Below, one piece after another: positions 1-64,000 of a stretch of DNA of 64,000 nt (positions are counted from its first letter, which is position 1; each line of letters begins with the position of its first letter). The DNA is from Chrysomallon squamiferum (lineage: Eukaryota; Mollusca; Gastropoda; Neomphalida; Peltospiridae). The stretch covers positions 13,642,379 through 13,706,378 of the forward strand of contig CM022676.1 of NCBI GenBank assembly GCA_012295275.1, given 5' to 3'. The position numbers and the translations under genes are program-made. Below the pieces are notes generated by a model, which searched no databases, was not told the DNA's origin, and worked only from the letters and a program-made list of their open reading frames with translations.

Positions 1-889
1 TATTTTTAGATATTTATAATCAGAGTTTGTTGTTAAATTTTGTGAGTCTTTTATAACTAAATTTAATTTAAACAAATTAATGTTGGCCACTATTTTATTT
101 ATTAAAAAGACAACTGTTTATCTGACAAGTCAGAAATAATTTTATGTTTTTATTTCTTCTAGCTACAAAAGAACTGTTATTTTGAAAATTACAAGAACAT
201 TTTTAATTTTGAATTTCTTTTGATGATTATAATAAAATTAGATAAATTCTTACTAATTTTGGGCCATTGTTCAGTTTATTTATCATTTCAAGGGAAGCAC
301 TTTGAAATAAAACAAAATCTAGATAGTTGTTGAGTTTTTCACCTTTGAAGACGTTGAGAAAACAGAAAAATAAATATTTTGACACACAGTGAGCTTTCTC
401 TAATTGTTTTCAATAGAAGGGACATAAACATAAATGATATATTTGATTTAACCAGTATTTACTTGGAAATCTATATAGAAATACTAAAATATAGTGTTAA
501 TAGTGCAAGTTTATAACTAAAAAACAAACCAAAAAACAAAAAACCACTAAAAGTTCACTATTAACATATCATTCAGGATGATCCAAATAAATCATAATGC
601 AAAACTATTTTAAATAAATGCTTTCATACTGATTCAAACAACCTCAAAATGCTAAATATCCAATTTAAATTGACAAATTTGTTTAGTAAAAAGCAGTATA
701 AAATACAAATTCTCTTTCCAGTTGTATGTGTGTGTGTGGTTATTAAGAGAATTACACTAGACAGATCATTATGTTTTACTTGATATTATTCCATATCAGT
801 GAAACTGAGGTTAAACAAAACAGAAATGATTTAAAGTTCCCCGATATTGACTTCATCATCAACTTTATATTAGTTTTCAACACAAAATC

Positions 890-1484
890 TTGGTAAATGT
901 TTCGAATACAATGTGATGTCCACTGACAGTTGAATTGAAGAAGGGCTCTTGCTTGGCTTTAGGATGACAGAATTGTTGCTTTGAGACTCGTATCAGACTC
1001 AGCATGGATGGTCAACTTTGGCAAAATAACCAAGCAATGAATCCTGTTCAAAATTGTCCACATTTAGGAAGACCATGAAGTAATAATAAAAAAGAGAGGA
1101 CATCACTGCATCTCAGTTATGTGACAGTTTGCAGAACAGTGTAATAGGGACTGCAATGTCTGGTGAAATCATAAGCAATCTACTCTGCTGTTTCCATGTT
1201 GTTCATTCATATCATGTCACAGAAGGGCAAGACATGATTAGGACACTAGTTAAGTGTGATGGCAGCAAGTTCACTGTGGTCGAGTAGTGTTCATAGATGA
1301 ATCCAGGTTCAGTTTGTTGATCAAAGATGGTCAGATTCACATCTACATCAGGAATGGCAAACTGACTACAAATATACTATGCAAGAGACTGGAGTCAGGG
1401 GACTCCTGCAGGACAACACTGTCAGAATTGATAACACCAGGTCATGATGAACTTTCTTTAGCAACAAGGTGTGGCCATATATAG
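890..1484 (+). mobile_element. Degraded Tc1/mariner transposase fragment
   Basis: FIDESRFSLLIKDGQIHIYI at 1290-1350 matches the block around the second catalytic Asp of Tc1-like transposases (TDESRF.L...DGR). Upstream pieces in other frames (RIVALRLVSDSAW) look like the N-terminal part. Many stops and frameshifts; no terminal repeats recognised. Confidence 0.5.
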
Positions 1485-1499
1485 ATCTATTAAAGCAAA

Positions 1500-3405
1500 A
1501 TTAATAAGATAATGGTATAAACTGTATTTATGTTTTGAGTTTTTAAAATAATAATAACAAAATTAAAGAGAATTTTTTTTTTGCTGCACTGACAAAATAG
1601 ATATACTTGTACCATTATATTACATAAATATATAAATGTAATGCATTATATGAAAAAAAGAAGAAAAGTTTGATTATATCCAGTGAAAATGCATAGCAGT
1701 TTAGAAACCTTACCTGACAATTTTTAAAGATAGAAACTTAATTTCAGTTAAGTAAATTGAAAACACTTTTTAAAAATGGAATTAGCAGTTTTTAGATTAA
1801 TAGTTTATGAAATGTCACAGTAAAAAGTTTGGATTTGGTTAAAAATGGCAGACGACCTATTTTTGGATCAAACTAAACAAACTGGATATCATTGGAAATG
1901 GAACTGGCCAAGTTTTCCAAACAACTTTTTTACTTGTTTTTTTTTTTTTTTTTTTTTTTTTTTCATCACATTGTTCTTCCTTTTCAATGTATTGACATAA
2001 TAAATTACATTTTCATAATCTTGACCTTGAAATAAAATTTATTTTATAATTGGCTATAATAATTATAATAAAAAATAAACAACAAAAAAATAAAAATAAA
2101 AATTCAGAGTTAAATTATTTATGTTATCAATCCACTGAAGGCTATCAAAAATAAGTTATTAACAGTTCAGTCTTCATTAAAATCTGCACTGGGAACATTA
2201 TTCTTCTTACAGTCATCACTGTGTATGCAAGTTCGTCCCAAATCTTGGGTTATCCTCTAGATGACTGGTGTAAGTGATAAAAACAGCAGTGAATACATAT
2301 ATGTCACAACTTACAAGTGCAAATTCAGGTTCTTTTTCAAACCCAATACTCAGCCAAGCTGTGCAATATGAAACACTGGTAACTTGTTTGTGGTTTTCTC
2401 TGTATAAGGTTGCACACTGAAATCTTGCAAAGGAAAGGTTCCTCTTCATACACCATATATCTCACACATTTATGCAATAATCCACTGTAGCAAATATTCA
2501 TACATACTCATTGGCATCTAAACCATTGTCATATGTCTTAGTTATTGTCCAATCATCACTTACAACCAATTCTTACAATGCTAACAGATATACTTAATCC
2601 TACAAGAAATAGTTCTAACAGAGACATACCCAAGTACGTTTTGGTTTATCTCAACCGAGTGACATACAAATTTATATTTCATGTAGGTTTACATATGTTA
2701 TAAAGTTTAATCTCATTACATATATAAAGTTTAATCTTTCATAACTCATGATATTACTGTTGAACATCATGCTGCTATGTATAAAATACATTCCTGAAAG
2801 GTGATTTAAACCCAGACAAACCTCATGAAGATAATTGTATCAATTATCCTGTTCTTACCAACAAATCTACTATCAATCAAAGTTGTATCATTGGTTGAGA
2901 AACATGTATTCATGCATTTGGGCAGCTTATATGAAAGGGAAATTCATTACTGTGGGCACAGACTTCAATTTCACCAATGTGGTTAAATTATTCGGAATTC
3001 ATACTTTCAACAACTCTTAAACTGTTATGTTTCGTGATTTTTGCATTCTCTTTTTTCTAGCAACTTTTGAAATCAGTCAAAATGACCATTATTAAAAATA
3101 AAGTTAAACAAAATAATAAATAATAATAATAATAAAATGAATAATAATAATAATAAAGAAAAAATAAATAAATAAAAGGAAAACAATTTTTTTCAATAAT
3201 ATTTATGTTAATTTTCACATTTAAAAATGTCTTCAAACTTCCCCACAAAAAAAAAAGTCATCAGAATCACAGAAAAAAAAAAAATGTTATAATAATGTAT
3301 TTTTTTGCAATACTTATCTATGACAATTTACAAGAATGTTTTGGTGAAGATTACTATATACTCATACAGAAATATATAAAACAAAATCTATTTTTTCTTT
3401 TACAG
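1500..3405. other. Non-coding stretch left of gene A Ig1
   Basis: AT-rich DNA with a poly-T run (1938-1963). A minus-strand open segment (2216-2449) ends at a GTAAGT-like donor but has no recognised domain. An ATG at 2826 starts a hydrophobic stretch (MKIIVSIILFLPTNLLSI) resembling a signal peptide, but no phase 1 donor with a good consensus follows. No convincing exon. Confidence 0.4.
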
Positions 3406-3762
3406 CTGCATCACTGAAGATATCTGGTTCTTTGTCTTATGCAGTGTTGAATGAGAAATTTACATTTACTTGTACTGTGTCACAGGCTGCTGGTCTTACT
3501 GACTCAGTAATATTTTATAAAATACAACAAGGAAAAAAGAAAGAAATAGGTTCTCTCTATCAGACTGGTGATACATGTTCTTTATTCAATGATGCTCCTG
3601 GCTACACTCCAGTGTGTGGAGAAGGGACAGACGTTGGATCATCAAGTGTAAAGAACTACACACTGACCATAAACAGAACTTCAACTGATGATGAAACACT
3701 CTGGTGGTGTGAACTGTTTCCAGCTTTAAAGAGGAGCAACAATTTTACTTTACCTGTTTACT
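3406..3762 (+). CDS. Gene A exon: Ig1 (membrane-distal Ig domain), donor lost
   Basis: Acceptor tttttcttttacag precedes the exon. The 357 nt are phase 1-1 and exactly as long as the gene B counterpart. The V-like Ig fold shows FTFTCTV at the B strand and DDETLWWCE at the F strand, with an extra cysteine pair (TCSLF and PVCGEG). The expected donor is changed: gene B has TTTATT then GTAAGT, here TTTACT is followed by ATAAGT, so the invariant G is A. The next GT, at 3767, would shift the frame. The exon may be skipped or the transcript disrupted. Confidence 0.8.
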
Positions 3763-6700
3763 ATAAGTAATTATCATATTAACTAAACAATTAGTGGACT
3801 TTTACTCATTTTTAAAGTGCAGAGTTACACATTAAAATCAAATGACATAATTATATTAGTATATAATGTATGTATGTATGTAGGTACAACATCAAGTAAA
3901 CTTACATCCCCAAAAGAACGATGTTTTTTAAAGAATAATTTTATTTTATTATTTAGATGGTCCAGACTCTGTTACACTCAATTTAACATCACCTTTTGAA
4001 GTGGTAGAAGGACACAGTCTCAGTGTTGACTGTGTTGCTGTGTGTAAGCCAAGCTGTTCCTACTCGTGGAAGCTGGGAAATGATGAACTCACATCAAACT
4101 CTCAACTGAGACTGACAAACATCAGCAGGAATGAAGCAGGAAATATTTACATGTGTACAGTGACAAACTCTGAAACAAAACAGTCTGAAAGTAACACTGT
4201 AACACTGACTGTCTTCTGTGAGTTATTCAGATATTTCAGATTATTTACATCAAATTAACTATTTCATTTTTTGCTCACTTTGAATTTGTAATAACTATAT
4301 ATAAAGTATACACATATTAAATTAGGGTACAAATAAAACAGAACAATGTGAAAGTAACCACTTCACATTGACTATATATATACTTTATTTTCAAATACAT
4401 TTTTTCTTTCTTACTTATTTTAATGTAGTTATCAAATATTCAAACTATTCAGTGTGCTGCAAAATGTATAATGAAATCTCCACATGAAAATACACTTACT
4501 ATTCTAACATTTCTATTTACCTTTTTATTAATATCATCATTTTTATTTTATTTAATTTTTAATTTTTGGTGAATAATAAAACAGAAAATAATTGATAGTG
4601 AATAATGAGAGATTTATATTGATTTGTTTTTTATTTATTTATTTTTGAGAATAATAAAATAGGAAATAATTGTTAGTAAAAAAACACTGCTTCAGATTCA
4701 AATTAAAATATTTTCAGATCCTCCCAGTTCACCACCGGTTATTACAGGAGCAACATTTCCTGTGTTTGAGGGTGACACTGTCACACTGAGCTGTTCTACA
4801 ACTGGTGGAAACCCAAAACCAAATCTGAACTGGACATGTTATAATCCTGTACAATGCTATGACAGTGGAGAAACCAGAACATGTAGAATATCTTTCATTT
4901 CAGGACTCAGAATAACAAAGTGTGTGTTTGTATTCCCTCCTGGAAATATGATGGCTACACTGAAAACAAATCAACAAAGATTATTATTTACTGTGAGTTT
5001 TATCCTATCTCAATCTAAAATGATATTAATATTCTACTTTTTAATGCAAATTCTCTTTATTTATTTATTTATTTATTTATTTTCTTATTTTTATTCAGTT
5101 TTCTCATTATTATTTATTGAGGTGTTCAAAATATTGATTCATCATACATGGAACACATCTTTCAAATTGGAAAACTATTTTTTGCTGGTTTCATTAAATT
5201 TTCTTTTGTGTTTAATTTGTAAAAATATATATGCATGTATGTGAACATGGATGTGTGCATACAGACATACATACACATATATATTTGTGTATGTATGTTT
5301 GTGTGTATACAAATGTGTCTATGTATGTAAGTATGCATTTACTAAAAATATTGTTTATTTTCAATAATTAAAAATAATATATATCCAATTAGGAGTTATA
5401 ATTGTGGATTTATTTGTGATCTGTTGGTTATAGTTAATGTTTATTCATCAGTTTAGTAATTAACAACTGATTTATTTTCAGATCCGCCAAGTCAGCCATC
5501 TTTGTCTTCAAACCCCACACAACCCTGGCTTGAAGGAAAAGCAGGTTCACTGATTTGTTCTTTACCAGAAAGTGATCTTGGAAATCCACCAGCAACATTT
5601 CACTGGATTAAAAATGAACACAACACAACATTTGTGGGATCCAACTTCTCATTCACACCAACAAAAGATGACAATGAAGACAAGTACAAGTGTACTGCTG
5701 AAAATCTGTTCACAGACAGACCAGATCAAACCAGACCTGAATCTAGTGTACTTCAACTCAATGTCTACTGTAAGTTATACTTCAATTTAACTATCTACTT
5801 CAACTCCTAATCTAGCTGTAAGTTATACTTCATTTTAACTATCTACTTCAACTTAATGTTTACTGTAAGATATCTTTCAAGTTAAATATGTACTTCAACT
5901 CAGTACTTTACTTTAACTATCTACTTCAATTCAATGTCTACTGTAAGTATGCTGCAGAATGTGTAATGAAATCTGCACATCAAAATACATTTATTATTTT
6001 AACATTTCTATTTACCTTTTTATTAATATCATTATTTTAATTTTTTCTTTACCTTCTTTTTTTTGAGAATAATAATAAAACAGGAAATAAGTGACAGTCG
6101 AAAATCAGAGATTTGTCTTAACACTGCTTCAGATTCAAATGAAAATATTTTCAGATCCTCCCAGTTCATCACCAGTTATTACAGGAACAACATTTCCTGT
6201 GTTTGAGGGTGACACTGTCACACTGAACTGTTCTACAACTGGTTGAAACCCAAAACCAAATCTGAATTGGACATGTTATAATCCTGTACAATGCTATGAC
6301 AGAGGAGAAACCAGAACATGTACAATATATTTCATAGCTAACAGAACTCATAATAACAAAGTGTGCGTTTGTACTCCTTCCTGGAAATATGATGGCTACA
6401 CTGAAAACAAATCTACAAAGATCATTATTTACTGTGAGTTTTATCCTATCTCAATCTAAAATGATGTTATTATTCTACTTTTTTAATGCAAATTCTCTTT
6501 ATTTTTTTTATTAGCTTTTTTCCTTCTTCTGTTTTGTGATTATTATTTATTTAGGTGTTCAAAATATTGATTCATCATACATGGAATACGTCTTTCAAAT
6601 TGGAAAACTATATTTTGTTGGTTTCATTAGATTTTCTTTTGTGTTTAATTTGTAAAAATATATATGCATGTATGTGAACATGGATGTGTGCATAGAGACA

Positions 6701-9700
6701 TACATACACATATATATTTGTGTATGTATGTTTGTGTGTATACAAATGTGTCTATGTATGTAAGTATGCATTTACTAAAAATATTGTTTATTTTCAATAA
6801 TTAAAAATAATATATATCCAATTAGGAGTTATAATTGTGGATTTATTTGTGATCTGTTGGTTATAGTTAATGTTTATTCATCAGTTTAGTAATTAACAAC
6901 TGATTTATTTTCAGATCCGCCAAGTCAGCCATCTTTGTCTTCAAACCCCACACAACCCTGGCTTGAAGGAAAAGCAGGTTCACTGATTTGTTCTTTATCA
7001 GGAAGTGATCATGGAAATCCACCAGCAACATTTCACTGGATTAAAAATGAACATAACATAACATTTGTGGGATCCAACTTCTCGTTCACACCAACAAAAG
7101 AAGACAATGAAGATAAGTACAAGTGTACTGCTGAGAATCTGTTCACAGACAGACCAGATCAAACCAGACCTGAATCTAGTGTACTTCAACTCGATGTCTA
7201 CTGTAAGTTATACTTCAATTTAACTATCTACTTCAACTCAATGTCTACTGTAAGTAATACTTCAGTTTAACTATCTACTTCAGCTCAGTGTTTAATATAA
7301 GTTATACTTCAGTTTAACTATCTACTTCACTCAGTGTCTACGGTGTTATACTTCAGTTTAAATATATATTTCAACTCAGTGTCTAGTGTGTTATACTTGA
7401 AGTCAAATGTCTGCTTCAACTCAATGTTTACTATAAGTTATAATTCAATTCAGTGTTCTCTGTAAATTATCTTTGTTTATTTGTCGTATTCAGTCCAACT
7501 AGAAACTTCTGCAGCTGTTTTTCAATGTGCCTGTAAAGTAACTGTTTCAGTAAAGAATTGTTTCAATAACGTATTGATAAAATGTCTTGTATACATTACA
7601 TTGTTAATATTTTATAGATTATCCTAGACTACAAATATATCTATCACATTCAAATCCTGTAAAGGAAGGTGATGATTTGACCTTGACCTGCACAGCAGAC
7701 AGCAACCCCAGCTCTGTTGAACTCAAGTGGAAATTTGATGGAAATATTCAAGTAAATAATGGAATACTGGATTTGAAAAACCTCAGTAGAGATAATTCTG
7801 GCAGTTACACATGCGAAGCAACTGTAACAACCAGTAACCATGGAAATCTTGTGAACTCAACTGAAACTGAACTTGTTGTCAGTTGTAAGTACTAATAACA
7901 TTGTCACTTTAATAGAATTACTCCAGTTATATAAATAACTGAGATATTGAGAAGTTTGTCATCAACAACATTGAAATGATTTTACATTATATAATCTTTA
8001 TAACATGTCAGATTAAATAATTTACTAAAAATAAAACCTGTTTCTTTGACTTTTTTGTTTTTTCTTATTTCAGATGCTCCTGATGTCAGCTTCCCATCTG
8101 AGAATTTAACAGAAAACATGTTACTAAAAATAAACTGTTCTGCTGATGGTCGTCCTGACAACATGAACTTCTCAGATTTCAAACACTACTGGAATGACGT
8201 GTTTGTTAGAAAAGTGACAGGCAGACATGTTGGACGTAACAAATACAGTTTGATGTTTGTTTCTGCTTCGTATCAGGACAGTGGAACGTATCAGTGTAGT
8301 GTGCACAACGGGATTCCTGGCAGAAGTGGAACTTTGGAACAGATTGGCTACAGTGTTGTTTATATTAAAGGTAAAAGAAAGGAATAACAAATATATTTCA
8401 TGTAATTTTTAGAGATATTTAAAAACATAATTTCTAGATCTGCTGGTAGAATATAACTGAATAGTACTGAGCTGTATTCAAGATAGATTTTAAATTTTTT
8501 ATTGACAGATTTTAGTATAATTTTCTTTTTCATTTATGTAAACACTCACCACAACTCATCTACAGTTTCTGTTCTCCATTATACACAATCAATTCGAATT
8601 GAAAATGTTTAAGTAAATGAAAAGAGAAATGCTTGACATAAATGTTGCAACAAGGATTTTTATGTATGTTTATAAGTCACTTGTATTTTGGTCTTTTTGT
8701 TGCAAGCAATCTTATTCTAAACTTATTCTAAACATGTATGATATTTCTTCACGTAGTTATTCTGTAAACTGTATGGTGTTTGGGGTATTCTAGCATTTTG
8801 TCTGATCCTCTGAGATTCCTATCAAATGATAAGCAATAAAATCTCAGAAAAGAACAATTTAGAAATATTAGTCAAGCAGTTTCTAAGATATAGATCATCA
8901 AAGTCATTTATAAACTTGGTGACAACAATGAGTTGCTTATCATTTGATTTTTTCATAAACTCACAAAACTGGTATATTTCATGATTTCTAGCTTTATAGT
9001 GTATCTTAGATTAACATAATTATTTGAAAATGATTTTTCATTTCTAAAATATTGATTCAAAAATAAAAATGTCTTTGTTGGTAGTCATATATAATAATAT
9101 AAAAGTATCAGTGAAAAGCAGATTTTACCATTTCAATATGTAGCATCTGTTACTTTTAATATGGATATATGTGTCAGTGGTTTAAAACATAATATATATA
9201 TATTTTGTTTTCTTCATATTTCAGCAAAACCAAAGATCACTATGGAAACTAATCATGATATTGTGGGAGCTGAAATTGGAAAGCCAGTTTTATTAGTAAA
9301 AACTTTGTTTTGTAATCCCACTATCAACAATTATACATGGATGAAATCTGACAGTGAAACAAGTTTTAATAATACGAATGTTGAGGAGACAAATGTCACA
9401 CTGAAAATTCACGGCAAACTGATTAAAGACTCAGGATACAGAATTTCACTGAAAATCACAAACTTCACACAAGATGACACTGGAACATACAAACTGTCTG
9501 TCTGTAATGAAGTTGGATGTTCTCAGTTTTCTGTGAACCTAACTGGAGCAGGTCCACCTCTTCCTCCTAAAGAGTTCCAACAAGAAAGAGAATCAACATC
9601 AGACACAGTGTTCTTGTCATGGCTACCTAACTACCCAGGTGGTAATTTCAAACAAAGATTTATACTGCAGTACAAACCACAAAGTGACTCTAACTGGATT

Positions 9701-12700
9701 ACTTGGACAAGTAAATGGTTTGATGACTCAACACAAGGACAGAAAATGTTTTTTAACATCACCAGTCTCAAAGACAAAACAGTTTATGATGTCAGAATTT
9801 CAGCTGAAAACACGAGGTCTTCAGACAATATGAGCAATTATGTCACCATTCAAGTAATTACAAAAGGTAAACATTATCTATTTTATTAAACACACGATAG
9901 AAACTGCCACTCCATCTGTTGCTATTAAAGGAAGTAAAGATACATTGTTAGTTTCAGAACAGTGATATTATTGTTCATATTCTTTATCAATTACAGTTGT
10001 ATAAAAAGAAGAATGTTATTTTATATGTTATTTATGAGTTACAGTGTTTTAATAAGTAGAATGTTATTTTATATGTTATTTATGAGTTACAGTTTTAGAA
10101 TAGGAAAATGTTATTATATATGTTATTTATCAATTACAGTTTTAGAATAGGAAAATGTTATTATATATGTTATTTATCAATATTTATCAATTACATCTTT
10201 AGAAGAGCAAAATGGTATTATATTTTACAGTTGTTATTTATCTATTACAGCTTTAGAAGAACAGAGTGGTTCTAGTTCTCTGCTTGGTGCAGCTGTAGGA
10301 GGAGCTGTTGGTTCTGTGACTGTCATTGTTGTCATAGTGACACTGATTGTGTTACTTAGAAGACGGGTATTACCAGGATTGTCCACCAAAAAAGGTATGG
10401 TTATACAGCTTGTAAACAGAACAATTTTTAAAAATGTATTGATTATATTCATTATATGAGAACTCTAATAAATCAGCAAACAAATCTAAGAAACAAAACA
10501 TCACTTTATTGTGAACTTCTATTATTATGTTGATATCACTGACTTGTGACTACATGGCTTGCATGTTGGCATTGTTTTAGTATATATTTTGTGTGTTTTT
10601 ATGTGATTAATTTTTTCAAATAGTGATGTCATGCAGATTTTGAAAAAGTTAAGAAAAATAATGTTTTAGCATACTTCTTTTAATATAAAGCCCTACCATG
10701 TTTTCTAATCATGTTTTTATTTTATGTATTTTATTATTTTATATAATTTTAAATAATTTAATACAGTTACTTAAATAAGTGGTATTTGATGTATAATGAA
10801 GAAAATAATTATAAAATAAACATTATATTATTTGGAATAACTACTGGTTGTTTATTAATCTTGAACCAGTGGATAGAGAAATCTCTTTTTATTTCTTCTT
10901 TCCTTTTTAACTAATTTTAGAATTTTTTTTTTATTATTGCTGACATTTTTATTCCTGTTAATTTTTTATTTCAGGAGAGGATATTGACATTGCTTTGTGA
11001 GTATATTTTCACTATTGTTGTTGTTGTTAGTGTTATTATTATAAATATTATTAATATTATTACTGTTTTTGTTATTAAAAGGAGATAAGTGAAAATAAAA
11101 CAAATACATCACCGTAATTTGTTATTAATTCTCCTGTTATTCTATCTGTAGATGACTATAATAAATAGTTTTTATGTTTGTATCTCTACAGGCATTATTT
11201 ATGTGCCAATGTAAATTCTTTCTTTCTTTGTGAGGAACATAATTAGTTAACTTTTATTACTTATTGATGCAACTCACATTCGAACAGTCTTCATTTAGGT
11301 ATACCAAATGTGTACTTAATACTGATTATGATATTATTTAAATGTGCCTTAGGTAACCCATTATAAAACATTTACATGCAGATTATCTGACATAAACAGA
11401 TAACCTGAATTTGGCCTAGGTATTCATTTAAAAACTGAACAGATTCCAGATTTGAACAAAATATAAAACTAAGGAAGTGAAAGCTGACAAATTGTATTTA
11501 CAAACTGAAATTAAAAAATATGTGTCAGTCAGACCTCAATACCATTTGTAACATTAATATTATGATAATTTAAAATGAAATTCTACTTGCTATACAGTAT
11601 GTTTATTTGAACAATCAAATTTAATAAAATAATGAGACATCTGTAAAAGCTTAGCAATCTTTAAAGAATAAAATTTTGTGTTTCTTATAAAATACCAAAT
11701 AACATATAATAAAAATTACACAAACATTCCATTAATTTTCCAGAACATTCCCAACCCTAAGAAATTAGTGTAAAGAAATAGTCGTCTGCTTTTGTGCTCA
11801 CCTTGTTAAAAGAATAAGCAGAAATTTTCATCACATTTTATTATGTTTTATCTCTGTTTGACAACTACATATCTGTTTTTTTATCTGGAATTTATACTTA
11901 AGTATCATATTTTTAAATTTTTAAAGAAAGGCATGGTTTTAAAAAAAAAAAAATCTGTTTATTTGTGGATTATTAATGGTAATTATAAAATATTTTTGAT
12001 TTATTGTTTTACATTCTTATTTTTGTTTGTGACATTTGTATACTAATCCTGTTCAACTCAAGACAGTCTTATTTTGTGCTGTCATGTAGGATCGATTAAG
12101 AACACAAAATAATACACATATGTATTTCCATTGGACAGAAATCCTGGACATATATTAGTATTAATACAAAATCCATAATTATTGTTAAAGTGATCCATGA
12201 TTATTTTCTAATGGATTTCACAAACTTAGAATAAGTGCAGTGACTAAAGAGTGATGTATGTATAAATGATAAGAGAAATGGAATCTACATTCATATGCTG
12301 TTGTGTGTTTTACTTCCTATGGTATAGCACATGCATGATTAGTATTGAACTGATATATATATATTTGCATGCTTTTATTTTTTGAAGATTCTTAATTCAT
12401 ATATATGAAATTTAAAACAATCTTGCGTGTATGTGAAAAAAATACTCGTAAAGCCATATTTTCATACATTTACTAAAAACTAGTAGCTGTTTAGAATATA
12501 TTGCAAGGTATAATGATTATAAAAACAGTAACAGTAATAAAAAGATAGAAAATATTTTTAACATCTTCACAGTTTTATAAAGCTGCAGATAATTAGTTTG
12601 CTTATATTGTATAATAACTGATTTTTTAAAACATTCTTTCTTTATTAATATTCTATTGTGATATATTGTCCAATTTATACGCTATGGGAAAAAAAATAAA

Positions 12701-15700
12701 AAATAAAGTTGGAATGTAAACAACATAGCATAACATATATGACATTGTTTGAACATGTTTTTGTTAAATATCCATATTATTTTATAATTTATGCTTTGCC
12801 ATTTTCATTAATAAAATTTAATATATGTCTTTGTAGAAAATGCTTATTAATTAAATATATCATTTACATGAAGTTTGTGTAAAAAAATTCAAAGGTGTAA
12901 ATTATTTAGACTGTTTTTTCAAAAATAAATTTCATTCGATGCATGAAACATTTTAATGAAAATTATTGATTTTAAGTAAAGTAAGCTTTCCTTTTTCTTT
13001 CAAAATGATTTAACAATTTATCCTTTGAAGATTCTTTTGTTTGCTTGTATTTTACTAATTTTACATCCTTCATTTGAAGCCATCTTCTGATATCCCATGC
13101 TTTAATTGGACTTAAAAAAGCAACCAACAGAATACAAAATTAAAAGATGATAATAATAAATAAAAATAAATACATAATGAAAATAATTTAATAAATAAAG
13201 TAATTAAAAAACAAAAGTTTTAGTTCTAGAACACAATGAATTGTACTAAATGAATCGTGATGACAGATTAAAGAGTCGAGTAATGCCAGGTGTGCATCAT
13301 AAAAATATCATGTAAAACTAAAATACTCCAATCAGGATATGAAACATAATTAACTCGAGAATCCAATAGAAATAAACATTGATCCTGTTTTGGCTTCAGT
13401 GTTGGAGGATAATGATTTGTATTTCAAGTCTGATGACATAAATGTTTAAAAAAGCAAAGAAAAGAAGAAATGTAATAATATTAATAATGAAATAATTAAT
13501 AGATAATTCATCTCTTCTGAATGTATCAGTAATATTTTGATCATTCCAAATAATTAAATATGTCCAAATAAAGTAATTCTAATTTTAATTTTATTATAAG
13601 CTTTACTGTAGCATTGGTTTATTTATTTAATTATTTATTTATATTTTTTTTGCAAGATGCTTTATTTTCTTCACAGTTAATATTCCTTCTTTTTTATTTG
13701 TTTCCCCTCCAGTGTTGGAAGACAATGATTTGTACTTTACATCAAAAGATAACAGTTTAAATAAATCAAGACAATCAGGTATGTATTAGTTTATTTATTA
13801 AAAAAAAAATTAAAATAAAAAAATAAAAAATAAAATAAAAGTAAAATAAATATTTGTTCTGAGAGTATATAATAATATAAAAGTCAAAATTGTTTTCTTA
13901 CTGTATATACAGCTCATCAATTATTGTTACTGTTAAAAATATGTTAATTTACTTTTAGCCATATTCATATTAAAACAATGCTGTATACAAATAAGTTGAA
14001 ATATGATAATGAATATGATTTCCTCTTTGTTTAACTGTTAAAAAAGAGTGAATATTAATGTGTACCCATCATTATCTATCCATCCATTAACTATCAGTTA
14101 TCTATTTCTGCTATATTTTCCAGTCTAATTTTGACATGTCTGGTGTATTATTTTAATAATTTTATGATGTAACACTAAAACAACAACAACAACAACAACA
14201 ATACTACTACTACTACTACTACTAATAATAATTGTTATAATAAAGGATACCAACCCACCACCACACCTGAAAACATCTCATACAAGATTTCCTTCCTCAA
14301 CAATACCAGTGCATATTTGTCTTTTTGTTTTAACTGTTACAACATTTGGTACATAAATTTTGATTTACTATCACACATTGTTCATTTCAATTTTTTTAAT
14401 GAAAGAGAGAAACGAACAATATCAATAAACAATGAAACAATACTTATAATAATACTAATATTTTAGCTTTTATTGGTTTAAAGAATTACATATTTTCAGA
14501 AATGAGATATTTCATATTTATAATATACTTTGCTCAAAGAGTCAAGTGTCTGGTGTTGCTAACATTTTTATATTTAATTAAGTAACATTTGTTTAATATG
14601 TTGTATTTAATACAGCAGGAAATGATTCAAGTCAAACTGATACTCAGCCAAGCACAAGTTCTGGAGTGACAGCTGAGAATCCTGAAAGTCAGTATTCTGT
14701 TGTAAAGAAAATAAAGACTGGTCAGTCTACAGCTAATCAGAGTAAAGAAGGTAATAAAAACAATTAAAACAAATAATAGGAAATAACAGAGAGGGCTGTT
14801 TGGGACTTTGGGCATATTATTAATGTTGAACTCTACATTTTCTTAGATGTTCTAAATGTGTTGACATCCGGTGATGTCCTGACTGACTTTGCTAAATGCC
14901 ATCAGTTAGTCATTGTTTAGTAAACCATGAAATTATAAAGGGACCCAAATTAATTGAAATTTGTAAAGATTTTTGTTTTATAAATATCTCCACACACTTT
15001 ATATTAAATATTTATTAGGTCATCATAACATGTTGTTGTATTTTTTATTTATTTATTTTTTTATCTTCTGCAGTCCATAACCATAATTATTAGTTTCACA
15101 GATAAAATTTGTTGACTGCATCATTAATAAAAAATCTGCCTTTCTTTGTTTAATCTCTTAATTGTTAGTTAAGAAAAACAGATAACTGTTTTATCAGTTA
15201 ATGTTACTTCTCCCACAAATTACAGGTAAAAAAGGTCAAACAGAATCTGCCAATCAGAAAAAAAAGAAGGAAAAACAAGATTTGACGTTAAAGAAAAATG
15301 AAAAAGAAACGAAAAAGAAAGAAAAAGGTTTGTAAATTGAATAAGTAGGGTTATGTGATGAAGTAATTTACAGTAACTTTTAATAAGTGATATCAAATAG
15401 GTCTTTGTAACTTCTGATATCATGTCATCCTTCACAGGGAACCTACCCAGGTAGTAGCAACTGACTTGAGATTAGTCACGCGGGCACAGATAGAAACTCA
15501 TACACTCTCTGACATAATTGAATAATACCATAATAAACATAATATTACTTGTCACAACAATCACATCAGAGTTAAACAAAGTGCCAAAAATGTAGTTACC
15601 TGCCTGAACTTTAAAGTTTCTCATGGACAAAAAATCTCCCCATGTGATTCCATCAGTCTCCCTCCAATAATCTCATTGCTTATGCCAAAGAGTGGAAAAG

Positions 15701-17170
15701 CCAGGTGACTATGTATTAAGCAAGAAGACATACAGTCTTATTTTCAACTAAACACAAAGTATGTTTAATAAACAGACGATAACATCTTGATCAACAACAC
15801 CTTCTGTGTCAGGGATACATTGATGCCAAGTGGCATTACATAATCTAATTAGAGACTAATACACAACATCAGTATAGATACACTCAATAGCTGGTTTTCT
15901 TGCAAACATATTAATGTATATCATAAATTATTTGTATTTTTATTTGCTGATGATACTGTACTGTTATTAGTAGAAACAGCAGATGATTTACAACATCAAC
16001 TACACCTTTTAGTAATTTAGATATAATTCAAGACTTCATCTCAAGTTTTGCAAATATATATTATGAGTTAACAAGCTCTATGATTTGTTGTGAATTAGGA
16101 AGATATACGATGTTATAAGTGTTAAAGTAAGAATGATTACATTTTGGACAAAGGTTGTTAACTGTAAAGAGCATAAATTGTCAGGTGTACTGTTCATGTT
16201 GTTATCGTATAACCATAGTGTAAATGCTGTATTAAGTCCTTGGTTATCTTCTATAAAAGCTATATTAGATGAATGTGGTTTATGTAACACATATTCATGA
16301 GTGCAAGTGGATGTTTTGTGGTTAAAACATCCTGATTAACTTGAGTGATCCAAAGTCATTAATTACAGAATGTTTAAAGATGAATTTAAATTAGAACATT
16401 ATCTGTTAAAGCTGCCAACAAAAGGATGCTAGAACATTATGTGAATTTAGAACCAGTAACATTAAACTGGTAGATGGTTTAGTATTAAAAGAGAAGTCAG
16501 AATGTAATTTATGTCATTCTGATACTGGTGATGAATTAACTGTACATCTTTATCTGTTAAGAGAAACAAAATATATACCATATTATTATACACTTAGACC
16601 AAATATGGCAAATGCAATTTTCATTTTCTAAAACAAAAAAATTACTTTTGAGTTAACTTTCCAGATTGTTACAAATTATCATTCAAAGAGTCATTCTTCT
16701 GGGTTAAATTATAATTAATATGTTTTGTACCACTGTAGAAAATATTATTTAAATTACTGAGAGTTTATATGTTCTCAATACTGTCCATGGCTCTGTCTTC
16801 AGAGAAATAAACGTTTTGTCAATAGTTATTTTGATCTTCAACATTGCATCTAAAAATGTATTAGTATACCAGTGTTGGATCTTTGCCTTTGCTTTTGAGT
16901 ATATATATATATATATAGATATAGTAGTATGTCTGAAATTTAGGTTCCTTTACATAATTTAGTGTCAAGCTATTGTTTTTTTTTGTTACTGAATTTATTT
17001 AATATATATGTATTAATTTTAAATATATATGTATGCATGTGTGTGTGTATATATATATATTTAATACAAACATTTTTTATGACAGAATAATAATAATAAT
17101 AACAATAATAATAATAATACAATCATTAAGCAAAATTCCATTTAATTTAATATTCTAGATACACTTTTAC

Positions 17171-17201
<31 letters not shown>

Positions 17202-18906
17202 ATTATTTCTGTAGGAACTGAAAAGAAAGTGAAGCAAGGACAGAAAGGTTTTATTCAGATAATTTATATTTTAAGAAATGTTCATGTGTGCATGAGATTG
17301 TGTGTGTGTGTGTGTTTGTGTGTGTCTGTGTATGTGTGTGTGTATTTATAATATCACGCAGAAAAAATATTTATATAGTAATCCTTATGGAAAGAAAATA
17401 TATAAAATTATTTAATACTTTATGTCATGTTAGTATTCCATTGTTGTTAATATTATTAGTAGTATTATTACTATTTGTTGTTTATTTTGAAAATGTATTT
17501 TGAAAATTGCTTAAGGCTTTAAATAAATATTTTAATATTACTACTTATTTCTTGACATGACAGATAGTTACATAGAAACTCTTAATTTCAGTAGTTTTTA
17601 TTAATGATAATTATAGAAATTTCTGATGATAAAAACATGGTCTGAAAAGGGAACTATCTGAAGCAAAAATATTTATTTGGAATTTATCAATACATTTATC
17701 AATTTATCTGTGATCATATTCCATTTGACTCACTAATATGTTACTTTTGTACAGGAGATGTTTATGAAAATGTTGATGCTGTAAGGGATGATGGTACATA
17801 TGCCAATGCAGTGTTTGAAGGAAAGGGAGCTACAGGTCAGAATATACAGGTAATAAATCTACATTTATGCACACCATTTATTTATTTAAATATGTATAGA
17901 AACAATAAAAAAAATAATTATATATATATATATATATATGTATATATTGTTTTTTAAATTAAAAAATAAATAAAATGATGGAATAGACACCTGAATCCAT
18001 GGTAAATAAAGGATAGTTTTTACCAATATTATGCCCAGTAAAAACAGATCTAACAAGACCTTGGAAAACTTTGAGGCCATTGACATTGCGATTGGTTCCA
18101 AATATTGAAATTGATGGCAAAGAAAATGAAAACAAATAAAATAAATGGTTTCCAAAAGATTTAATTTATTTAAAGTTTTGTAAAAAAAAGAAAAAAAAAA
18201 CAAGAAAAGAAAACAAAAAAAGTTCAGTCTCTTTATAATGTGAGAGAAAAAAGAAGAAAAATGAGAAAGAAAATCTGTCTCTTTATTAACATCACCTTGA
18301 CTTTTTTTGAAGGAATGTATAAATATTTGCTCAGAATTTGTGTGAATTTGGATAATGTTAAATTGTATTTATTTAATAAATAGATAAATGAGTGTTTTTT
18401 TAAAAAGTTAAATTTGTGTGTATTAAATAAAAAAGAGTTAATTTTGTATTTTTCATAAAAACAAAATTAATTAAAAAAAAATTATAATTTAAAAAAATTA
18501 GGTTTGTGTGTGTTTAAAAAAATGTTAAATGTGTGTGTATTTTAAAAAGTTAATCATTTGTGTAATTAAATACAGACAGTCAGTGCTTAGCCATTTTTGA
18601 GGTGATAAAGGGGGAAATGATATAAAGATGAACGATCTGACTGTAGTCTTAGAATTCAAAGACATTTCTTCAGGGTTTCATATTAAGTAGTTATGTTTTT
18701 TGTTCTTTTTGTTTCAGGGAGCAAAGCATGACCGAGATCAAGATGGTTTGCTGTATGTTGGTATAGATTTCTGTAACACACAACCAAGTAAACAAGTTCA
18801 CAAAACACAGGACAAAGTGGAGTACGTCTCCATTGACTGGAACAAGAAAGCAGAACCACTTCCTGATGAAGATGACAAACAAACAGAACCTAAGAGTGAA
18901 AAATAA
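3406..18906 (+). CDS. Gene A: multi-Ig/Fn3 transmembrane receptor with ITIM-like tail (possibly broken)
   Basis: Spliced gene model covering 17 exons, described one by one below. Predicted order: Ig1, Ig2, Ig3a, Ig4a, Ig3b, Ig4b, Ig5, Ig6, Ig7 plus Fn3, transmembrane helix, then a cytoplasmic tail spread over six exons that ends at TAA 18904-18906. It would be a type I cell-surface receptor. The tail has three motifs fitting the ITIM consensus (S/I/V/L)xYxx(I/V/L): SQYSVV, LLYVGI and VEYVSI; in known families such sites recruit SH2 phosphatases, so an inhibitory role is inferred. No signal-peptide exon was found between 1 and 3405, so it probably lies left of the window. Lesions: the Ig1 donor is ATAAGT instead of GTAAGT, Ig3a has a frameshift and Ig3b an in-frame stop. 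Because all Ig exons are phase 1-1, skipping those three could still give a continuous product. The gene may equally be a pseudogene. Its ectodomain is a close paralogue of gene B, which faces it tail-to-tail. Confidence 0.75.
3957..4217 (+). CDS. Gene A exon: Ig2
   Basis: Exon of 261 nt, phase 1-1, between acceptor ttatttag and donor gtgagt. It encodes an I-set-like Ig domain of 87 codons with EGHSLSVDCVAVCKPSC, YSWKLGNDEL and NEAGNIYMCTV. It is almost identical to the gene B exon at 30492-30752, with only a few residue differences, which makes it the most conserved domain of the pair. Confidence 0.85.
4718..4992 (+). pseudogene. Gene A exon: Ig3, first copy, frameshifted
   Basis: Acceptor attttcag and donor gtgagt are intact. 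The exon is 275 nt where the second copy (6155-6433) and the gene B exon (29041-29319) are both 279 nt. The 4 missing bases fall near 4902-4905: the others read cat-ggctaacag- or cat-agctaacag-, this copy cat-ttcag-. The reading frame is good up to RISFI and then leaves the Ig pattern. Inclusion of this exon would shift everything downstream, so it is either skipped or marks gene decay. Confidence 0.8.
5482..5769 (+). CDS. Gene A exon: Ig4, first copy
   Basis: Exon of 288 nt, phase 1-1, acceptor ttattttcag and donor gtaagt. It begins PPSQPSLSSNPTQPW and shows SLICSLPES, FHWIKNEHN and DNEDKYKCTAEN, a clear I-set Ig domain of 96 codons. The second copy is at 6915-7202 and differs at only a handful of residues. 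Gene B has no counterpart. The donor sits at the head of a short tandem array that repeats the exon end and donor. Confidence 0.85.
5745..5950 (+). repeat. Minisatellite of Ig4 exon end plus splice donor, copy 1
   Basis: About four degenerate units of CTACTTCAACTCAATGTCTA followed by CT and GTAAGTTATACTTCAATTTA. Candidate donors begin at 5770, 5818, 5865 and 5943. Typical unit 47-48 bp. Only the first is the functional exon end. Confidence 0.75.
6155..6433 (+). pseudogene. Gene A exon: Ig3, second copy, in-frame stop
   Basis: Exon of 279 nt, phase 1-1, with intact acceptor (attttcag) and donor (gtgagt). In the phase set by the acceptor, codon 6244-6246 is TGA where the first copy and gene B have GGA in the Gly-Gly-Asn-Pro-Lys segment. 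The rest of the frame is open and Ig-like. A single G-to-T change explains the stop. The exon is usable only if skipped; otherwise it truncates the protein in the ectodomain. Confidence 0.85.
6915..7202 (+). CDS. Gene A exon: Ig4, second copy
   Basis: Exon of 288 nt, phase 1-1, tandem duplicate of 5482-5769. Same splice sites and Ig motifs (SLICSLSGS, FHWIKNEHN, DNEDKYKCTAEN). Intact. A donor-containing minisatellite follows immediately, as in the first copy. Confidence 0.85.
7180..7460 (+). repeat. Minisatellite of Ig4 exon end plus splice donor, copy 2
   Basis: Same unit as 5745-5950, with donors at 7203 and 7250 and then about four further units in which the donor is mutated (ATAAGT, GTGTTA and similar). 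This array has more units than copy 1, so it changed length after the tandem duplication. Confidence 0.75.
7618..7884 (+). CDS. Gene A exon: Ig5
   Basis: Exon of 267 nt (89 codons), phase 1-1, acceptor attttatag and donor gtaagt. It encodes a standard Ig domain: NPVKEGDDLTLTCTADSNP, LKWKFDGNIQVNN and RDNSGSYTCEA. The gene B counterpart has identical length at 27825-28091. Confidence 0.88.
8074..8370 (+). CDS. Gene A exon: Ig6
   Basis: Exon of 297 nt (99 codons), phase 1-1, acceptor tcttatttcag and donor gtaaaa. Ig features: LLKINCSADGRP, FKHYWNDVFV and ASYQDSGTYQCSVHNGIP. Intact, same length as gene B 27362-27658, differing mainly in the last 15 residues. Confidence 0.88.
9225..9866 (+). CDS. 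Gene A exon: Ig7 plus fibronectin type III
   Basis: Exon of 642 nt (214 codons), phase 1-1, acceptor catatttcag and donor gtaaac. The first half is an I-set-like Ig domain (AEIGKPVLLVKTLFCNP, NNYTWMKS, FTQDDTGTYKLSVCNEVG). The F-strand Cys of the usual YxC is Leu here, with a Cys two residues later. The second half is an Fn3 domain: PPLPPKEFQQER, FLSWLPNYPGG, RFILQYKPQ and VYDVRISAEN. This membrane-proximal Fn3 order is usual in nephrin-like and CAM-like receptors. The gene B version is one codon longer. Confidence 0.9.
9975..10250 (+). repeat. Minisatellite of splice acceptor plus start of transmembrane exon
   Basis: Six units with ATTTATCAATTACAG followed by a degenerate TTTTAGAAGA-like exon start. 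The unit ends (ttacag or ttacat) are at 9996, 10044, 10092, 10139, 10196 and 10250; the last is the true acceptor. Spacing is 47-48 bp for the first units. Confidence 0.8.
10251..10394 (+). CDS. Gene A exon: transmembrane segment
   Basis: Exon of 144 nt, phase 1-1, acceptor ctattacag and donor gtatgg. It encodes a Ser/Glu-rich stem (LEEQSGSSS), a helix with small-residue GAAVGGAVGS packing motifs followed by VTVIVVIVTLIVLL, then a basic RRR stop-transfer. It is nearly identical to the transmembrane exon of gene C (63817-63960, also 144 nt) and unrelated to that of gene B. Confidence 0.88.
10975..10996 (+). CDS. Gene A optional 22-nt microexon
   Basis: Flanked by a strong acceptor (ttttttatttcag) and donor (gtgagt). 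Length is 22 nt, phase 1 to 2, coding roughly EDIDIAF. Gene B has a 22-nt exon of the same phase at the same place. In gene A no exon with phase 2 entry was found to follow, and joining it to 13713 gives a stop after a few codons. It is probably skipped in the long form or yields a short-tailed form. Confidence 0.4.
13400..13447 (+). pseudogene. Decayed upstream duplicate of the 13713 tail exon
   Basis: After tttggcttcag the sequence reads LEDNDLYFKSDDIN, matching LEDNDLYFTSKDNS of the exon at 13713. It runs into TAA and has no donor. An exon duplicate that has lost its 3' splice partner. Confidence 0.55.
13713..13778 (+). CDS. Gene A exon: start of cytoplasmic tail
   Basis: Exon of 66 nt, phase 1-1, acceptor tttcccctccag and donor gtatgt. 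It joins in frame directly from the transmembrane exon and codes for LEDNDLYFTSKDNSLNKSRQ, acidic then polar. One tyrosine (DLYFTS) is present but fits no ITIM. Confidence 0.7.
14616..14750 (+). CDS. Gene A exon: cytoplasmic tail with first ITIM-like motif
   Basis: Exon of 135 nt, phase 1-1, acceptor tttaatacag and donor gtaata. The acceptor is a NAGNAG (tacagcag), so one codon may be optional. The product is Ser/Thr/Gln-rich and contains SQYSVV (14687-14704), which fits (S/I/V/L)xYxx(I/V/L). Confidence 0.75.
15226..15327 (+). CDS. Gene A exon: lysine-rich tail segment
   Basis: Exon of 102 nt, phase 1-1, acceptor caaattacag and donor gtttgt (weak). It codes for about 34 residues dominated by Lys and Glu. 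This basic segment would sit in the cytoplasm between ITIM-like sites. No known domain. Confidence 0.6.
15430..16640 (+). mobile_element. LINE reverse-transcriptase fragment in a gene A intron
   Basis: LFADDTVLLLVETADDLQHQ near 15940-16000 is the reverse-transcriptase catalytic block of non-LTR retrotransposons. Further on, CEFRTSNIKLVDGLV and CNLCHSDTGDELTVHL (about 16440-16555) resemble the Cys/His end of such ORFs. Many stops; inactive. Confidence 0.65.
17215..17247 (+). CDS. Gene A exon: short basic tail segment
   Basis: Exon of 33 nt, phase 1-1, acceptor tatttctgtag and donor gttttа-like (gttttatt, weak). It codes for TEKKVKQGQK, in keeping with the preceding Lys-rich exon. Small size makes the call moderate. 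Confidence 0.55.
17755..17849 (+). CDS. Gene A exon: tail with YENV and YANA motifs
   Basis: Exon of 95 nt, phase 1 to 0, acceptor acttttgtacag and donor gtaata. It codes for DVYENVDAVRDDGTYANAVF and a short Gly-rich end. YENV and YANA are YxN sites of the kind bound by Grb2-type SH2 domains. Gene B has a matching LYENV near its C terminus, the only obvious tail similarity between A and B. Confidence 0.72.
18718..18906 (+). CDS. Gene A last coding exon: two ITIM-like motifs
   Basis: Phase 0 entry after gttttgtttcag, ending at TAA 18904-18906. It contains LLYVGI (18748-18765) and VEYVSI (18817-18834), both fitting the ITIM consensus, with 23 residues between the two tyrosines. Paired ITIMs at roughly this spacing are common in vertebrate inhibitory receptors. 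The C terminus is acidic and Lys-rich (DEDDKQTEPKSEK). Confidence 0.8.
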   Translation, partial: GAKHDRDQDGLLYVGIDFCNTQPSKQVHKTQDKVEYVSIDWNKKAEPLPDEDDKQTEPKSEK

Positions 18907-21900
18907 CTCTTTTTCTACTTAATGAGTTATGTTAGGAAACTGTTTATTTTTTACTAACAAACAAATTGCATTCCAGAAATATATGTAAGTAAATATAGTC
19001 TTTATACAGTAAATTTTATAGATTTGTACTATATATTTACTTTAAATGCAAATATATTTGATCTTTTATATTTATTTTAAAGAGTAGTTATTACTTTGTA
19101 CTATGCAGTATACACTTCTTTAAATTTATTTGATTTTATTACTAAAATACTGATCAATTTATTAGAGTGAAACAAAACTAATTCTGAGAAAATGTGATTT
19201 GAAGTTTTAATCTTTGTAACAGAAACCTACTGGTCTTCGTTACATATGCAATATGTTTGAAAAGAAGTTTTTGATAAAAATATACACATGGTTCATTTAG
19301 TTAGAATTTTAGAAAAATGTGATTCACTAATCATTCTGTAAATGTTTTTCAACAGTTACATTATGTGATGTAGATATTTTGTGCTAACCAGTAATGTATC
19401 CACTTTCCCAACAGACATTAAAAACCTACCAGATGTTAAGTATGGAAAATATACCTTTTAACAAAATCCAGTTATCTGTGTTATAATAATTTATACTATG
19501 TGTCAGAATTAATCTGGTTTTGTTTTTCATTTAAAATAGAAAAGCTGTAAAAGTGAGTTTGATTATTATATCCGTTGTCTTTCAGTTGCAAGTTTTCTAG
19601 TCTTTTTTTTACACAGTCAGACCCTACTGTTAGCCTTACTTACGTATCTCTAATGCTGATTCAGTAAGCATGTCAATAGTGTTATAGTGATTAGCCATAC
19701 AAATGACTAATTTTGTTGATTAATTTAGTTTTCATTGTATGATTTTGTAAAAGTAAAATATAAAAGTATGTTATTTTCAAACATTTAAATTTTTTACAGT
19801 TTCTATTTATACAGTGTATTGATGTCTAACAGTGTTTTCTGTGGTCCATGTAATTGGAAGTGTAACAGAATTTCAACTGTATAAGTATTTTATTTATTCC
19901 AGCTAAATATAAATGTTTTCTATAACTTAGAAAATATATACTTACTTTTTTTGTTAATAATATTTCTGTACTTTAATTTAACATTTAATAAATGTGTGTG
20001 TGTGTGTATTTTCTGAGATAGTAAAAACGTCTGTTGATAATAATTGGAATGCCCATTATTTTTGGATAAATGGAAACTGATAACATGAATAATTTGAATA
20101 AAATTACATCATTTTATTGCTATTGATAATTAAAAAACCAATGTGTTGATGTTAATTAAAAAAACTTTAAAAACAGCAAACTTCTGTAAAGCTGTTAGAA
20201 CCTTTGTTATACTAGGTAATATTTTCTACAATCAGTAACCTCAAAAAGAATAATATTCATTATATTGTAAAACACTTGAAATGAATTAAAATGTATATTG
20301 TTTGCCAGCAGCAAACCTTGTCTTTTTATTGTCAAATGTACATTATTCATTTTTGACAGTTTTATTTAAAAATGTGTTTATCTGTGAATATTGCTTAATC
20401 AGTTATTCAGATCATTGTAAAACATTCCATTAACTTTGTTGCATACCATTTTGTTTGTTTACTAAATGCAACACTCCACTAACTCCATGCCTGATTTGAG
20501 AAAATAAACAAAACATACATTTTCATAGATGATATCATACTGCTGTAAATATTCATTACTGCAATTATCTGTGTTGTGAAGAATTAACTGTACTTCGGAA
20601 TAAGAACATTTTTAGATAATTTAAAACATGGACTCCAAAATAAAAAAAAAAGCAAAAAACAAACTTGACAGTACAACTAACAGTATTGAAAAATGAAAAA
20701 CTTAAAATAATAGTGTGTGCTGTGCCATATGTTCATAATATTTTTATTCATATTTATATTCGAATGATAAACCATACTTACAGTGTTTTTAATGTATACA
20801 AATTTTCTGTTATTCTTTTGATTACAAATAAATATTTTTTGCTACAACTTTTGTATATCGAATTTTTGGTTAAAAACAAAATAATAGATGTTTATGAAAC
20901 AAAATGTTCAAGCACTGATATTAAATAACAAATGAAAAATGTTAAACACACTCCCAGCTAAATGTTTTATTGTAGCATCCCAAATTTTCCAAAGATCTGA
21001 TTGTAGGCAGAGATGTTTTTGGACTGGTAGTACCCTCAAAATGTGATATCTCTAATTTGCTAGAAGGATTTGAAGGCAGAGGGTTACAAAAAACTCATAT
21101 ATTTTACAATATACACAGTTATTAGCCCATGTAAATTTAAATTCTTTGACAAGTGATATAATATTAGCAATGTTACATTTATTCACAGTGGCACTACTAT
21201 TCAGAAGGTTTGATGGTTTTTATTAGGGTATCAACTTTGGAATGTTTTAGGACCAGTAGTACTTTAAAAATATGGTATCGCTGATTTCAGGGGAGGGTAT
21301 CAATCACAAACATTTTTCATTTCACACAAAGAAATAATTGGTTCATGAAAACTGAAAACATTTGCAAAACTGTTTGTTATAGTTTGTATTTATGGCCATT
21401 TTGGTTCTCTTTCTGCATTTATGCAAATTAGAATGGTTTATTAGAACCTACAACCTACAAGACTGAGATTAAAATTAAATCCATTAATTGATTTACCCAA
21501 AGAGACTGTCACTGTTAGAATCCATTTTGAAAGTGGCCTCTCATGATGATATGTCCATTTTTTGTCTGTAAATATCTGTCCTGCTAAAATTAATTTAATC
21601 ACGTGCAAATCTATATGGGATACATACTTCCTTATTTCATCAGCTAATAATTTCTTTGTGTGAAAGGAAAATTTGTGTATATGATTTCCCTCCTTTCAAA
21701 TCGTTGTATGTATTTAGTTATATCACATTTTGGAGGTACTGATTAGGTATATTGCTAGGATAAAAACCTAATAAAATGAACCATCCAGTGTACTGAATAC
21801 TGGTGCGACTATACATAAATGCATTTGCAGTGATCAAATCTGGTTCAAAATTAAGTTTGGTGGTGGCCATTTTGAAAAATGGCTGCCTTAGATAATCAGT

Positions 21901-22069
21901 ATCAGTTTTTTACACATAGCATTGCTAATTGTATTCCTGGAAGACCCAACAAAAAAATTGTGTCACTCATGGAGAATCTGATTATTCATAGTTATTTGCT
22001 TCAGTGATTAATAATTGCTCTATGTGTATTGTACATTCAGACTAATCAGTCAAGAGTATTTCTAATGTA
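18907..22069. other. Region between convergent genes A and B, left part
   Basis: The 3' UTR of gene A probably runs to about 20 kb. Beyond that, 20.95-21.9 kb carries moderately complex sequence with two similar 'gactggtagta'-'accagtagta' blocks that may be an old repeat. No exon with Ig, kinase or other motif was seen on either strand, including the missing gene B 3' end. Confidence 0.35.
19987..19992 (+). terminator. Candidate polyadenylation signal of gene A
   Basis: AATAAA about 1.1 kb after the stop codon, followed by GT-rich sequence (tgtgtgtgtgtg). In DNA this AT-rich the hexamer is weak evidence; ATTAAA near 19417 is an alternative. Confidence 0.25.
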
Positions 22070-22820
22070 TTGCAGACGTTTTACTGGTTTATCAATAATG
22101 AGGGTCATTAAGCTGGCAGATTAATGATTCAGTTATCTATGTTGAATGTTCATCAGAAGACTGAAAGTGTATGACATAAGTGGCAAGACAAAGTAAATGG
22201 ATGAGTTAAGTTGCAGTTAACAGAGAAAAAAATATGTATTTAGTGGCATCCCACAAAGCTCTCTTGGACCAATATTAATTGAGCTGTTCATTATGAATCG
22301 CCAAACATGGTATATGGCACTGATTTAATATTTGCTGATGAGTTTTCTGTCATGATTCCAGACATTTTATTTAGTGTTTGGTGAGACAAATGGAAGTCTA
22401 ATGGCACAGTGTTGGAAATGAAACAATCAAAAATAGACAAGGAATTCAAATTTCATTATAATCTTGGTACCAAATTAACTATGCATTATCCATGCTTGGT
22501 TTGAAATACGTTGATGAAACTACAGTTACATAACTTTTTATAACAGTGGTCCATACTCACCAGGAATATAGTAATTCCATCTGGTGTGCTAGTTTCAGTG
22601 TGGGATAAATGTAACCAAATCATCTATGTACTGCAATATTATGCTGTTAAGACCAAAGTTAATCTAAAGACAGCCTATATGTTCGATAATGTCTGGTATG
22701 AAGGAACTAATATATTGCAATTAGTTCAGTGGTAGACAAAAGAATGGAGGTGGATCATTAGAATAATGATACACTGAAAGGGAAACTCTAGTGACTTTAT
22801 ATTTAAAAGGCAATAATCCT
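22070..22820 (+). mobile_element. LINE reverse-transcriptase relic
   Basis: SGIPQSSLGPILIELFIMN near 22240-22300 and a following LIFADEFSVMIPD match the GIPQGS..GP and FADDT blocks of non-LTR reverse transcriptases. The catalytic Asp pair is altered. Heavily degraded. Confidence 0.5.
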
Positions 22821-22944
22821 ATAACATCTACACACAATACTGTATAATTACACCTGCTACTGTTAGTTAATGAAGAAAATAATCATCTGGTATTTGTTAG
22901 TTTAAATCATGTAACTAACTATCAGGTAAACTGAATGAATGAAT

Positions 22945-22945
22945 C

Positions 22946-23008
<63 letters not shown>

Positions 23009-23011
23009 AAT
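22945..23011. repeat. (TAA)n microsatellite
   Basis: Uninterrupted run of TAA followed by TAAA units, just 3' of the last gene B exon found. Confidence 0.95.
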
Positions 23012-23482
23012 AAATAAAACAGCACTTTACTAGTTCATTTCAGTAATCATCTTGAAAGTTATGCAGTAAAAGTTTTATTTTGTTCAGACATTACTATAAG
23101 AAATTAAAGTAAACTGATCTGCCCTGTATCTGATGACAGTGTCTGTGCCGAGATACTTTTAATCTGCACTTTTTTATTCATAATTAATTATGAATGGATC
23201 ACAAAAATTAAAATTATTTTGGAAGTTTATAAAATATATTAAGACTTTATTTTTGTAGCAAAAAACTATAAACATTATTTTTAAGAATTAATTATACTGT
23301 TGCAGATCGAAAAATAATTGTAAATAAATAAGAAGTAAAAAAGTAAATAAAATGTAAAAAGAAAAAGAAAAATAGATAAATAAATAAATGAATAAATAAA
23401 TAATCATAAATAAATAACATAAATAAATAATAAAAAAACAACAACAACAAAAGACAAATTAAATTGTGTAAATATTTACAAC

Positions 23483-23593
23483 CTGTTTTCTTGACGTTTT
23501 CATATAGATGAAGTTTAGTGTAATCTGCTGAACCTCTCCTTTCCTGTAGTCCTTCGTATGTTTCATTTGTCTGATCAGCCTCAGATACATCTT
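23483..23593 (-). CDS. Gene B exon: ITAM-like tail
   Basis: Phase 1 entry after gtaatttacag. It codes for acidic EDVSEADQTNET followed by YEGLQERRGSADYTKL and HLYENV. The two YxxL units are at 23547-23558 and 23511-23522, separated by 8 residues, within the ITAM consensus YxxL/I-x(6-8)-YxxL/I, with Glu two residues before the first Tyr. In known receptors a doubly phosphorylated ITAM recruits Syk-family tandem SH2 domains. The 3' boundary at 23483 (donor gttgta) is uncertain: reading on gives a long hydrophobic low-complexity stretch that looks non-coding. Confidence 0.7.
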
Positions 23594-23732
23594 CTGTAAA
23601 TTACAATTAATCATTTCGTAAGAAAAATTTAGCTAAAATGTTAGTTAAACATTTATATTTTGTGAGACCAATATAGTCCAACAGTTATGTATGTGTCACT
23701 TACTTATATTTTTAATTCTCAGTTATAACTAA

Positions 23733-23780
<48 letters not shown>

Positions 23781-26700
23781 ATTATTATTATTATTATTAT
23801 TATCATGTAGAGTATCTAAATAAATGATTTTACAGTTGCAATAAAATAATCATAAATTTAGCTGTTATAGAAGATTTACCAGATCTGGTTTGTATCATTA
23901 CTGGTCTGAGACTTATATCATATCTGCAAGAAGAAATCACGATTTTAAAGTATCTGCATCAAAATAAGTGTGCATAACAGACAGACAGGTCGTAACAGAT
24001 TAAACAGTTTTACTGAAGGAGCACTGAACATGAATATCTGTATGAAATAGACATTTCCAGTACCAACAAGTTGTTTGTTCATGCTGAATCTAAAAATGCA
24101 ACTTCTAAATTGTTATTTTGTTATTGTTGGCATTTAAAATTGATAGATACCTGTGAGTAATACTGTTAGACATACTTTTTTATTTGTTGCTGTATAGCAA
24201 ATTACAAGTTGAACAAACTAAAACATACTGATTTTTTACTAAGTCTGTATTTAACAGTTTTTTATGTCAGCGTTGATAATAGTTACAACTTGCCAGGCAG
24301 ATTAAATTAGAAGTAAGCAAAATAAACTTACGCAGATAATCCATTTTTGTTACCTGCTAAAAAATAAAATGCCTGAAGTTTTGTAATCTTTGCAAGCACA
24401 AATATTTGCAAAGATAGATGTATGCAGACACATATACATATATTTGTCAAATGAGTAGAAATTACATAATTATTATGTGAAATATTCTGATCTGCTAGCA
24501 TTGTGAAAATAAAACTTTAAATTTTTTGTAAATTATACAACTTAGATATTTACATAAAAAAGTATTTCATTTAGTCAAACAGAAATTTGAATCAATTTCA
24601 TTATGTTACTTTCACCATTTACACAACTTATTAATTTTTCATTTACTTTATTTTTCTCTGTTTGCAAAAAGTAAAGGTAAAATATTCCTTGCAGTTATAT
24701 TTTAAAAAGAAAAGAAAAAAGAAATGAGAATACAATAGAGAGAAGACTATTTCATTACAGAAACACAAAAATCAGTATAAATGTTATTGAAACCTTGTTT
24801 ACAGATATATCCTTTTCTTCTGAGTATTTCAAGAATTGCATACATCACAGAAGCAGCAAGAAAACCTATCACAATCCCAACTGCTATACCACCTGCATCA
24901 CCTAGTTTGTCTGACTGCACTAAACAAGCTTCTTCATAACAAACACCTGCATTAAAAATATTACAAAAATACCACAGACACACATTTACTGTGAGATTAT
25001 CTTTGAAATCAACCATGTTAAATAAGAAAGTATAAAATAATAATAATAATAATCATAGCGAAGATTCAAACTTGATGGAAATAATCCCCTTTTGTGATGA
25101 TAAAAAATTTGTACTAGTTTATTTTTGTGGCAAATGGTTACTTTTGTTTTTGGCTTTTTTTTAATGCTATAGTACCCCGTTTCACGAACCTCTTCAACCT
25201 AAACCAAAATATAATTATCATTTCAACTCCTTGGGTTCATCATAGACATGTATTTCTGCAAAACAACAAAAAGAAATTGGTCTTCGTTTACATACTTCAA
25301 CTGAAATAATTTAAAAAAAAAGAAAATTAACGTTTACCATTCCTATTTTGAAACATCACAAAGATCTATATAGGTTATAATGAAAAGGTTATTTTGAAAT
25401 TTTTTTGTTATTGTTTTTAAATATATATATTCCACATTTAGAAACTCTAGCACAAACAGTTTTCATACAGCATCTTTCAAAACATGTAATAGCAGTAAAA
25501 AAAAAAAAATTATAATAATAATAATAAAAACAAAATTAAAATAAAAGGAATAAAGAAAGGCAATGATTAAGAAATACAAATTAAGTTTTATAAATCATAT
25601 TTCCACTTATTATGGCTATAAGGGTGCTGTTATGTATCATTATTATCTAAAAAAACCCACCAAAAACACCATGAAACATTTATCTGGAAAAGTTACTTGT
25701 TTATGAACATTTTCTAAACAGTCATACCAAAAACTGAAAAACAATTTTGGTTATTCAAATGTTGTCATTTTCTGCCAAGAAATAAATACTAATGTTATAA
25801 TAAAATAACTGAATGTCAAATTAATAGCAACTGCTGGGATGTCAGCTTCTGTGGTATGTTTAATATCAGAGATATGTTTACCTGTTGTAATTACTTGAAT
25901 TCTGACATAACCGCTCATATTGTCTGAAGTTCTTGTGTTTTCACCTGAGATTCTGACATCATACACTGTTTTGTCTTTCAGTCTGGTGATGTTAAAAAAT
26001 ATTTTCTGTCCTTCTGTTGAATCATCAAACCATTTACTTTGCCAAGCAGTAATCCAGTTAGAGTCACTTTGTGGTTTGTACTGCAGTATAAATCTCTGTT
26101 TGAAATTACCACCTGGGTAGTTAGGTAGCCAGGACAAGAACACTGTACCTGATGTTGATTGTCTTTCTTGTTGGAACTCTTTAGGAGGAAGAGGTGGACC
26201 TGCTCCAGTTAGGTTCACAGAAAACTGAGAACATCCAACTTCATTACAGACAGTCAGTTTGTACGTTCCAATGTCATCTTGTGTGAAGTTTGTGATGTTC
26301 AGTGAAATTTTGTATCCTGAGTCTTTAATCAGTTTGCTGTGAATTTTCAGTGTGACATTTGTCTCCTCAACATTCGTATTATTAAAACTTGTTTCCCTCT
26401 TAGAGTTCATCCAGGTATAATTATTCATAGTGGGATTACAAAACAAAGTTTTTACTAATAAAACTGGCTTTCCAACTTCAGCTCCCACTCTGTCATTTTT
26501 AGGTTCCATAGTGATCTTTGGTTTTGCTGAAATATAAAACAAACACAAAATTAATTTAAAAAATGTATGTAGTAAACAGCTAAAACAAGTTTCATGTAAT
26601 TTGTTATAAAATAAACAATAGCAAACCCACATTAGAATGAGTTGGAATACATTATCTACATAAACAACACAATTCTCATTTTCACAGAGATTTTCATATT

Positions 26701-29700
26701 ATTACATATGACCAGAATGCTTGAAACGGTAAATAAATTTAGTTTTGATTTAATATTTCAAGTAATTTTATTAATCTAACAAAAAAGCTAGAAATCATCA
26801 AATATATCAGGTTTGCGAGTTCATGCAAGGATCAAATGATGAGGAACACATCACTGTCACTGTAAGTGAATTATTTTAACGTCAGGAAACAAGTTATATT
26901 AGTGGAAGATTCAGTTCACATGCAGGAAACAGTGAGGACATTATAAAGTATATTCAGATTAATACAAGATGATCTAAAAAATTAAAGAAAATCTAAAACT
27001 TGCTTTGTTATCAGACAGCACAGTTCATTTTGGACAAAAAGAAAAAGAAAATGACAGTTTTGAAGTTGTAGACATTTGATGTTTACTTAGAAGAATGACT
27101 GCGATTTAACTGAACGACTCTGGCTCTACTGTCCAAACAATGCTGTTTATGACAACTGCTCATGGAAACCAAAGCCCAATAGGTACACGTATTTACATTG
27201 CATACAAAAAAGATAAATCTTCTTTCATGACTAATTTGAAAATCTCTGTTATTTTTGTCAAACATTTCTTCTTTCTTCTAGGAAAACAGAGGTTTCGTTT
27301 ACTCCAGTCTTTTAAATTACAATCGATGAAGAAACACCGTTATCATTACTGTTTTTCATACCTTTAACATAAACGACACTGTAGCTAGTCTGTACCAAAG
27401 TTCCACTTCTGTCAGGAATCCCGTTGTGCACACTACACTGGTATGTTCCACTGTCCTGATATGAAGCAGAAACAAACATCAAACTGTATTTGTTACGTCC
27501 AACATGTCTGCCTGTCACTTTTCTAACAAACACGTCATTCCAGTAATGTTTGAAATCTGAGAAGTTCATGTTGTCAGGACGACCATCAGCAGAACAGTTT
27601 ATTTTTAGTAACATGTTTTCTGTTAAATTTTCAGATGGGAAGCTGACATCAGGAGCATCTGAAATAAGTAAAATACAGATAAAGTTTTTCTGTAATTTAA
27701 TTAATTTTAAAAAAATCAGACATTTCAGATATTGTCTTCTCTTACAACTTAAAATCTCAATATCTCAGTTATTTATATAACTGCAGTAATTATATTACAG
27801 TGACAATGTTAAGGCAAGACTTACAATTGACATTAACTTTAGTTTCAGACGAGTTCAACAGATCTCCATGGATACTGGCTCTTACATTTGCTTCGCATGT
27901 GTAACTGCCAGAATTATCTCTACTGAGGTTTTTCAAGTCTAGTATTCCATTATTTACTTGAATATCTCCCTCAAATTTCCACTTGAGTTGAACAGAGCTG
28001 GGGTTGCTGTCTGCTGTGCAGGTCAAGGTCAAATCATAACCTTCCTTTACAGGATTTGATTGTGATAAAGATATTGTAATTCTAGGATAATCTAAACAAA
28101 ATATAAACAAAGTAACGTACACAAGACATTTTAACAATACATTACTGAGACAATTATTCACAGGAACAGCACATGACTGAAACACTACTTTGGTAAAACA
28201 AAAACAACAATTAAATAACAATTGGAGATTGAACAACACCTGTAACAGTTTATAGTTAGACTGAAGGAGACGAATAATCATGAAGATAATTTACAGAAAA
28301 CACTGAGCTTAAGTTAATATTCAATCTGAACTACAACTTATAGTGAACATGAGTTTGAGAATAACTTACACCGATCATGTATTGAAATAGATATTCAATC
28401 TGAAGTATAACTTGTACTGATCATTGAAGTGAAGTAGATTTTAAAGCTGAAGTACAATAAAGTATATATCTAATTTTAAGTATAACAAAATTTGAACTGA
28501 AGTATGTAATGAAGTATATATTTAACATGAAGTATAACTCAAGGTAAATACTCAATGATGTAAATATTGAAGTTGAAGTATAACTTTCAGTAAACAGTGC
28601 AGTTATGTAGATATCTAACTTGTAGATATCTAACTTGATATACAACTTACAGTAAACGTTCAGCTGAAGTATATATTTAAGTATGAATTGAAATATATAT
28701 ATACAACCTTGAAGTAGGTATTTAACTTGAAGAATAACTTACAATAAACATTCAGTTGAAATATATATTTAGGATTAAGTATATCTTACTGTAAACAAAT
28801 GCATTGAAGTATATATTTATCATGAAGTATGGCTAACACTAAACACCGAGTTGAAGTAGATATTCAAGATTAACTTACAATATTTGTTTTTACACGTAAA
28901 TATTTCAAGTTGTAATCGTTGAATTGCATGTATTTGTGTATTTTAATCCACAACAATAACCAACGACTGAACATTCTGAACTTAGCCAGTAATATATATT
29001 GATATGTGTATCAATTACAAACAATATAAAATTCACTTACAATAAATAGTCAAGCTTCTGCTTTTTCCCCAGTTGTAGACGCCATACTTCCAACTAGAAA
29101 CACACTCACACACTTTGTTATTCTGAGTCCTGTTAGCCATGAAAGATATTGTACACGTTCTGGTTTCTTCTCTGTCAGAGCAGTGTACAGGATTATAACA
29201 TATCCAGTTCAGATTTGGTTTCGGGTTTCCACCAGTCGTAGAACAGTCCAGTGTGACAGTGTCACCCTCAAACACAGGAAACGTTGTTCCTGAAACAACT
29301 GGAGATGAACTCGGTGGATCTGGAAATGAAAGAGCAAATCAGTAATTTGTTACACTTTACGTTTGCAAAATGTATTATAGTTTCGGCATAAACTCGTACG
29401 AGCAATATCACGTCTGATTTCTGTGATTTTCTTCTTACTGCTCTTGACATAACTGTAGACTGTTTTTATGAATGTTGGAAGGCGACTGTTTTGTTGAAAG
29501 CAGTAAGAGATTGGGAATATTTTCATTTGCACCAAAAACACATATATTTATCTGATGTCATAAACAAGACAAATAATTTATTAATTGGTTAATTATTAAT
29601 ATAAAAGTATATAAAGAAAACTTAAATAAAATATAACAATTAAATTTATTACTTAATCACAAAAATATTGTTCTTCTCATTGCTGCTTATTTAATGAAGT

Positions 29701-31891
29701 TAATTAATATCTTCTGATTAGATCTCTCTTAAGCATATTTAATTTATTCGTTTTATTTTTGTTCCAATTATGTATACTTTTCTTATCTTCATGTAATTAT
29801 GATTAGCATTCCCATCATAAGGTTTCTTATTCACGTTGTTCCACTTTTTTCTTATACTTAATATTACGTATGTTTATTCCTAGTCTATAATTTATAACTT
29901 TTTGAAATACGTAATTTACACTATTAAACAAAATTCAAGAATATTTAACTGTGACAAAAACAAAACATACTACTACTACTACTGCTGCTACTACTACTAC
30001 TAATACTAATACTAATACTACTACTAATAATAATAATAATAAATGTGACAAAAGCACTGTTATGTATTACAGAAATTATTGAGTCTAATATTGTAACAAT
30101 TAACAAAGCTTTGCATTTAAATTTAAAACAAGAAGAGATTAAAATCAATACTCCATTAAGTTCAGTTAATTAGAGGTAAATTCTATTAAACATTCATGTT
30201 TTGCAATGAAACTTGAATAACTCAAAGTAAATTGTCAGTCTGAAGTTGTTTCTTTCAGACTGTTTTGCTTTGGTGTTGTTACTGTAATTTAATACTAGTG
30301 AAAACGAGACTCAAAATTAAATAGATATTTTAATACAAACTAAATAATATTTAAAAATATAGCTCACAATAAGCTGTCAGTGTCAACTGGTTACTTTTAG
30401 TCTCTTTTGTTTTAGACTGATACTAATTTAAATGCTATCTATTAAATTTTAACGATGTCAATAATATCAAAGAAAAATCTGAGTAACTCACAGAAGACAG
30501 TCAGTGTTACAGTGTTACTTTCAGACTGTTTTGTTTCAGAGTTCGTCACTGTACACGTGTAAACATTTCCTGCTTCATTCCTGCTGATGTTTGTCAGTCT
30601 CAGTTGAGAGTTTGATGTGAGTTCATCATTTCCCAGCTTCCACGAGTAGGAACAGCTTGGCTTACACACAGCAACACAGTCAACACTGAGACTGTGTCCT
30701 TCTACCACTTCAACAGGTGATGTTAAACTGAGTGCAACAGAGTCTGGACCATCTAAGTAATAAAATTAGAATAGTATTTAATAAACTTTATCTACAGTCT
30801 ACGTATGGAAATGTAATTTTACTTGATGTTACACGCACACAAATTAATATCATTTTATTTAGTTTAATGTTTAACATTGTACTTTTAAAATGATTAAAAT
30901 TCCAATACTTGTTTAATTAATATGATAATTACTTACAATAAACAGGTAAAGTAAAATTGTTGCTCTTGTTTAAAGCTGAATTCAGTTCACACCACCAAAG
31001 CGCTTCATCATCAGCTGAAGTTCTGTTTACGGTCAGCGTGTAGTTCTTTACCCTTGATGATCCAACGTCTGAACCTTCTCCACAGACTGGAGTGTAGCCA
31101 GGAGAACGATTGAATAAAGAACAACTGTCAACAGTCTGATAGAGAGAACCTATCTGTTGTGTTTGGCTTCCAGTTAGTTTATAAAACTGTACCAGGTCTC
31201 TAAGACCGTCAGCCTGTGACACAGTACAAGTAAATGTAAATGTCTCATTCAACACTGCATAAGACAAAGAACCAGATATCTTCAGTGAAACACCTATACG
31301 GAAACAAATTAAATAATAAATACCTTTTAAAATTATAAAAATTGGACACTTGAAAAAATTAAACAGAGTTTATTAAATTGTTTTTTATATTATTATGATG
31401 ATGATGATGATGATGATATTCTGTCATCACTAAAACAATTCAAACCGCATGTTAATTATTTCAGATATTCAGTGTCTAACATTTTTCCAATGTACTCGGC
31501 CTTCAACCTCACATAATACGATGTATTTTGCACGTATACTACCATACAGTCCTCTAGAATTTTGAATTATTTAGTGGTTCTCAGTAAATATCTATGAACC
31601 TATTCACATAGTTGTGAAATAACGATTTTAATTATCATTCATTACACATTGTACTAACTGGTCACTACAGTGATAACTGTCAGCTGAAACCAGATATTAT
31701 AAGGATATATAATGTTCTGAATAAAGAACAGTGTAAGAGTACGTATATCAATTTGATTTTAATGTGTTATGTGCTATTGTACAGTCAGTAATTATAAAAA
31801 TGGTTATGGTATAATTCAACTTGGTCTAGTGTTACGTACATTACTTCAGTTTGAACAAGGAAATTTATTCACGGAAAACAAAATTATATAT

Positions 31892-31924
<33 letters not shown>

Positions 31925-32867
31925 CGGATAGATAGATAGATAGATTACAAATGGTGTCCGGATTGCAAGAGTGATAAGAATAACTGTTATACACATTTTG
32001 CCGTAGATTTGTTTTCTTGCTCTTAATTATTCAATGATTTTTTGTTTCTCGAAGATCATTTTTAGAGTAACAATTTGAAGTATTTAACTAGATCGTTTCC
32101 GACAACTCCATTATGTGAAATATAATCCAAGTGTAACATTATAACACTATACTAGCTGTCACAGTACATTTTACTATCACTGTAGAACACTGCACTTCAC
32201 AACCTCGAAATGAAACAAAATCTTAATCGCATCTCTTTCTTTTATTTATATATTTATTACATAATTGTTATTATTATTATTATTATTATTAAAATTATTA
32301 TTATTATTTTATATTGTTACTGTTATTGTTATTGTCATTGTTGTTATTATTATTATTATTATTATAAAAATATACGTCGCAAATCTGATATGTTTAACGT
32401 TCCTTACAGTTTATGGGACTTCATAGTCCGATTCATTCACTTTTCACAGAGACGACGTTCAGTTTAAATAATATACACCAAACTAGTTTTAACCAGGGCA
32501 CAGACTGAATAACTTTTCAGTACACAGTTTATATCAGTAATATCTAACATATCTGTTTCAATGTATGAATTAAATAGTATCAATAAAATTTACCTAAATA
32601 TCCAACAATCGAAGCAGAAACAAGTATGTATCCCACTATCGCCATAGTGTATGTTGTGATTTACTTTGTTTCTTTCGTGTACACAAGTTATAGCCAGTCT
32701 ATCTAAGTTATCTTACTCGGTCACGTTATTACTTCAGCGCTCTCACTGTAATAAAGCGTCTACTTCTATCTCGGTTAAGGTATAAAAAAATCTCATTCTT
32801 GTCAAGACTAAAATCAAAAATAATAAAAACAGATAAACAAGATGAATAACTAAATAATAATAATTAT

Positions 32868-32912
<45 letters not shown>

Positions 32913-33055
32913 CAGCTCTGACCGGCATAAATCTGAATAATACAAATGAATAAATAAATAAATGAATAACCAAATAAAAAAACAATTGAATGAAACTTAC
33001 CTGTACTACATGTAACAATCATGACAGAAACTAGTAAATATCTCAATGGCGCCAT
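23483..33055 (-). CDS. Gene B: multi-Ig/Fn3 transmembrane receptor with ITAM-like tail
   Basis: Spliced model on the minus strand. One of two alternative signal exons is followed by Ig1, Ig2, Ig3, Ig5, Ig6, Ig7-Fn3, transmembrane exon, a 22-nt and a 44-nt exon, and a tail exon. About 830 codons are resolved. All ectodomain exons have the same length and phase as in gene A (except one extra codon in Ig7-Fn3) and all are intact here. The Ig4 exon of gene A is missing. After the Fn3 exon the two genes diverge completely. The tail has YEGL and YTKL, giving YxxL-x8-YxxL as in an ITAM, plus YENV. A signalling, probably activating, receptor is inferred. The last exon found ends in phase 1 at a weak donor (gttgta) and no final exon was recognised between 18.9 and 23.4 kb, so the C terminus is unresolved. 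Confidence 0.8.
23735..23804. repeat. (TTA)n microsatellite in gene B intron
   Basis: Run of TTA/ATT units with one AAT interruption, between the 44-nt exon and the ITAM-like exon. Confidence 0.95.
23880..23923 (-). CDS. Gene B exon: 44-nt tail exon
   Basis: Acceptor ttcttcttgcag and donor gtaaat. Phase 2 to 1, coding YDISLRPVMIQTRS. Frame fits both neighbours exactly, which supports this three-exon tail model. Confidence 0.65.
24332..24353 (-). CDS. Gene B 22-nt microexon
   Basis: Acceptor ttttttagcag (NAGNAG) and donor gtaagt. Exon of 22 nt, phase 1 to 2, codes NKNGLS. It matches in size and phase the gene A microexon at 10975. Here the following 44-nt exon restores the frame. Confidence 0.6.
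24794..24946 (-). CDS. Gene B exon: transmembrane segment
   Basis: Exon of 153 nt (51 codons), phase 1-1, acceptor tttttaatgcag and donor gtttca. Juxtamembrane VCYEEACLVQSDKLGD contains two cysteines. The helix is AGGIAVGIVIGFLAASVMYA with Gly/Ala packing motifs, then a basic RRKG stop-transfer. Not similar to the gene A or gene C transmembrane exon. Confidence 0.8.
25882..26526 (-). CDS. Gene B exon: Ig7 plus fibronectin type III
   Basis: Exon of 645 nt (215 codons), phase 1-1, acceptor ttatatttcag and donor gtaaac. The Ig half again has GTYKLTVCNEVG, with Leu where the canonical F-strand Cys belongs. The Fn3 half has FLSWLPNYPGG, RFILQYKPQ and VYDVRISGEN. One extra codon relative to gene A (ITAWQSKWF against ITWTSKWF). 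Confidence 0.9.
27362..27658 (-). CDS. Gene B exon: Ig6
   Basis: Exon of 297 nt, phase 1-1, acceptor tacttatttcag and donor gtatga. LLKINCSADGRP, FKHYWNDVFV and DSGTYQCSVHNGIP. Equivalent to gene A 8074-8370. Confidence 0.88.
27825..28091 (-). CDS. Gene B exon: Ig5
   Basis: Exon of 267 nt, phase 1-1, acceptor attttgtttag and donor gtaagt. NPVKEGYDLTLTCTADSNP, LKWKFEGDIQVNN and RDNSGSYTCEA. Equivalent to gene A 7618-7884. Confidence 0.88.
28290..28900 (-). repeat. Expanded donor minisatellite in gene B, without its exon
   Basis: Minus-strand sequence consists of many degenerate units with TACTTCAACT and GTAAGTTAT, as after Ig4 in gene A. Donor-like cttac motifs occur near 28368, 28645, 28740, 28787 and 28875 on the plus strand. 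The Ig4 exon body is not found in the whole Ig3-Ig5 intron (28092-29040). Confidence 0.65.
29041..29319 (-). CDS. Gene B exon: Ig3 (intact)
   Basis: Exon of 279 nt, phase 1-1, acceptor tttcatttccag and donor gtaagt. FEGDTVTLDCSTTGGNPKP, LNWICYNPVHC and an atypical F strand (NNKVCECVSSW). Only one copy exists in gene B and it is open, whereas both copies in gene A are broken. Confidence 0.86.
30492..30752 (-). CDS. Gene B exon: Ig2
   Basis: Exon of 261 nt, phase 1-1, acceptor ttacttag and donor gtgagt. EGHSLSVDCVAVCKPSC, YSWKLGNDEL and NEAGNVYTCTV. Almost identical to gene A 3957-4217. Confidence 0.88.
30937..31293 (-). CDS. Gene B exon: Ig1
   Basis: Exon of 357 nt, phase 1-1, acceptor ttccgtatag and intact donor gtaagt. 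Same fold and cysteines as gene A Ig1 (FTFTCTV, SCSLF, PVCGEG, DDEALWWCE). About a quarter of residues differ from gene A, far more than in Ig2. Differences cluster in the stretch after FYK. Confidence 0.87.
31891..31945. repeat. (GATA)n microsatellite in gene B first intron
   Basis: About 13 TAGA/GATA units with one GACG interruption. Confidence 0.95.
32594..32645 (-). CDS. Gene B alternative first exon 1b (signal peptide)
   Basis: Start codon at 32643-32645, donor gtaaat, phase 1 end. It encodes MAIVGYILVSASIVGYL, again a signal peptide. It shares the ATGGCG start and about 100 bp of upstream sequence with exon 1a, so the two arose by tandem duplication of promoter plus first exon. Confidence 0.75.
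32646..32760 (-). promoter_or_regulatory. Upstream region of exon 1b, duplicated promoter/5' UTR copy
   Basis: Minus-strand sequence just before the exon 1b ATG matches that before exon 1a (33056-33165) in blocks: GTTGTGA, TTGTTTCTT, GTACACAAGTT against GTACACGAGTT, CTAAGTTA against CTAGGTTAA, GTCAC, and a GCGCT core. No clear TATA box. Promoter function is inferred from position and block conservation. Confidence 0.4.
32865..32911. repeat. (TAA)n microsatellite between the two first exons of gene B
   Basis: Run of TAA units that separates exon 1a from exon 1b. Confidence 0.95.
33001..33055 (-). CDS. Gene B alternative first exon 1a (signal peptide)
   Basis: Start codon at 33053-33055, donor gtaagt, ending in phase 1 as Ig1 requires. 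It encodes MAPLRYLLVSVMIVTCST, a typical short signal peptide. A second version lies about 400 bp downstream in the gene. Confidence 0.78.
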
Positions 33056-33165
33056 TGTGAATGTTGTGACTAAACTTGTTTCTTCCAGGTACACGAGTTG
33101 TACTTTATCTAGGTTAACTTATTGTGTCACATTTCTATAGCGCTGTCATTCTACTAATGTGTCTA
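33056..33165 (-). promoter_or_regulatory. Upstream region of exon 1a, duplicated promoter/5' UTR copy
   Basis: Partner of 32646-32760. The block order is the same, with moderate divergence and a few indels. It could be the 5' UTR and core promoter of the longer transcript. Confidence 0.4.
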
Positions 33166-33270
33166 TTTTTTGTATATTTATTTCACTTTATTCATTACAT
33201 AGTGAAAAACAACAACATTCTATTTAATATTATTACACTGTCACTTTATTACAGCTCTCTAACATAACTG

Positions 33271-33277
<7 letters not shown>

Positions 33278-33302
<25 letters not shown>

Positions 33303-34638
33303 ACGTACTTTTAAAATAACAAACTGAACATACAGAAAGGAGAACATTTTAATAACTTTAAAAATATTTTATATACAAATCATTAACAAATGTAACTATT
33401 TTAAAGATAAAAAATTCACTTAAAATAATAGAAGAAAACAGTGAAAGCGTTATTGTCAGGGTTGAAATTCGAAACATTCAGTATATGCATAATTAAGACG
33501 TGTACATGGAGCATGGATATTAAAGCATTTCACACATAGTTTCTATAATGTTATGAAATGTACTCGCGCCCAGAATTAATCTCGAACAATAACTGATTTG
33601 TTTGGTTTGTCACAGATAGTTTTACAAAAAACAAAATCGTATAACAACAACAAAAAAAACAAAATAAAAAATTATATTTTTTTTCTTTATTTGACCATAA
33701 GCTCTGGTTGATAACCGTCTCCAATTTTTTAGCAGAAACAATAATAATAAATATATAGATACCTAACCAAATAAATAATAACCTTTGAAATTCATGTATT
33801 GCATCATTGTATTATTTTAAAGATTAGTCTCATAATACAGATGAGTTTATTTTAACGCGAATAGTGAAAACCTGGCAGCTTAGTAAGGCACTCCAAGCTG
33901 TACGAGTGCGTGAAAGAACATAAAATACAAGTTAGGCACACGTCAAAATTCAGAGTGTTTTAATGACATCTCCAAACGAAAATTTAACTTTGAACAGACT
34001 AAATTCAAACAGATAAAAGCTTCAATTAAAATAAATAAAGTAGAAACAACACCATAGTTGAAATTTGAAAAAATACATTAAAGCACTTAACGTTTAACAA
34101 TGAATTTCAATAATTTTATAAATATTAAAACACTTTAATAACTGTAAGAACACTAACAACCAACGTCAACACTTTTCTTATAAAAATGTCTTCTTTTCTG
34201 AAATGCTTTGAAATGTACTGAAAATATACCAGCATTCTAACTGATGAGTTACTTCTGATTTGTAATTCTAACACTGTTTACTTACAAATGATAAAAAGTA
34301 ACTGTCAAAATGTTATAAGATCAGTCTTTCACACTAAATAAAATATTGTATTTAGTTACAAATTAAATTCTAGAAATATACATATGTATTATATTTCATT
34401 TAGAAAAACTTAAAAAGAAAAGAATCATTTTAATACATATATAAATATACAAAGTAAGTTATAATACTAATAATAATAATAACAATAGTAACAATAGTAA
34501 TAATAATAATAATAATAATAATATTGAGGATAAAACCCAAAGAAAGAAACAAGAATATAATTTAGATTGTTGTCAATATTTTATACATCTCATATCTCCG
34601 TGTTTATCTATCTCTGAGGAGTCTGTAGATCTACAGCA
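33278..34638. repeat. Segmental duplication, copy 1
   Basis: Begins at a (CT)n run and ends near ctgtagatctacagca. The same sequence, in the same orientation, is at 47643-49035 with small indels and substitutions (for example both carry the cttagtaaggcac...ctgtacgagtgcgtgaaaga block). It lies just upstream of gene B. No coding content recognised. Confidence 0.9.
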
Positions 34639-36761
34639 AACCAGTGATGACTAAAGTGTTGATAAACCTGAAGAAAGATAAAATAAAGATAAAATGATAA
34701 ACAAAGAATTATTATACACACGGAAATAGATAAGCACAGACACAGACAAGAAAGGCATACATACATAAAAAAAGACAACATATGTAGATAGACATCATTA
34801 CATACACTGATACAGACACATCTTTACATGTACATATAGATAATACATACACACATACATACACAAGTAATTGAAGACAGTCCGACAGAAAAGTAGATAT
34901 ACAGAATCACAGAAACAAACAGACTGAGCGATACTAGACATAGGTACAGATGGTACATGCAGATACACTGAGAGGAAAGCTGATAAAATTAATAATACAA
35001 TAAAATAACTAATAAAAAGAAAATAGTTACAAGACTACTTACGTGATTATTGCATAAATCATTGAAGAAAATGTGGAATCGCTTCCGCTTATTGGATCTA
35101 AAATAAATTAATAAATAAATAAATAATCCTTTAATTACTACCAAATATCTAGCAGCACACATATACTCATATCTTTCAAGCACGTCTATCTCCAGAAGTG
35201 AAAGTCTTGTCCCAGTCAAGCACTTATATTCGTTCTTAATGACCTTCAAAAATTCAAATGCTGACAACAGTAAAAACCTGTTTCTCAAAGTTTTTTTGCG
35301 GTCCTAGACTATTGATTTAATTGAAATTAGCCTCCGAAAACTCAAAGCAGAGAATAGTAAGTTGTTCTTTAAGCGGAATAAAATTAACTTGCTATAGGTC
35401 ATCTGTCTATGTAAGGCGAAGGGCTTCTTTACATAATATATAATTGTATACAGTCCTCAAAGAACTGCCACAGTGAACCATTGACTCTTACTCATTAGTG
35501 TTTCTTTGTATTTACAAAGAAGTGTATTGTGGGAAACATGTTATTTGCAATTTAAATGTGATTTAAGAGAATTGTGCGAATTATGCTTCTAAATATGAAT
35601 ACATACATACATTCATATATAGATAGATAGCTAGATATATAGATATATACTTATATATACAGACCTGCACATGTATGTTAATTAGAAGAAACTGCTGTAA
35701 ATGTTTGAATTCTCTGAAAGTTAACCTATTTTATTGATACTTTTCAGTTTTGAATTATCAAGGTGTATCTGTGTCTGTACATACATACACACAGTCGAAA
35801 CTCGTCTAACAGTCAGCTATTCAAAATCCCACCACAAATTCACACAAAAGCATTTCCTTCTTTAAATGAGCTGTTCTGTGCAGTCACTGGTTTATAACCG
35901 CCAGCAGCCAATGTTTTTCACTGAAAATAATCAACTGAACCTACTATAATGGTCACCGTTTTTATATATTTTAATAGCTTTCCAATGGGGCTAAAAGCAG
36001 CCAGAGCCTAATGCTTGCAAAATATTTAACATGGTTTTCACTGTTGAGTGTTTAAAACATCCTGTTTTACATACAGGTTATGAATTCACAGAAAAACTCA
36101 TGATCAAAGAAACAACAACACTCCGTTTATGAGCAAATCTTTATCTTTTTCTCCATGCAATTCATAAAGTTTTTGTCTGCTTGTAAGCCAAATTAATAGA
36201 GGCTATAAAACACTGATTCTGCACTGACTGGCTGAACTGTAACTGTCTACCACTAACCAGTTAAAGTGAAAGCATATAACATTGGCTGGGACTTTTACTG
36301 AGACTAGGATGTCAACAATGACCACTATGTTGGTATCATCCATGTCAGGGTTAGGGCTAACAATGTGATTGTGTTACTTTCTGCTGGATGGTGTTGTTGC
36401 TGTTGTCGATTCTAATATAAACTTGCATTTATCTCACTCTGTGTCAGTGTGTGTGTATGTGTGTGTGTGTGTGTGAAAGACAGGCATTAAGCTGTACCTT
36501 TATCTATGTTAATAAGCATATTACTCAATGTGGAACTAAAACAGTAAACATAGTATAAACTTCTTTTAAAAGCTTTTTTTTATATCAGAATTAGAAGATA
36601 GAAATAAAGCTATTCCTTGATTAGTTAAGCAGAATCGACAAACAATCACTGGCATCTAGAAATTATCTGAAATAATGAAGAATGTAGCTAAGTGTACTGA
36701 GCTGAAGCAAATAAAAAGTTTGGAATAAAAAACAAATTAAATTTGAAACTGCTTAATTTGT
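34639..36761. other. Intergenic stretch between genes B and D
   Basis: AT-rich with CA/TG and GATA-like short repeats (34.74-34.88, 35.6 kb). No exon, domain or RNA gene recognised on either strand. Confidence 0.4.
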
Positions 36762-37309
36762 TTATAATTTGATTTTGACATCAATAGTAATAATATGTTT
36801 TGTTTTCTGATGATCAGCATTATTGTAATTCTGTCTGGTAGGATGTTGGCTCTCTGCTGTATTGTTGCTCACATCAGTTTTATTCAGTGAATCAGTGACT
36901 GACTGTTGACAAACTTCAGATTTTGTGAGTTCTTTACAGACATCTTTACTGACTGGTTGATTTGAAGGTTTTACATTTGTCTGATTATATGAGTAATCTT
37001 CAGAACTTTCATTATCTTCATCACTTCCATGGTTACCAGACATATTGTACGAAGATTCATTAGCAATCCTATCTTTGACAGACTGTGAAGTTTCTACATC
37101 TTCAGTGTCATATTTTTTGTCAATGTTCTCTTGAATGTTACAATTTTCTTCTGCTTTGATATCAACAGAAACCTCAGTTTGAGACTTTTCAGTGTTCATG
37201 TTACTGCTCAGTTCAATATTTGTAGTTTTATCATTTTTCTTTGTGTTTTGGTTTCTTAGTGATATCAGACAGCATGTTATGATTATACAAAGACCTGTGA
37301 CACTGATAA
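36762..37309 (-). CDS. Gene D last exon: transmembrane segment and cytoplasmic tail
   Basis: Phase 1 entry after tcctcattacag, ending at TAA 36762-36764. It starts VISVTGLCIIITCCLISL, a short helix, then about 160 residues rich in Asn, Ser, Asp and Glu. Tyrosines occur in SSYNMSG, DYSYNQ and QNYNNAD, giving several YxN contexts. No ITIM, no recognised domain, probably disordered. Confidence 0.75.
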
Positions 37310-40300
37310 CTGTAATGAGGATAATACAAACTAACTTACAGTTTTAATAATTACTAAATTATATTTAATGTTTAATTAATCTACAAACACACAGACACAC
37401 AAGATAATTCTACATTAAATGACTTGTAAATAGGAACATAAATAATGAAAACAAGAGTAGCAATCACAATAAAAAATACATTTTAATCAAACTGATTAAT
37501 TCAAGAATATCTTTGTTGTTCATGTTTCTATCATTTTTAAAATGATGTTTTTTTCAGTTTAAATTATAAATTATTTCTTTAACCTCAGTTATTATTTTGT
37601 CAGTGTAGATTGCTCAGGTGCATAGAAGATTATTCTGTATATCTTAGTTGTTTTTCATTTTTGTTTATAACTTAAAGCTAAGAGAGAGAAACATGGAAAA
37701 AGAAAAAAGAACAAAAAAAAAAAAAGAAAGATAGCTATAAGCAGTATCCATCAAATGTGTAATATTTTATTATTAACAATTATTATACTTCGGTGTTCTG
37801 TAATTATGTTGATATGAGAGAGAAAGGCATTGTCACTATTATATCATCACTCTTCCTTATCAGAGAAAAGGGATCTTTAACAAATTCTTTTTGATATAAT
37901 TAGCCTAAAGCTGTGTTTTCCAAGACAAAATTAAGAATAATAACTTGTAGTAGATCAGTATGAATTAACATGAATTAAACCTACCTTGGATATCAAGAGT
38001 GATGTTAGATGACACATTATATTCACCATTAGTAGCTAAACACACCAAACTTTTCCCATTATCTTCTGTATTAAATGTTTTATTTAATTGGCTTCTTGTT
38101 ACAACTCCTGAGCAAGTAACTGTCTCATGGGAGCTGGTAATGCCTTCTGTTATCTTTGTACCATCTAAAGTCCATGTGATTACAGCTTCTGGACGGCAAA
38201 GGTTAGTTGAACAGGTCAGTTGTGTAAGAATTCCTGGCTTTACTGGGGTTGATTCACTTGTTATAGAAGTGTTCTCCAAAGGAACTTTAAAATGAAAATA
38301 AAACAACAAATATTGAAACCTTATAATTTAATAAGCACTCATTTTTATTTTTAAATCCTAATTGAAAGAAATTACAGATTTTAAGAAGTTTTTATTTATT
38401 TATTTATTTATTTTATTTATTAGTAATAGGGTTGTAGGACGAAACAGCAATTACTGAAGTGACACATAGGAAATTTTTTTATTTTCAGTCTGTGAGTTTC
38501 ACAAAATATTTAGGCAAACTTTAATAGTGTAATGCTTCATTTACTTTAAACAATTTTTTTACCATTGGATGTATAATTATGTTGATATTACTGTACCATT
38601 AACAAACAAAATTTTAAATATTCAGAGTTATACAAAACCGAAGATAAATCTTTAAAGTGCAGTGTTCTTGAAAGGCTGGTCAAAGAATAACATGAATGTA
38701 TTAAAATATTGGTCAAATTTTCTTATCGCTGAGAAAAAACCATCTTTACCATGAAAGAATAAAACAAAATAATAATAAAAAAAATTTAAGAGTTCTGATA
38801 TATTTTATGAAACATTCTCCAAGGAATAATTGTATGCTTATTCTGTATTTTTACTCTGTAAAAATATTTCTTAAAAGTGGGATATTCATTAAACAAAAAT
38901 ATGTTTGATCATTAATCCGGAGATATGCAGAAAAGCATGATGCAGGTCAACATTTTGGAAATTTTATAAATCTGATTTAAGTACGTGCTTTACTGTTATC
39001 ACTTTAGGCATTCAAAATTAAATAAATTTATGAAATTTCGTATACCTTTTTGGGTAGATTAGAAGGACTAAACCAAGAAAAATTATATTTACTATTTATT
39101 ATATATTATTATAATTCGGGAATTTAAGACTGGCCAATGTGCATATTTCAAAATCAAACAAAATGGATCTGTTCTGACTGTTCATTCTTTTCTGATACAT
39201 CTTTTGAAAATATTTCATTTTTAGAATATTTTAGTCATGGTAGAATGGAGATAAATCTACTCTATTTTATTTTTGTGAAAGACAGTTGCAGACTGGACAA
39301 TGCTAAATATTAACATTTAATTTCATTTGGTTTGAAATGCCATTTAGTGTGTTCAATCCACAATCACGAACAAAAAAAATTAAATCTTATTAAGTTTATT
39401 TCCTAAATCAAACTCAGGATCTGTAGAGTGACAAATGTAAATAAAAGATTTTTACCATGGACTTCTATCACTGCAGCATTGCTTTGAGTTCCTCCAAATG
39501 GTGGCTCACATTTCCACTCAGTTCCATTGTAACAGAAGTCGATGTTGTTTATAGTCAAATTGAAAATAGTTCCTCCAGAACATGAATACTGGTATTTAGG
39601 TGGAGGAGTTCCTGCACAGCTGGTACCTGAACCTTGTGTTATAGAGAAACTCAACCATGGTGTTATCCATTGTATTCCGGTTACACTACTTCCCGTGTTA
39701 CAAGTAAGAGTGATTGATGATCCAGTTACAACAGAGTCTTTAGATTTTGTGATGGTGTACTGACCTAAAATAAACATTACACATACATACATATACATAT
39801 ATATTATATATCCACACACACACATATACAATACACACATATATATATGATCATGAAAAAGAATTAGTGACAAATGTTCTTCAAATTACTTCAATCTGTG
39901 GAAACTGCAAAGAATTTTGGAAGACAAATAAAAACATGAATCTTTTGTTAAATATTCAGTTTGAGTGGACAACAATTATTCAGAAAATAATATACTTTAT
40001 TAACTATATTTGCAATAAAGATATCAGTTTTTGCTGTATCTTTAGAAATCATTATTTGCCCTCATGTAACAAGGTATTCTGTTTATGGACAAGTCCAGTT
40101 TCACTTTCACAGCAGTTATGGCCATTCAGGTCTATTATCTTGTTGGAGAACATATTAGTGACATTTGTATTGTAATGTGATGTGCATTTGATAGTGGAAG
40201 TGTCATAGTTTAGGGTGGGTTCACGTTAACTGGATGAACATCTCTTTTGACCTTTGTTATGACCTTGAAATTGACCGTGTGGATCATGTGACTGTGAGAT

Positions 40301-43300
40301 GTCCTTCTTGAAATTTAATCTCCCACATGTTAACTAAAACATAAAAGTTTCACAGGTGTAATATATTTTGTTTAGCAGCAATATACATTTAAAAATTGCA
40401 TGCCCATGAAAATAACACCTTTTCTGCCATTAACATCTGATTAGCTACAATCTGAATGTCCAATTCGTGATGCTAGGAATCACCATCTATCTCTCTTGAT
40501 CACTGAGTATCACATTGTAGGCCTACATGTATGATCATATAATATCAAACTACTTTCCTCACTGCCTTCTCACCTACTCAGCAGTCACAGAATCACTGAG
40601 TCACCCACTTCCACCATAGTCTTGCAATTCTAGCATTATCCTTTTTACTCTGAGTACATCCACTGAGAAGATGCAATAGAAGGTGTATCAGTGACACAGA
40701 AGATGTCCCCTTCACTAGTCCAACAAGTGTGTTCTTCATTTGGCCAGTGAAACAACTTAGAAGGTCCGCGAAGGTGCATGAAATGAATGAAGAATTATCC
40801 ATGCTCTTCTGAAATGTCCTCAGCTAGCCCAAGCCATGCCTCATTGTCATACAGACAACAAACACAGTTTTGCTTCTTGGCTCCTCTGGTAACTGTCATA
40901 TTCTCAAAATCCTGGACAGTAGTAGTTGTTCTAATAATAAAAGTAGTAACAGTAGTAATGGTAGAAGTACTGGTGGTGGTAGAAGTAATACCAGTGGTGG
41001 CGGTGGTGGTAGTAGTAGTAGTAGTAGTAGGAGTAGTAGTAGTGGAAGAGTCTAGTGGGAGTGATAATAGTAATAGCTGTACTAGTATCAAACGTTGTAG
41101 CATCAATGATAATAGTGTCAGTAGAAGATGTAGTATTAGTAGAAATAGTTAGAAACAAAAGGTAGTGGGAATAGACAGAGTAGTAGAAGAATTAGTAGTA
41201 GAAACTTCTAATTGGCATGTGCTCAATGGGGATTTCACCAAGGGATTTTCAAGGAGTTCCTGACATGCCTGAAGCCACATTTCCTGTTAACCCTTTGGGC
41301 CTGATTGTGTAGAACATCTCATGGCATTTGGCATCTTTTCGTAGTCTTCAGGCATTCCTTCAGACATGTCAGTTGGATTTTGACTCCAAAGATGAGTTTT
41401 TAGTCTCAGTGAAGTGTATGCATGTAGAAAATGTACATTGTAATGCATTTTTTTCAATCATCCGTTCAGGTATGCACATGGAATCCTTGTCATATTGTCT
41501 TTTCAACAATACCAACTGTATGAAGATTGGCCCAGTAGTTCCTGAGATATGAGGGTTCAAAGGTTGGTGGTCATGCCCATTTTGGCCAAACATCACTGGT
41601 CTGACTGGCCTAAAATTTCGGATTTGGTGCTATGGGATCCCAATCAACAAGTATAACAAGTATAAAAATCTGAGACAGTCAGGTTTAACCCATTGGGTGA
41701 TTTGGCTGTGTATAAAAAACATATCAGGTATTGGGTGTCAAATCAAAGGCAAATACTGCAAAATGATGATTACTTTATACAAAAAATTCAAATACAGTGT
41801 AAAAGAGCTGTGCAGAAATAAAGGTATCACAGTCATGTAGAATTTATTGTAAAATTTATTTTAAAACTTGTTCAGGATGGAACTGAAATGATGATCTTTC
41901 CTCTGAATAAATAAGTGTGTCAAATATGCATGACCAATGTGAGCACAACACATGACTATATTATCCTTCCTGCACTGGCTGTATGAGAACTGCCAATCTT
42001 GACAGAAGTTTCTTCAGGACTGCACCATTCCAAACATCTTGCCAAATTGTAAAAATGGGTTGGTTGATAGAAGATAGCCAAGTATATTTCTGTTGGATAT
42101 TATACAGAGTTATTCTGCAGTACCTACTTACACTTGAAAACTGAGTAACAAACTAAGATCACTTATTTTAATAACTAAAAGCTTAGGTAGAAATGTAACG
42201 TAAACAGCTGGCTTAATTAGAACAATATCTATGAACATTATTTGCATTTGTATAGTATTGTTCGAATCGTACGATTAAATTATATGTTGCCATTGATGGT
42301 TAATTTATGTGAAATATATATATATATATATATAAAACAATTACCTGCATTCAATTCTTGTTTGCATTATTATTCTGTAGTAAATATAAACTAGTCATTT
42401 ATTAGTTTAAGCTATTTTAGATCATTAACACCTTGTCACTTGATGCTATTATAGTCTGCTAACCCTTAGTAAGGAAGATATTAACAGGGTTTGTAAATCT
42501 CGACCTGTCAAAATTTCAATAACTTTTCCAAAACTTTCCATTGCCAAAAATCCAAATTTCCAAAACCATTTCCAAGCAAACTCAATCAAAACAAAGTGTT
42601 TTTTGTTTTTGTTTTTTTTTTCTTCTGTTTTTAGGTTTTTAAAACTGACCCTAAGGGGCTGTTGAAACATTACACAAAGCTGTTTTTGTCAAAATTAAAC
42701 ACCCACCCACTCCCTTGTAATGCTAGACTAAATGATATATACGGTAACACTCGAAGATATCCCCTCCAACACACAGCCAAAGCAATGTGGCAATGTTTAT
42801 TTATATCTATTTTTTTTGTGTACTACTACAATGCTGTCATTAATGTGACGTACTGCTGTAGGATGGAATAATTGTGTTGGGTTTACATTTACTAGTAAAT
42901 ACATACATTAAATATATATATATATATTACAAGTTCCTTAAGAATATAGCTATTACAAACAATGCATCTGGGAAAAACTGCTAAAAAAAAACAAAACAAA
43001 ACAAACAAATAAGAAAAAAAAACAAAAAAAAACAGATACACATTTGACCACTGGAATGTCAATACTTATAAAACATTGCTTCTTATAATATGATGGATCC
43101 TCTAAAATGTCTAAAAAGTAAAAATAAAAAAAGTAAAAGCAGTGCAGATAGTCTGAGTTAATCTTTCAGCATCCAGCTGATATGGAATTACTACCAAAAT
43201 CAAACCACTGTTGTGGTTAGATTATAATGGCACCTCATTACATTGGCTAAAATGGGGATTTGGGTCAGAAATAATTATTGGTGAAACAAATGAATTTTTC

Positions 43301-46147
43301 ATATTTTTTATTTATGGCAAGGACATAATTTTCCATAACTTTTCTATAGCCAAAGTAAAAAAATCTGATTTTCTAAAATGTTTTAGGTCCTGAAAAGCAC
43401 TGTGACGAATTTCCCAAACTTTCCAAGACTTTAGAGCATAACCTTTTGGTCTGCTGACCATTCTGTATTATAACTTTTAAAATGAAGGCCATTCAGCGCA
43501 ATACTCATATTGGACAATCTACAGCAAATATGAAAATCACTGACATTTAATGTGTCAAACACTGGATGATGCTGTTAATTTTCACAGAAAATAAAGTTAC
43601 AGACAAGATAATGTCCTGAGATATACCCATCTGCTGTGTGTGAATAATGGAAAAAATTGACCCCATCCAGACATTAAAACATTTATCTTTTAAAAACTGA
43701 GAAATGAAAACAGGAAATCGATCTTTTAGGTTGTTTAAAATATCATACTTCCATGTGGTAATGTAATCTTTATCCAAATAATAATAAAAAACAACAACAT
43801 GGATGACAGCTTCACTACGAAATGTTTCAAATCTAACAAAATGATCAGCCAGCCCATGTCTAGATCTGAACCCAAATTCAATCACTGAATGTGATAAGCA
43901 ATTTGTGGAATTCAAGATACCAGACAAGTCTATGATTGATAATTTATTCCATGGTTTTACAAATGACAAAGATATATTTATAGGGCAATAACTAGTTTGA
44001 ATTTGTTGGATCTGTAACAGGCTTGGGAATAGGAATAATAATTGCTTTCCACCAATCAGAAGAAAAGTCTCCAGAAATTCAGATGTTATATTAAAAATAT
44101 TCGAAAGAACTATCAAAGATTATTCAGATAAATGTTCTAATAACTTATAATGAATTTTATTTGGTCCTTCTGAAGTAACAGGGTTCTGTGAAGAGCATCC
44201 TGCATTTCCCCCACAGAGAAATGTCTGTTATAAACTTCAGCACCCAGATGTAACAGCATATGTAGTGAAAGCTAAATATAAATTATGAGAATGCTGTCTG
44301 CAGCTATGTCATGATGAGACATGACATCTGTATCACTGCATTCTTTACCACTGAAAATCACCTCTTTCACTCATGTATCTTTGCACATATCATTAGACTA
44401 TTGTTTACTGAAATGGTTTGGCCCTCCCGAAGTCTTAGGAATACTGTCATATGCAATGACCTTTGAAATCGAAATGAACAAAGAAATAGGATCATCAGTA
44501 ATTGTAATGGCAAATTGTTGCAGACAAGTTTTGTATAGATGCTGAAACTGAACCTAACTTCCTTCTCCATAATAATGGGAAAATGGTCATATAACAAGGG
44601 TCTGAACCCACTTTCCAGGAAAAATCAAACAGAAGTGAAGGATTACAAAGGATTAACTCTACAGAAGTGAAAGAACAACCTAAAGAATGAAAATATGTAT
44701 AATGATCATGAAATAAAAGCAAAATCATTTTTGAGAATTAAGTCTTCCAACTGTTCCTTTAATATTTAAAGAGTGGTGATGAATAAAATCTCCCATAATA
44801 ACAATGAAGGAATATGTAACTTGTCAAGAAGATCTTGAAGAACCCTAGGAGTAAAATTAAAATGTTTGCGAGGTGGCAAGTAAACCTAGGAAGGTGTAAT
44901 GGTTTGTATAAGCTGTAATCTTTACAGCCATGGCTTGTAAACTGGTAGTTAATGTTACTGAACTGAGGAACAGTTTCATTAACAAGAATGGAAACATACC
45001 CAGATATCTATATTTTAGTATCTTAAAATTTATGATAGAAGTTAAATCCTCTCATGGTAATATAATCTTTGTCTTTCAAGTATGTTTCTTGAAGACACAC
45101 TGCTGAAGGATTATATTTTTCAATTAAAAGATTTAATTCATCAAAACTGGGCCTCAGCCCAAGACAGTTCGACTGAATGACAGAACTAGTCATTATGAGG
45201 AAGTGCAACATTAGTTTTTCCTTTGATGTTGATCCAGAACAGCATCGAAATTAAACGTCCATCTCATCAGTCACATCAAAAAACAAGACAACAAAGGAAT
45301 GCCCAAGTCAGTAACTGGAGTAACTTTCATCTTGATCTATTTTTTTTTTTTTTTTTTTTTGGAGGGGGGTGATTTGACCCACTAGATACTGAGCTTTAAA
45401 ATAAAAATAAAAAAGGTAAAAAAATATTTAAAAAAAAAAAAAAAAAATAAAAGTTTATGATTAATTTTTTTTTATAAACTTAACTTTGTAAAATGATACA
45501 GCTTTATTACATTTCAATAAAAAAAAAAAAAAAAAATTAAAAGTTTAATTAAAAAAAGTTAGAAAATAATAAAAATATTGTTACATGTATTTTTTATTAC
45601 AGCTTTAATACATATAGGAGAATATTAGTGACATATTTTGGAGACTTCTCTTCAACTGAAGATAAAGTATTCAATATTAATAATAATTAAAAACCCTTAT
45701 AATGGCTTATTATATCTAATATCACAATATCTAACTGAAATGTTTTAAATTTGTCTGCTTTTCACAATGCTATTTTTTTTCTACATATGAATATAACTGA
45801 GTAGTTTTAGAAAGGATCTTAGGAGTAATCTTGTCTTTGTCATGCATCTTCACCACAAAACAGGGACATTCAACTGCTGCACAAGGCCAGAAATGCAGAA
45901 AAAAAGAAAGAAAAACAAATTAAAAAGGCACAACTAGTATAAATGTTGCATTGTTTATTTGGTCAGTGAGGTTCGGTGTCAGTGCAAAACACAACAGTAA
46001 AGGCACAGAACACCTGTGCCATTTTGGTTTAATGGATTCATTAATTTTCTTTTTCATGGTCTGATACCAGCTATTTCATACTGGGGTCATTTCAGTATTG
46101 TTTTGTTTTCGGGTAAATTGATTCCAACATAATTGTTCCTAATTCTG

Positions 46148-46187
<40 letters not shown>

Positions 46188-49100
46188 ACAGCATTTATAT
46201 TTTACAATAATGCAATCAAAGCAATCTGACATCATAAGAAGATTATATATATTTATATTAAATTGCAAAAACAAAACAATAATATTAAGTAAAAACACAC
46301 AAAAAATAAATAAATAAAAAACCCAGAATATTTTCACAACCCTACAACATAATTTGTATAATAGAAATTAAGAAAGTGTAGAGATATTAATAAAGTAAAG
46401 TTTATTGCAACTAACTGAACCCACTCACTGATGGTCAGTGATGGTGTACTTTCTACAGCTGTCACATTCCCAGTGTGATTGTTGCACCCAGTATGTTTGT
46501 TCATGTTCATCACATGCTGAAATCTAGTGTGTCATGCTTCAAGTTGTTCTTTGGGTTGACTCTGTATTCAAGGGCCAGAGATTCCAGATTTCCACTGCAT
46601 ACAGTGATGGTGTCATGCTCACACACAGTTCTTGGCAAACACCAAAGGAAATGATTTTCCAAAAATCTCAGTGTGGCTTGTGGAGAGTTAATGGAAGTGC
46701 TTTGGTGCTGTCTGCTACTCTTGATTATATATTAAAAAATTTCTAGATTAACTGCTATATTTTATCAATAATATTCCCATGACAATTCATGTGAGTAATC
46801 AATCTCAAATCGAAAATTTGTCCTCTCTAACTAACATTCAAATAGCAATAACATGTTTGACATGACATACTTATTATGTATGCCATGCACGCAATGAAAT
46901 TTTCAAAACAGGCAGTTTTCCTTATACTAAATAAACAATTGATTGTTTTGAAACTACCAAGGGAAGCAATATATTGACTATTCCAGTGCTTACACTAGCT
47001 TAAAGTTAGAGAGATCTGCCAAGACTAGACTTCATTATTCCTACATGAGAAATCATAGCAAATGTATTATGCTTCAACTTCAGTGAAAAAAAACCATGTT
47101 CCATTTTAGCTCTCTGGGTCTAGTCACAATGCCTGTGATGTAGTACTAGTAGTCTGTGCTACTGAACATTCATATTCTGTGAGTGATGCTAAAATATTAG
47201 CCCTTAAATATAGAGACTGCTAGGGCTATTTCAATAATTTTAGAAGATGTGTTTCCAAACTGGAATAAGTAGTCTGTCCATATTTAAGTTCCAAGCAGAC
47301 TATAAGAAAGATACCTATGAGCAAAGTACCAATAGCTGACTGCATTGACAACTGCAGATATTCATCTTGGTGCAGATAATTGGTTACAGCATTTGAACAA
47401 ACAAATAAGGTTTCTCCTATTAAAAAAGAACTGTTTCACTAGTATTGTATGCAATTGCTATGATAACCTATTTCAGACAAAGTGGACTGCATTCCTATAC
47501 TATGGACTGCATTCCTATACTATGGCGACGGTTTACTAGTTACATTCTGTTTCTCTCTTATATCAACATTGTTACAGAACATTCAAGTCTAATAATTTTT
47601 AATAATAAAATATTACACATTTGGTGAACACTGTATATTGCGATCTCTCTCTCTCTCTCTTTCTCTCTATCTCTCTCTCTCTCTATCTCGCTCTCTCTCT
47701 CTCTCGTACTTTTAAAATAACAAACTGAACATACAGAAAGGAGAACATTTTAATAACTTTAAAAATGATTTATATACAAATCATTAACAAATGTAACTAT
47801 TTTAAACATAAAAGATTCACTTAAAAGAATAAAAGAAAAAAGTAAAAGCGTTATTGTCAGTGTTGAAATTCGAAACATTCCGTATGTGCATAATTAAGAC
47901 GTTTACATGGAGCATGGATATTAAAGCATTTCACACATAGTTTCTATAATGTTATGAAATGTACTCGCGCCCAGAATTAATCTCGAACAATAACTGATTT
48001 TTTTTTTTTGTATGTTACAAATCGTTTTACAAAAAACAAAATCGTATAACAACAAGAAAAAAAACAAAATAAAAAATTATGTTTTTATCTTTATCTTACC
48101 GTTAGCTCTGGTTGATAACCGTCTCCAATTTTTTAGCAGAAATAATAATAATAAATAAATAGATAACTAACTAAATAAATAAAACCTTTGAAATTCATGT
48201 ATTGCAGCATTGTATTATTTTAAAGATTGGTCTCATAATACAGATGAGTTTATTGTATCCGTTTTAACGCGAATAGTGAAAACCTGGCAGCTTAGTAAGG
48301 CACGCCATGCTGTACGAGTGCGTGAAAGAATATAAAATACAAGTTAGGCACACGTCAAAATTCAGAGTCTTTTTAATGACATGTTCAAAAGAAAATTTAA
48401 CTTTGAACAGACTAAATTCAAACAGAGAAAAATTTCAATTAAAATAAATAAAGTAGAAATAACACCACAATTGAAATTTGAAACTGTTTAAATATGGAAC
48501 AAAAAAAAGTACATTAAAGCACTTAACACTTAACAATGAATTTCAATAATTTTATAAATATTAAAACACTTTAATAACTGTAAGAATACTAACAACCAAC
48601 GCCAACACTTTTCTTATAAAAATATCTTCTTTTCTGAAATGCTTTCAAATGTACTGGAAATATACCAGCATTCTAACTGATGACTTACCTCTGATTTGTA
48701 ATTCTAACACTGTTTACTTACAAATGATAAAAAGTAACTGTCAAAATGTTATAAGATCAGTCTTTCACACTAAATAAAATATTGTATTTAGTTACAAATT
48801 AAATTCTAGAAATATACATATGTAATATATTTCATTTAGAAAAACTTAAAAACAAAAGAATCATTTTAATACATATATAAATATACAAAGTAAGTTATAA
48901 TAATAATAATAATAATAATATTGAGGATAAAATCCAAGGAAACAAACAAGAATATAATTTAGATCGTTGTCAATATTTTATACATCTCATATCTCCGTGT
49001 TTATCTATCTCTGAGGAGTCTGTAGATCTACAGCAGTGGTGGCCAAACTACGGCCCGCGGGCCGCATCCGGCCCCCAGTCCTGTTTCATCCGGCCCGCCA

Positions 49101-51734
49101 AACACCTTGCCTTGTTTTTTTCCAAGCACCATATTTACCACTGTGAACAAGCAGTGCAACAGCGCTGGCTGCTACTAGCAGTAGCTTGTGGCAAGCGTTG
49201 TTATTTTTAGAATAAATGCCCTTGCAGCGTTATTTTTAGAACAGTCTGCCAACCATGACGTAAGTAGCTAACATAGCCTGTATGTGCTCTTTTTCACATC
49301 CCTTTGGCCTATTAGCCTACTTTGTAAGAAATCAGGAAGTTAATTGTTCCAGCTTTGACTTTCAGTATTTTACTGAGCATGTAAGAGACAATACGCACAT
49401 TGGATTTTCTTCTCAGAAGCAGCAATAATTTTATTTTTTTCTCTACCTTATCAGTTAAAATGTCTCCAACGAAAAGGAGAAAAGTAGATGATGAATGCCG
49501 AGTTTTTAAGGAGGAATGGACATATCAATATTTTTTCACTGCGGTAAATGGGAAAGCAGCGTGTTTAATTTGTAATGAGGGAATATCAGTTTTTAAAGAA
49601 TATAATTTGAAAAGACACTATAATACAAAACACGCTGGATACAGTGAAGGACTATCAACAGAGCAAAAGGTTAATAAAGCTGCTGATATGGTGAACAATC
49701 TAATAAAGCAACAGTAGCTTTTTTCAAAGACACAATCCATTCACATTTCAGCAACAGAAGCTAATTTTTATATTAGTTACAAAATTGCACAATGCAAAAA
49801 ACCTTTTTCTGATGGAGAATTTGTAAAAGACTGCATTGTGGATGCGGCACGCATACTTTGTCCAGAAGCACAGAATAAATTTGAGAATATTGCACTATCA
49901 AGGAATACAGTTATGAGAAGGGTACAAGATATCAGCAAAGATTTGTCCCAACAGCTTCACACTGCTTGCACTGATTTCATGTGGTTTTCATTAGCTCTGG
50001 ATGAAAGCAATGATGTTCAGGACATTGCACAACTCATGATATTTATACGTGGTATCAAGTCAGATTTTACAATTTCAGAGGAGTTGTTATCAGTTGAACC
50101 TTTAAAAGGCACAACTACGGGGGAAGACCTGTGTAAATGTGTAATAAAGTGTGTGGAGGAGGCTGGCCTGCCGTGGAATAAATTTGTGAGTATCACTACT
50201 GACAGTGCACCTGCTCTAACTAGAAAAAAACAAAGGCATGATTAGCCTCCTACAAAAGAAGATTAAAGAAAACTGTCCTCAGAATGAAATATGGAAATTT
50301 CATTGTATCATTCATCAAGAAAGTTTATGCAAGTCAGCTCTGGATTTTAATCATGTGATACGTCCTGTAGTTGAAGTAGTTAATCTACTCAGATCCAGAC
50401 CATTATCACACAGACAATTCAAGACATTACTGGATGATATTGAGACTGAATATAAAGATGTGCTATATCACAATAGTGTTCGGTGGCTTAGTCATGGGAA
50501 AGTTCTAAGAAGAGTCTTTGAACTAAGAGACGAAATTCTCCTTTTCCTTGATATCAAACAAATGAAATGTGATTTTATAGAGAAGATGAAAAATGATTAC
50601 TGGCTTTGTGATTTTATGTTTGCCACTGAAATGTTTGAAAAGCTCAATTCTCTAAATTTGGAATTGCAAGGAAAAGGATTATTTGTGTATTATATGTACA
50701 CCAAAGTAAAAGCTTTTGAGGCAAAGCTCTCACTTTTTGCCAAACAGATATCAGAATGTAATTTTATTCATTTTTCTTTGCTAAGGAAGGCAACAGTAGA
50801 TAGTAAACTTGCTGAAAAATACAGCAATCAACTCTGCATCTTGAAACAAGAATTCCAAAGAAGATTTTCAGACTTCAGAGTAATGGATTCATCATTTAAT
50901 ATACTTGTTTCACCCTTCAGTACAGAAATTGAGACAGCCCCTGATGTTCTTCAGCTGGAACTAATAGATCTACAAGCTAATAATGAGCTGAAAATGAAGT
51001 TTAGGAATATGCCTTTGGTAGAATTTTTCAAATATTTGCCTGCTGAAAAGTTTATCAATCTACGAGGTTTTGCTACTAGGATGCTGTGTATATTTGGATC
51101 AACTTATATTTGTGAACAGACTTTTTCATGCTTAAATCAAACAAAGTCAAAAAACAGATCAGTATTGTCAGATGCAAATTTACAAGCAATTATGAAAGTT
51201 TCGACAACTAGTTTTACTCCAGACTTTAAAAGGCTTGTTCAAAATTGTGGACAGTTGCATTTATCTCATTGATATATAAACCTTTTATTAAATACAAGTG
51301 TAAACAAGATGGTGTTATTTATTGTTATTCTACTACAATAATATATATTTTAATAAAGATGGCAACCAGTTACGACAAATTTTACGTAAATTTCATTTAA
51401 TCCGGCCCTCCAGTGGCAAGAAAGTTGCAAATTTGGCCCTCTGGTAAAAAAGTTTGGCCACCCCTGGAATAATCTATGGTAAATGAAATAATTATTTTTA
51501 TATCATTAAGAACAAACTAGTTGACAGTAACAGAGAAAGAACTCCAAACTATATCTTTTTACTCATTAAAAAAAAGATTACAAATATTTTTTTTAAAATT
51601 AATATTTACTTCAAAGACAATCTTTATATATTTTACCTATTCTCTCAAAAACTGTATTTAACATACTCACCCAAAATAAGTTTGACTGTAACCAGACATA
51701 TTAAAATAGGAGTGTTTTTCAGTGACATGATCAT
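36762..51734 (-). CDS. Gene D: two-Ig transmembrane protein with large first coding intron
   Basis: Minus-strand model: signal exon (51671-51734), a 12-kb intron that contains the hAT and LINE copies, Ig exon (39456-39764), Ig exon (37985-38284) and a final transmembrane/tail exon (36762-37309). All joins are phase 1. About 406 codons. A type I membrane IgSF protein. Its tail is acidic and Asn/Ser-rich, with YxN-type sites but no ITIM or ITAM. The link of the signal exon to the Ig exons rests on strand, order and phase only; an Ig exon inside the big intron could have been missed. Confidence 0.65.
37985..38284 (-). CDS. Gene D exon: Ig domain 2
   Basis: Exon of 300 nt, phase 1-1, acceptor tcattttaaag and donor gtaggt. 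VKPGILTQLTCSTNLCRPEA, VITWTLDGTKI and NTEDNGKSLVCLATNG, of the CD80/C2-like type often seen next to a membrane. Confidence 0.82.
39456..39764 (-). CDS. Gene D exon: Ig domain 1
   Basis: Exon of 309 nt, phase 1-1, acceptor gtttattttag and donor gtaaaa. Ig features: VTGSSITLTCNTGSS, GIQWITPWLSF, NLTINNIDFCYNGTEWKC. Extra cysteines (TSCAGTP, YSCSGG) suggest a second disulphide. Confidence 0.8.
39765..43540. other. Left part of the gene D large intron
   Basis: No coding exon recognised. Contains the trinucleotide block at 40.92-41.16 kb and moderately complex sequence at 41.2-41.7 and 42.45-43.45 kb that may be old transposon copies; the latter has repeated actttcca-type motifs near both ends. 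Confidence 0.35.
40920..41160. repeat. (AGT/GTA)n-rich low-complexity block
   Basis: Degenerate trinucleotide repeat, long open frames of Ser/Val/Thr on both strands are a by-product. Inside the large intron of gene D. Confidence 0.85.
43547..45220 (-). mobile_element. LINE (endonuclease plus reverse transcriptase), degraded
   Basis: On the minus strand, NCLGLRPSFDELNLLIEKYN and SAVCLQETYLKD (45060-45190) are the start of an APE-type endonuclease. SCSFTSVELILCNPSLLFDF is its end. IEFGFRSRHGLADHFVRFET, SIFSIIHTQQMGISQDIILS and VTLFSVKINSII (43.56-43.9 kb) are reverse-transcriptase blocks. Pattern matches jockey/I-like non-LTR elements. Several frameshifts. Confidence 0.75.
46149..46183. repeat. 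Poly-T tract
   Basis: A 35-base run of T, possibly the tail of a minus-strand retroposed copy. No flanking repeat recognised. Confidence 0.85.
47643..49033. repeat. Segmental duplication, copy 2
   Basis: Direct repeat of 33278-34638, starting at a longer (CT)n run. It stops exactly at the left end of the hAT element at 49034, and copy 1 sequence does not resume on the other side of that element. Confidence 0.9.
49034..51466 (+). mobile_element. hAT (Charlie-like) DNA transposon, nearly full length
   Basis: Terminal inverted repeats: CAGTGGTGGCCAAACT at the left end and AGTTTGGCCACCCCTG at the right end, differing at one or two positions, the form typical of hAT-Charlie elements. It carries one transposase gene (49460-51272) with two lesions. 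The 8-bp target duplication expected for hAT was not found: left flank atctacag, right flank gaataatc. It lies inside the large intron of gene D, on the opposite strand. Confidence 0.88.
49460..51272 (+). pseudogene. hAT transposase (BED finger plus hATC), two disabling changes
   Basis: ATG 49460. N-terminal BED-type zinc finger: CLICNEGISVFKEYNLKRHY then NTKH. The catalytic region includes FSLALDESNDVQDIAQL, FVSITTDSAPALT, FHCIIHQESLCKSAL and VRWLSHGKVL. The C-terminal hAT dimerisation region has LCIFGSTYICEQTFSCLNQT. Length would be about 604 residues, usual for this family, which includes the domesticated GTF2IRD2/ZBED-type proteins of vertebrates. TAG at 49715-49717 interrupts the frame, and a one-base indel in the A run near 50224-50231 shifts it. 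Otherwise open, so inactivation is recent. Confidence 0.85.
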
Positions 51735-51739
51735 CTTAT
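51671..51739 (-). CDS. Gene D exon: signal peptide
   Basis: Acceptor ctttattacag, a 5-nt leader, then ATG at 51732-51734 and donor gtgagt in phase 1. It encodes MIMSLKNTPILICLVTVKL and a few more hydrophobic residues, a good signal peptide. The acceptor implies a non-coding exon further upstream, that is, to the right. Confidence 0.65.
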
Positions 51740-54700
51740 CTGTAATAAAGAAAATGACAATAACCATTTAATGTCAGAAAATACAAACAAAACTGGACTT
51801 TAAATTTTAGTAATGTTTAATTTAATTAAATCTTTTTAACAAATTAGAAAGAAACAGCATACAGAGTTTAGTTGAAGATTGAAGATTTGTAGAAATATGT
51901 AATCTTTTACTTCTAAAAAGATTTTCTAAAAACTGGTGAATAATAACAGTATTTTTTATATCTTCCTGTAATGGCTGATGTGGAGTAACATCAATTGTTA
52001 TGCATACACAAAAGTGCAACATTGAATTTGACTGTGAAAATAACTGTACTTGCAATAATAATGGAAGTAGCTTATCTTTTAGTTGATTATTACACAAAAC
52101 AAATCTAACTTTAGTTTATAAGTATGAAAAAATGTATTTGCACTCTCTGGTTTTTTTTTTTTTGTTATAAATTTAATATTATTGCTGTTGTTGTTGGGAC
52201 TCAGTAACATTTAAAAATATCTATTAAACTTTATATGTGTTTTCATTTCACTTTAGAAAATGATGCTATACAATGTGCAAAAATAATTATAACTTTACAA
52301 TAAATAAATAAATAAAATAAAATAAAATAAAAAAAATAAAAGATAAGAAAAACAGTACATTTATTAATTACAAATTATTCTTACAAATCATTATGACTAG
52401 AAGATAGTTACATAACATTATATGTTTTTAAGATGGGTCATTTTTTGGCACACACTTTCAATGATATTAGAAAATTACATTTGTCATGTAATGACACATA
52501 ACAAATTTGAGGTTATAAAATTGTTTCTTGGAACAATACTCAAATCTATTTTTGCTGAATGCATTTAGAGTTTGTTCTTAAACCATACAATCAAGCCAGA
52601 GTTTTTCAATGTTATTATTATTATTGTTGTTGTTGTTATTATTATTAAAATTAATAACAGAAGCCCAACAAATTTCTACCCACATCAATACAAATATTAC
52701 AAATGAATTTATTAGTGCATAATATGCTTATTAAACTAAAGTTTCGACTATTTATTTCTTTATTATCACCCAATAGCATGGAAAAAATCAACCCGAGCAA
52801 TTCCAGTTTTCCATAAGTGGCTGAGTGATGCTATATATTAATATACATGTATGTAACAGTAATGCATGAATAAACTGTATTTACAAAAGTACTGTTAAGG
52901 TTTTTCTTAAAGCAATTATAGAGAACAAATAAATACGATGCCATTTTTTCCAAATCTGCACAGTGCCACTTCTTTCAGGTGCCATTTTTTCTGGTGTCAG
53001 TTTTTCCTACACCCACTCATCCATTATTCCTCTTGGAAGCTATGATAAATGCATTTTGACAAATGGTATTAACATCTGAATGCTTATAATTGACTTATTC
53101 TCAGGTTTGATTATAATAAACTATATATTAATATTACGTATAAGCACAATTGACACCAATCAATGACTAATTAACAGATAGCCAGAATGTGGGGTCTGAG
53201 ATCTTGCAGCAGTGTTATGGGAGAAAGTAGGTCGCGCTGTTTCCAGTCAGGTAGCCAGCTGACCTTACAACTTAAGCCTTTGGGGATGAAAACCAATCTG
53301 TAACATACAGGATTTCATTTATTACGGGTTTTAATACACATAATATATACATGTAAATTAGGGACCAAAAAACATCTGTGCAGCTTAATAATATAATACA
53401 ATGTTGATCACACATACTCACATATAAAAACGCTGTGAAATAAGAATATATTATTTTAAGCATAAGCTCATAATGCATTGTATTAATGTGTTCTCCATAG
53501 CTAACTTCAGCCAATTTAAAAAATATTTTGTTTTGAAATTTTTAATCTCTATCTGCCCTTTCACCACCACCCATTCTCCAAACCTCTTTGTGACAGTTGT
53601 CTGGCAGGTGTCTGGCAGGTACTAATGATAACAGATAGTAGAAGCATGCTGAATCATCTTTTGATCAAATTTTGATAATAAATCAGTAATTCTGTAGGCA
53701 AAATACAAAATTCGTAAATCGAGGTGTTAGAGCGAAACAAAGTTTTAGTTCTCTGGCATTTGCATATGTATTGACAGTTACACAGGTTTCTGAAATTTCA
53801 CATGCTTAGAGCTTGCTTAGAGAATTTTTCAGCCCACCCCAAAAATCACTTACGGTATTTTGGCATTTGAAAATCACAGATTTAATAGTAAGAGTAAATA
53901 AGTCCTTTGGTATGTACTTATGTTTTGAATTAACTTACTGAGACATATAAATAAACAAGACATTTTTCGTAAATTCAAATTGCCGTAATACGGTAATATT
54001 TTGTCGTAGATGGTTAATGATTATGTTTACGTGATGGACAATAAGTAGAATAAAAAATTAGTGTTAGTATTACATACCTCACTTCCACTGGGAACAGAAT
54101 CATGCACGAAAGTCTATGTTCAGTACCGGGAATAAAATGGGCGAGTCCAATATGATAACAGGAAAATAATATTCGGGATAAAGAACGCACTATTGCAAAT
54201 TAAATAAAAAATAAAAATAAAACTTAACGGACTTTTATAGCTACATTGATTTACATAGATATACTATTGTTAAATTATATCACTAAGAACTGATAATGAA
54301 GAAAATGATTTCGAATTTGGACTTACATTATTTATGGAATAATCTTTCCCATCACCAAATAAGGGCTTTCAAAGAATTAGAAGCACAGTTTTCACACTGA
54401 TATAAATGTATGAATATTGTTAATACAATTACTAACAGATAAATTATGCAGCATGTTGTGAAACGTTATTTTATCAGTCTGTAGTAATGTGGACTATTCC
54501 AGACCACATCCGTCAAACGAAGCAAAAACACCGAGCGTCGTGCGAATAGCTTCTCTGTTGTTTTGTATTTGCTGATGTCAACTATCTTCTATTTGAAAAT
54601 GCATGACTTCCAGAACTGATGTAAGTGTAAACATTATTACTATTTGGTAATGTTGCGCTTTCAATCTATACCTTTTCAACAGGTGAACAGACGTTTTACT

Positions 54701-55630
54701 AAATGTTGAATTTGTTAGAATATGTGATTAACAATTTTTAAGACGTTGTTCTGCTGCTTAAGCAGTGTAAAAAAAAAATAATAAAAAAAAAATATATATA
54801 TATATATATATAAAAAGTAAAAATAAGTTACTTGAAAATTTTTTTTTCATCGCAAATTGTCACCACTATTTGATAATAGCGCTGAAAATTATACTTTGTG
54901 CATCATTTGCCACACATTTTTCAACAACATATTATGATATTTTTTCTCTATCAGATACACCTTCAAGTCTCACATGTCCTGACTTTATGTTACATTACTT
55001 ACAAATATGTCAACATAAATACACACATACCCGCCCAGTTCCACTGAATTATTTTATAACTTGTGCAATACTAGCATACATATGCATAAACATAATTACC
55101 ATTTAAAAGTAAGATAAAACTTATTTTGTAATATTAAATATGTCATACAATGTGTTGCAGATATGCATCTGATTATTTTCATACTTCTGCAAAACACATC
55201 AAATTTTTACCTTTGATATGCCAAACTTGGTAAAATCATTCATTTGCCATAGATTATTTACACAGTCAAATATTAAATATTGGAAAATTCATAACTATAT
55301 GTTTACTACATAGTTTGAATGAAAAATTAGAGTGAAAAGATATATATATATATATTTTTGTTCAAGTCTCTGAGATAAAAGCATAGTGCTAATAAATGTT
55401 ATATAACAATAATAATAATAATTAGCCAAAAAAAAATGATTACGATCATACAATAAGATGCAAATTGTTCACCAGTTTTCATTTACTATTTTCATCTGAA
55501 ATGGCCATTACTGAATGAGGAAGTTTGTACTGTCTGGGTGATACTATGTTTTTATTTATTATGTATGTAGAATCATGTTTTGAACCAAGCATAACAAGCA
55601 AAAATTTCAGTAGTTTTAGCATGTTTTATT
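51740..55630. other. Region right of the gene D signal exon
   Basis: AT-rich. Contains the possible 5' exon of gene D near 54.1 kb within a block of less biased composition (53.9-54.6 kb) that could be a promoter. No coding exon recognised. Confidence 0.35.
54070..54150 (-). other. Possible 5' non-coding exon of gene D
   Basis: On the minus strand a good donor (GTGAG then GTATGT) occurs near 54077, at the end of a less AT-rich block. It lies about 2.3 kb upstream of the signal exon, whose acceptor needs such a partner. No coding potential. Position and strand are the only support. Confidence 0.25.
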
Positions 55631-55639
55631 CTTATCAGG

Positions 55640-57120
55640 TGATTAAGATCTGAAACATCAAGGGAAAGGAATCCAATAACACCATCATTTGTCTCTCAAT
55701 GCTAGAAATGTCAAATCTCATCTGGAAGTTGCTAATGCATTGGCAGATAATTTTTCTCAACATTTTTCTGATGCTTTCATATTTATCTATAATAAAATAG
55801 AAAAACTGAATGTTAACTTTTCATCTCAAAGTGCAAAAGTATATGACAGACCTTTTACTTTAGAAGAATGGCAGGATGTTCTGCTTTGAGAGCATAACAT
55901 TTCAGCAGGCCCAGATGAAATACACTATCAGTTACTTCAACATTCATCTTATTTTTCTTTCTTGCTTCTTCTAAACATTTAAAATAAAATCTGTATTTCT
56001 GATGATTTTCATTCTGATTGGAGGAAAGCAGTTGTCATTTTTGTTCCAAAACCTGGTAGGGATCCAACAAATCCTACTAATTACTGCCTTGACAAGTTGC
56101 ATCTGCAAAACCAAGGAATGAATCATCAACTGTACATGGCCATAACTACAGTGAAGCAAATGAGGCAAATGCCTCATACTGAATTTGATGATTTTAAAAT
56201 CAATTTCTTTTTTACATAGATTTTATTTTAAAAATATAAAATATAAATCTCTATTCTGACAGAAATGAATTCATTTATGTCTGTGGTTATCGTTTGAAGT
56301 TCACCGACCTCATTGTGATGAAAGATATAACTGACTTCAAAGACCTCAGTTTTTGCCTCATTTCAAAAAGAGTCTAGTTACAGCCGTGTTTTATACTTGT
56401 TTGGTATCTAGTATCCTACAAATTACTCTCAAATATGCAGTATTGGTTCATGTTCACTAATCGCACAATTTGAAATTTTTGGAGGAAAGCTTTCATCCAT
56501 AATCAGAACATTGTTTTGATTTGGTTTTTGTAACTATATGGAAGATGAGATGATTCCATGACATATATCTAAGAGATTGCCTTCCTATTTTTCTGAGAAA
56601 AAACAACAAAAAAAAAAAAATAAATTAAAAACAGAGGTTTAAAGTCCAGTTGTTGTCTACATTATTAGATATGCATCTGCAAGAGATCGGTATACCTGAG
56701 GAAGGATAGCATCTTGCTAGTAGTGTTATTTTCTGTGAAAATTAACAGTATCATCCAATTTAAAACCCGGTGTTCAGGAGGAAAGAAAAGTTCTGGTGGG
56801 TTATATCTGACGAAAGATTACACACTGTATCAGTGTATGTGATTTAAACAAAGGCCTTTAAGGCTCTCAAGATTCTAAAAGGAATTGGCTGTACTTAGAG
56901 GGGAGCAGACAGAACTGTTATGTTGATGTACACACACCTAGTTTTGGTGCTAGGTTGTGCAAAGGTATATCTGTAGTATACTGCCAAGACAAAATCATTA
57001 CCAGAATATCCTACATATAATATCATGTTTGATGTGAAGTTGTTTGAAGCAAAGCCAAGTTCACTTGTATACCTTTGGCCATTCACATCAAGCAGTTTTA
57101 ATCTGTATCCAACAATGATT
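55640..57120 (+). mobile_element. LINE reverse-transcriptase fragment
   Basis: Plus-strand pieces NALADNFSQHFSD, FTLEEWQDVLL, ISAGPDEIHYQLLQH, WRKAVVIFVPKPGRDPTNPT and, near 56730, ILFSVKINSIIQ followed by ADRTVMLMYTHLVLVLGCA. These are jockey/I-like reverse-transcriptase blocks. The SVKINSII block is the same as in the minus-strand LINE at 43.55 kb, so both belong to one family in inverted orientation. Confidence 0.7.
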
Positions 57121-57924
57121 TTTTGGATATTTAGGAAACTCCTTCATATTTTGCCTTGATATATCAAACCTAAGATTGTGCTGGAGGTGCATGAATGATG
57201 AAATTGTCTTGTGTTGAAATTTCATCATATTTTACCCAATTATATATCTTAAAGAAAGATAGTCCCCTTCAGTGTGAGCTCTCTGTTGGTGAATCTTGAT
57301 GGTTCAACACATTTTGTTTGAATGAAATCATTTTACTGAGACAGGAAGGATATATTTGATACAAGGGTTGTGCTGGAATTCTTTAATTTCACATTTTTAA
57401 TGGATTCTTTGTTTTGTAGTAATTTTAAATATAATTTCAATGTCATACTTATATTTAGCCCAGTACTTTAGAGTGTTTTAAAAACTTTTGAAATGTTTAC
57501 ATTATTTTACTGTTTGATTTTATATCAAAAATTTTCATTGTTTCTGTCTGAAAATATCTAGCCAGTTTTTCATGTTGGAGTTTTATTAAAATTTTATTCA
57601 TTCTAGATATAAGTATAGCTTTAAGTAAGTTAGAATTTTAATTTCATGTAAGCACATACATCCATATATATACAGCCTGATATATATTCATATATAGACA
57701 GACATAGAAGTGTTCACAGAAGTTATGATCTATAATTAATGCTAATAAATGTATATTACATTTAAAATGAGGTGGTTATAATTTAATCAATGAAAAATCA
57801 AATTATGAAACTCCTTACTTTTATACATTTCTACCAACTGCTACTGTAATATTATATTTAATTTTATTTTCCCTTATTTATATTTAGTGTTAATATTAAA
57901 TCTTCTTTTTCTCACCTTTTTCAG

Positions 57925-57989
57925 TAACATGAATCCTAAGCTGTTCCTGCTGATATATTTATTACTTACTGAATGTGAAATTTGTTTTG
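57925..57989 (+). CDS. Gene C exon: signal peptide
   Basis: Acceptor ctcacctttttcag, four leader bases, then ATG at 57929 and donor gtatgt in phase 1. It codes for MNPKLFLLIYLLLTECEICF, a classical signal peptide. The acceptor implies an upstream non-coding exon. Confidence 0.72.
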
Positions 57990-59898
57990 GTATGTTCAAA
58001 CTATATTTCCTAATTTAGTTACATATTATTAAAATACTTTTTATTGAAATCTGCTTTACTTGCATTTTTTATAAAATTATTTTTTATTCTGATTGCACGC
58101 ACACATATATAAAATTTACTGAAAAATACTTTTATGTAAGAAATCTTCTTAGCAGTTTTTACTTATTTAGTTTTTAAATTTTTTAAAGTGTGTGTGTATA
58201 TGTGATAGAGGTTGAGGTGTGAAAATAACACCAACTAAGTAAGTACCAGTGAAAGGACAGTAACCAGCTTGAAATATCTACTGATAATTTTTATGGATAA
58301 CTGTAATCAGTACAAGAAGCTGAAAGCAACTTTAACATAGGTAAAAACAGACAATTTAAGAAATAAAGAAATATATTTATTGCACAGTTAAAATTTGTAG
58401 TACATTACTAAAATTGACCAGAAAAGCCAAATACAGAATATAAGGGTAGTATGTAACCAATACTCCAGATACATAGAGAAATACATTGAAGAAATTGTCA
58501 AGGGATTCATCTGTTACAGGTAGATAAAGAAAAAAAAGAAAAAAGATACCCTCCATAAATAATGTGCTTTTCTAGGGATCCATTCCTAGACATGTTATGG
58601 GAAAGATAGCAGTGGATATTAATAACCATAATGTATTATGAGCAGAAATGTACTAATGAGACTTAATATTAATTCAAAATTTATTTTATTTTAGTTACAG
58701 CTCTTTCCTGTTTGCAATGGTTTCAAGATTAAGATATATTTTGAATGAAAGTTTTTAAGAAACTATATACTTGCTCTTGTGCTATAAATAAATGCAATTG
58801 AGCTGTGTTGATTAGTTTTTGCAGGAGCATATGATTAATTTGCATTTCACTTTTGTTTTTAACTATAATAAGATGTTTTGATAATGCATGAGTACTTTTA
58901 CAGTCTTAACAAAAACAGTTTTGATTTTCTAGCATTATACATTATACATTATTATTCATCACTTTATAGTTATATCAATTTCTCTGATGCATTCCATCAC
59001 ATTTTCATCTGTTCACAAGGTCTGGTTATTATTATCTGCTCTTTTGCCATTGAAACTTTTACCATTAGAAGATATTAATTAATTATAATGAATGTAAAGA
59101 ATTCCTTGTCTTTCTTCAAGATCACTAACTCACAGAATAGCATTTAATTATATGTACAGGAAATAGACAAAGTAATTATTATACTTATAGTGTTTCCTAC
59201 TCATTTTGTATTATGAACAGTGTTAAATCAAGTTAATATGATAGTATTTTCCAGAATTTGTTGTCAAAGATAGTCACTGAGTTAACTATTAACCACAAAT
59301 ATTTTTATTAATTTTGATTTCAAATGAGAATATTGTATTTTTATTACATCTCAAAAATAATAATAATCATCGTCATCAAGAAACATTAACCACATGGTCA
59401 TTCAGCATCATGGTACAAAAAGCCCTATATTTTTTAAAATCAGACATTTTTCTTCTTTCTTTTTTCAAAGAGTATATTATGCAGATTCACTGCATGGTCT
59501 TTTTTTTTAGGAAGGATTTCTTAAACGGACATTTTGCATCTAGTAAAATTATCATTAAAATACATATAATATTACAATTAAGATACTGTAACATGGCACT
59601 TAAAATGAACAGCATAGAGGTTTTTGCTGTTTCAGTCTACACTGTTGATTTGCCTTAAGGCATTTTAGCTTAGTTAGTTGTACACCATGTTACATTCCGG
59701 AATAAACACTGCTGCAGCAGTTCTCTAGTTAGACTCAGGTGCTTTGTCATGGTGTTGATTTTCAAAAGATTTCTTGGCACCCTTGAAGTAACTAATAAAC
59801 AACATTGCTAATTTTAATATATAAATTAAAATTGTTTGTAAATTCAGAAACAAAAATTAATAGTCTTACTGATCTTTTCATATTGTTATAAAAATAAC

Positions 59899-59939
<41 letters not shown>

Positions 59940-62261
59940 TTTACCTTATAATCTCTAGCTGTTATACGTATGGGGTTGAGTGAGATGAAATTAAGATAAT
60001 GATTTTTTTTAAATGTTCACGATCTTGGATAACCCAGATTTGTTTTGAGATCACTGCAGTATTCATTTGATTGCACAACACAGCATCAAAGTTAACACTT
60101 TTTAAAAAATACTATTAGCAGGAAATAGAATTCTTACCACAGACAAGAAAATGCCAGTGCTTGGTCAGTCTCTTGTTTTCATCTACACAAACAGTGAAGA
60201 AGACATAACAGGAGATGTTTTTCATCAGGTGAACAGTGTGCTTCTGGATTTAATTACAATGTAACAAGACAGTCTACACGTGTCATAACTCTTGAGATTT
60301 CTTCTTTTAATAAAACAAAACATGTAGGAACCTGGAGAGTTACTGAAATATATCAAAACATTGTGCATTCTCTGAGTTTAACACTTACAGCTCCTTTTGC
60401 AAGTAAGTTCTTTGAGCAGTTGTTGTTGTTTTATTATTATTATGAAGTGTTACATTTCCAGGACTTTTTAATTTTATTTGTTTACTATTTAGATATATGC
60501 AGGCTTCAAGCAGGGGACAGGCGACCTCAGTGAAATAGTCATGTTTTTCTACCAAACTTTTCCTTACTTTAAACATAAAGACCACTACATGTACTGAACC
60601 TCACCGTGGTGTTCAGGTGGAAACATTTCCAACGAGAATGGCTAATCAATACAGTTATCATCATCTTAACAAACTTGAGGGGTGTAGACACCTTATTTGC
60701 CATGAGATAGAACCCATAATACTGACAACTTGATCCTGGTAGTTGATTTTGATATTCTGTGGCTTTTGAGTTGCAGGTTTCCATTCTGTATGCAAAAATT
60801 ACTATATGGTGCTATTTCTGGGACACGTTTATCTATTCTGTGGGCACTTACAGATGTGTTCAGCTAGGCGGGAGGGAACTTGGATCCAACTTGATTAAAC
60901 TGGCTGGTCATTCCAAGTTCAAGAGTAACCATTATATACGTTGTTTACATTATATATTACCTTTTTCATGTGTTGCTCTTGGGGTGGTGGCTAGTTTCGA
61001 TTCAGGTGATTTATTGTTTTAATTGTCTGAGGATATCAGTCATGTATTTTTGGAACAAGTCTCTCCTGGCTATTTGCAGCATCATGTCGCCACCTTCCAC
61101 AAACCATCTATTCCTGAATCAGTTGAGGCTTGGTATTAGAGTATAGCTGTCTGCCTTACATTCCAAACCCTCTGCTGTGTTTTAAATGCCAAACATTTGA
61201 ACTCAGACAAAACAGGTCTTAACAAATTGTCATGTGCTTGTTGTGTTCAGTTTGATCATGACAGCGAGGTGTGTCAGGTTGATGTGATAGGCAGCAGTAA
61301 TAAGTGGAAGTACTTTGTATATTAGCAAGAATGTCCAAGGTGAACAACTGAAACAGATGAATGTTGAAAAACATCTTGCAAAATATCTCTCATTTGTAGA
61401 TGATAAGATGGAGGTCTCATCTCAACCAACACAGGATTAGATTAAAATAACTTCCATAGTTTTCCCATAATGGCAAATAAGTAGGATCCATAAAATCAAT
61501 GAAAAGTAATCTAGTAATACTATCAATCACTTCTCTGTCAATGACACAAATGTCACTTCTCAACGTGACATAGACTATACAGAGCCAGATCATTTTTTTT
61601 ACAATTCTTTGGTTTTTGTGCAGTGTATTAATGTATCTGGAAATACAGTAGGTCCAAATGAAATTAACATGTTAAACACTTACCTGAATCTTCTTTGTAG
61701 TAGTTTCTTCTGTGCTTTTTTCTGATTCAGGAAACCTACTATTAATCCAATTCTATATAAGATAAATGTACCTTCTAATTTATGTTTTCATTCTGTAGAA
61801 AAAAGTAGTTTTTTTTTTTTTTTTTTCTCCTGGAAATCTGATTTTTTAGTGGTCCACTTAACTATTTCTATCAATTACTTTTGAAATTAACTACTTCAGA
61901 GATGTTGCATTGTGATCACTTATTATTGGTGTAGTGAAAACTGGCATTTTGAATATTGTGCAAAGTTTCAAATGTTGTGTATCTGTTATCAGAGAAAGAA
62001 AACATTGACTCCAACAAAAATAACTCTTTACACAATACAAGAAAGTTGTTGAAGTTTCGAGCAGTCTAATTTACCTGATGTAAAACCACAACTGGCAAAT
62101 CTTGACCAATTTTATTTCTGCACAAGTACCAAGTTCTCTAAAAATCTTAACTGCTATAATTTTATAAGCTTGTCAATCATAGAACAGTCATTATGCAGAT
62201 AAACAGCAGGTGAATATATGAATCTTTTTATAGTTTTATTACATTTCAAATTATATAACGT

Positions 62262-62346
<85 letters not shown>

Positions 62347-63960
62347 TTTAGCTATTGTTGAAACATCTAAGATTGATTTCACTGAGGCGTGTTCAAATCA
62401 GACAGACATTGATTCTCAGACAGATTTTACTGTCAGCGTAATGACCGGCTGTACATACCCAGCTGTGAACATCTCCTGGAGTTTTGTTGATGAAACTTCT
62501 GTGGTAAGTCCGTGTTTATAAATAAATTTAATATACACCAACATTTAAAAACAAATTATTTTCATTTTGAAATGTACTTTTGGAGCCAAACTGAAATTAT
62601 TTCATTTGTTCAAATATTATAATGATTATTTTACATCACAAAAATGATACAAAAATAGATAAAACATTGTTGATTGAGAGCAAATTTTAAAATTTAATAA
62701 ATGATTTTGACCTTTGAACAGACCCAGAACAAATGTATTTATTTTTGATATTATATTAGTTAAGGTAGTAATAATAATAATTATAATTTTGGTGTCTTTC
62801 TCTCTAAGTCATTGACACCAGTTACTACAACAGTCAGTGATGGTTGTACAAGTCCACAAGTTAAAACAGCTGCCAGGCTGACTATGAATTATTTAACTGT
62901 ACAAAGAAAAGTTAATGTTACAATACACTTGATTCATTTGTCTTTTAATAATGATGTCTGTAACAAGTTTATATGTACTGCTCACTTTCCAGGTAAGTAA
63001 AGATTCAATGTCGATACTTTTTTGTAATTTTAATATAGTCACAATAAGATATAATTAATTACTGATACGTGTTTATGAAGTTACTTAATAATTAATAGAT
63101 TAAATCGATCTTTTAATTATAATAAAAATAAATAAATAAATATATAATATTTTAATACAAAAGCATGATACAGTAATACTGCTATTTATTTATATGCTTA
63201 TTACAGTACAAATAAAAGAGGTGACACTATTAAACATCAGTTCACACAAAGATAAAATACAAGTCAGAGAAGGTTTTGTCTCTCTGACATGTGTCACGTC
63301 ACCTAGCAACCCAGTCTCATCTGTTTACTGGTACAAGAATAATCAACAGATACACACAGGAATCACCAACATAGATATCACATCAGATGACCTGACTGTA
63401 AGAAAGAGTTCTCTGTCACTGACACTGACTGAGTCAGATGATGGACACACTGTTTACTGCAAGGCAGGGATTCCTGGACAAACTCTTGTTACATCCAACA
63501 CTGGAATACTTGATGTGTCGTGTAAGACATTTAACATTAGATATTTTAATCTGTTGTATTATCTACTTCGCTATGTTAACTGATTTTATGATAGAACCTT
63601 TTGTTAGAAATTTATTTATTTTTATTTTTATTTTTTTTTAATTTAAGAGATATTTTTTTTTCCCTTCTCAAGAGGCGAAGAAGCATTAAAAGTTTCAAAG
63701 TTTCAAATTTATTTTATTATACTTTTATAATAAGCATCTTTTTATTATATCTGTTTTTATTTACTACACATTTAAAAGAACAAAATGTTATTATGTTTGT
63801 TATTTATCTATTACAGCTTCAGAAGAACAGAGTAGTTCTAGTTCTCTGCTTGGTGCAGCTGTAGGAGGAGCTGTTGGTTCTGTGACTGTCATTGTTGTCA
63901 TAGTGATGCTGATTGTGTTACTTAGAAGTGGAATATTACCTGGATTGTCCACTAAAACAA
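57929..63960 (+). CDS. Gene C: Ig transmembrane receptor, cut by the right edge of the window
   Basis: Plus-strand model: signal exon (57929-57989), a decayed Ig exon (60143-60402), an Ig domain split across 62352-62503 and 62809-62992, an Ig exon (63207-63521) and a transmembrane exon (63817-63960). All junction phases agree if the decayed exon is skipped. The transmembrane exon is nearly identical to that of gene A, so this gene may carry the same ITIM-type tail beyond the window, but that is not visible. Type I receptor inferred from signal peptide, Ig domains and helix. Confidence 0.75.
59896..59937. repeat. (ATA)n microsatellite in gene C intron
   Basis: Run of AAT/ATA units. Confidence 0.95.
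60143..60402 (+). pseudogene. Gene C decayed Ig exon with 1-bp frameshift
   Basis: Acceptor attcttaccacag and donor gtaagt bound 260 nt; a phase 1-1 exon would be 261. The first part reads MPVLGQSLVFIYTNSEED in the acceptor frame. The second part reads CASGFNYNVT, RVITLEISSFN and VGTWRVTEIYQN in the frame that fits the donor. The two frames differ by one missing base near 60230-60240. The domain resembles an atypical V-like Ig fold. Confidence 0.6.
60840..61480 (+). mobile_element. LINE ORF1 (zinc-knuckle) relic
   Basis: Across several frames: QVSPGYLQHHVATFHKPS, IPNPLLCFKCQTFE, VMCLLCSV and QECPR, with spacing like the CCHC nucleic-acid-binding ORF1 of jockey/I-like LINEs (IPNPL.CFKCQ.FGH...C..C). 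Heavily degraded; lies in the first intron of gene C. Confidence 0.5.
62262..62345. repeat. (TTTA)n/(TTA)n compound microsatellite
   Basis: TTTA units pass into TTA units and end a few bases before the gene C acceptor at 62351, replacing the usual polypyrimidine tract. Confidence 0.95.
62352..62503 (+). CDS. Gene C exon: first half of a split Ig domain
   Basis: Exon of 152 nt, phase 1 to 0, acceptor tattatattttag and donor gtaagt. Codes for FTEACSNQTDIDSQTDF, VMTGCTYPAVNISWSFVDET. The acceptor lies right after a long (TTA)n microsatellite. Continues in the next exon. Confidence 0.72.
62809..62992 (+). CDS. Gene C exon: second half of a split Ig domain
   Basis: Exon of 184 nt, phase 0 to 1, acceptor tttctctctaag and donor gtaagt. 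RLTMNYLTVQRKVNV and NKFICTAHFPG give the later strands and Cys of an Ig fold. This is the only Ig domain in the window interrupted by an intron. Confidence 0.75.
63207..63521 (+). CDS. Gene C exon: Ig domain
   Basis: Exon of 315 nt, phase 1-1, acceptor tgcttattacag and donor gtaaga. VREGFVSLTCVTSPSNP, SVYWYKNNQQIHTGI and ESDDGHTVYCKAGIPG, a clear C2-type Ig domain of about 105 residues. Confidence 0.87.
63817..63960 (+). CDS. Gene C exon: transmembrane segment
   Basis: Exon of 144 nt, phase 1-1, acceptor ctattacag and donor gtaatt. SEEQSSSSSLLGAAVGG then VTVIVVIVMLIVLL and a single Arg before the Ser-Gly. Only a few base changes from gene A 10251-10394; the similarity extends into the intron before it (tatttatctattacag). 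Confidence 0.85.
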
Positions 63961-64000
63961 GTAATTGTTCAGCTTGTAAGAAATATATTTATTGAAAACA

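Follow-up and report, generated by a model that had tools for sequence, protein, structure and literature searches.

Alternating ITIM and ITAM tails in a gastropod family of multi-Ig/Fn3 genes: candidate paired receptors in Chrysomallon squamiferum

The window studied here, a 64,000-nt stretch of the Chrysomallon squamiferum genome, holds two neighbouring genes, A and B, whose cytoplasmic tails carry, as judged by sequence, opposite signalling motifs that are conserved in copies. We think it likely that the two genes belong to an independent gastropod paired-receptor family, whose members combine one ectodomain with either of two signalling tails. Several convergent ITIM/ITAM units exist, of which A/B is one; its ITIM half is partly damaged in the assembly. 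That such genes work as paired receptors is our inference.

Results

A first-pass annotation had described two neighbouring tail-to-tail genes of multi-Ig/Fn3 type, and this description was borne out, with domain exons of phase 1. Gene A lies on the plus strand. It has a V-like Ig1 exon (3406..3763) with an altered donor (AT where B has GT), followed by Ig2 (3957..4217, open) and a duplicated Ig3-Ig4 block, in which Ig3 copy a (4718..4992) is short of 4 nt and broken in frame, Ig3 copy b (6155..6433) has an in-frame stop, and Ig4 copies a (5482..5769) and b (6915..7202) are both open. The exons for Ig5 (7618..7884), Ig6 (8074..8370) and Ig7-Fn3 (9225..9866) come next, then a transmembrane exon of the GAAVGGAVGSV type (10257..10394, with 10251 or 10260 as possible alternative acceptors) and two cytoplasmic exons: T1 (17755..17849; DVYENV and GTYANAV), which has copies elsewhere in the genome, and T2 (18718..18906), with two ITIMs (LLYVGIDF and VEYVSIDW) and the stop.

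Gene B lies on the minus strand. A signal-peptide exon (MAPLRYLLVSVMIVTCST; 33001..33055), which resembles the N-terminus of a Gigantopelta aegis gene model (P0001) and has a 100% copy at C12:13110226, and a second candidate for this role (MAIVGYILVSASIVGYL; 32594..32645) precede exons for a V-like Ig1 (30937..31293), Ig2 (30492..30752), Ig3 (29041..29319), Ig5 (27825..28091), Ig6 (27362..27658) and Ig7-Fn3 (25882..26526); no Ig4 exon was seen in this gene. The transmembrane exon (24794..24946) has a weak donor, AAG/GTTTCA, and at C12:12837898 a copy of it precedes an ITAM exon. Cytoplasmic exon T1 (23483..23593, exon end uncertain) carries the ITAM YEGL-x8-YTKL and a further YENV.

The ectodomain plan claimed to be common to both genes holds in part. 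Amino-acid identity between A and B is 87% over the 603 codons compared, which exclude Ig3 and Ig4, and Pfam Ig matches are present in both, with fn3 scoring 27.0 bits in A and 20.7 bits in B, above and below the cut-off of 25. The exon plans differ, however, in the Ig1 donor, the Ig3 lesions, the doubled Ig3-Ig4 of A and the Ig4 not seen in B. Likewise, of the membrane and cytoplasmic parts, described as unrelated, the tail exons have no counterpart in the opposite gene (tblastn on the 64,000-nt window), but the type of transmembrane exon is not tied to the tail: A-type transmembrane exons precede ITAM exons in other genes of the genome and in P0001. Among 1000 open non-coding stretches, the share with a coding score as high was 0% for A T2, 1.1% for the A transmembrane exon, 1.9% for A T1 and 1.2% for B T1; the scores of the B transmembrane exon (11%) and the B signal exon (18%), each set against 1000 such stretches, were non-significant. 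A and B do not form a sister pair once paralogues join the tree.

Damage was seen in three exons of gene A (the Ig1 donor, the 4 nt lost from Ig3a and the stop in Ig3b), and no signal-peptide exon was found for it in the 23.4 kb searched upstream. On these grounds A could be a dying copy, the pair in the window being non-working with only the ITAM gene B in use; we regard this as a serious possibility, if somewhat short of an even one, and it is compatible with the explanation at the level of the family. Against it, the nine other exons of A, 2439 nt, are all open where about 6 stops would be expected under neutral drift at A's divergence; in simulations that left out indels, runs free of stops numbered 0 of 400 at 0.058 per site and made up 1.3% at 0.04 and 10% at 0.02. 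Private amino-acid changes, too, are fewer in A (18) than in B (38). Because the domain exons are all phase 1-1, the damaged ones could be skipped, and because the assembly is nanopore-based and comes from a highly heterozygous animal, in the part of the genome report seen (PMC7142155), small indels in A may be errors. The lesions, together with the signal exon not found, suggest that the role of working ITIM partner may fall to other copies. A candidate lies at C12:12.818-12.837 Mb, where the sole coding flaw seen is an apparent indel in T1; no signal exon was found there either. Two type-I ITIM genes other than A gave none (6-23 kb searched).

For the tail motifs, we used the consensus [SILV]xYxx[ILV] for ITIMs and YxxL/I-x6-8-YxxL/I for ITAMs. 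Of three ITIM-like motifs reported earlier for A, the two in T2 are canonical, while DVYENV falls outside the consensus and was rejected as a third; the ITAM-like motif reported for B conforms to its consensus. Two canonical ITIMs occur by chance in 0.47% of shuffles of the A tail. With stricter patterns, picked after the motifs were seen, two ITIMs that both have a hydrophobic residue at +5 occurred in 30 of 200,000 shuffles and the ITAM of B with D/E upstream in 317 of 200,000. The first ITIM is kept in all 15 T2 exons read, out of 24 genomic matches, and in these exons the second motif takes the canonical ITIM form 8 times, an ITSM-like form (TxYxxI) 6 times and a degraded form once. A strict ITAM is present in 27 of the 29 exons read, out of 32 genomic matches. 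Divergent copies retain both motifs, and this extends to the old clade O, in which the Ig7-Fn3 pieces share 35-39% identity with that of A.

The 24 matches of the ITIM exon, counted at E up to 10, are divided between C12 (11) and C3 (13), and 19 of them fall under E 0.01; for the 32 matches of the ITAM exon at the same threshold the division is 30 on C12 and 2 on C8, with 27 under E 0.01. Each ectodomain was assigned the closest same-strand tail on its downstream side. The distance from the Ig7-Fn3 exon is 1.2-3.4 kb for the ITAM exon and 4-13 kb for the ITIM T2 exon, and the ITIM tail is joined to its ectodomain by phase, strand and proximity only. The outermost domain, Ig1, is the most variable, with a mean identity of 0.78 among five genes; Ig2 reaches 0.95 (five genes) and Ig6 0.94 (six genes), in gene sets that partly differ from that used for Ig1.

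An ectodomain tree was built from 25 genes, 10 with an ITIM and 15 with an ITAM tail by position and strand; some rows are partial, and for two genes (13359 and 13226) an exon used contains a stop. All four supported clades (96-100/95-99) contain both tails, which agrees with the expectation that tails alternate among related ectodomains, and a single clade of all ITIM ectodomains was rejected (AU test, p 5e-7). At least 8 tail changes are needed on this tree, against a mean of 8.07 for shuffled labels, so that tail type clusters no more than shuffled labels do. This last result would also fit a birth-and-death array in which exons are shuffled neutrally and the tails have no function in opposing signals, as would the stops or frameshifts in several copies and the existence of genes with neither tail (at least two A-type transmembrane genes, at C12:12.736 and 13.575 Mb, lack both within ~14 kb downstream). 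We nevertheless consider neutral shuffling quite improbable, given that both motif sets are conserved down to clade O and that gene pairs with converging ends combine opposite types.

Indeed, all six adjacent convergent tail pairs within 15 kb consist of one ITIM and one ITAM tail (label permutation 0.011, a value that overstates independence, as the six may stem from one unit by segmental duplication). Within four of these pairs, Ig7-Fn3 identity is 0.81-0.92: 0.89 for A/B, 0.91 for pair 12672/12687, 0.92 for pair 12499/12524 and 0.81, over 125 columns only, for pair 2660/2678. Convergent pair 3 has no ectodomain near its ITAM module, and pair 4 has a decayed look. The alternating tails, the kept motifs and the recurring convergent ends thus support, at the level of sequence, the paired inhibitory/activating logic proposed in the first-pass annotation.

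In other animals, P0001 combines an ectodomain of the A/B type, an A-type transmembrane segment and two ITAMs in one chain, and a Haliotis relative (P0008) has one ITAM, only if a spacer of 9 is allowed. Protein-database searches with either tail alone gave no matches, and P0001 shows that one of these searches was insensitive; no protein models with an ITIM tail were found. Outside gastropods, nephrins, sticks-and-stones and SYG-2-like proteins score among the best of the named relatives. Since, in addition, the architecture is one of many Ig domains with one Fn3, and YENV and YANA are YxN motifs, which are of the Grb2 type, A and B might be adhesion molecules in the manner of nephrin and SYG-2, with tail tyrosines that dock Grb2/Nck-type adaptors and a likeness to ITIMs and ITAMs that reflects generic SH2 sites. 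We judge this unlikely. In a tree made with a quick method, A, B, the Gigantopelta protein, an unnamed protein and the Haliotis protein form one clade (SH-aLRT 95), outside a nephrin clade (SH-aLRT 91) that includes a bivalve SYG-2-like protein (Ruditapes), so that A and B do not group with nephrin orthologues in it. Clustered copies, a variable outer domain and two alternating classes of tail are also unlike single-copy adhesion genes, and the ITIM and ITAM motifs persist in divergent copies. Of vertebrate proteins named CEACAM, the best match is a reptile CEACAM5-like protein at 118 bits, with 25% identity over 89% of the query; proteins named nephrin (up to 154 bits) and gastropod proteins score higher.

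Discussion

Based on these data, we suggest a model in which the ectodomains of this family are made in two versions that would share one ligand set or closely related ones. In the inhibitory version, the ITIM tail would be spliced to the ectodomain, and its tandem ITIM/ITSM-like motifs would likely recruit an SHP-type SH2 phosphatase; in the activating version, one or two ITAMs would likely recruit a Syk/Shark-type tandem-SH2 kinase. Docking of these SH2 proteins at the tail motifs would follow Src-type phosphorylation. One version would then balance the other. Haemocytes or other barrier cells are the most plausible place for this, and the target of recognition could be a microbe, a symbiont or a cell state.

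A broader form of this model, to which we give about even credence, is that of a large paired-receptor complex that evolved independently in a gastropod and has been retained since before the Gigantopelta split. Each ectodomain lineage would exist in matched inhibitory (tandem ITIM or ITIM plus ITSM) and activating (one or two ITAMs in its own tail) versions, several of them as convergent pairs; recombination or gene conversion would swap tails or homogenise ectodomains, while the outer V-like domain diversifies. The complex would be a molluscan counterpart of KIR/LILR/CEACAM, perhaps used for telling symbionts from pathogens. If this is true, the paired design can evolve independently in an animal without adaptive immunity of the vertebrate type, and a family in which each clade examined has both tails would let tail switching be studied as a natural experiment. 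A bearing on symbiont tolerance is a speculation suggested by the endosymbionts of vent snails such as Gigantopelta, as given in the part of PMC7895826 seen.

Paired ITIM/ITAM receptors are regarded as a speciality of vertebrates; from invertebrates there are scattered hints, at allorecognition loci. LILR, PIR, SIRP and KIR resemble the snail genes in that they are clustered and that a single ectodomain comes in an inhibitory and an activating form; most of the activating receptors among them rely on an adaptor and a charged transmembrane residue, whereas the snail ITAM is in the receptor itself. Nephrin, SYG-2 and sticks-and-stones share the multi-Ig plus Fn3 ectodomain, but the snail A/B proteins stand outside the nephrin clade in the quick tree. 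The CEACAMs are a vertebrate family and, to our knowledge, have no Fn3 domain. CEACAM1/CEACAM3 and related paired CEACAMs of mammals and Xenopus are Ig-family paired receptors, going by the parts of PMC5112662 and PMC2832619 seen, and are similar in that they form a multigene family with similar Ig ectodomains, where one member has ITIM/ITSM and the other bears an ITAM-like motif in the tail of the receptor itself; the snail tails differ in alternating in four clades, some in convergent gene pairs.

Among invertebrates, receptor sets with ITIM/ITAM-type motifs include the Botryllus fester/FcoR and Hydractinia allorecognition genes: FcoR7 has an ITIM, and Hydractinia candidates have ITAM and ITIM (PMC12065747, seen in part). 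The Botryllus pairs, however, consist of a fester-family receptor and a co-receptor, and near-identical ectodomains with both tails do not figure in that account. The oyster CgIgIT2, with five Ig domains, an ITAM, bacterial recognition and ERK signalling, is likewise a mollusc Ig receptor with an ITAM, but appears in the portion of the review seen (PMC11999971) as a single receptor with no ITIM partner. Finally, ITAM/ITIM opposition in an invertebrate is exemplified by Drosophila Draper-I and Draper-II, which act via Shark and Corkscrew (PMC8092387, in the portion seen); these are splice isoforms of one EMI/NIM receptor, whereas the snail has separate Ig genes.

The A/B gene pair and its predicted signalling motifs

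In the window (G000:C12:13642379-13706378; genome searched, 404.6 Mb in 22 contigs), gene A on the plus strand comprises exons for Ig1, Ig2, Ig3, Ig4, a second Ig3-Ig4, Ig5, Ig6, Ig7-Fn3, the transmembrane (TM) segment and the cytoplasmic exons T1 and T2, the latter with the stop codon. The tail-to-tail gene B, on the minus strand, comprises a signal exon (plus a second candidate), Ig1, Ig2, Ig3, Ig5, Ig6, Ig7-Fn3, TM and at least one cytoplasmic exon, T1, and every one of its domain exons is in phase 1-1. The published assembly of this scaly-foot snail consists of 15 pseudo-chromosomes and seven unanchored contigs, and the paper describes an error-corrected draft of 407.8 Mb, built by combining nanopore with Illumina reads, and a heterozygosity of 1.38% (PMC7142155).

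The locus had been proposed in a first-pass annotation to encode inhibitory and activating paired receptors with a shared ectodomain, three ITIM-like motifs in A and an ITAM-like motif in B. The ITAM in T1 of B (23483-23593) is regular; it reads ETYEGLQERRGSADYTKL, and a YENV comes after it. In T2 of A (18718-18906), two ITIMs are present, LLYVGIDF and VEYVSIDW, spaced 23 residues apart; in each of them, D occupies position +4 and an aromatic residue position +5. The supposed third, DVYENV, is off consensus and was ruled out. A twofold ITIM with any hydrophobic residue at +5 in one tail arose in 30 of 200,000 shuffles. An aromatic residue at +5 and a spacing near 23 would suit SHP-type tandem-SH2 phosphatases (compare PECAM-1).

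The common ectodomain plan holds in part. Between A and B, ectodomain identity is 92% at the nucleotide level and 87% at the amino-acid level, with dN/dS 0.61 (603 codons, without Ig3 and Ig4), but A alone has Ig4 and the doubled Ig3-Ig4, and some of its exons are damaged, with lesions in the Ig1 donor, Ig3a and Ig3b. No signal exon for A was found in the 23.4 kb upstream, and the upstream blocks common to A and two paralogues include no signal-like exon. The other nine exons of A are free of stops, which is an improbable state after long drift. Relative to Gigantopelta outgroups, A has 18 private amino-acid changes and B 38 (sign test by hand, p near 0.01), which argues that the A protein was constrained until recently. 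A per-exon analysis of A/B gene conversion at four-fold sites gave no significant difference among exons (p 0.11).

In gene B, the TM and T1 exons have weak splice donors, and the TM and signal exons taken alone do not reach a coding score. The two candidate signal-peptide exons ahead of Ig1 (32594-32645 and 33001-33055, minus strand) are possibly alternative first exons. Two candidate ends of B were dismissed for non-coding scores, i.e. a terminal exon downstream of T1 at 20568, and a read-through of T1 as the C-terminus, which enters a microsatellite.

Minisatellites of 47-57 bp lie at 9983-10260, 5749-5942 and 7182-7450; the first adjoins the TM exon of A, the other two begin at the 3' ends of its Ig4 exons, and in B a similar minisatellite occupies the place of the missing Ig4. 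The window also holds a repeat of 1.2-1.4 kb (33276-34638 and 47677-49035; 92-97% identity) and a hAT-type transposase (49385-51269, plus strand; spin-doc zinc finger and hAT dimerisation domain above the cut-off, BED finger just below). A further Ig-type gene (36765-39764, minus strand; also compared with Pfam) has two Ig-like exons, and its TM exon continues into a long tail that contains neither ITIM nor ITAM. At the right edge (60198-63960, plus strand), a family member has exons like those of the Gigantopelta proteins P0003 and P0006, followed by a TM exon with 93% nucleotide identity to that of A; its tail lies beyond the window. A search of Rfam gave no match.

Tail and ectodomain exons in the genome

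All genome match counts are lower bounds. The ITIM exon T2 of A is matched at least 24 times at E up to 10 (19/24 under 0.01). On C12, nine matches are at least 85% identical and two are 47% identical; the thirteen on C3 are 24-37% identical. Fifteen were read (C12, 11/11; C3, 4/13), and the first ITIM is kept in all 15. The second motif is an ITIM in 8/15, TxYxxI in 6/15 and degraded in 1/15; TxYxxI, which we take to be ITSM-like, is found in both 47% copies on C12 and in all four C3 copies read. The thirteen C3 matches form a second cluster (C3:5.5-6.5 Mb), in which the four read have an ITIM and the ITSM-like motif (LVYTEVEF, TVYIQIDF); none of the genome matches of the B ITAM exon falls in this cluster. 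A dN/dS of 0.56 for T2 over 28 pairs was set aside.

The ITAM exon of B has at least 32 matches, 27/32 under E 0.01, with 30 on C12 and two on C8, and there are often two such exons in one gene. A strict ITAM is present in 27 of the 29 exons read, the exceptions being one Y-to-H change and one YTKF. For Ig7-Fn3, there are at least 145 matches (150 of 178 candidates scored) and, counted by hand and including some partial copies, at least 29 places on C12 at 65% identity or more.

ITIM and ITAM tails alternate on the ectodomain tree

Each Ig7-Fn3 exon was assigned the nearest downstream tail on the same strand. By hand-measured distances, the ITAM exon lies 1.2-3.4 kb past Ig7-Fn3 in 15 ITAM genes, and T2 lies 4-13 kb past it in 10 ITIM genes. 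Excluded from the tree were copies (named by kb position) without an assigned tail (12736, 13575, 12923) and those that are partial, damaged or distant, i.e. 2596 and 16443, both with ITAM exons nearby, 13770, 13788, 16238, 13373, C13:3413, 657 and weaker matches below. Three tails have no placed ectodomain (ITIM 13011; ITAM 12839 and 12563).

The tree contains four clades. Clade O (support 100/99) has 2 ITIM and 3 ITAM genes, type I (96/99), which includes A and B, has 3 of each, type II (98/95) has 1 ITIM and 3 ITAM, and type III (97/97) has 4 ITIM and 6 ITAM. The alternation among related ectodomains that the first-pass annotation suggested looking for is, with tails assigned by proximity, seen in all four. 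Within type I, A groups with one ITIM gene (12856) and one ITAM gene (12966), and B groups with the ITAM gene 13002. Thus, A and B are chromosomal neighbours, not sisters. The tree requires at least eight tail changes, about the number that shuffled labels give (mean 8.07). Placing all ITIM genes in one clade is rejected (p-AU 5e-7; 4e-118 without clade O).

Clade O falls outside Gigantopelta and types I-III (90/79; long-branch warning), and its ITIM and ITAM tails differ from those of types I-III. A lone clade O ITAM gene with two ITAM exons lies away from C12, at C8:35.086-35.090 Mb. On the simplest reading of these sequences, both tail versions would predate the Gigantopelta split, placed near 66 million years ago (PMC7736800), and ectodomains would have been homogenised, or tails swapped, inside each clade after it.

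Of the 29 tail genes on C12 (11 ITIM, 18 ITAM), six adjacent convergent pairs lie within 15 kb: the pair in the window plus five others, at 13.006/13.012, 12.839/12.845, 2.672/2.676, 12.679/12.686 and 12.512/12.521 Mb. All six combine ITIM with ITAM, as do 1.1% of label shuffles. Part of this pattern may reflect duplication of one ancestral unit. At 12.839/12.845 Mb, the ITAM half has no nearby ectodomain. The 2.67-Mb pair looks decayed: its ITAM half has a TM exon interrupted by a stop, the Ig7-Fn3 frame is shifted, and the ITIM half has no visible TM exon. In the type III pair (12.67-12.69 Mb), the ectodomain exons are 0.91 identical; the ITAM row is nearest to the ITIM row in one tree (84/78), while a larger tree leaves this fork unsettled.

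Two other ITIM genes are better examples than A. The gene at C12:12.818-12.837 Mb (minus strand) follows the plan of A, and its Ig3-Ig4 is doubled too; where visible, its exons are open and its splice sites intact, except for an apparent T1 indel. The gene at 12.845-12.861 Mb has an Ig4 frameshift and a stop past both ITIMs. A signal exon was found for neither. Two members of the family (C12:12736401 and 13574679) have an A-type TM exon, but the next 14 kb or so downstream contain neither an ITIM nor an ITAM tail; these genes may represent a third tail type, decoys or loss.

Conservation is lowest in Ig1 (mean identity 0.78, dN/dS near 0.94 in A, B and three other copies). Mean identities are near 0.95 for Ig2 and near 0.94 for Ig6 (five and six copies; partly different sets), 0.84 for both Ig3 and Ig5, and 0.89 for Ig7-Fn3; the Ig2 dN/dS was set aside because almost no silent changes lie behind the ratio. 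The variability of Ig1 would fit a ligand-facing domain, but does not amount to a test of positive selection.

Relatives in other molluscs

Among protein matches, those of the vent snail Gigantopelta aegis rank highest, with identity up to 52-53%. P0001, a 963-aa Gigantopelta gene model named 'hemicentin-1-like', combines a B-like signal peptide and an A-type TM with Ig and Ig7-Fn3 segments ordered as in A, and its ITAM segment is present in two copies, TYEGLQERRDSAQYSKLTMYQNL and ...LTVYQNL. In the Haliotis protein P0008, the ITAM reads NPYSGLQDRADDKQTYTELKNYEN and its spacer is 9 residues long. Because P0001 and P0008 carry ITAMs, the ITAM tail is part of this receptor family. Protein-database searches with the A tail alone or the B tail alone gave no match; the latter search is insensitive, since it missed P0001 with its B-type tail.

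In an Ig5-to-Fn3 tree, made by a quick method and with A and B as the copies from the snail's own genome, these two group together, followed by Gigantopelta, an unnamed protein and Haliotis; nephrins fall outside, and on this tree A and B are rejected as nephrins. The predicted structure of P0001 (mean pLDDT 72.7, pTM 0.38, tail <50) matches contactin, MDGA1, titin and DSCAM and, lower down, PirB and SYG-2; these model-based matches appear to reflect strings of Ig domains and are uninformative.

Discussion

By analogy with established ITAM/ITIM biology, we suggest a model in which both tails would be phosphorylated by Src-type kinases. The ITAM would then recruit a Syk/Shark-type kinase and the ITIMs an SHP-type phosphatase. 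If the similar ectodomains bind related ligands, the balance between ITAM and ITIM would set the response. Invertebrate precedents exist for individual elements. For instance, the ITIM of Drosophila Draper-II binds Corkscrew and Draper signals via Shark (PMC8092387), homologues of nearly all ITAM/ITIM pathway components are expressed in Botryllus (PMC12065747), and the oyster CgIgIT2 is ITAM-bearing with ERK signalling (PMC11999971). Among open-licence papers, in part the top-ranked results only, we found no published account of gastropod ITIM/ITAM pairs. The paired design itself is already known from vertebrates, and the snail family is very probably independent in origin. In its logic, it is closest to the vertebrate CEACAM1/CEACAM3 pair, as described in PMC5112662.
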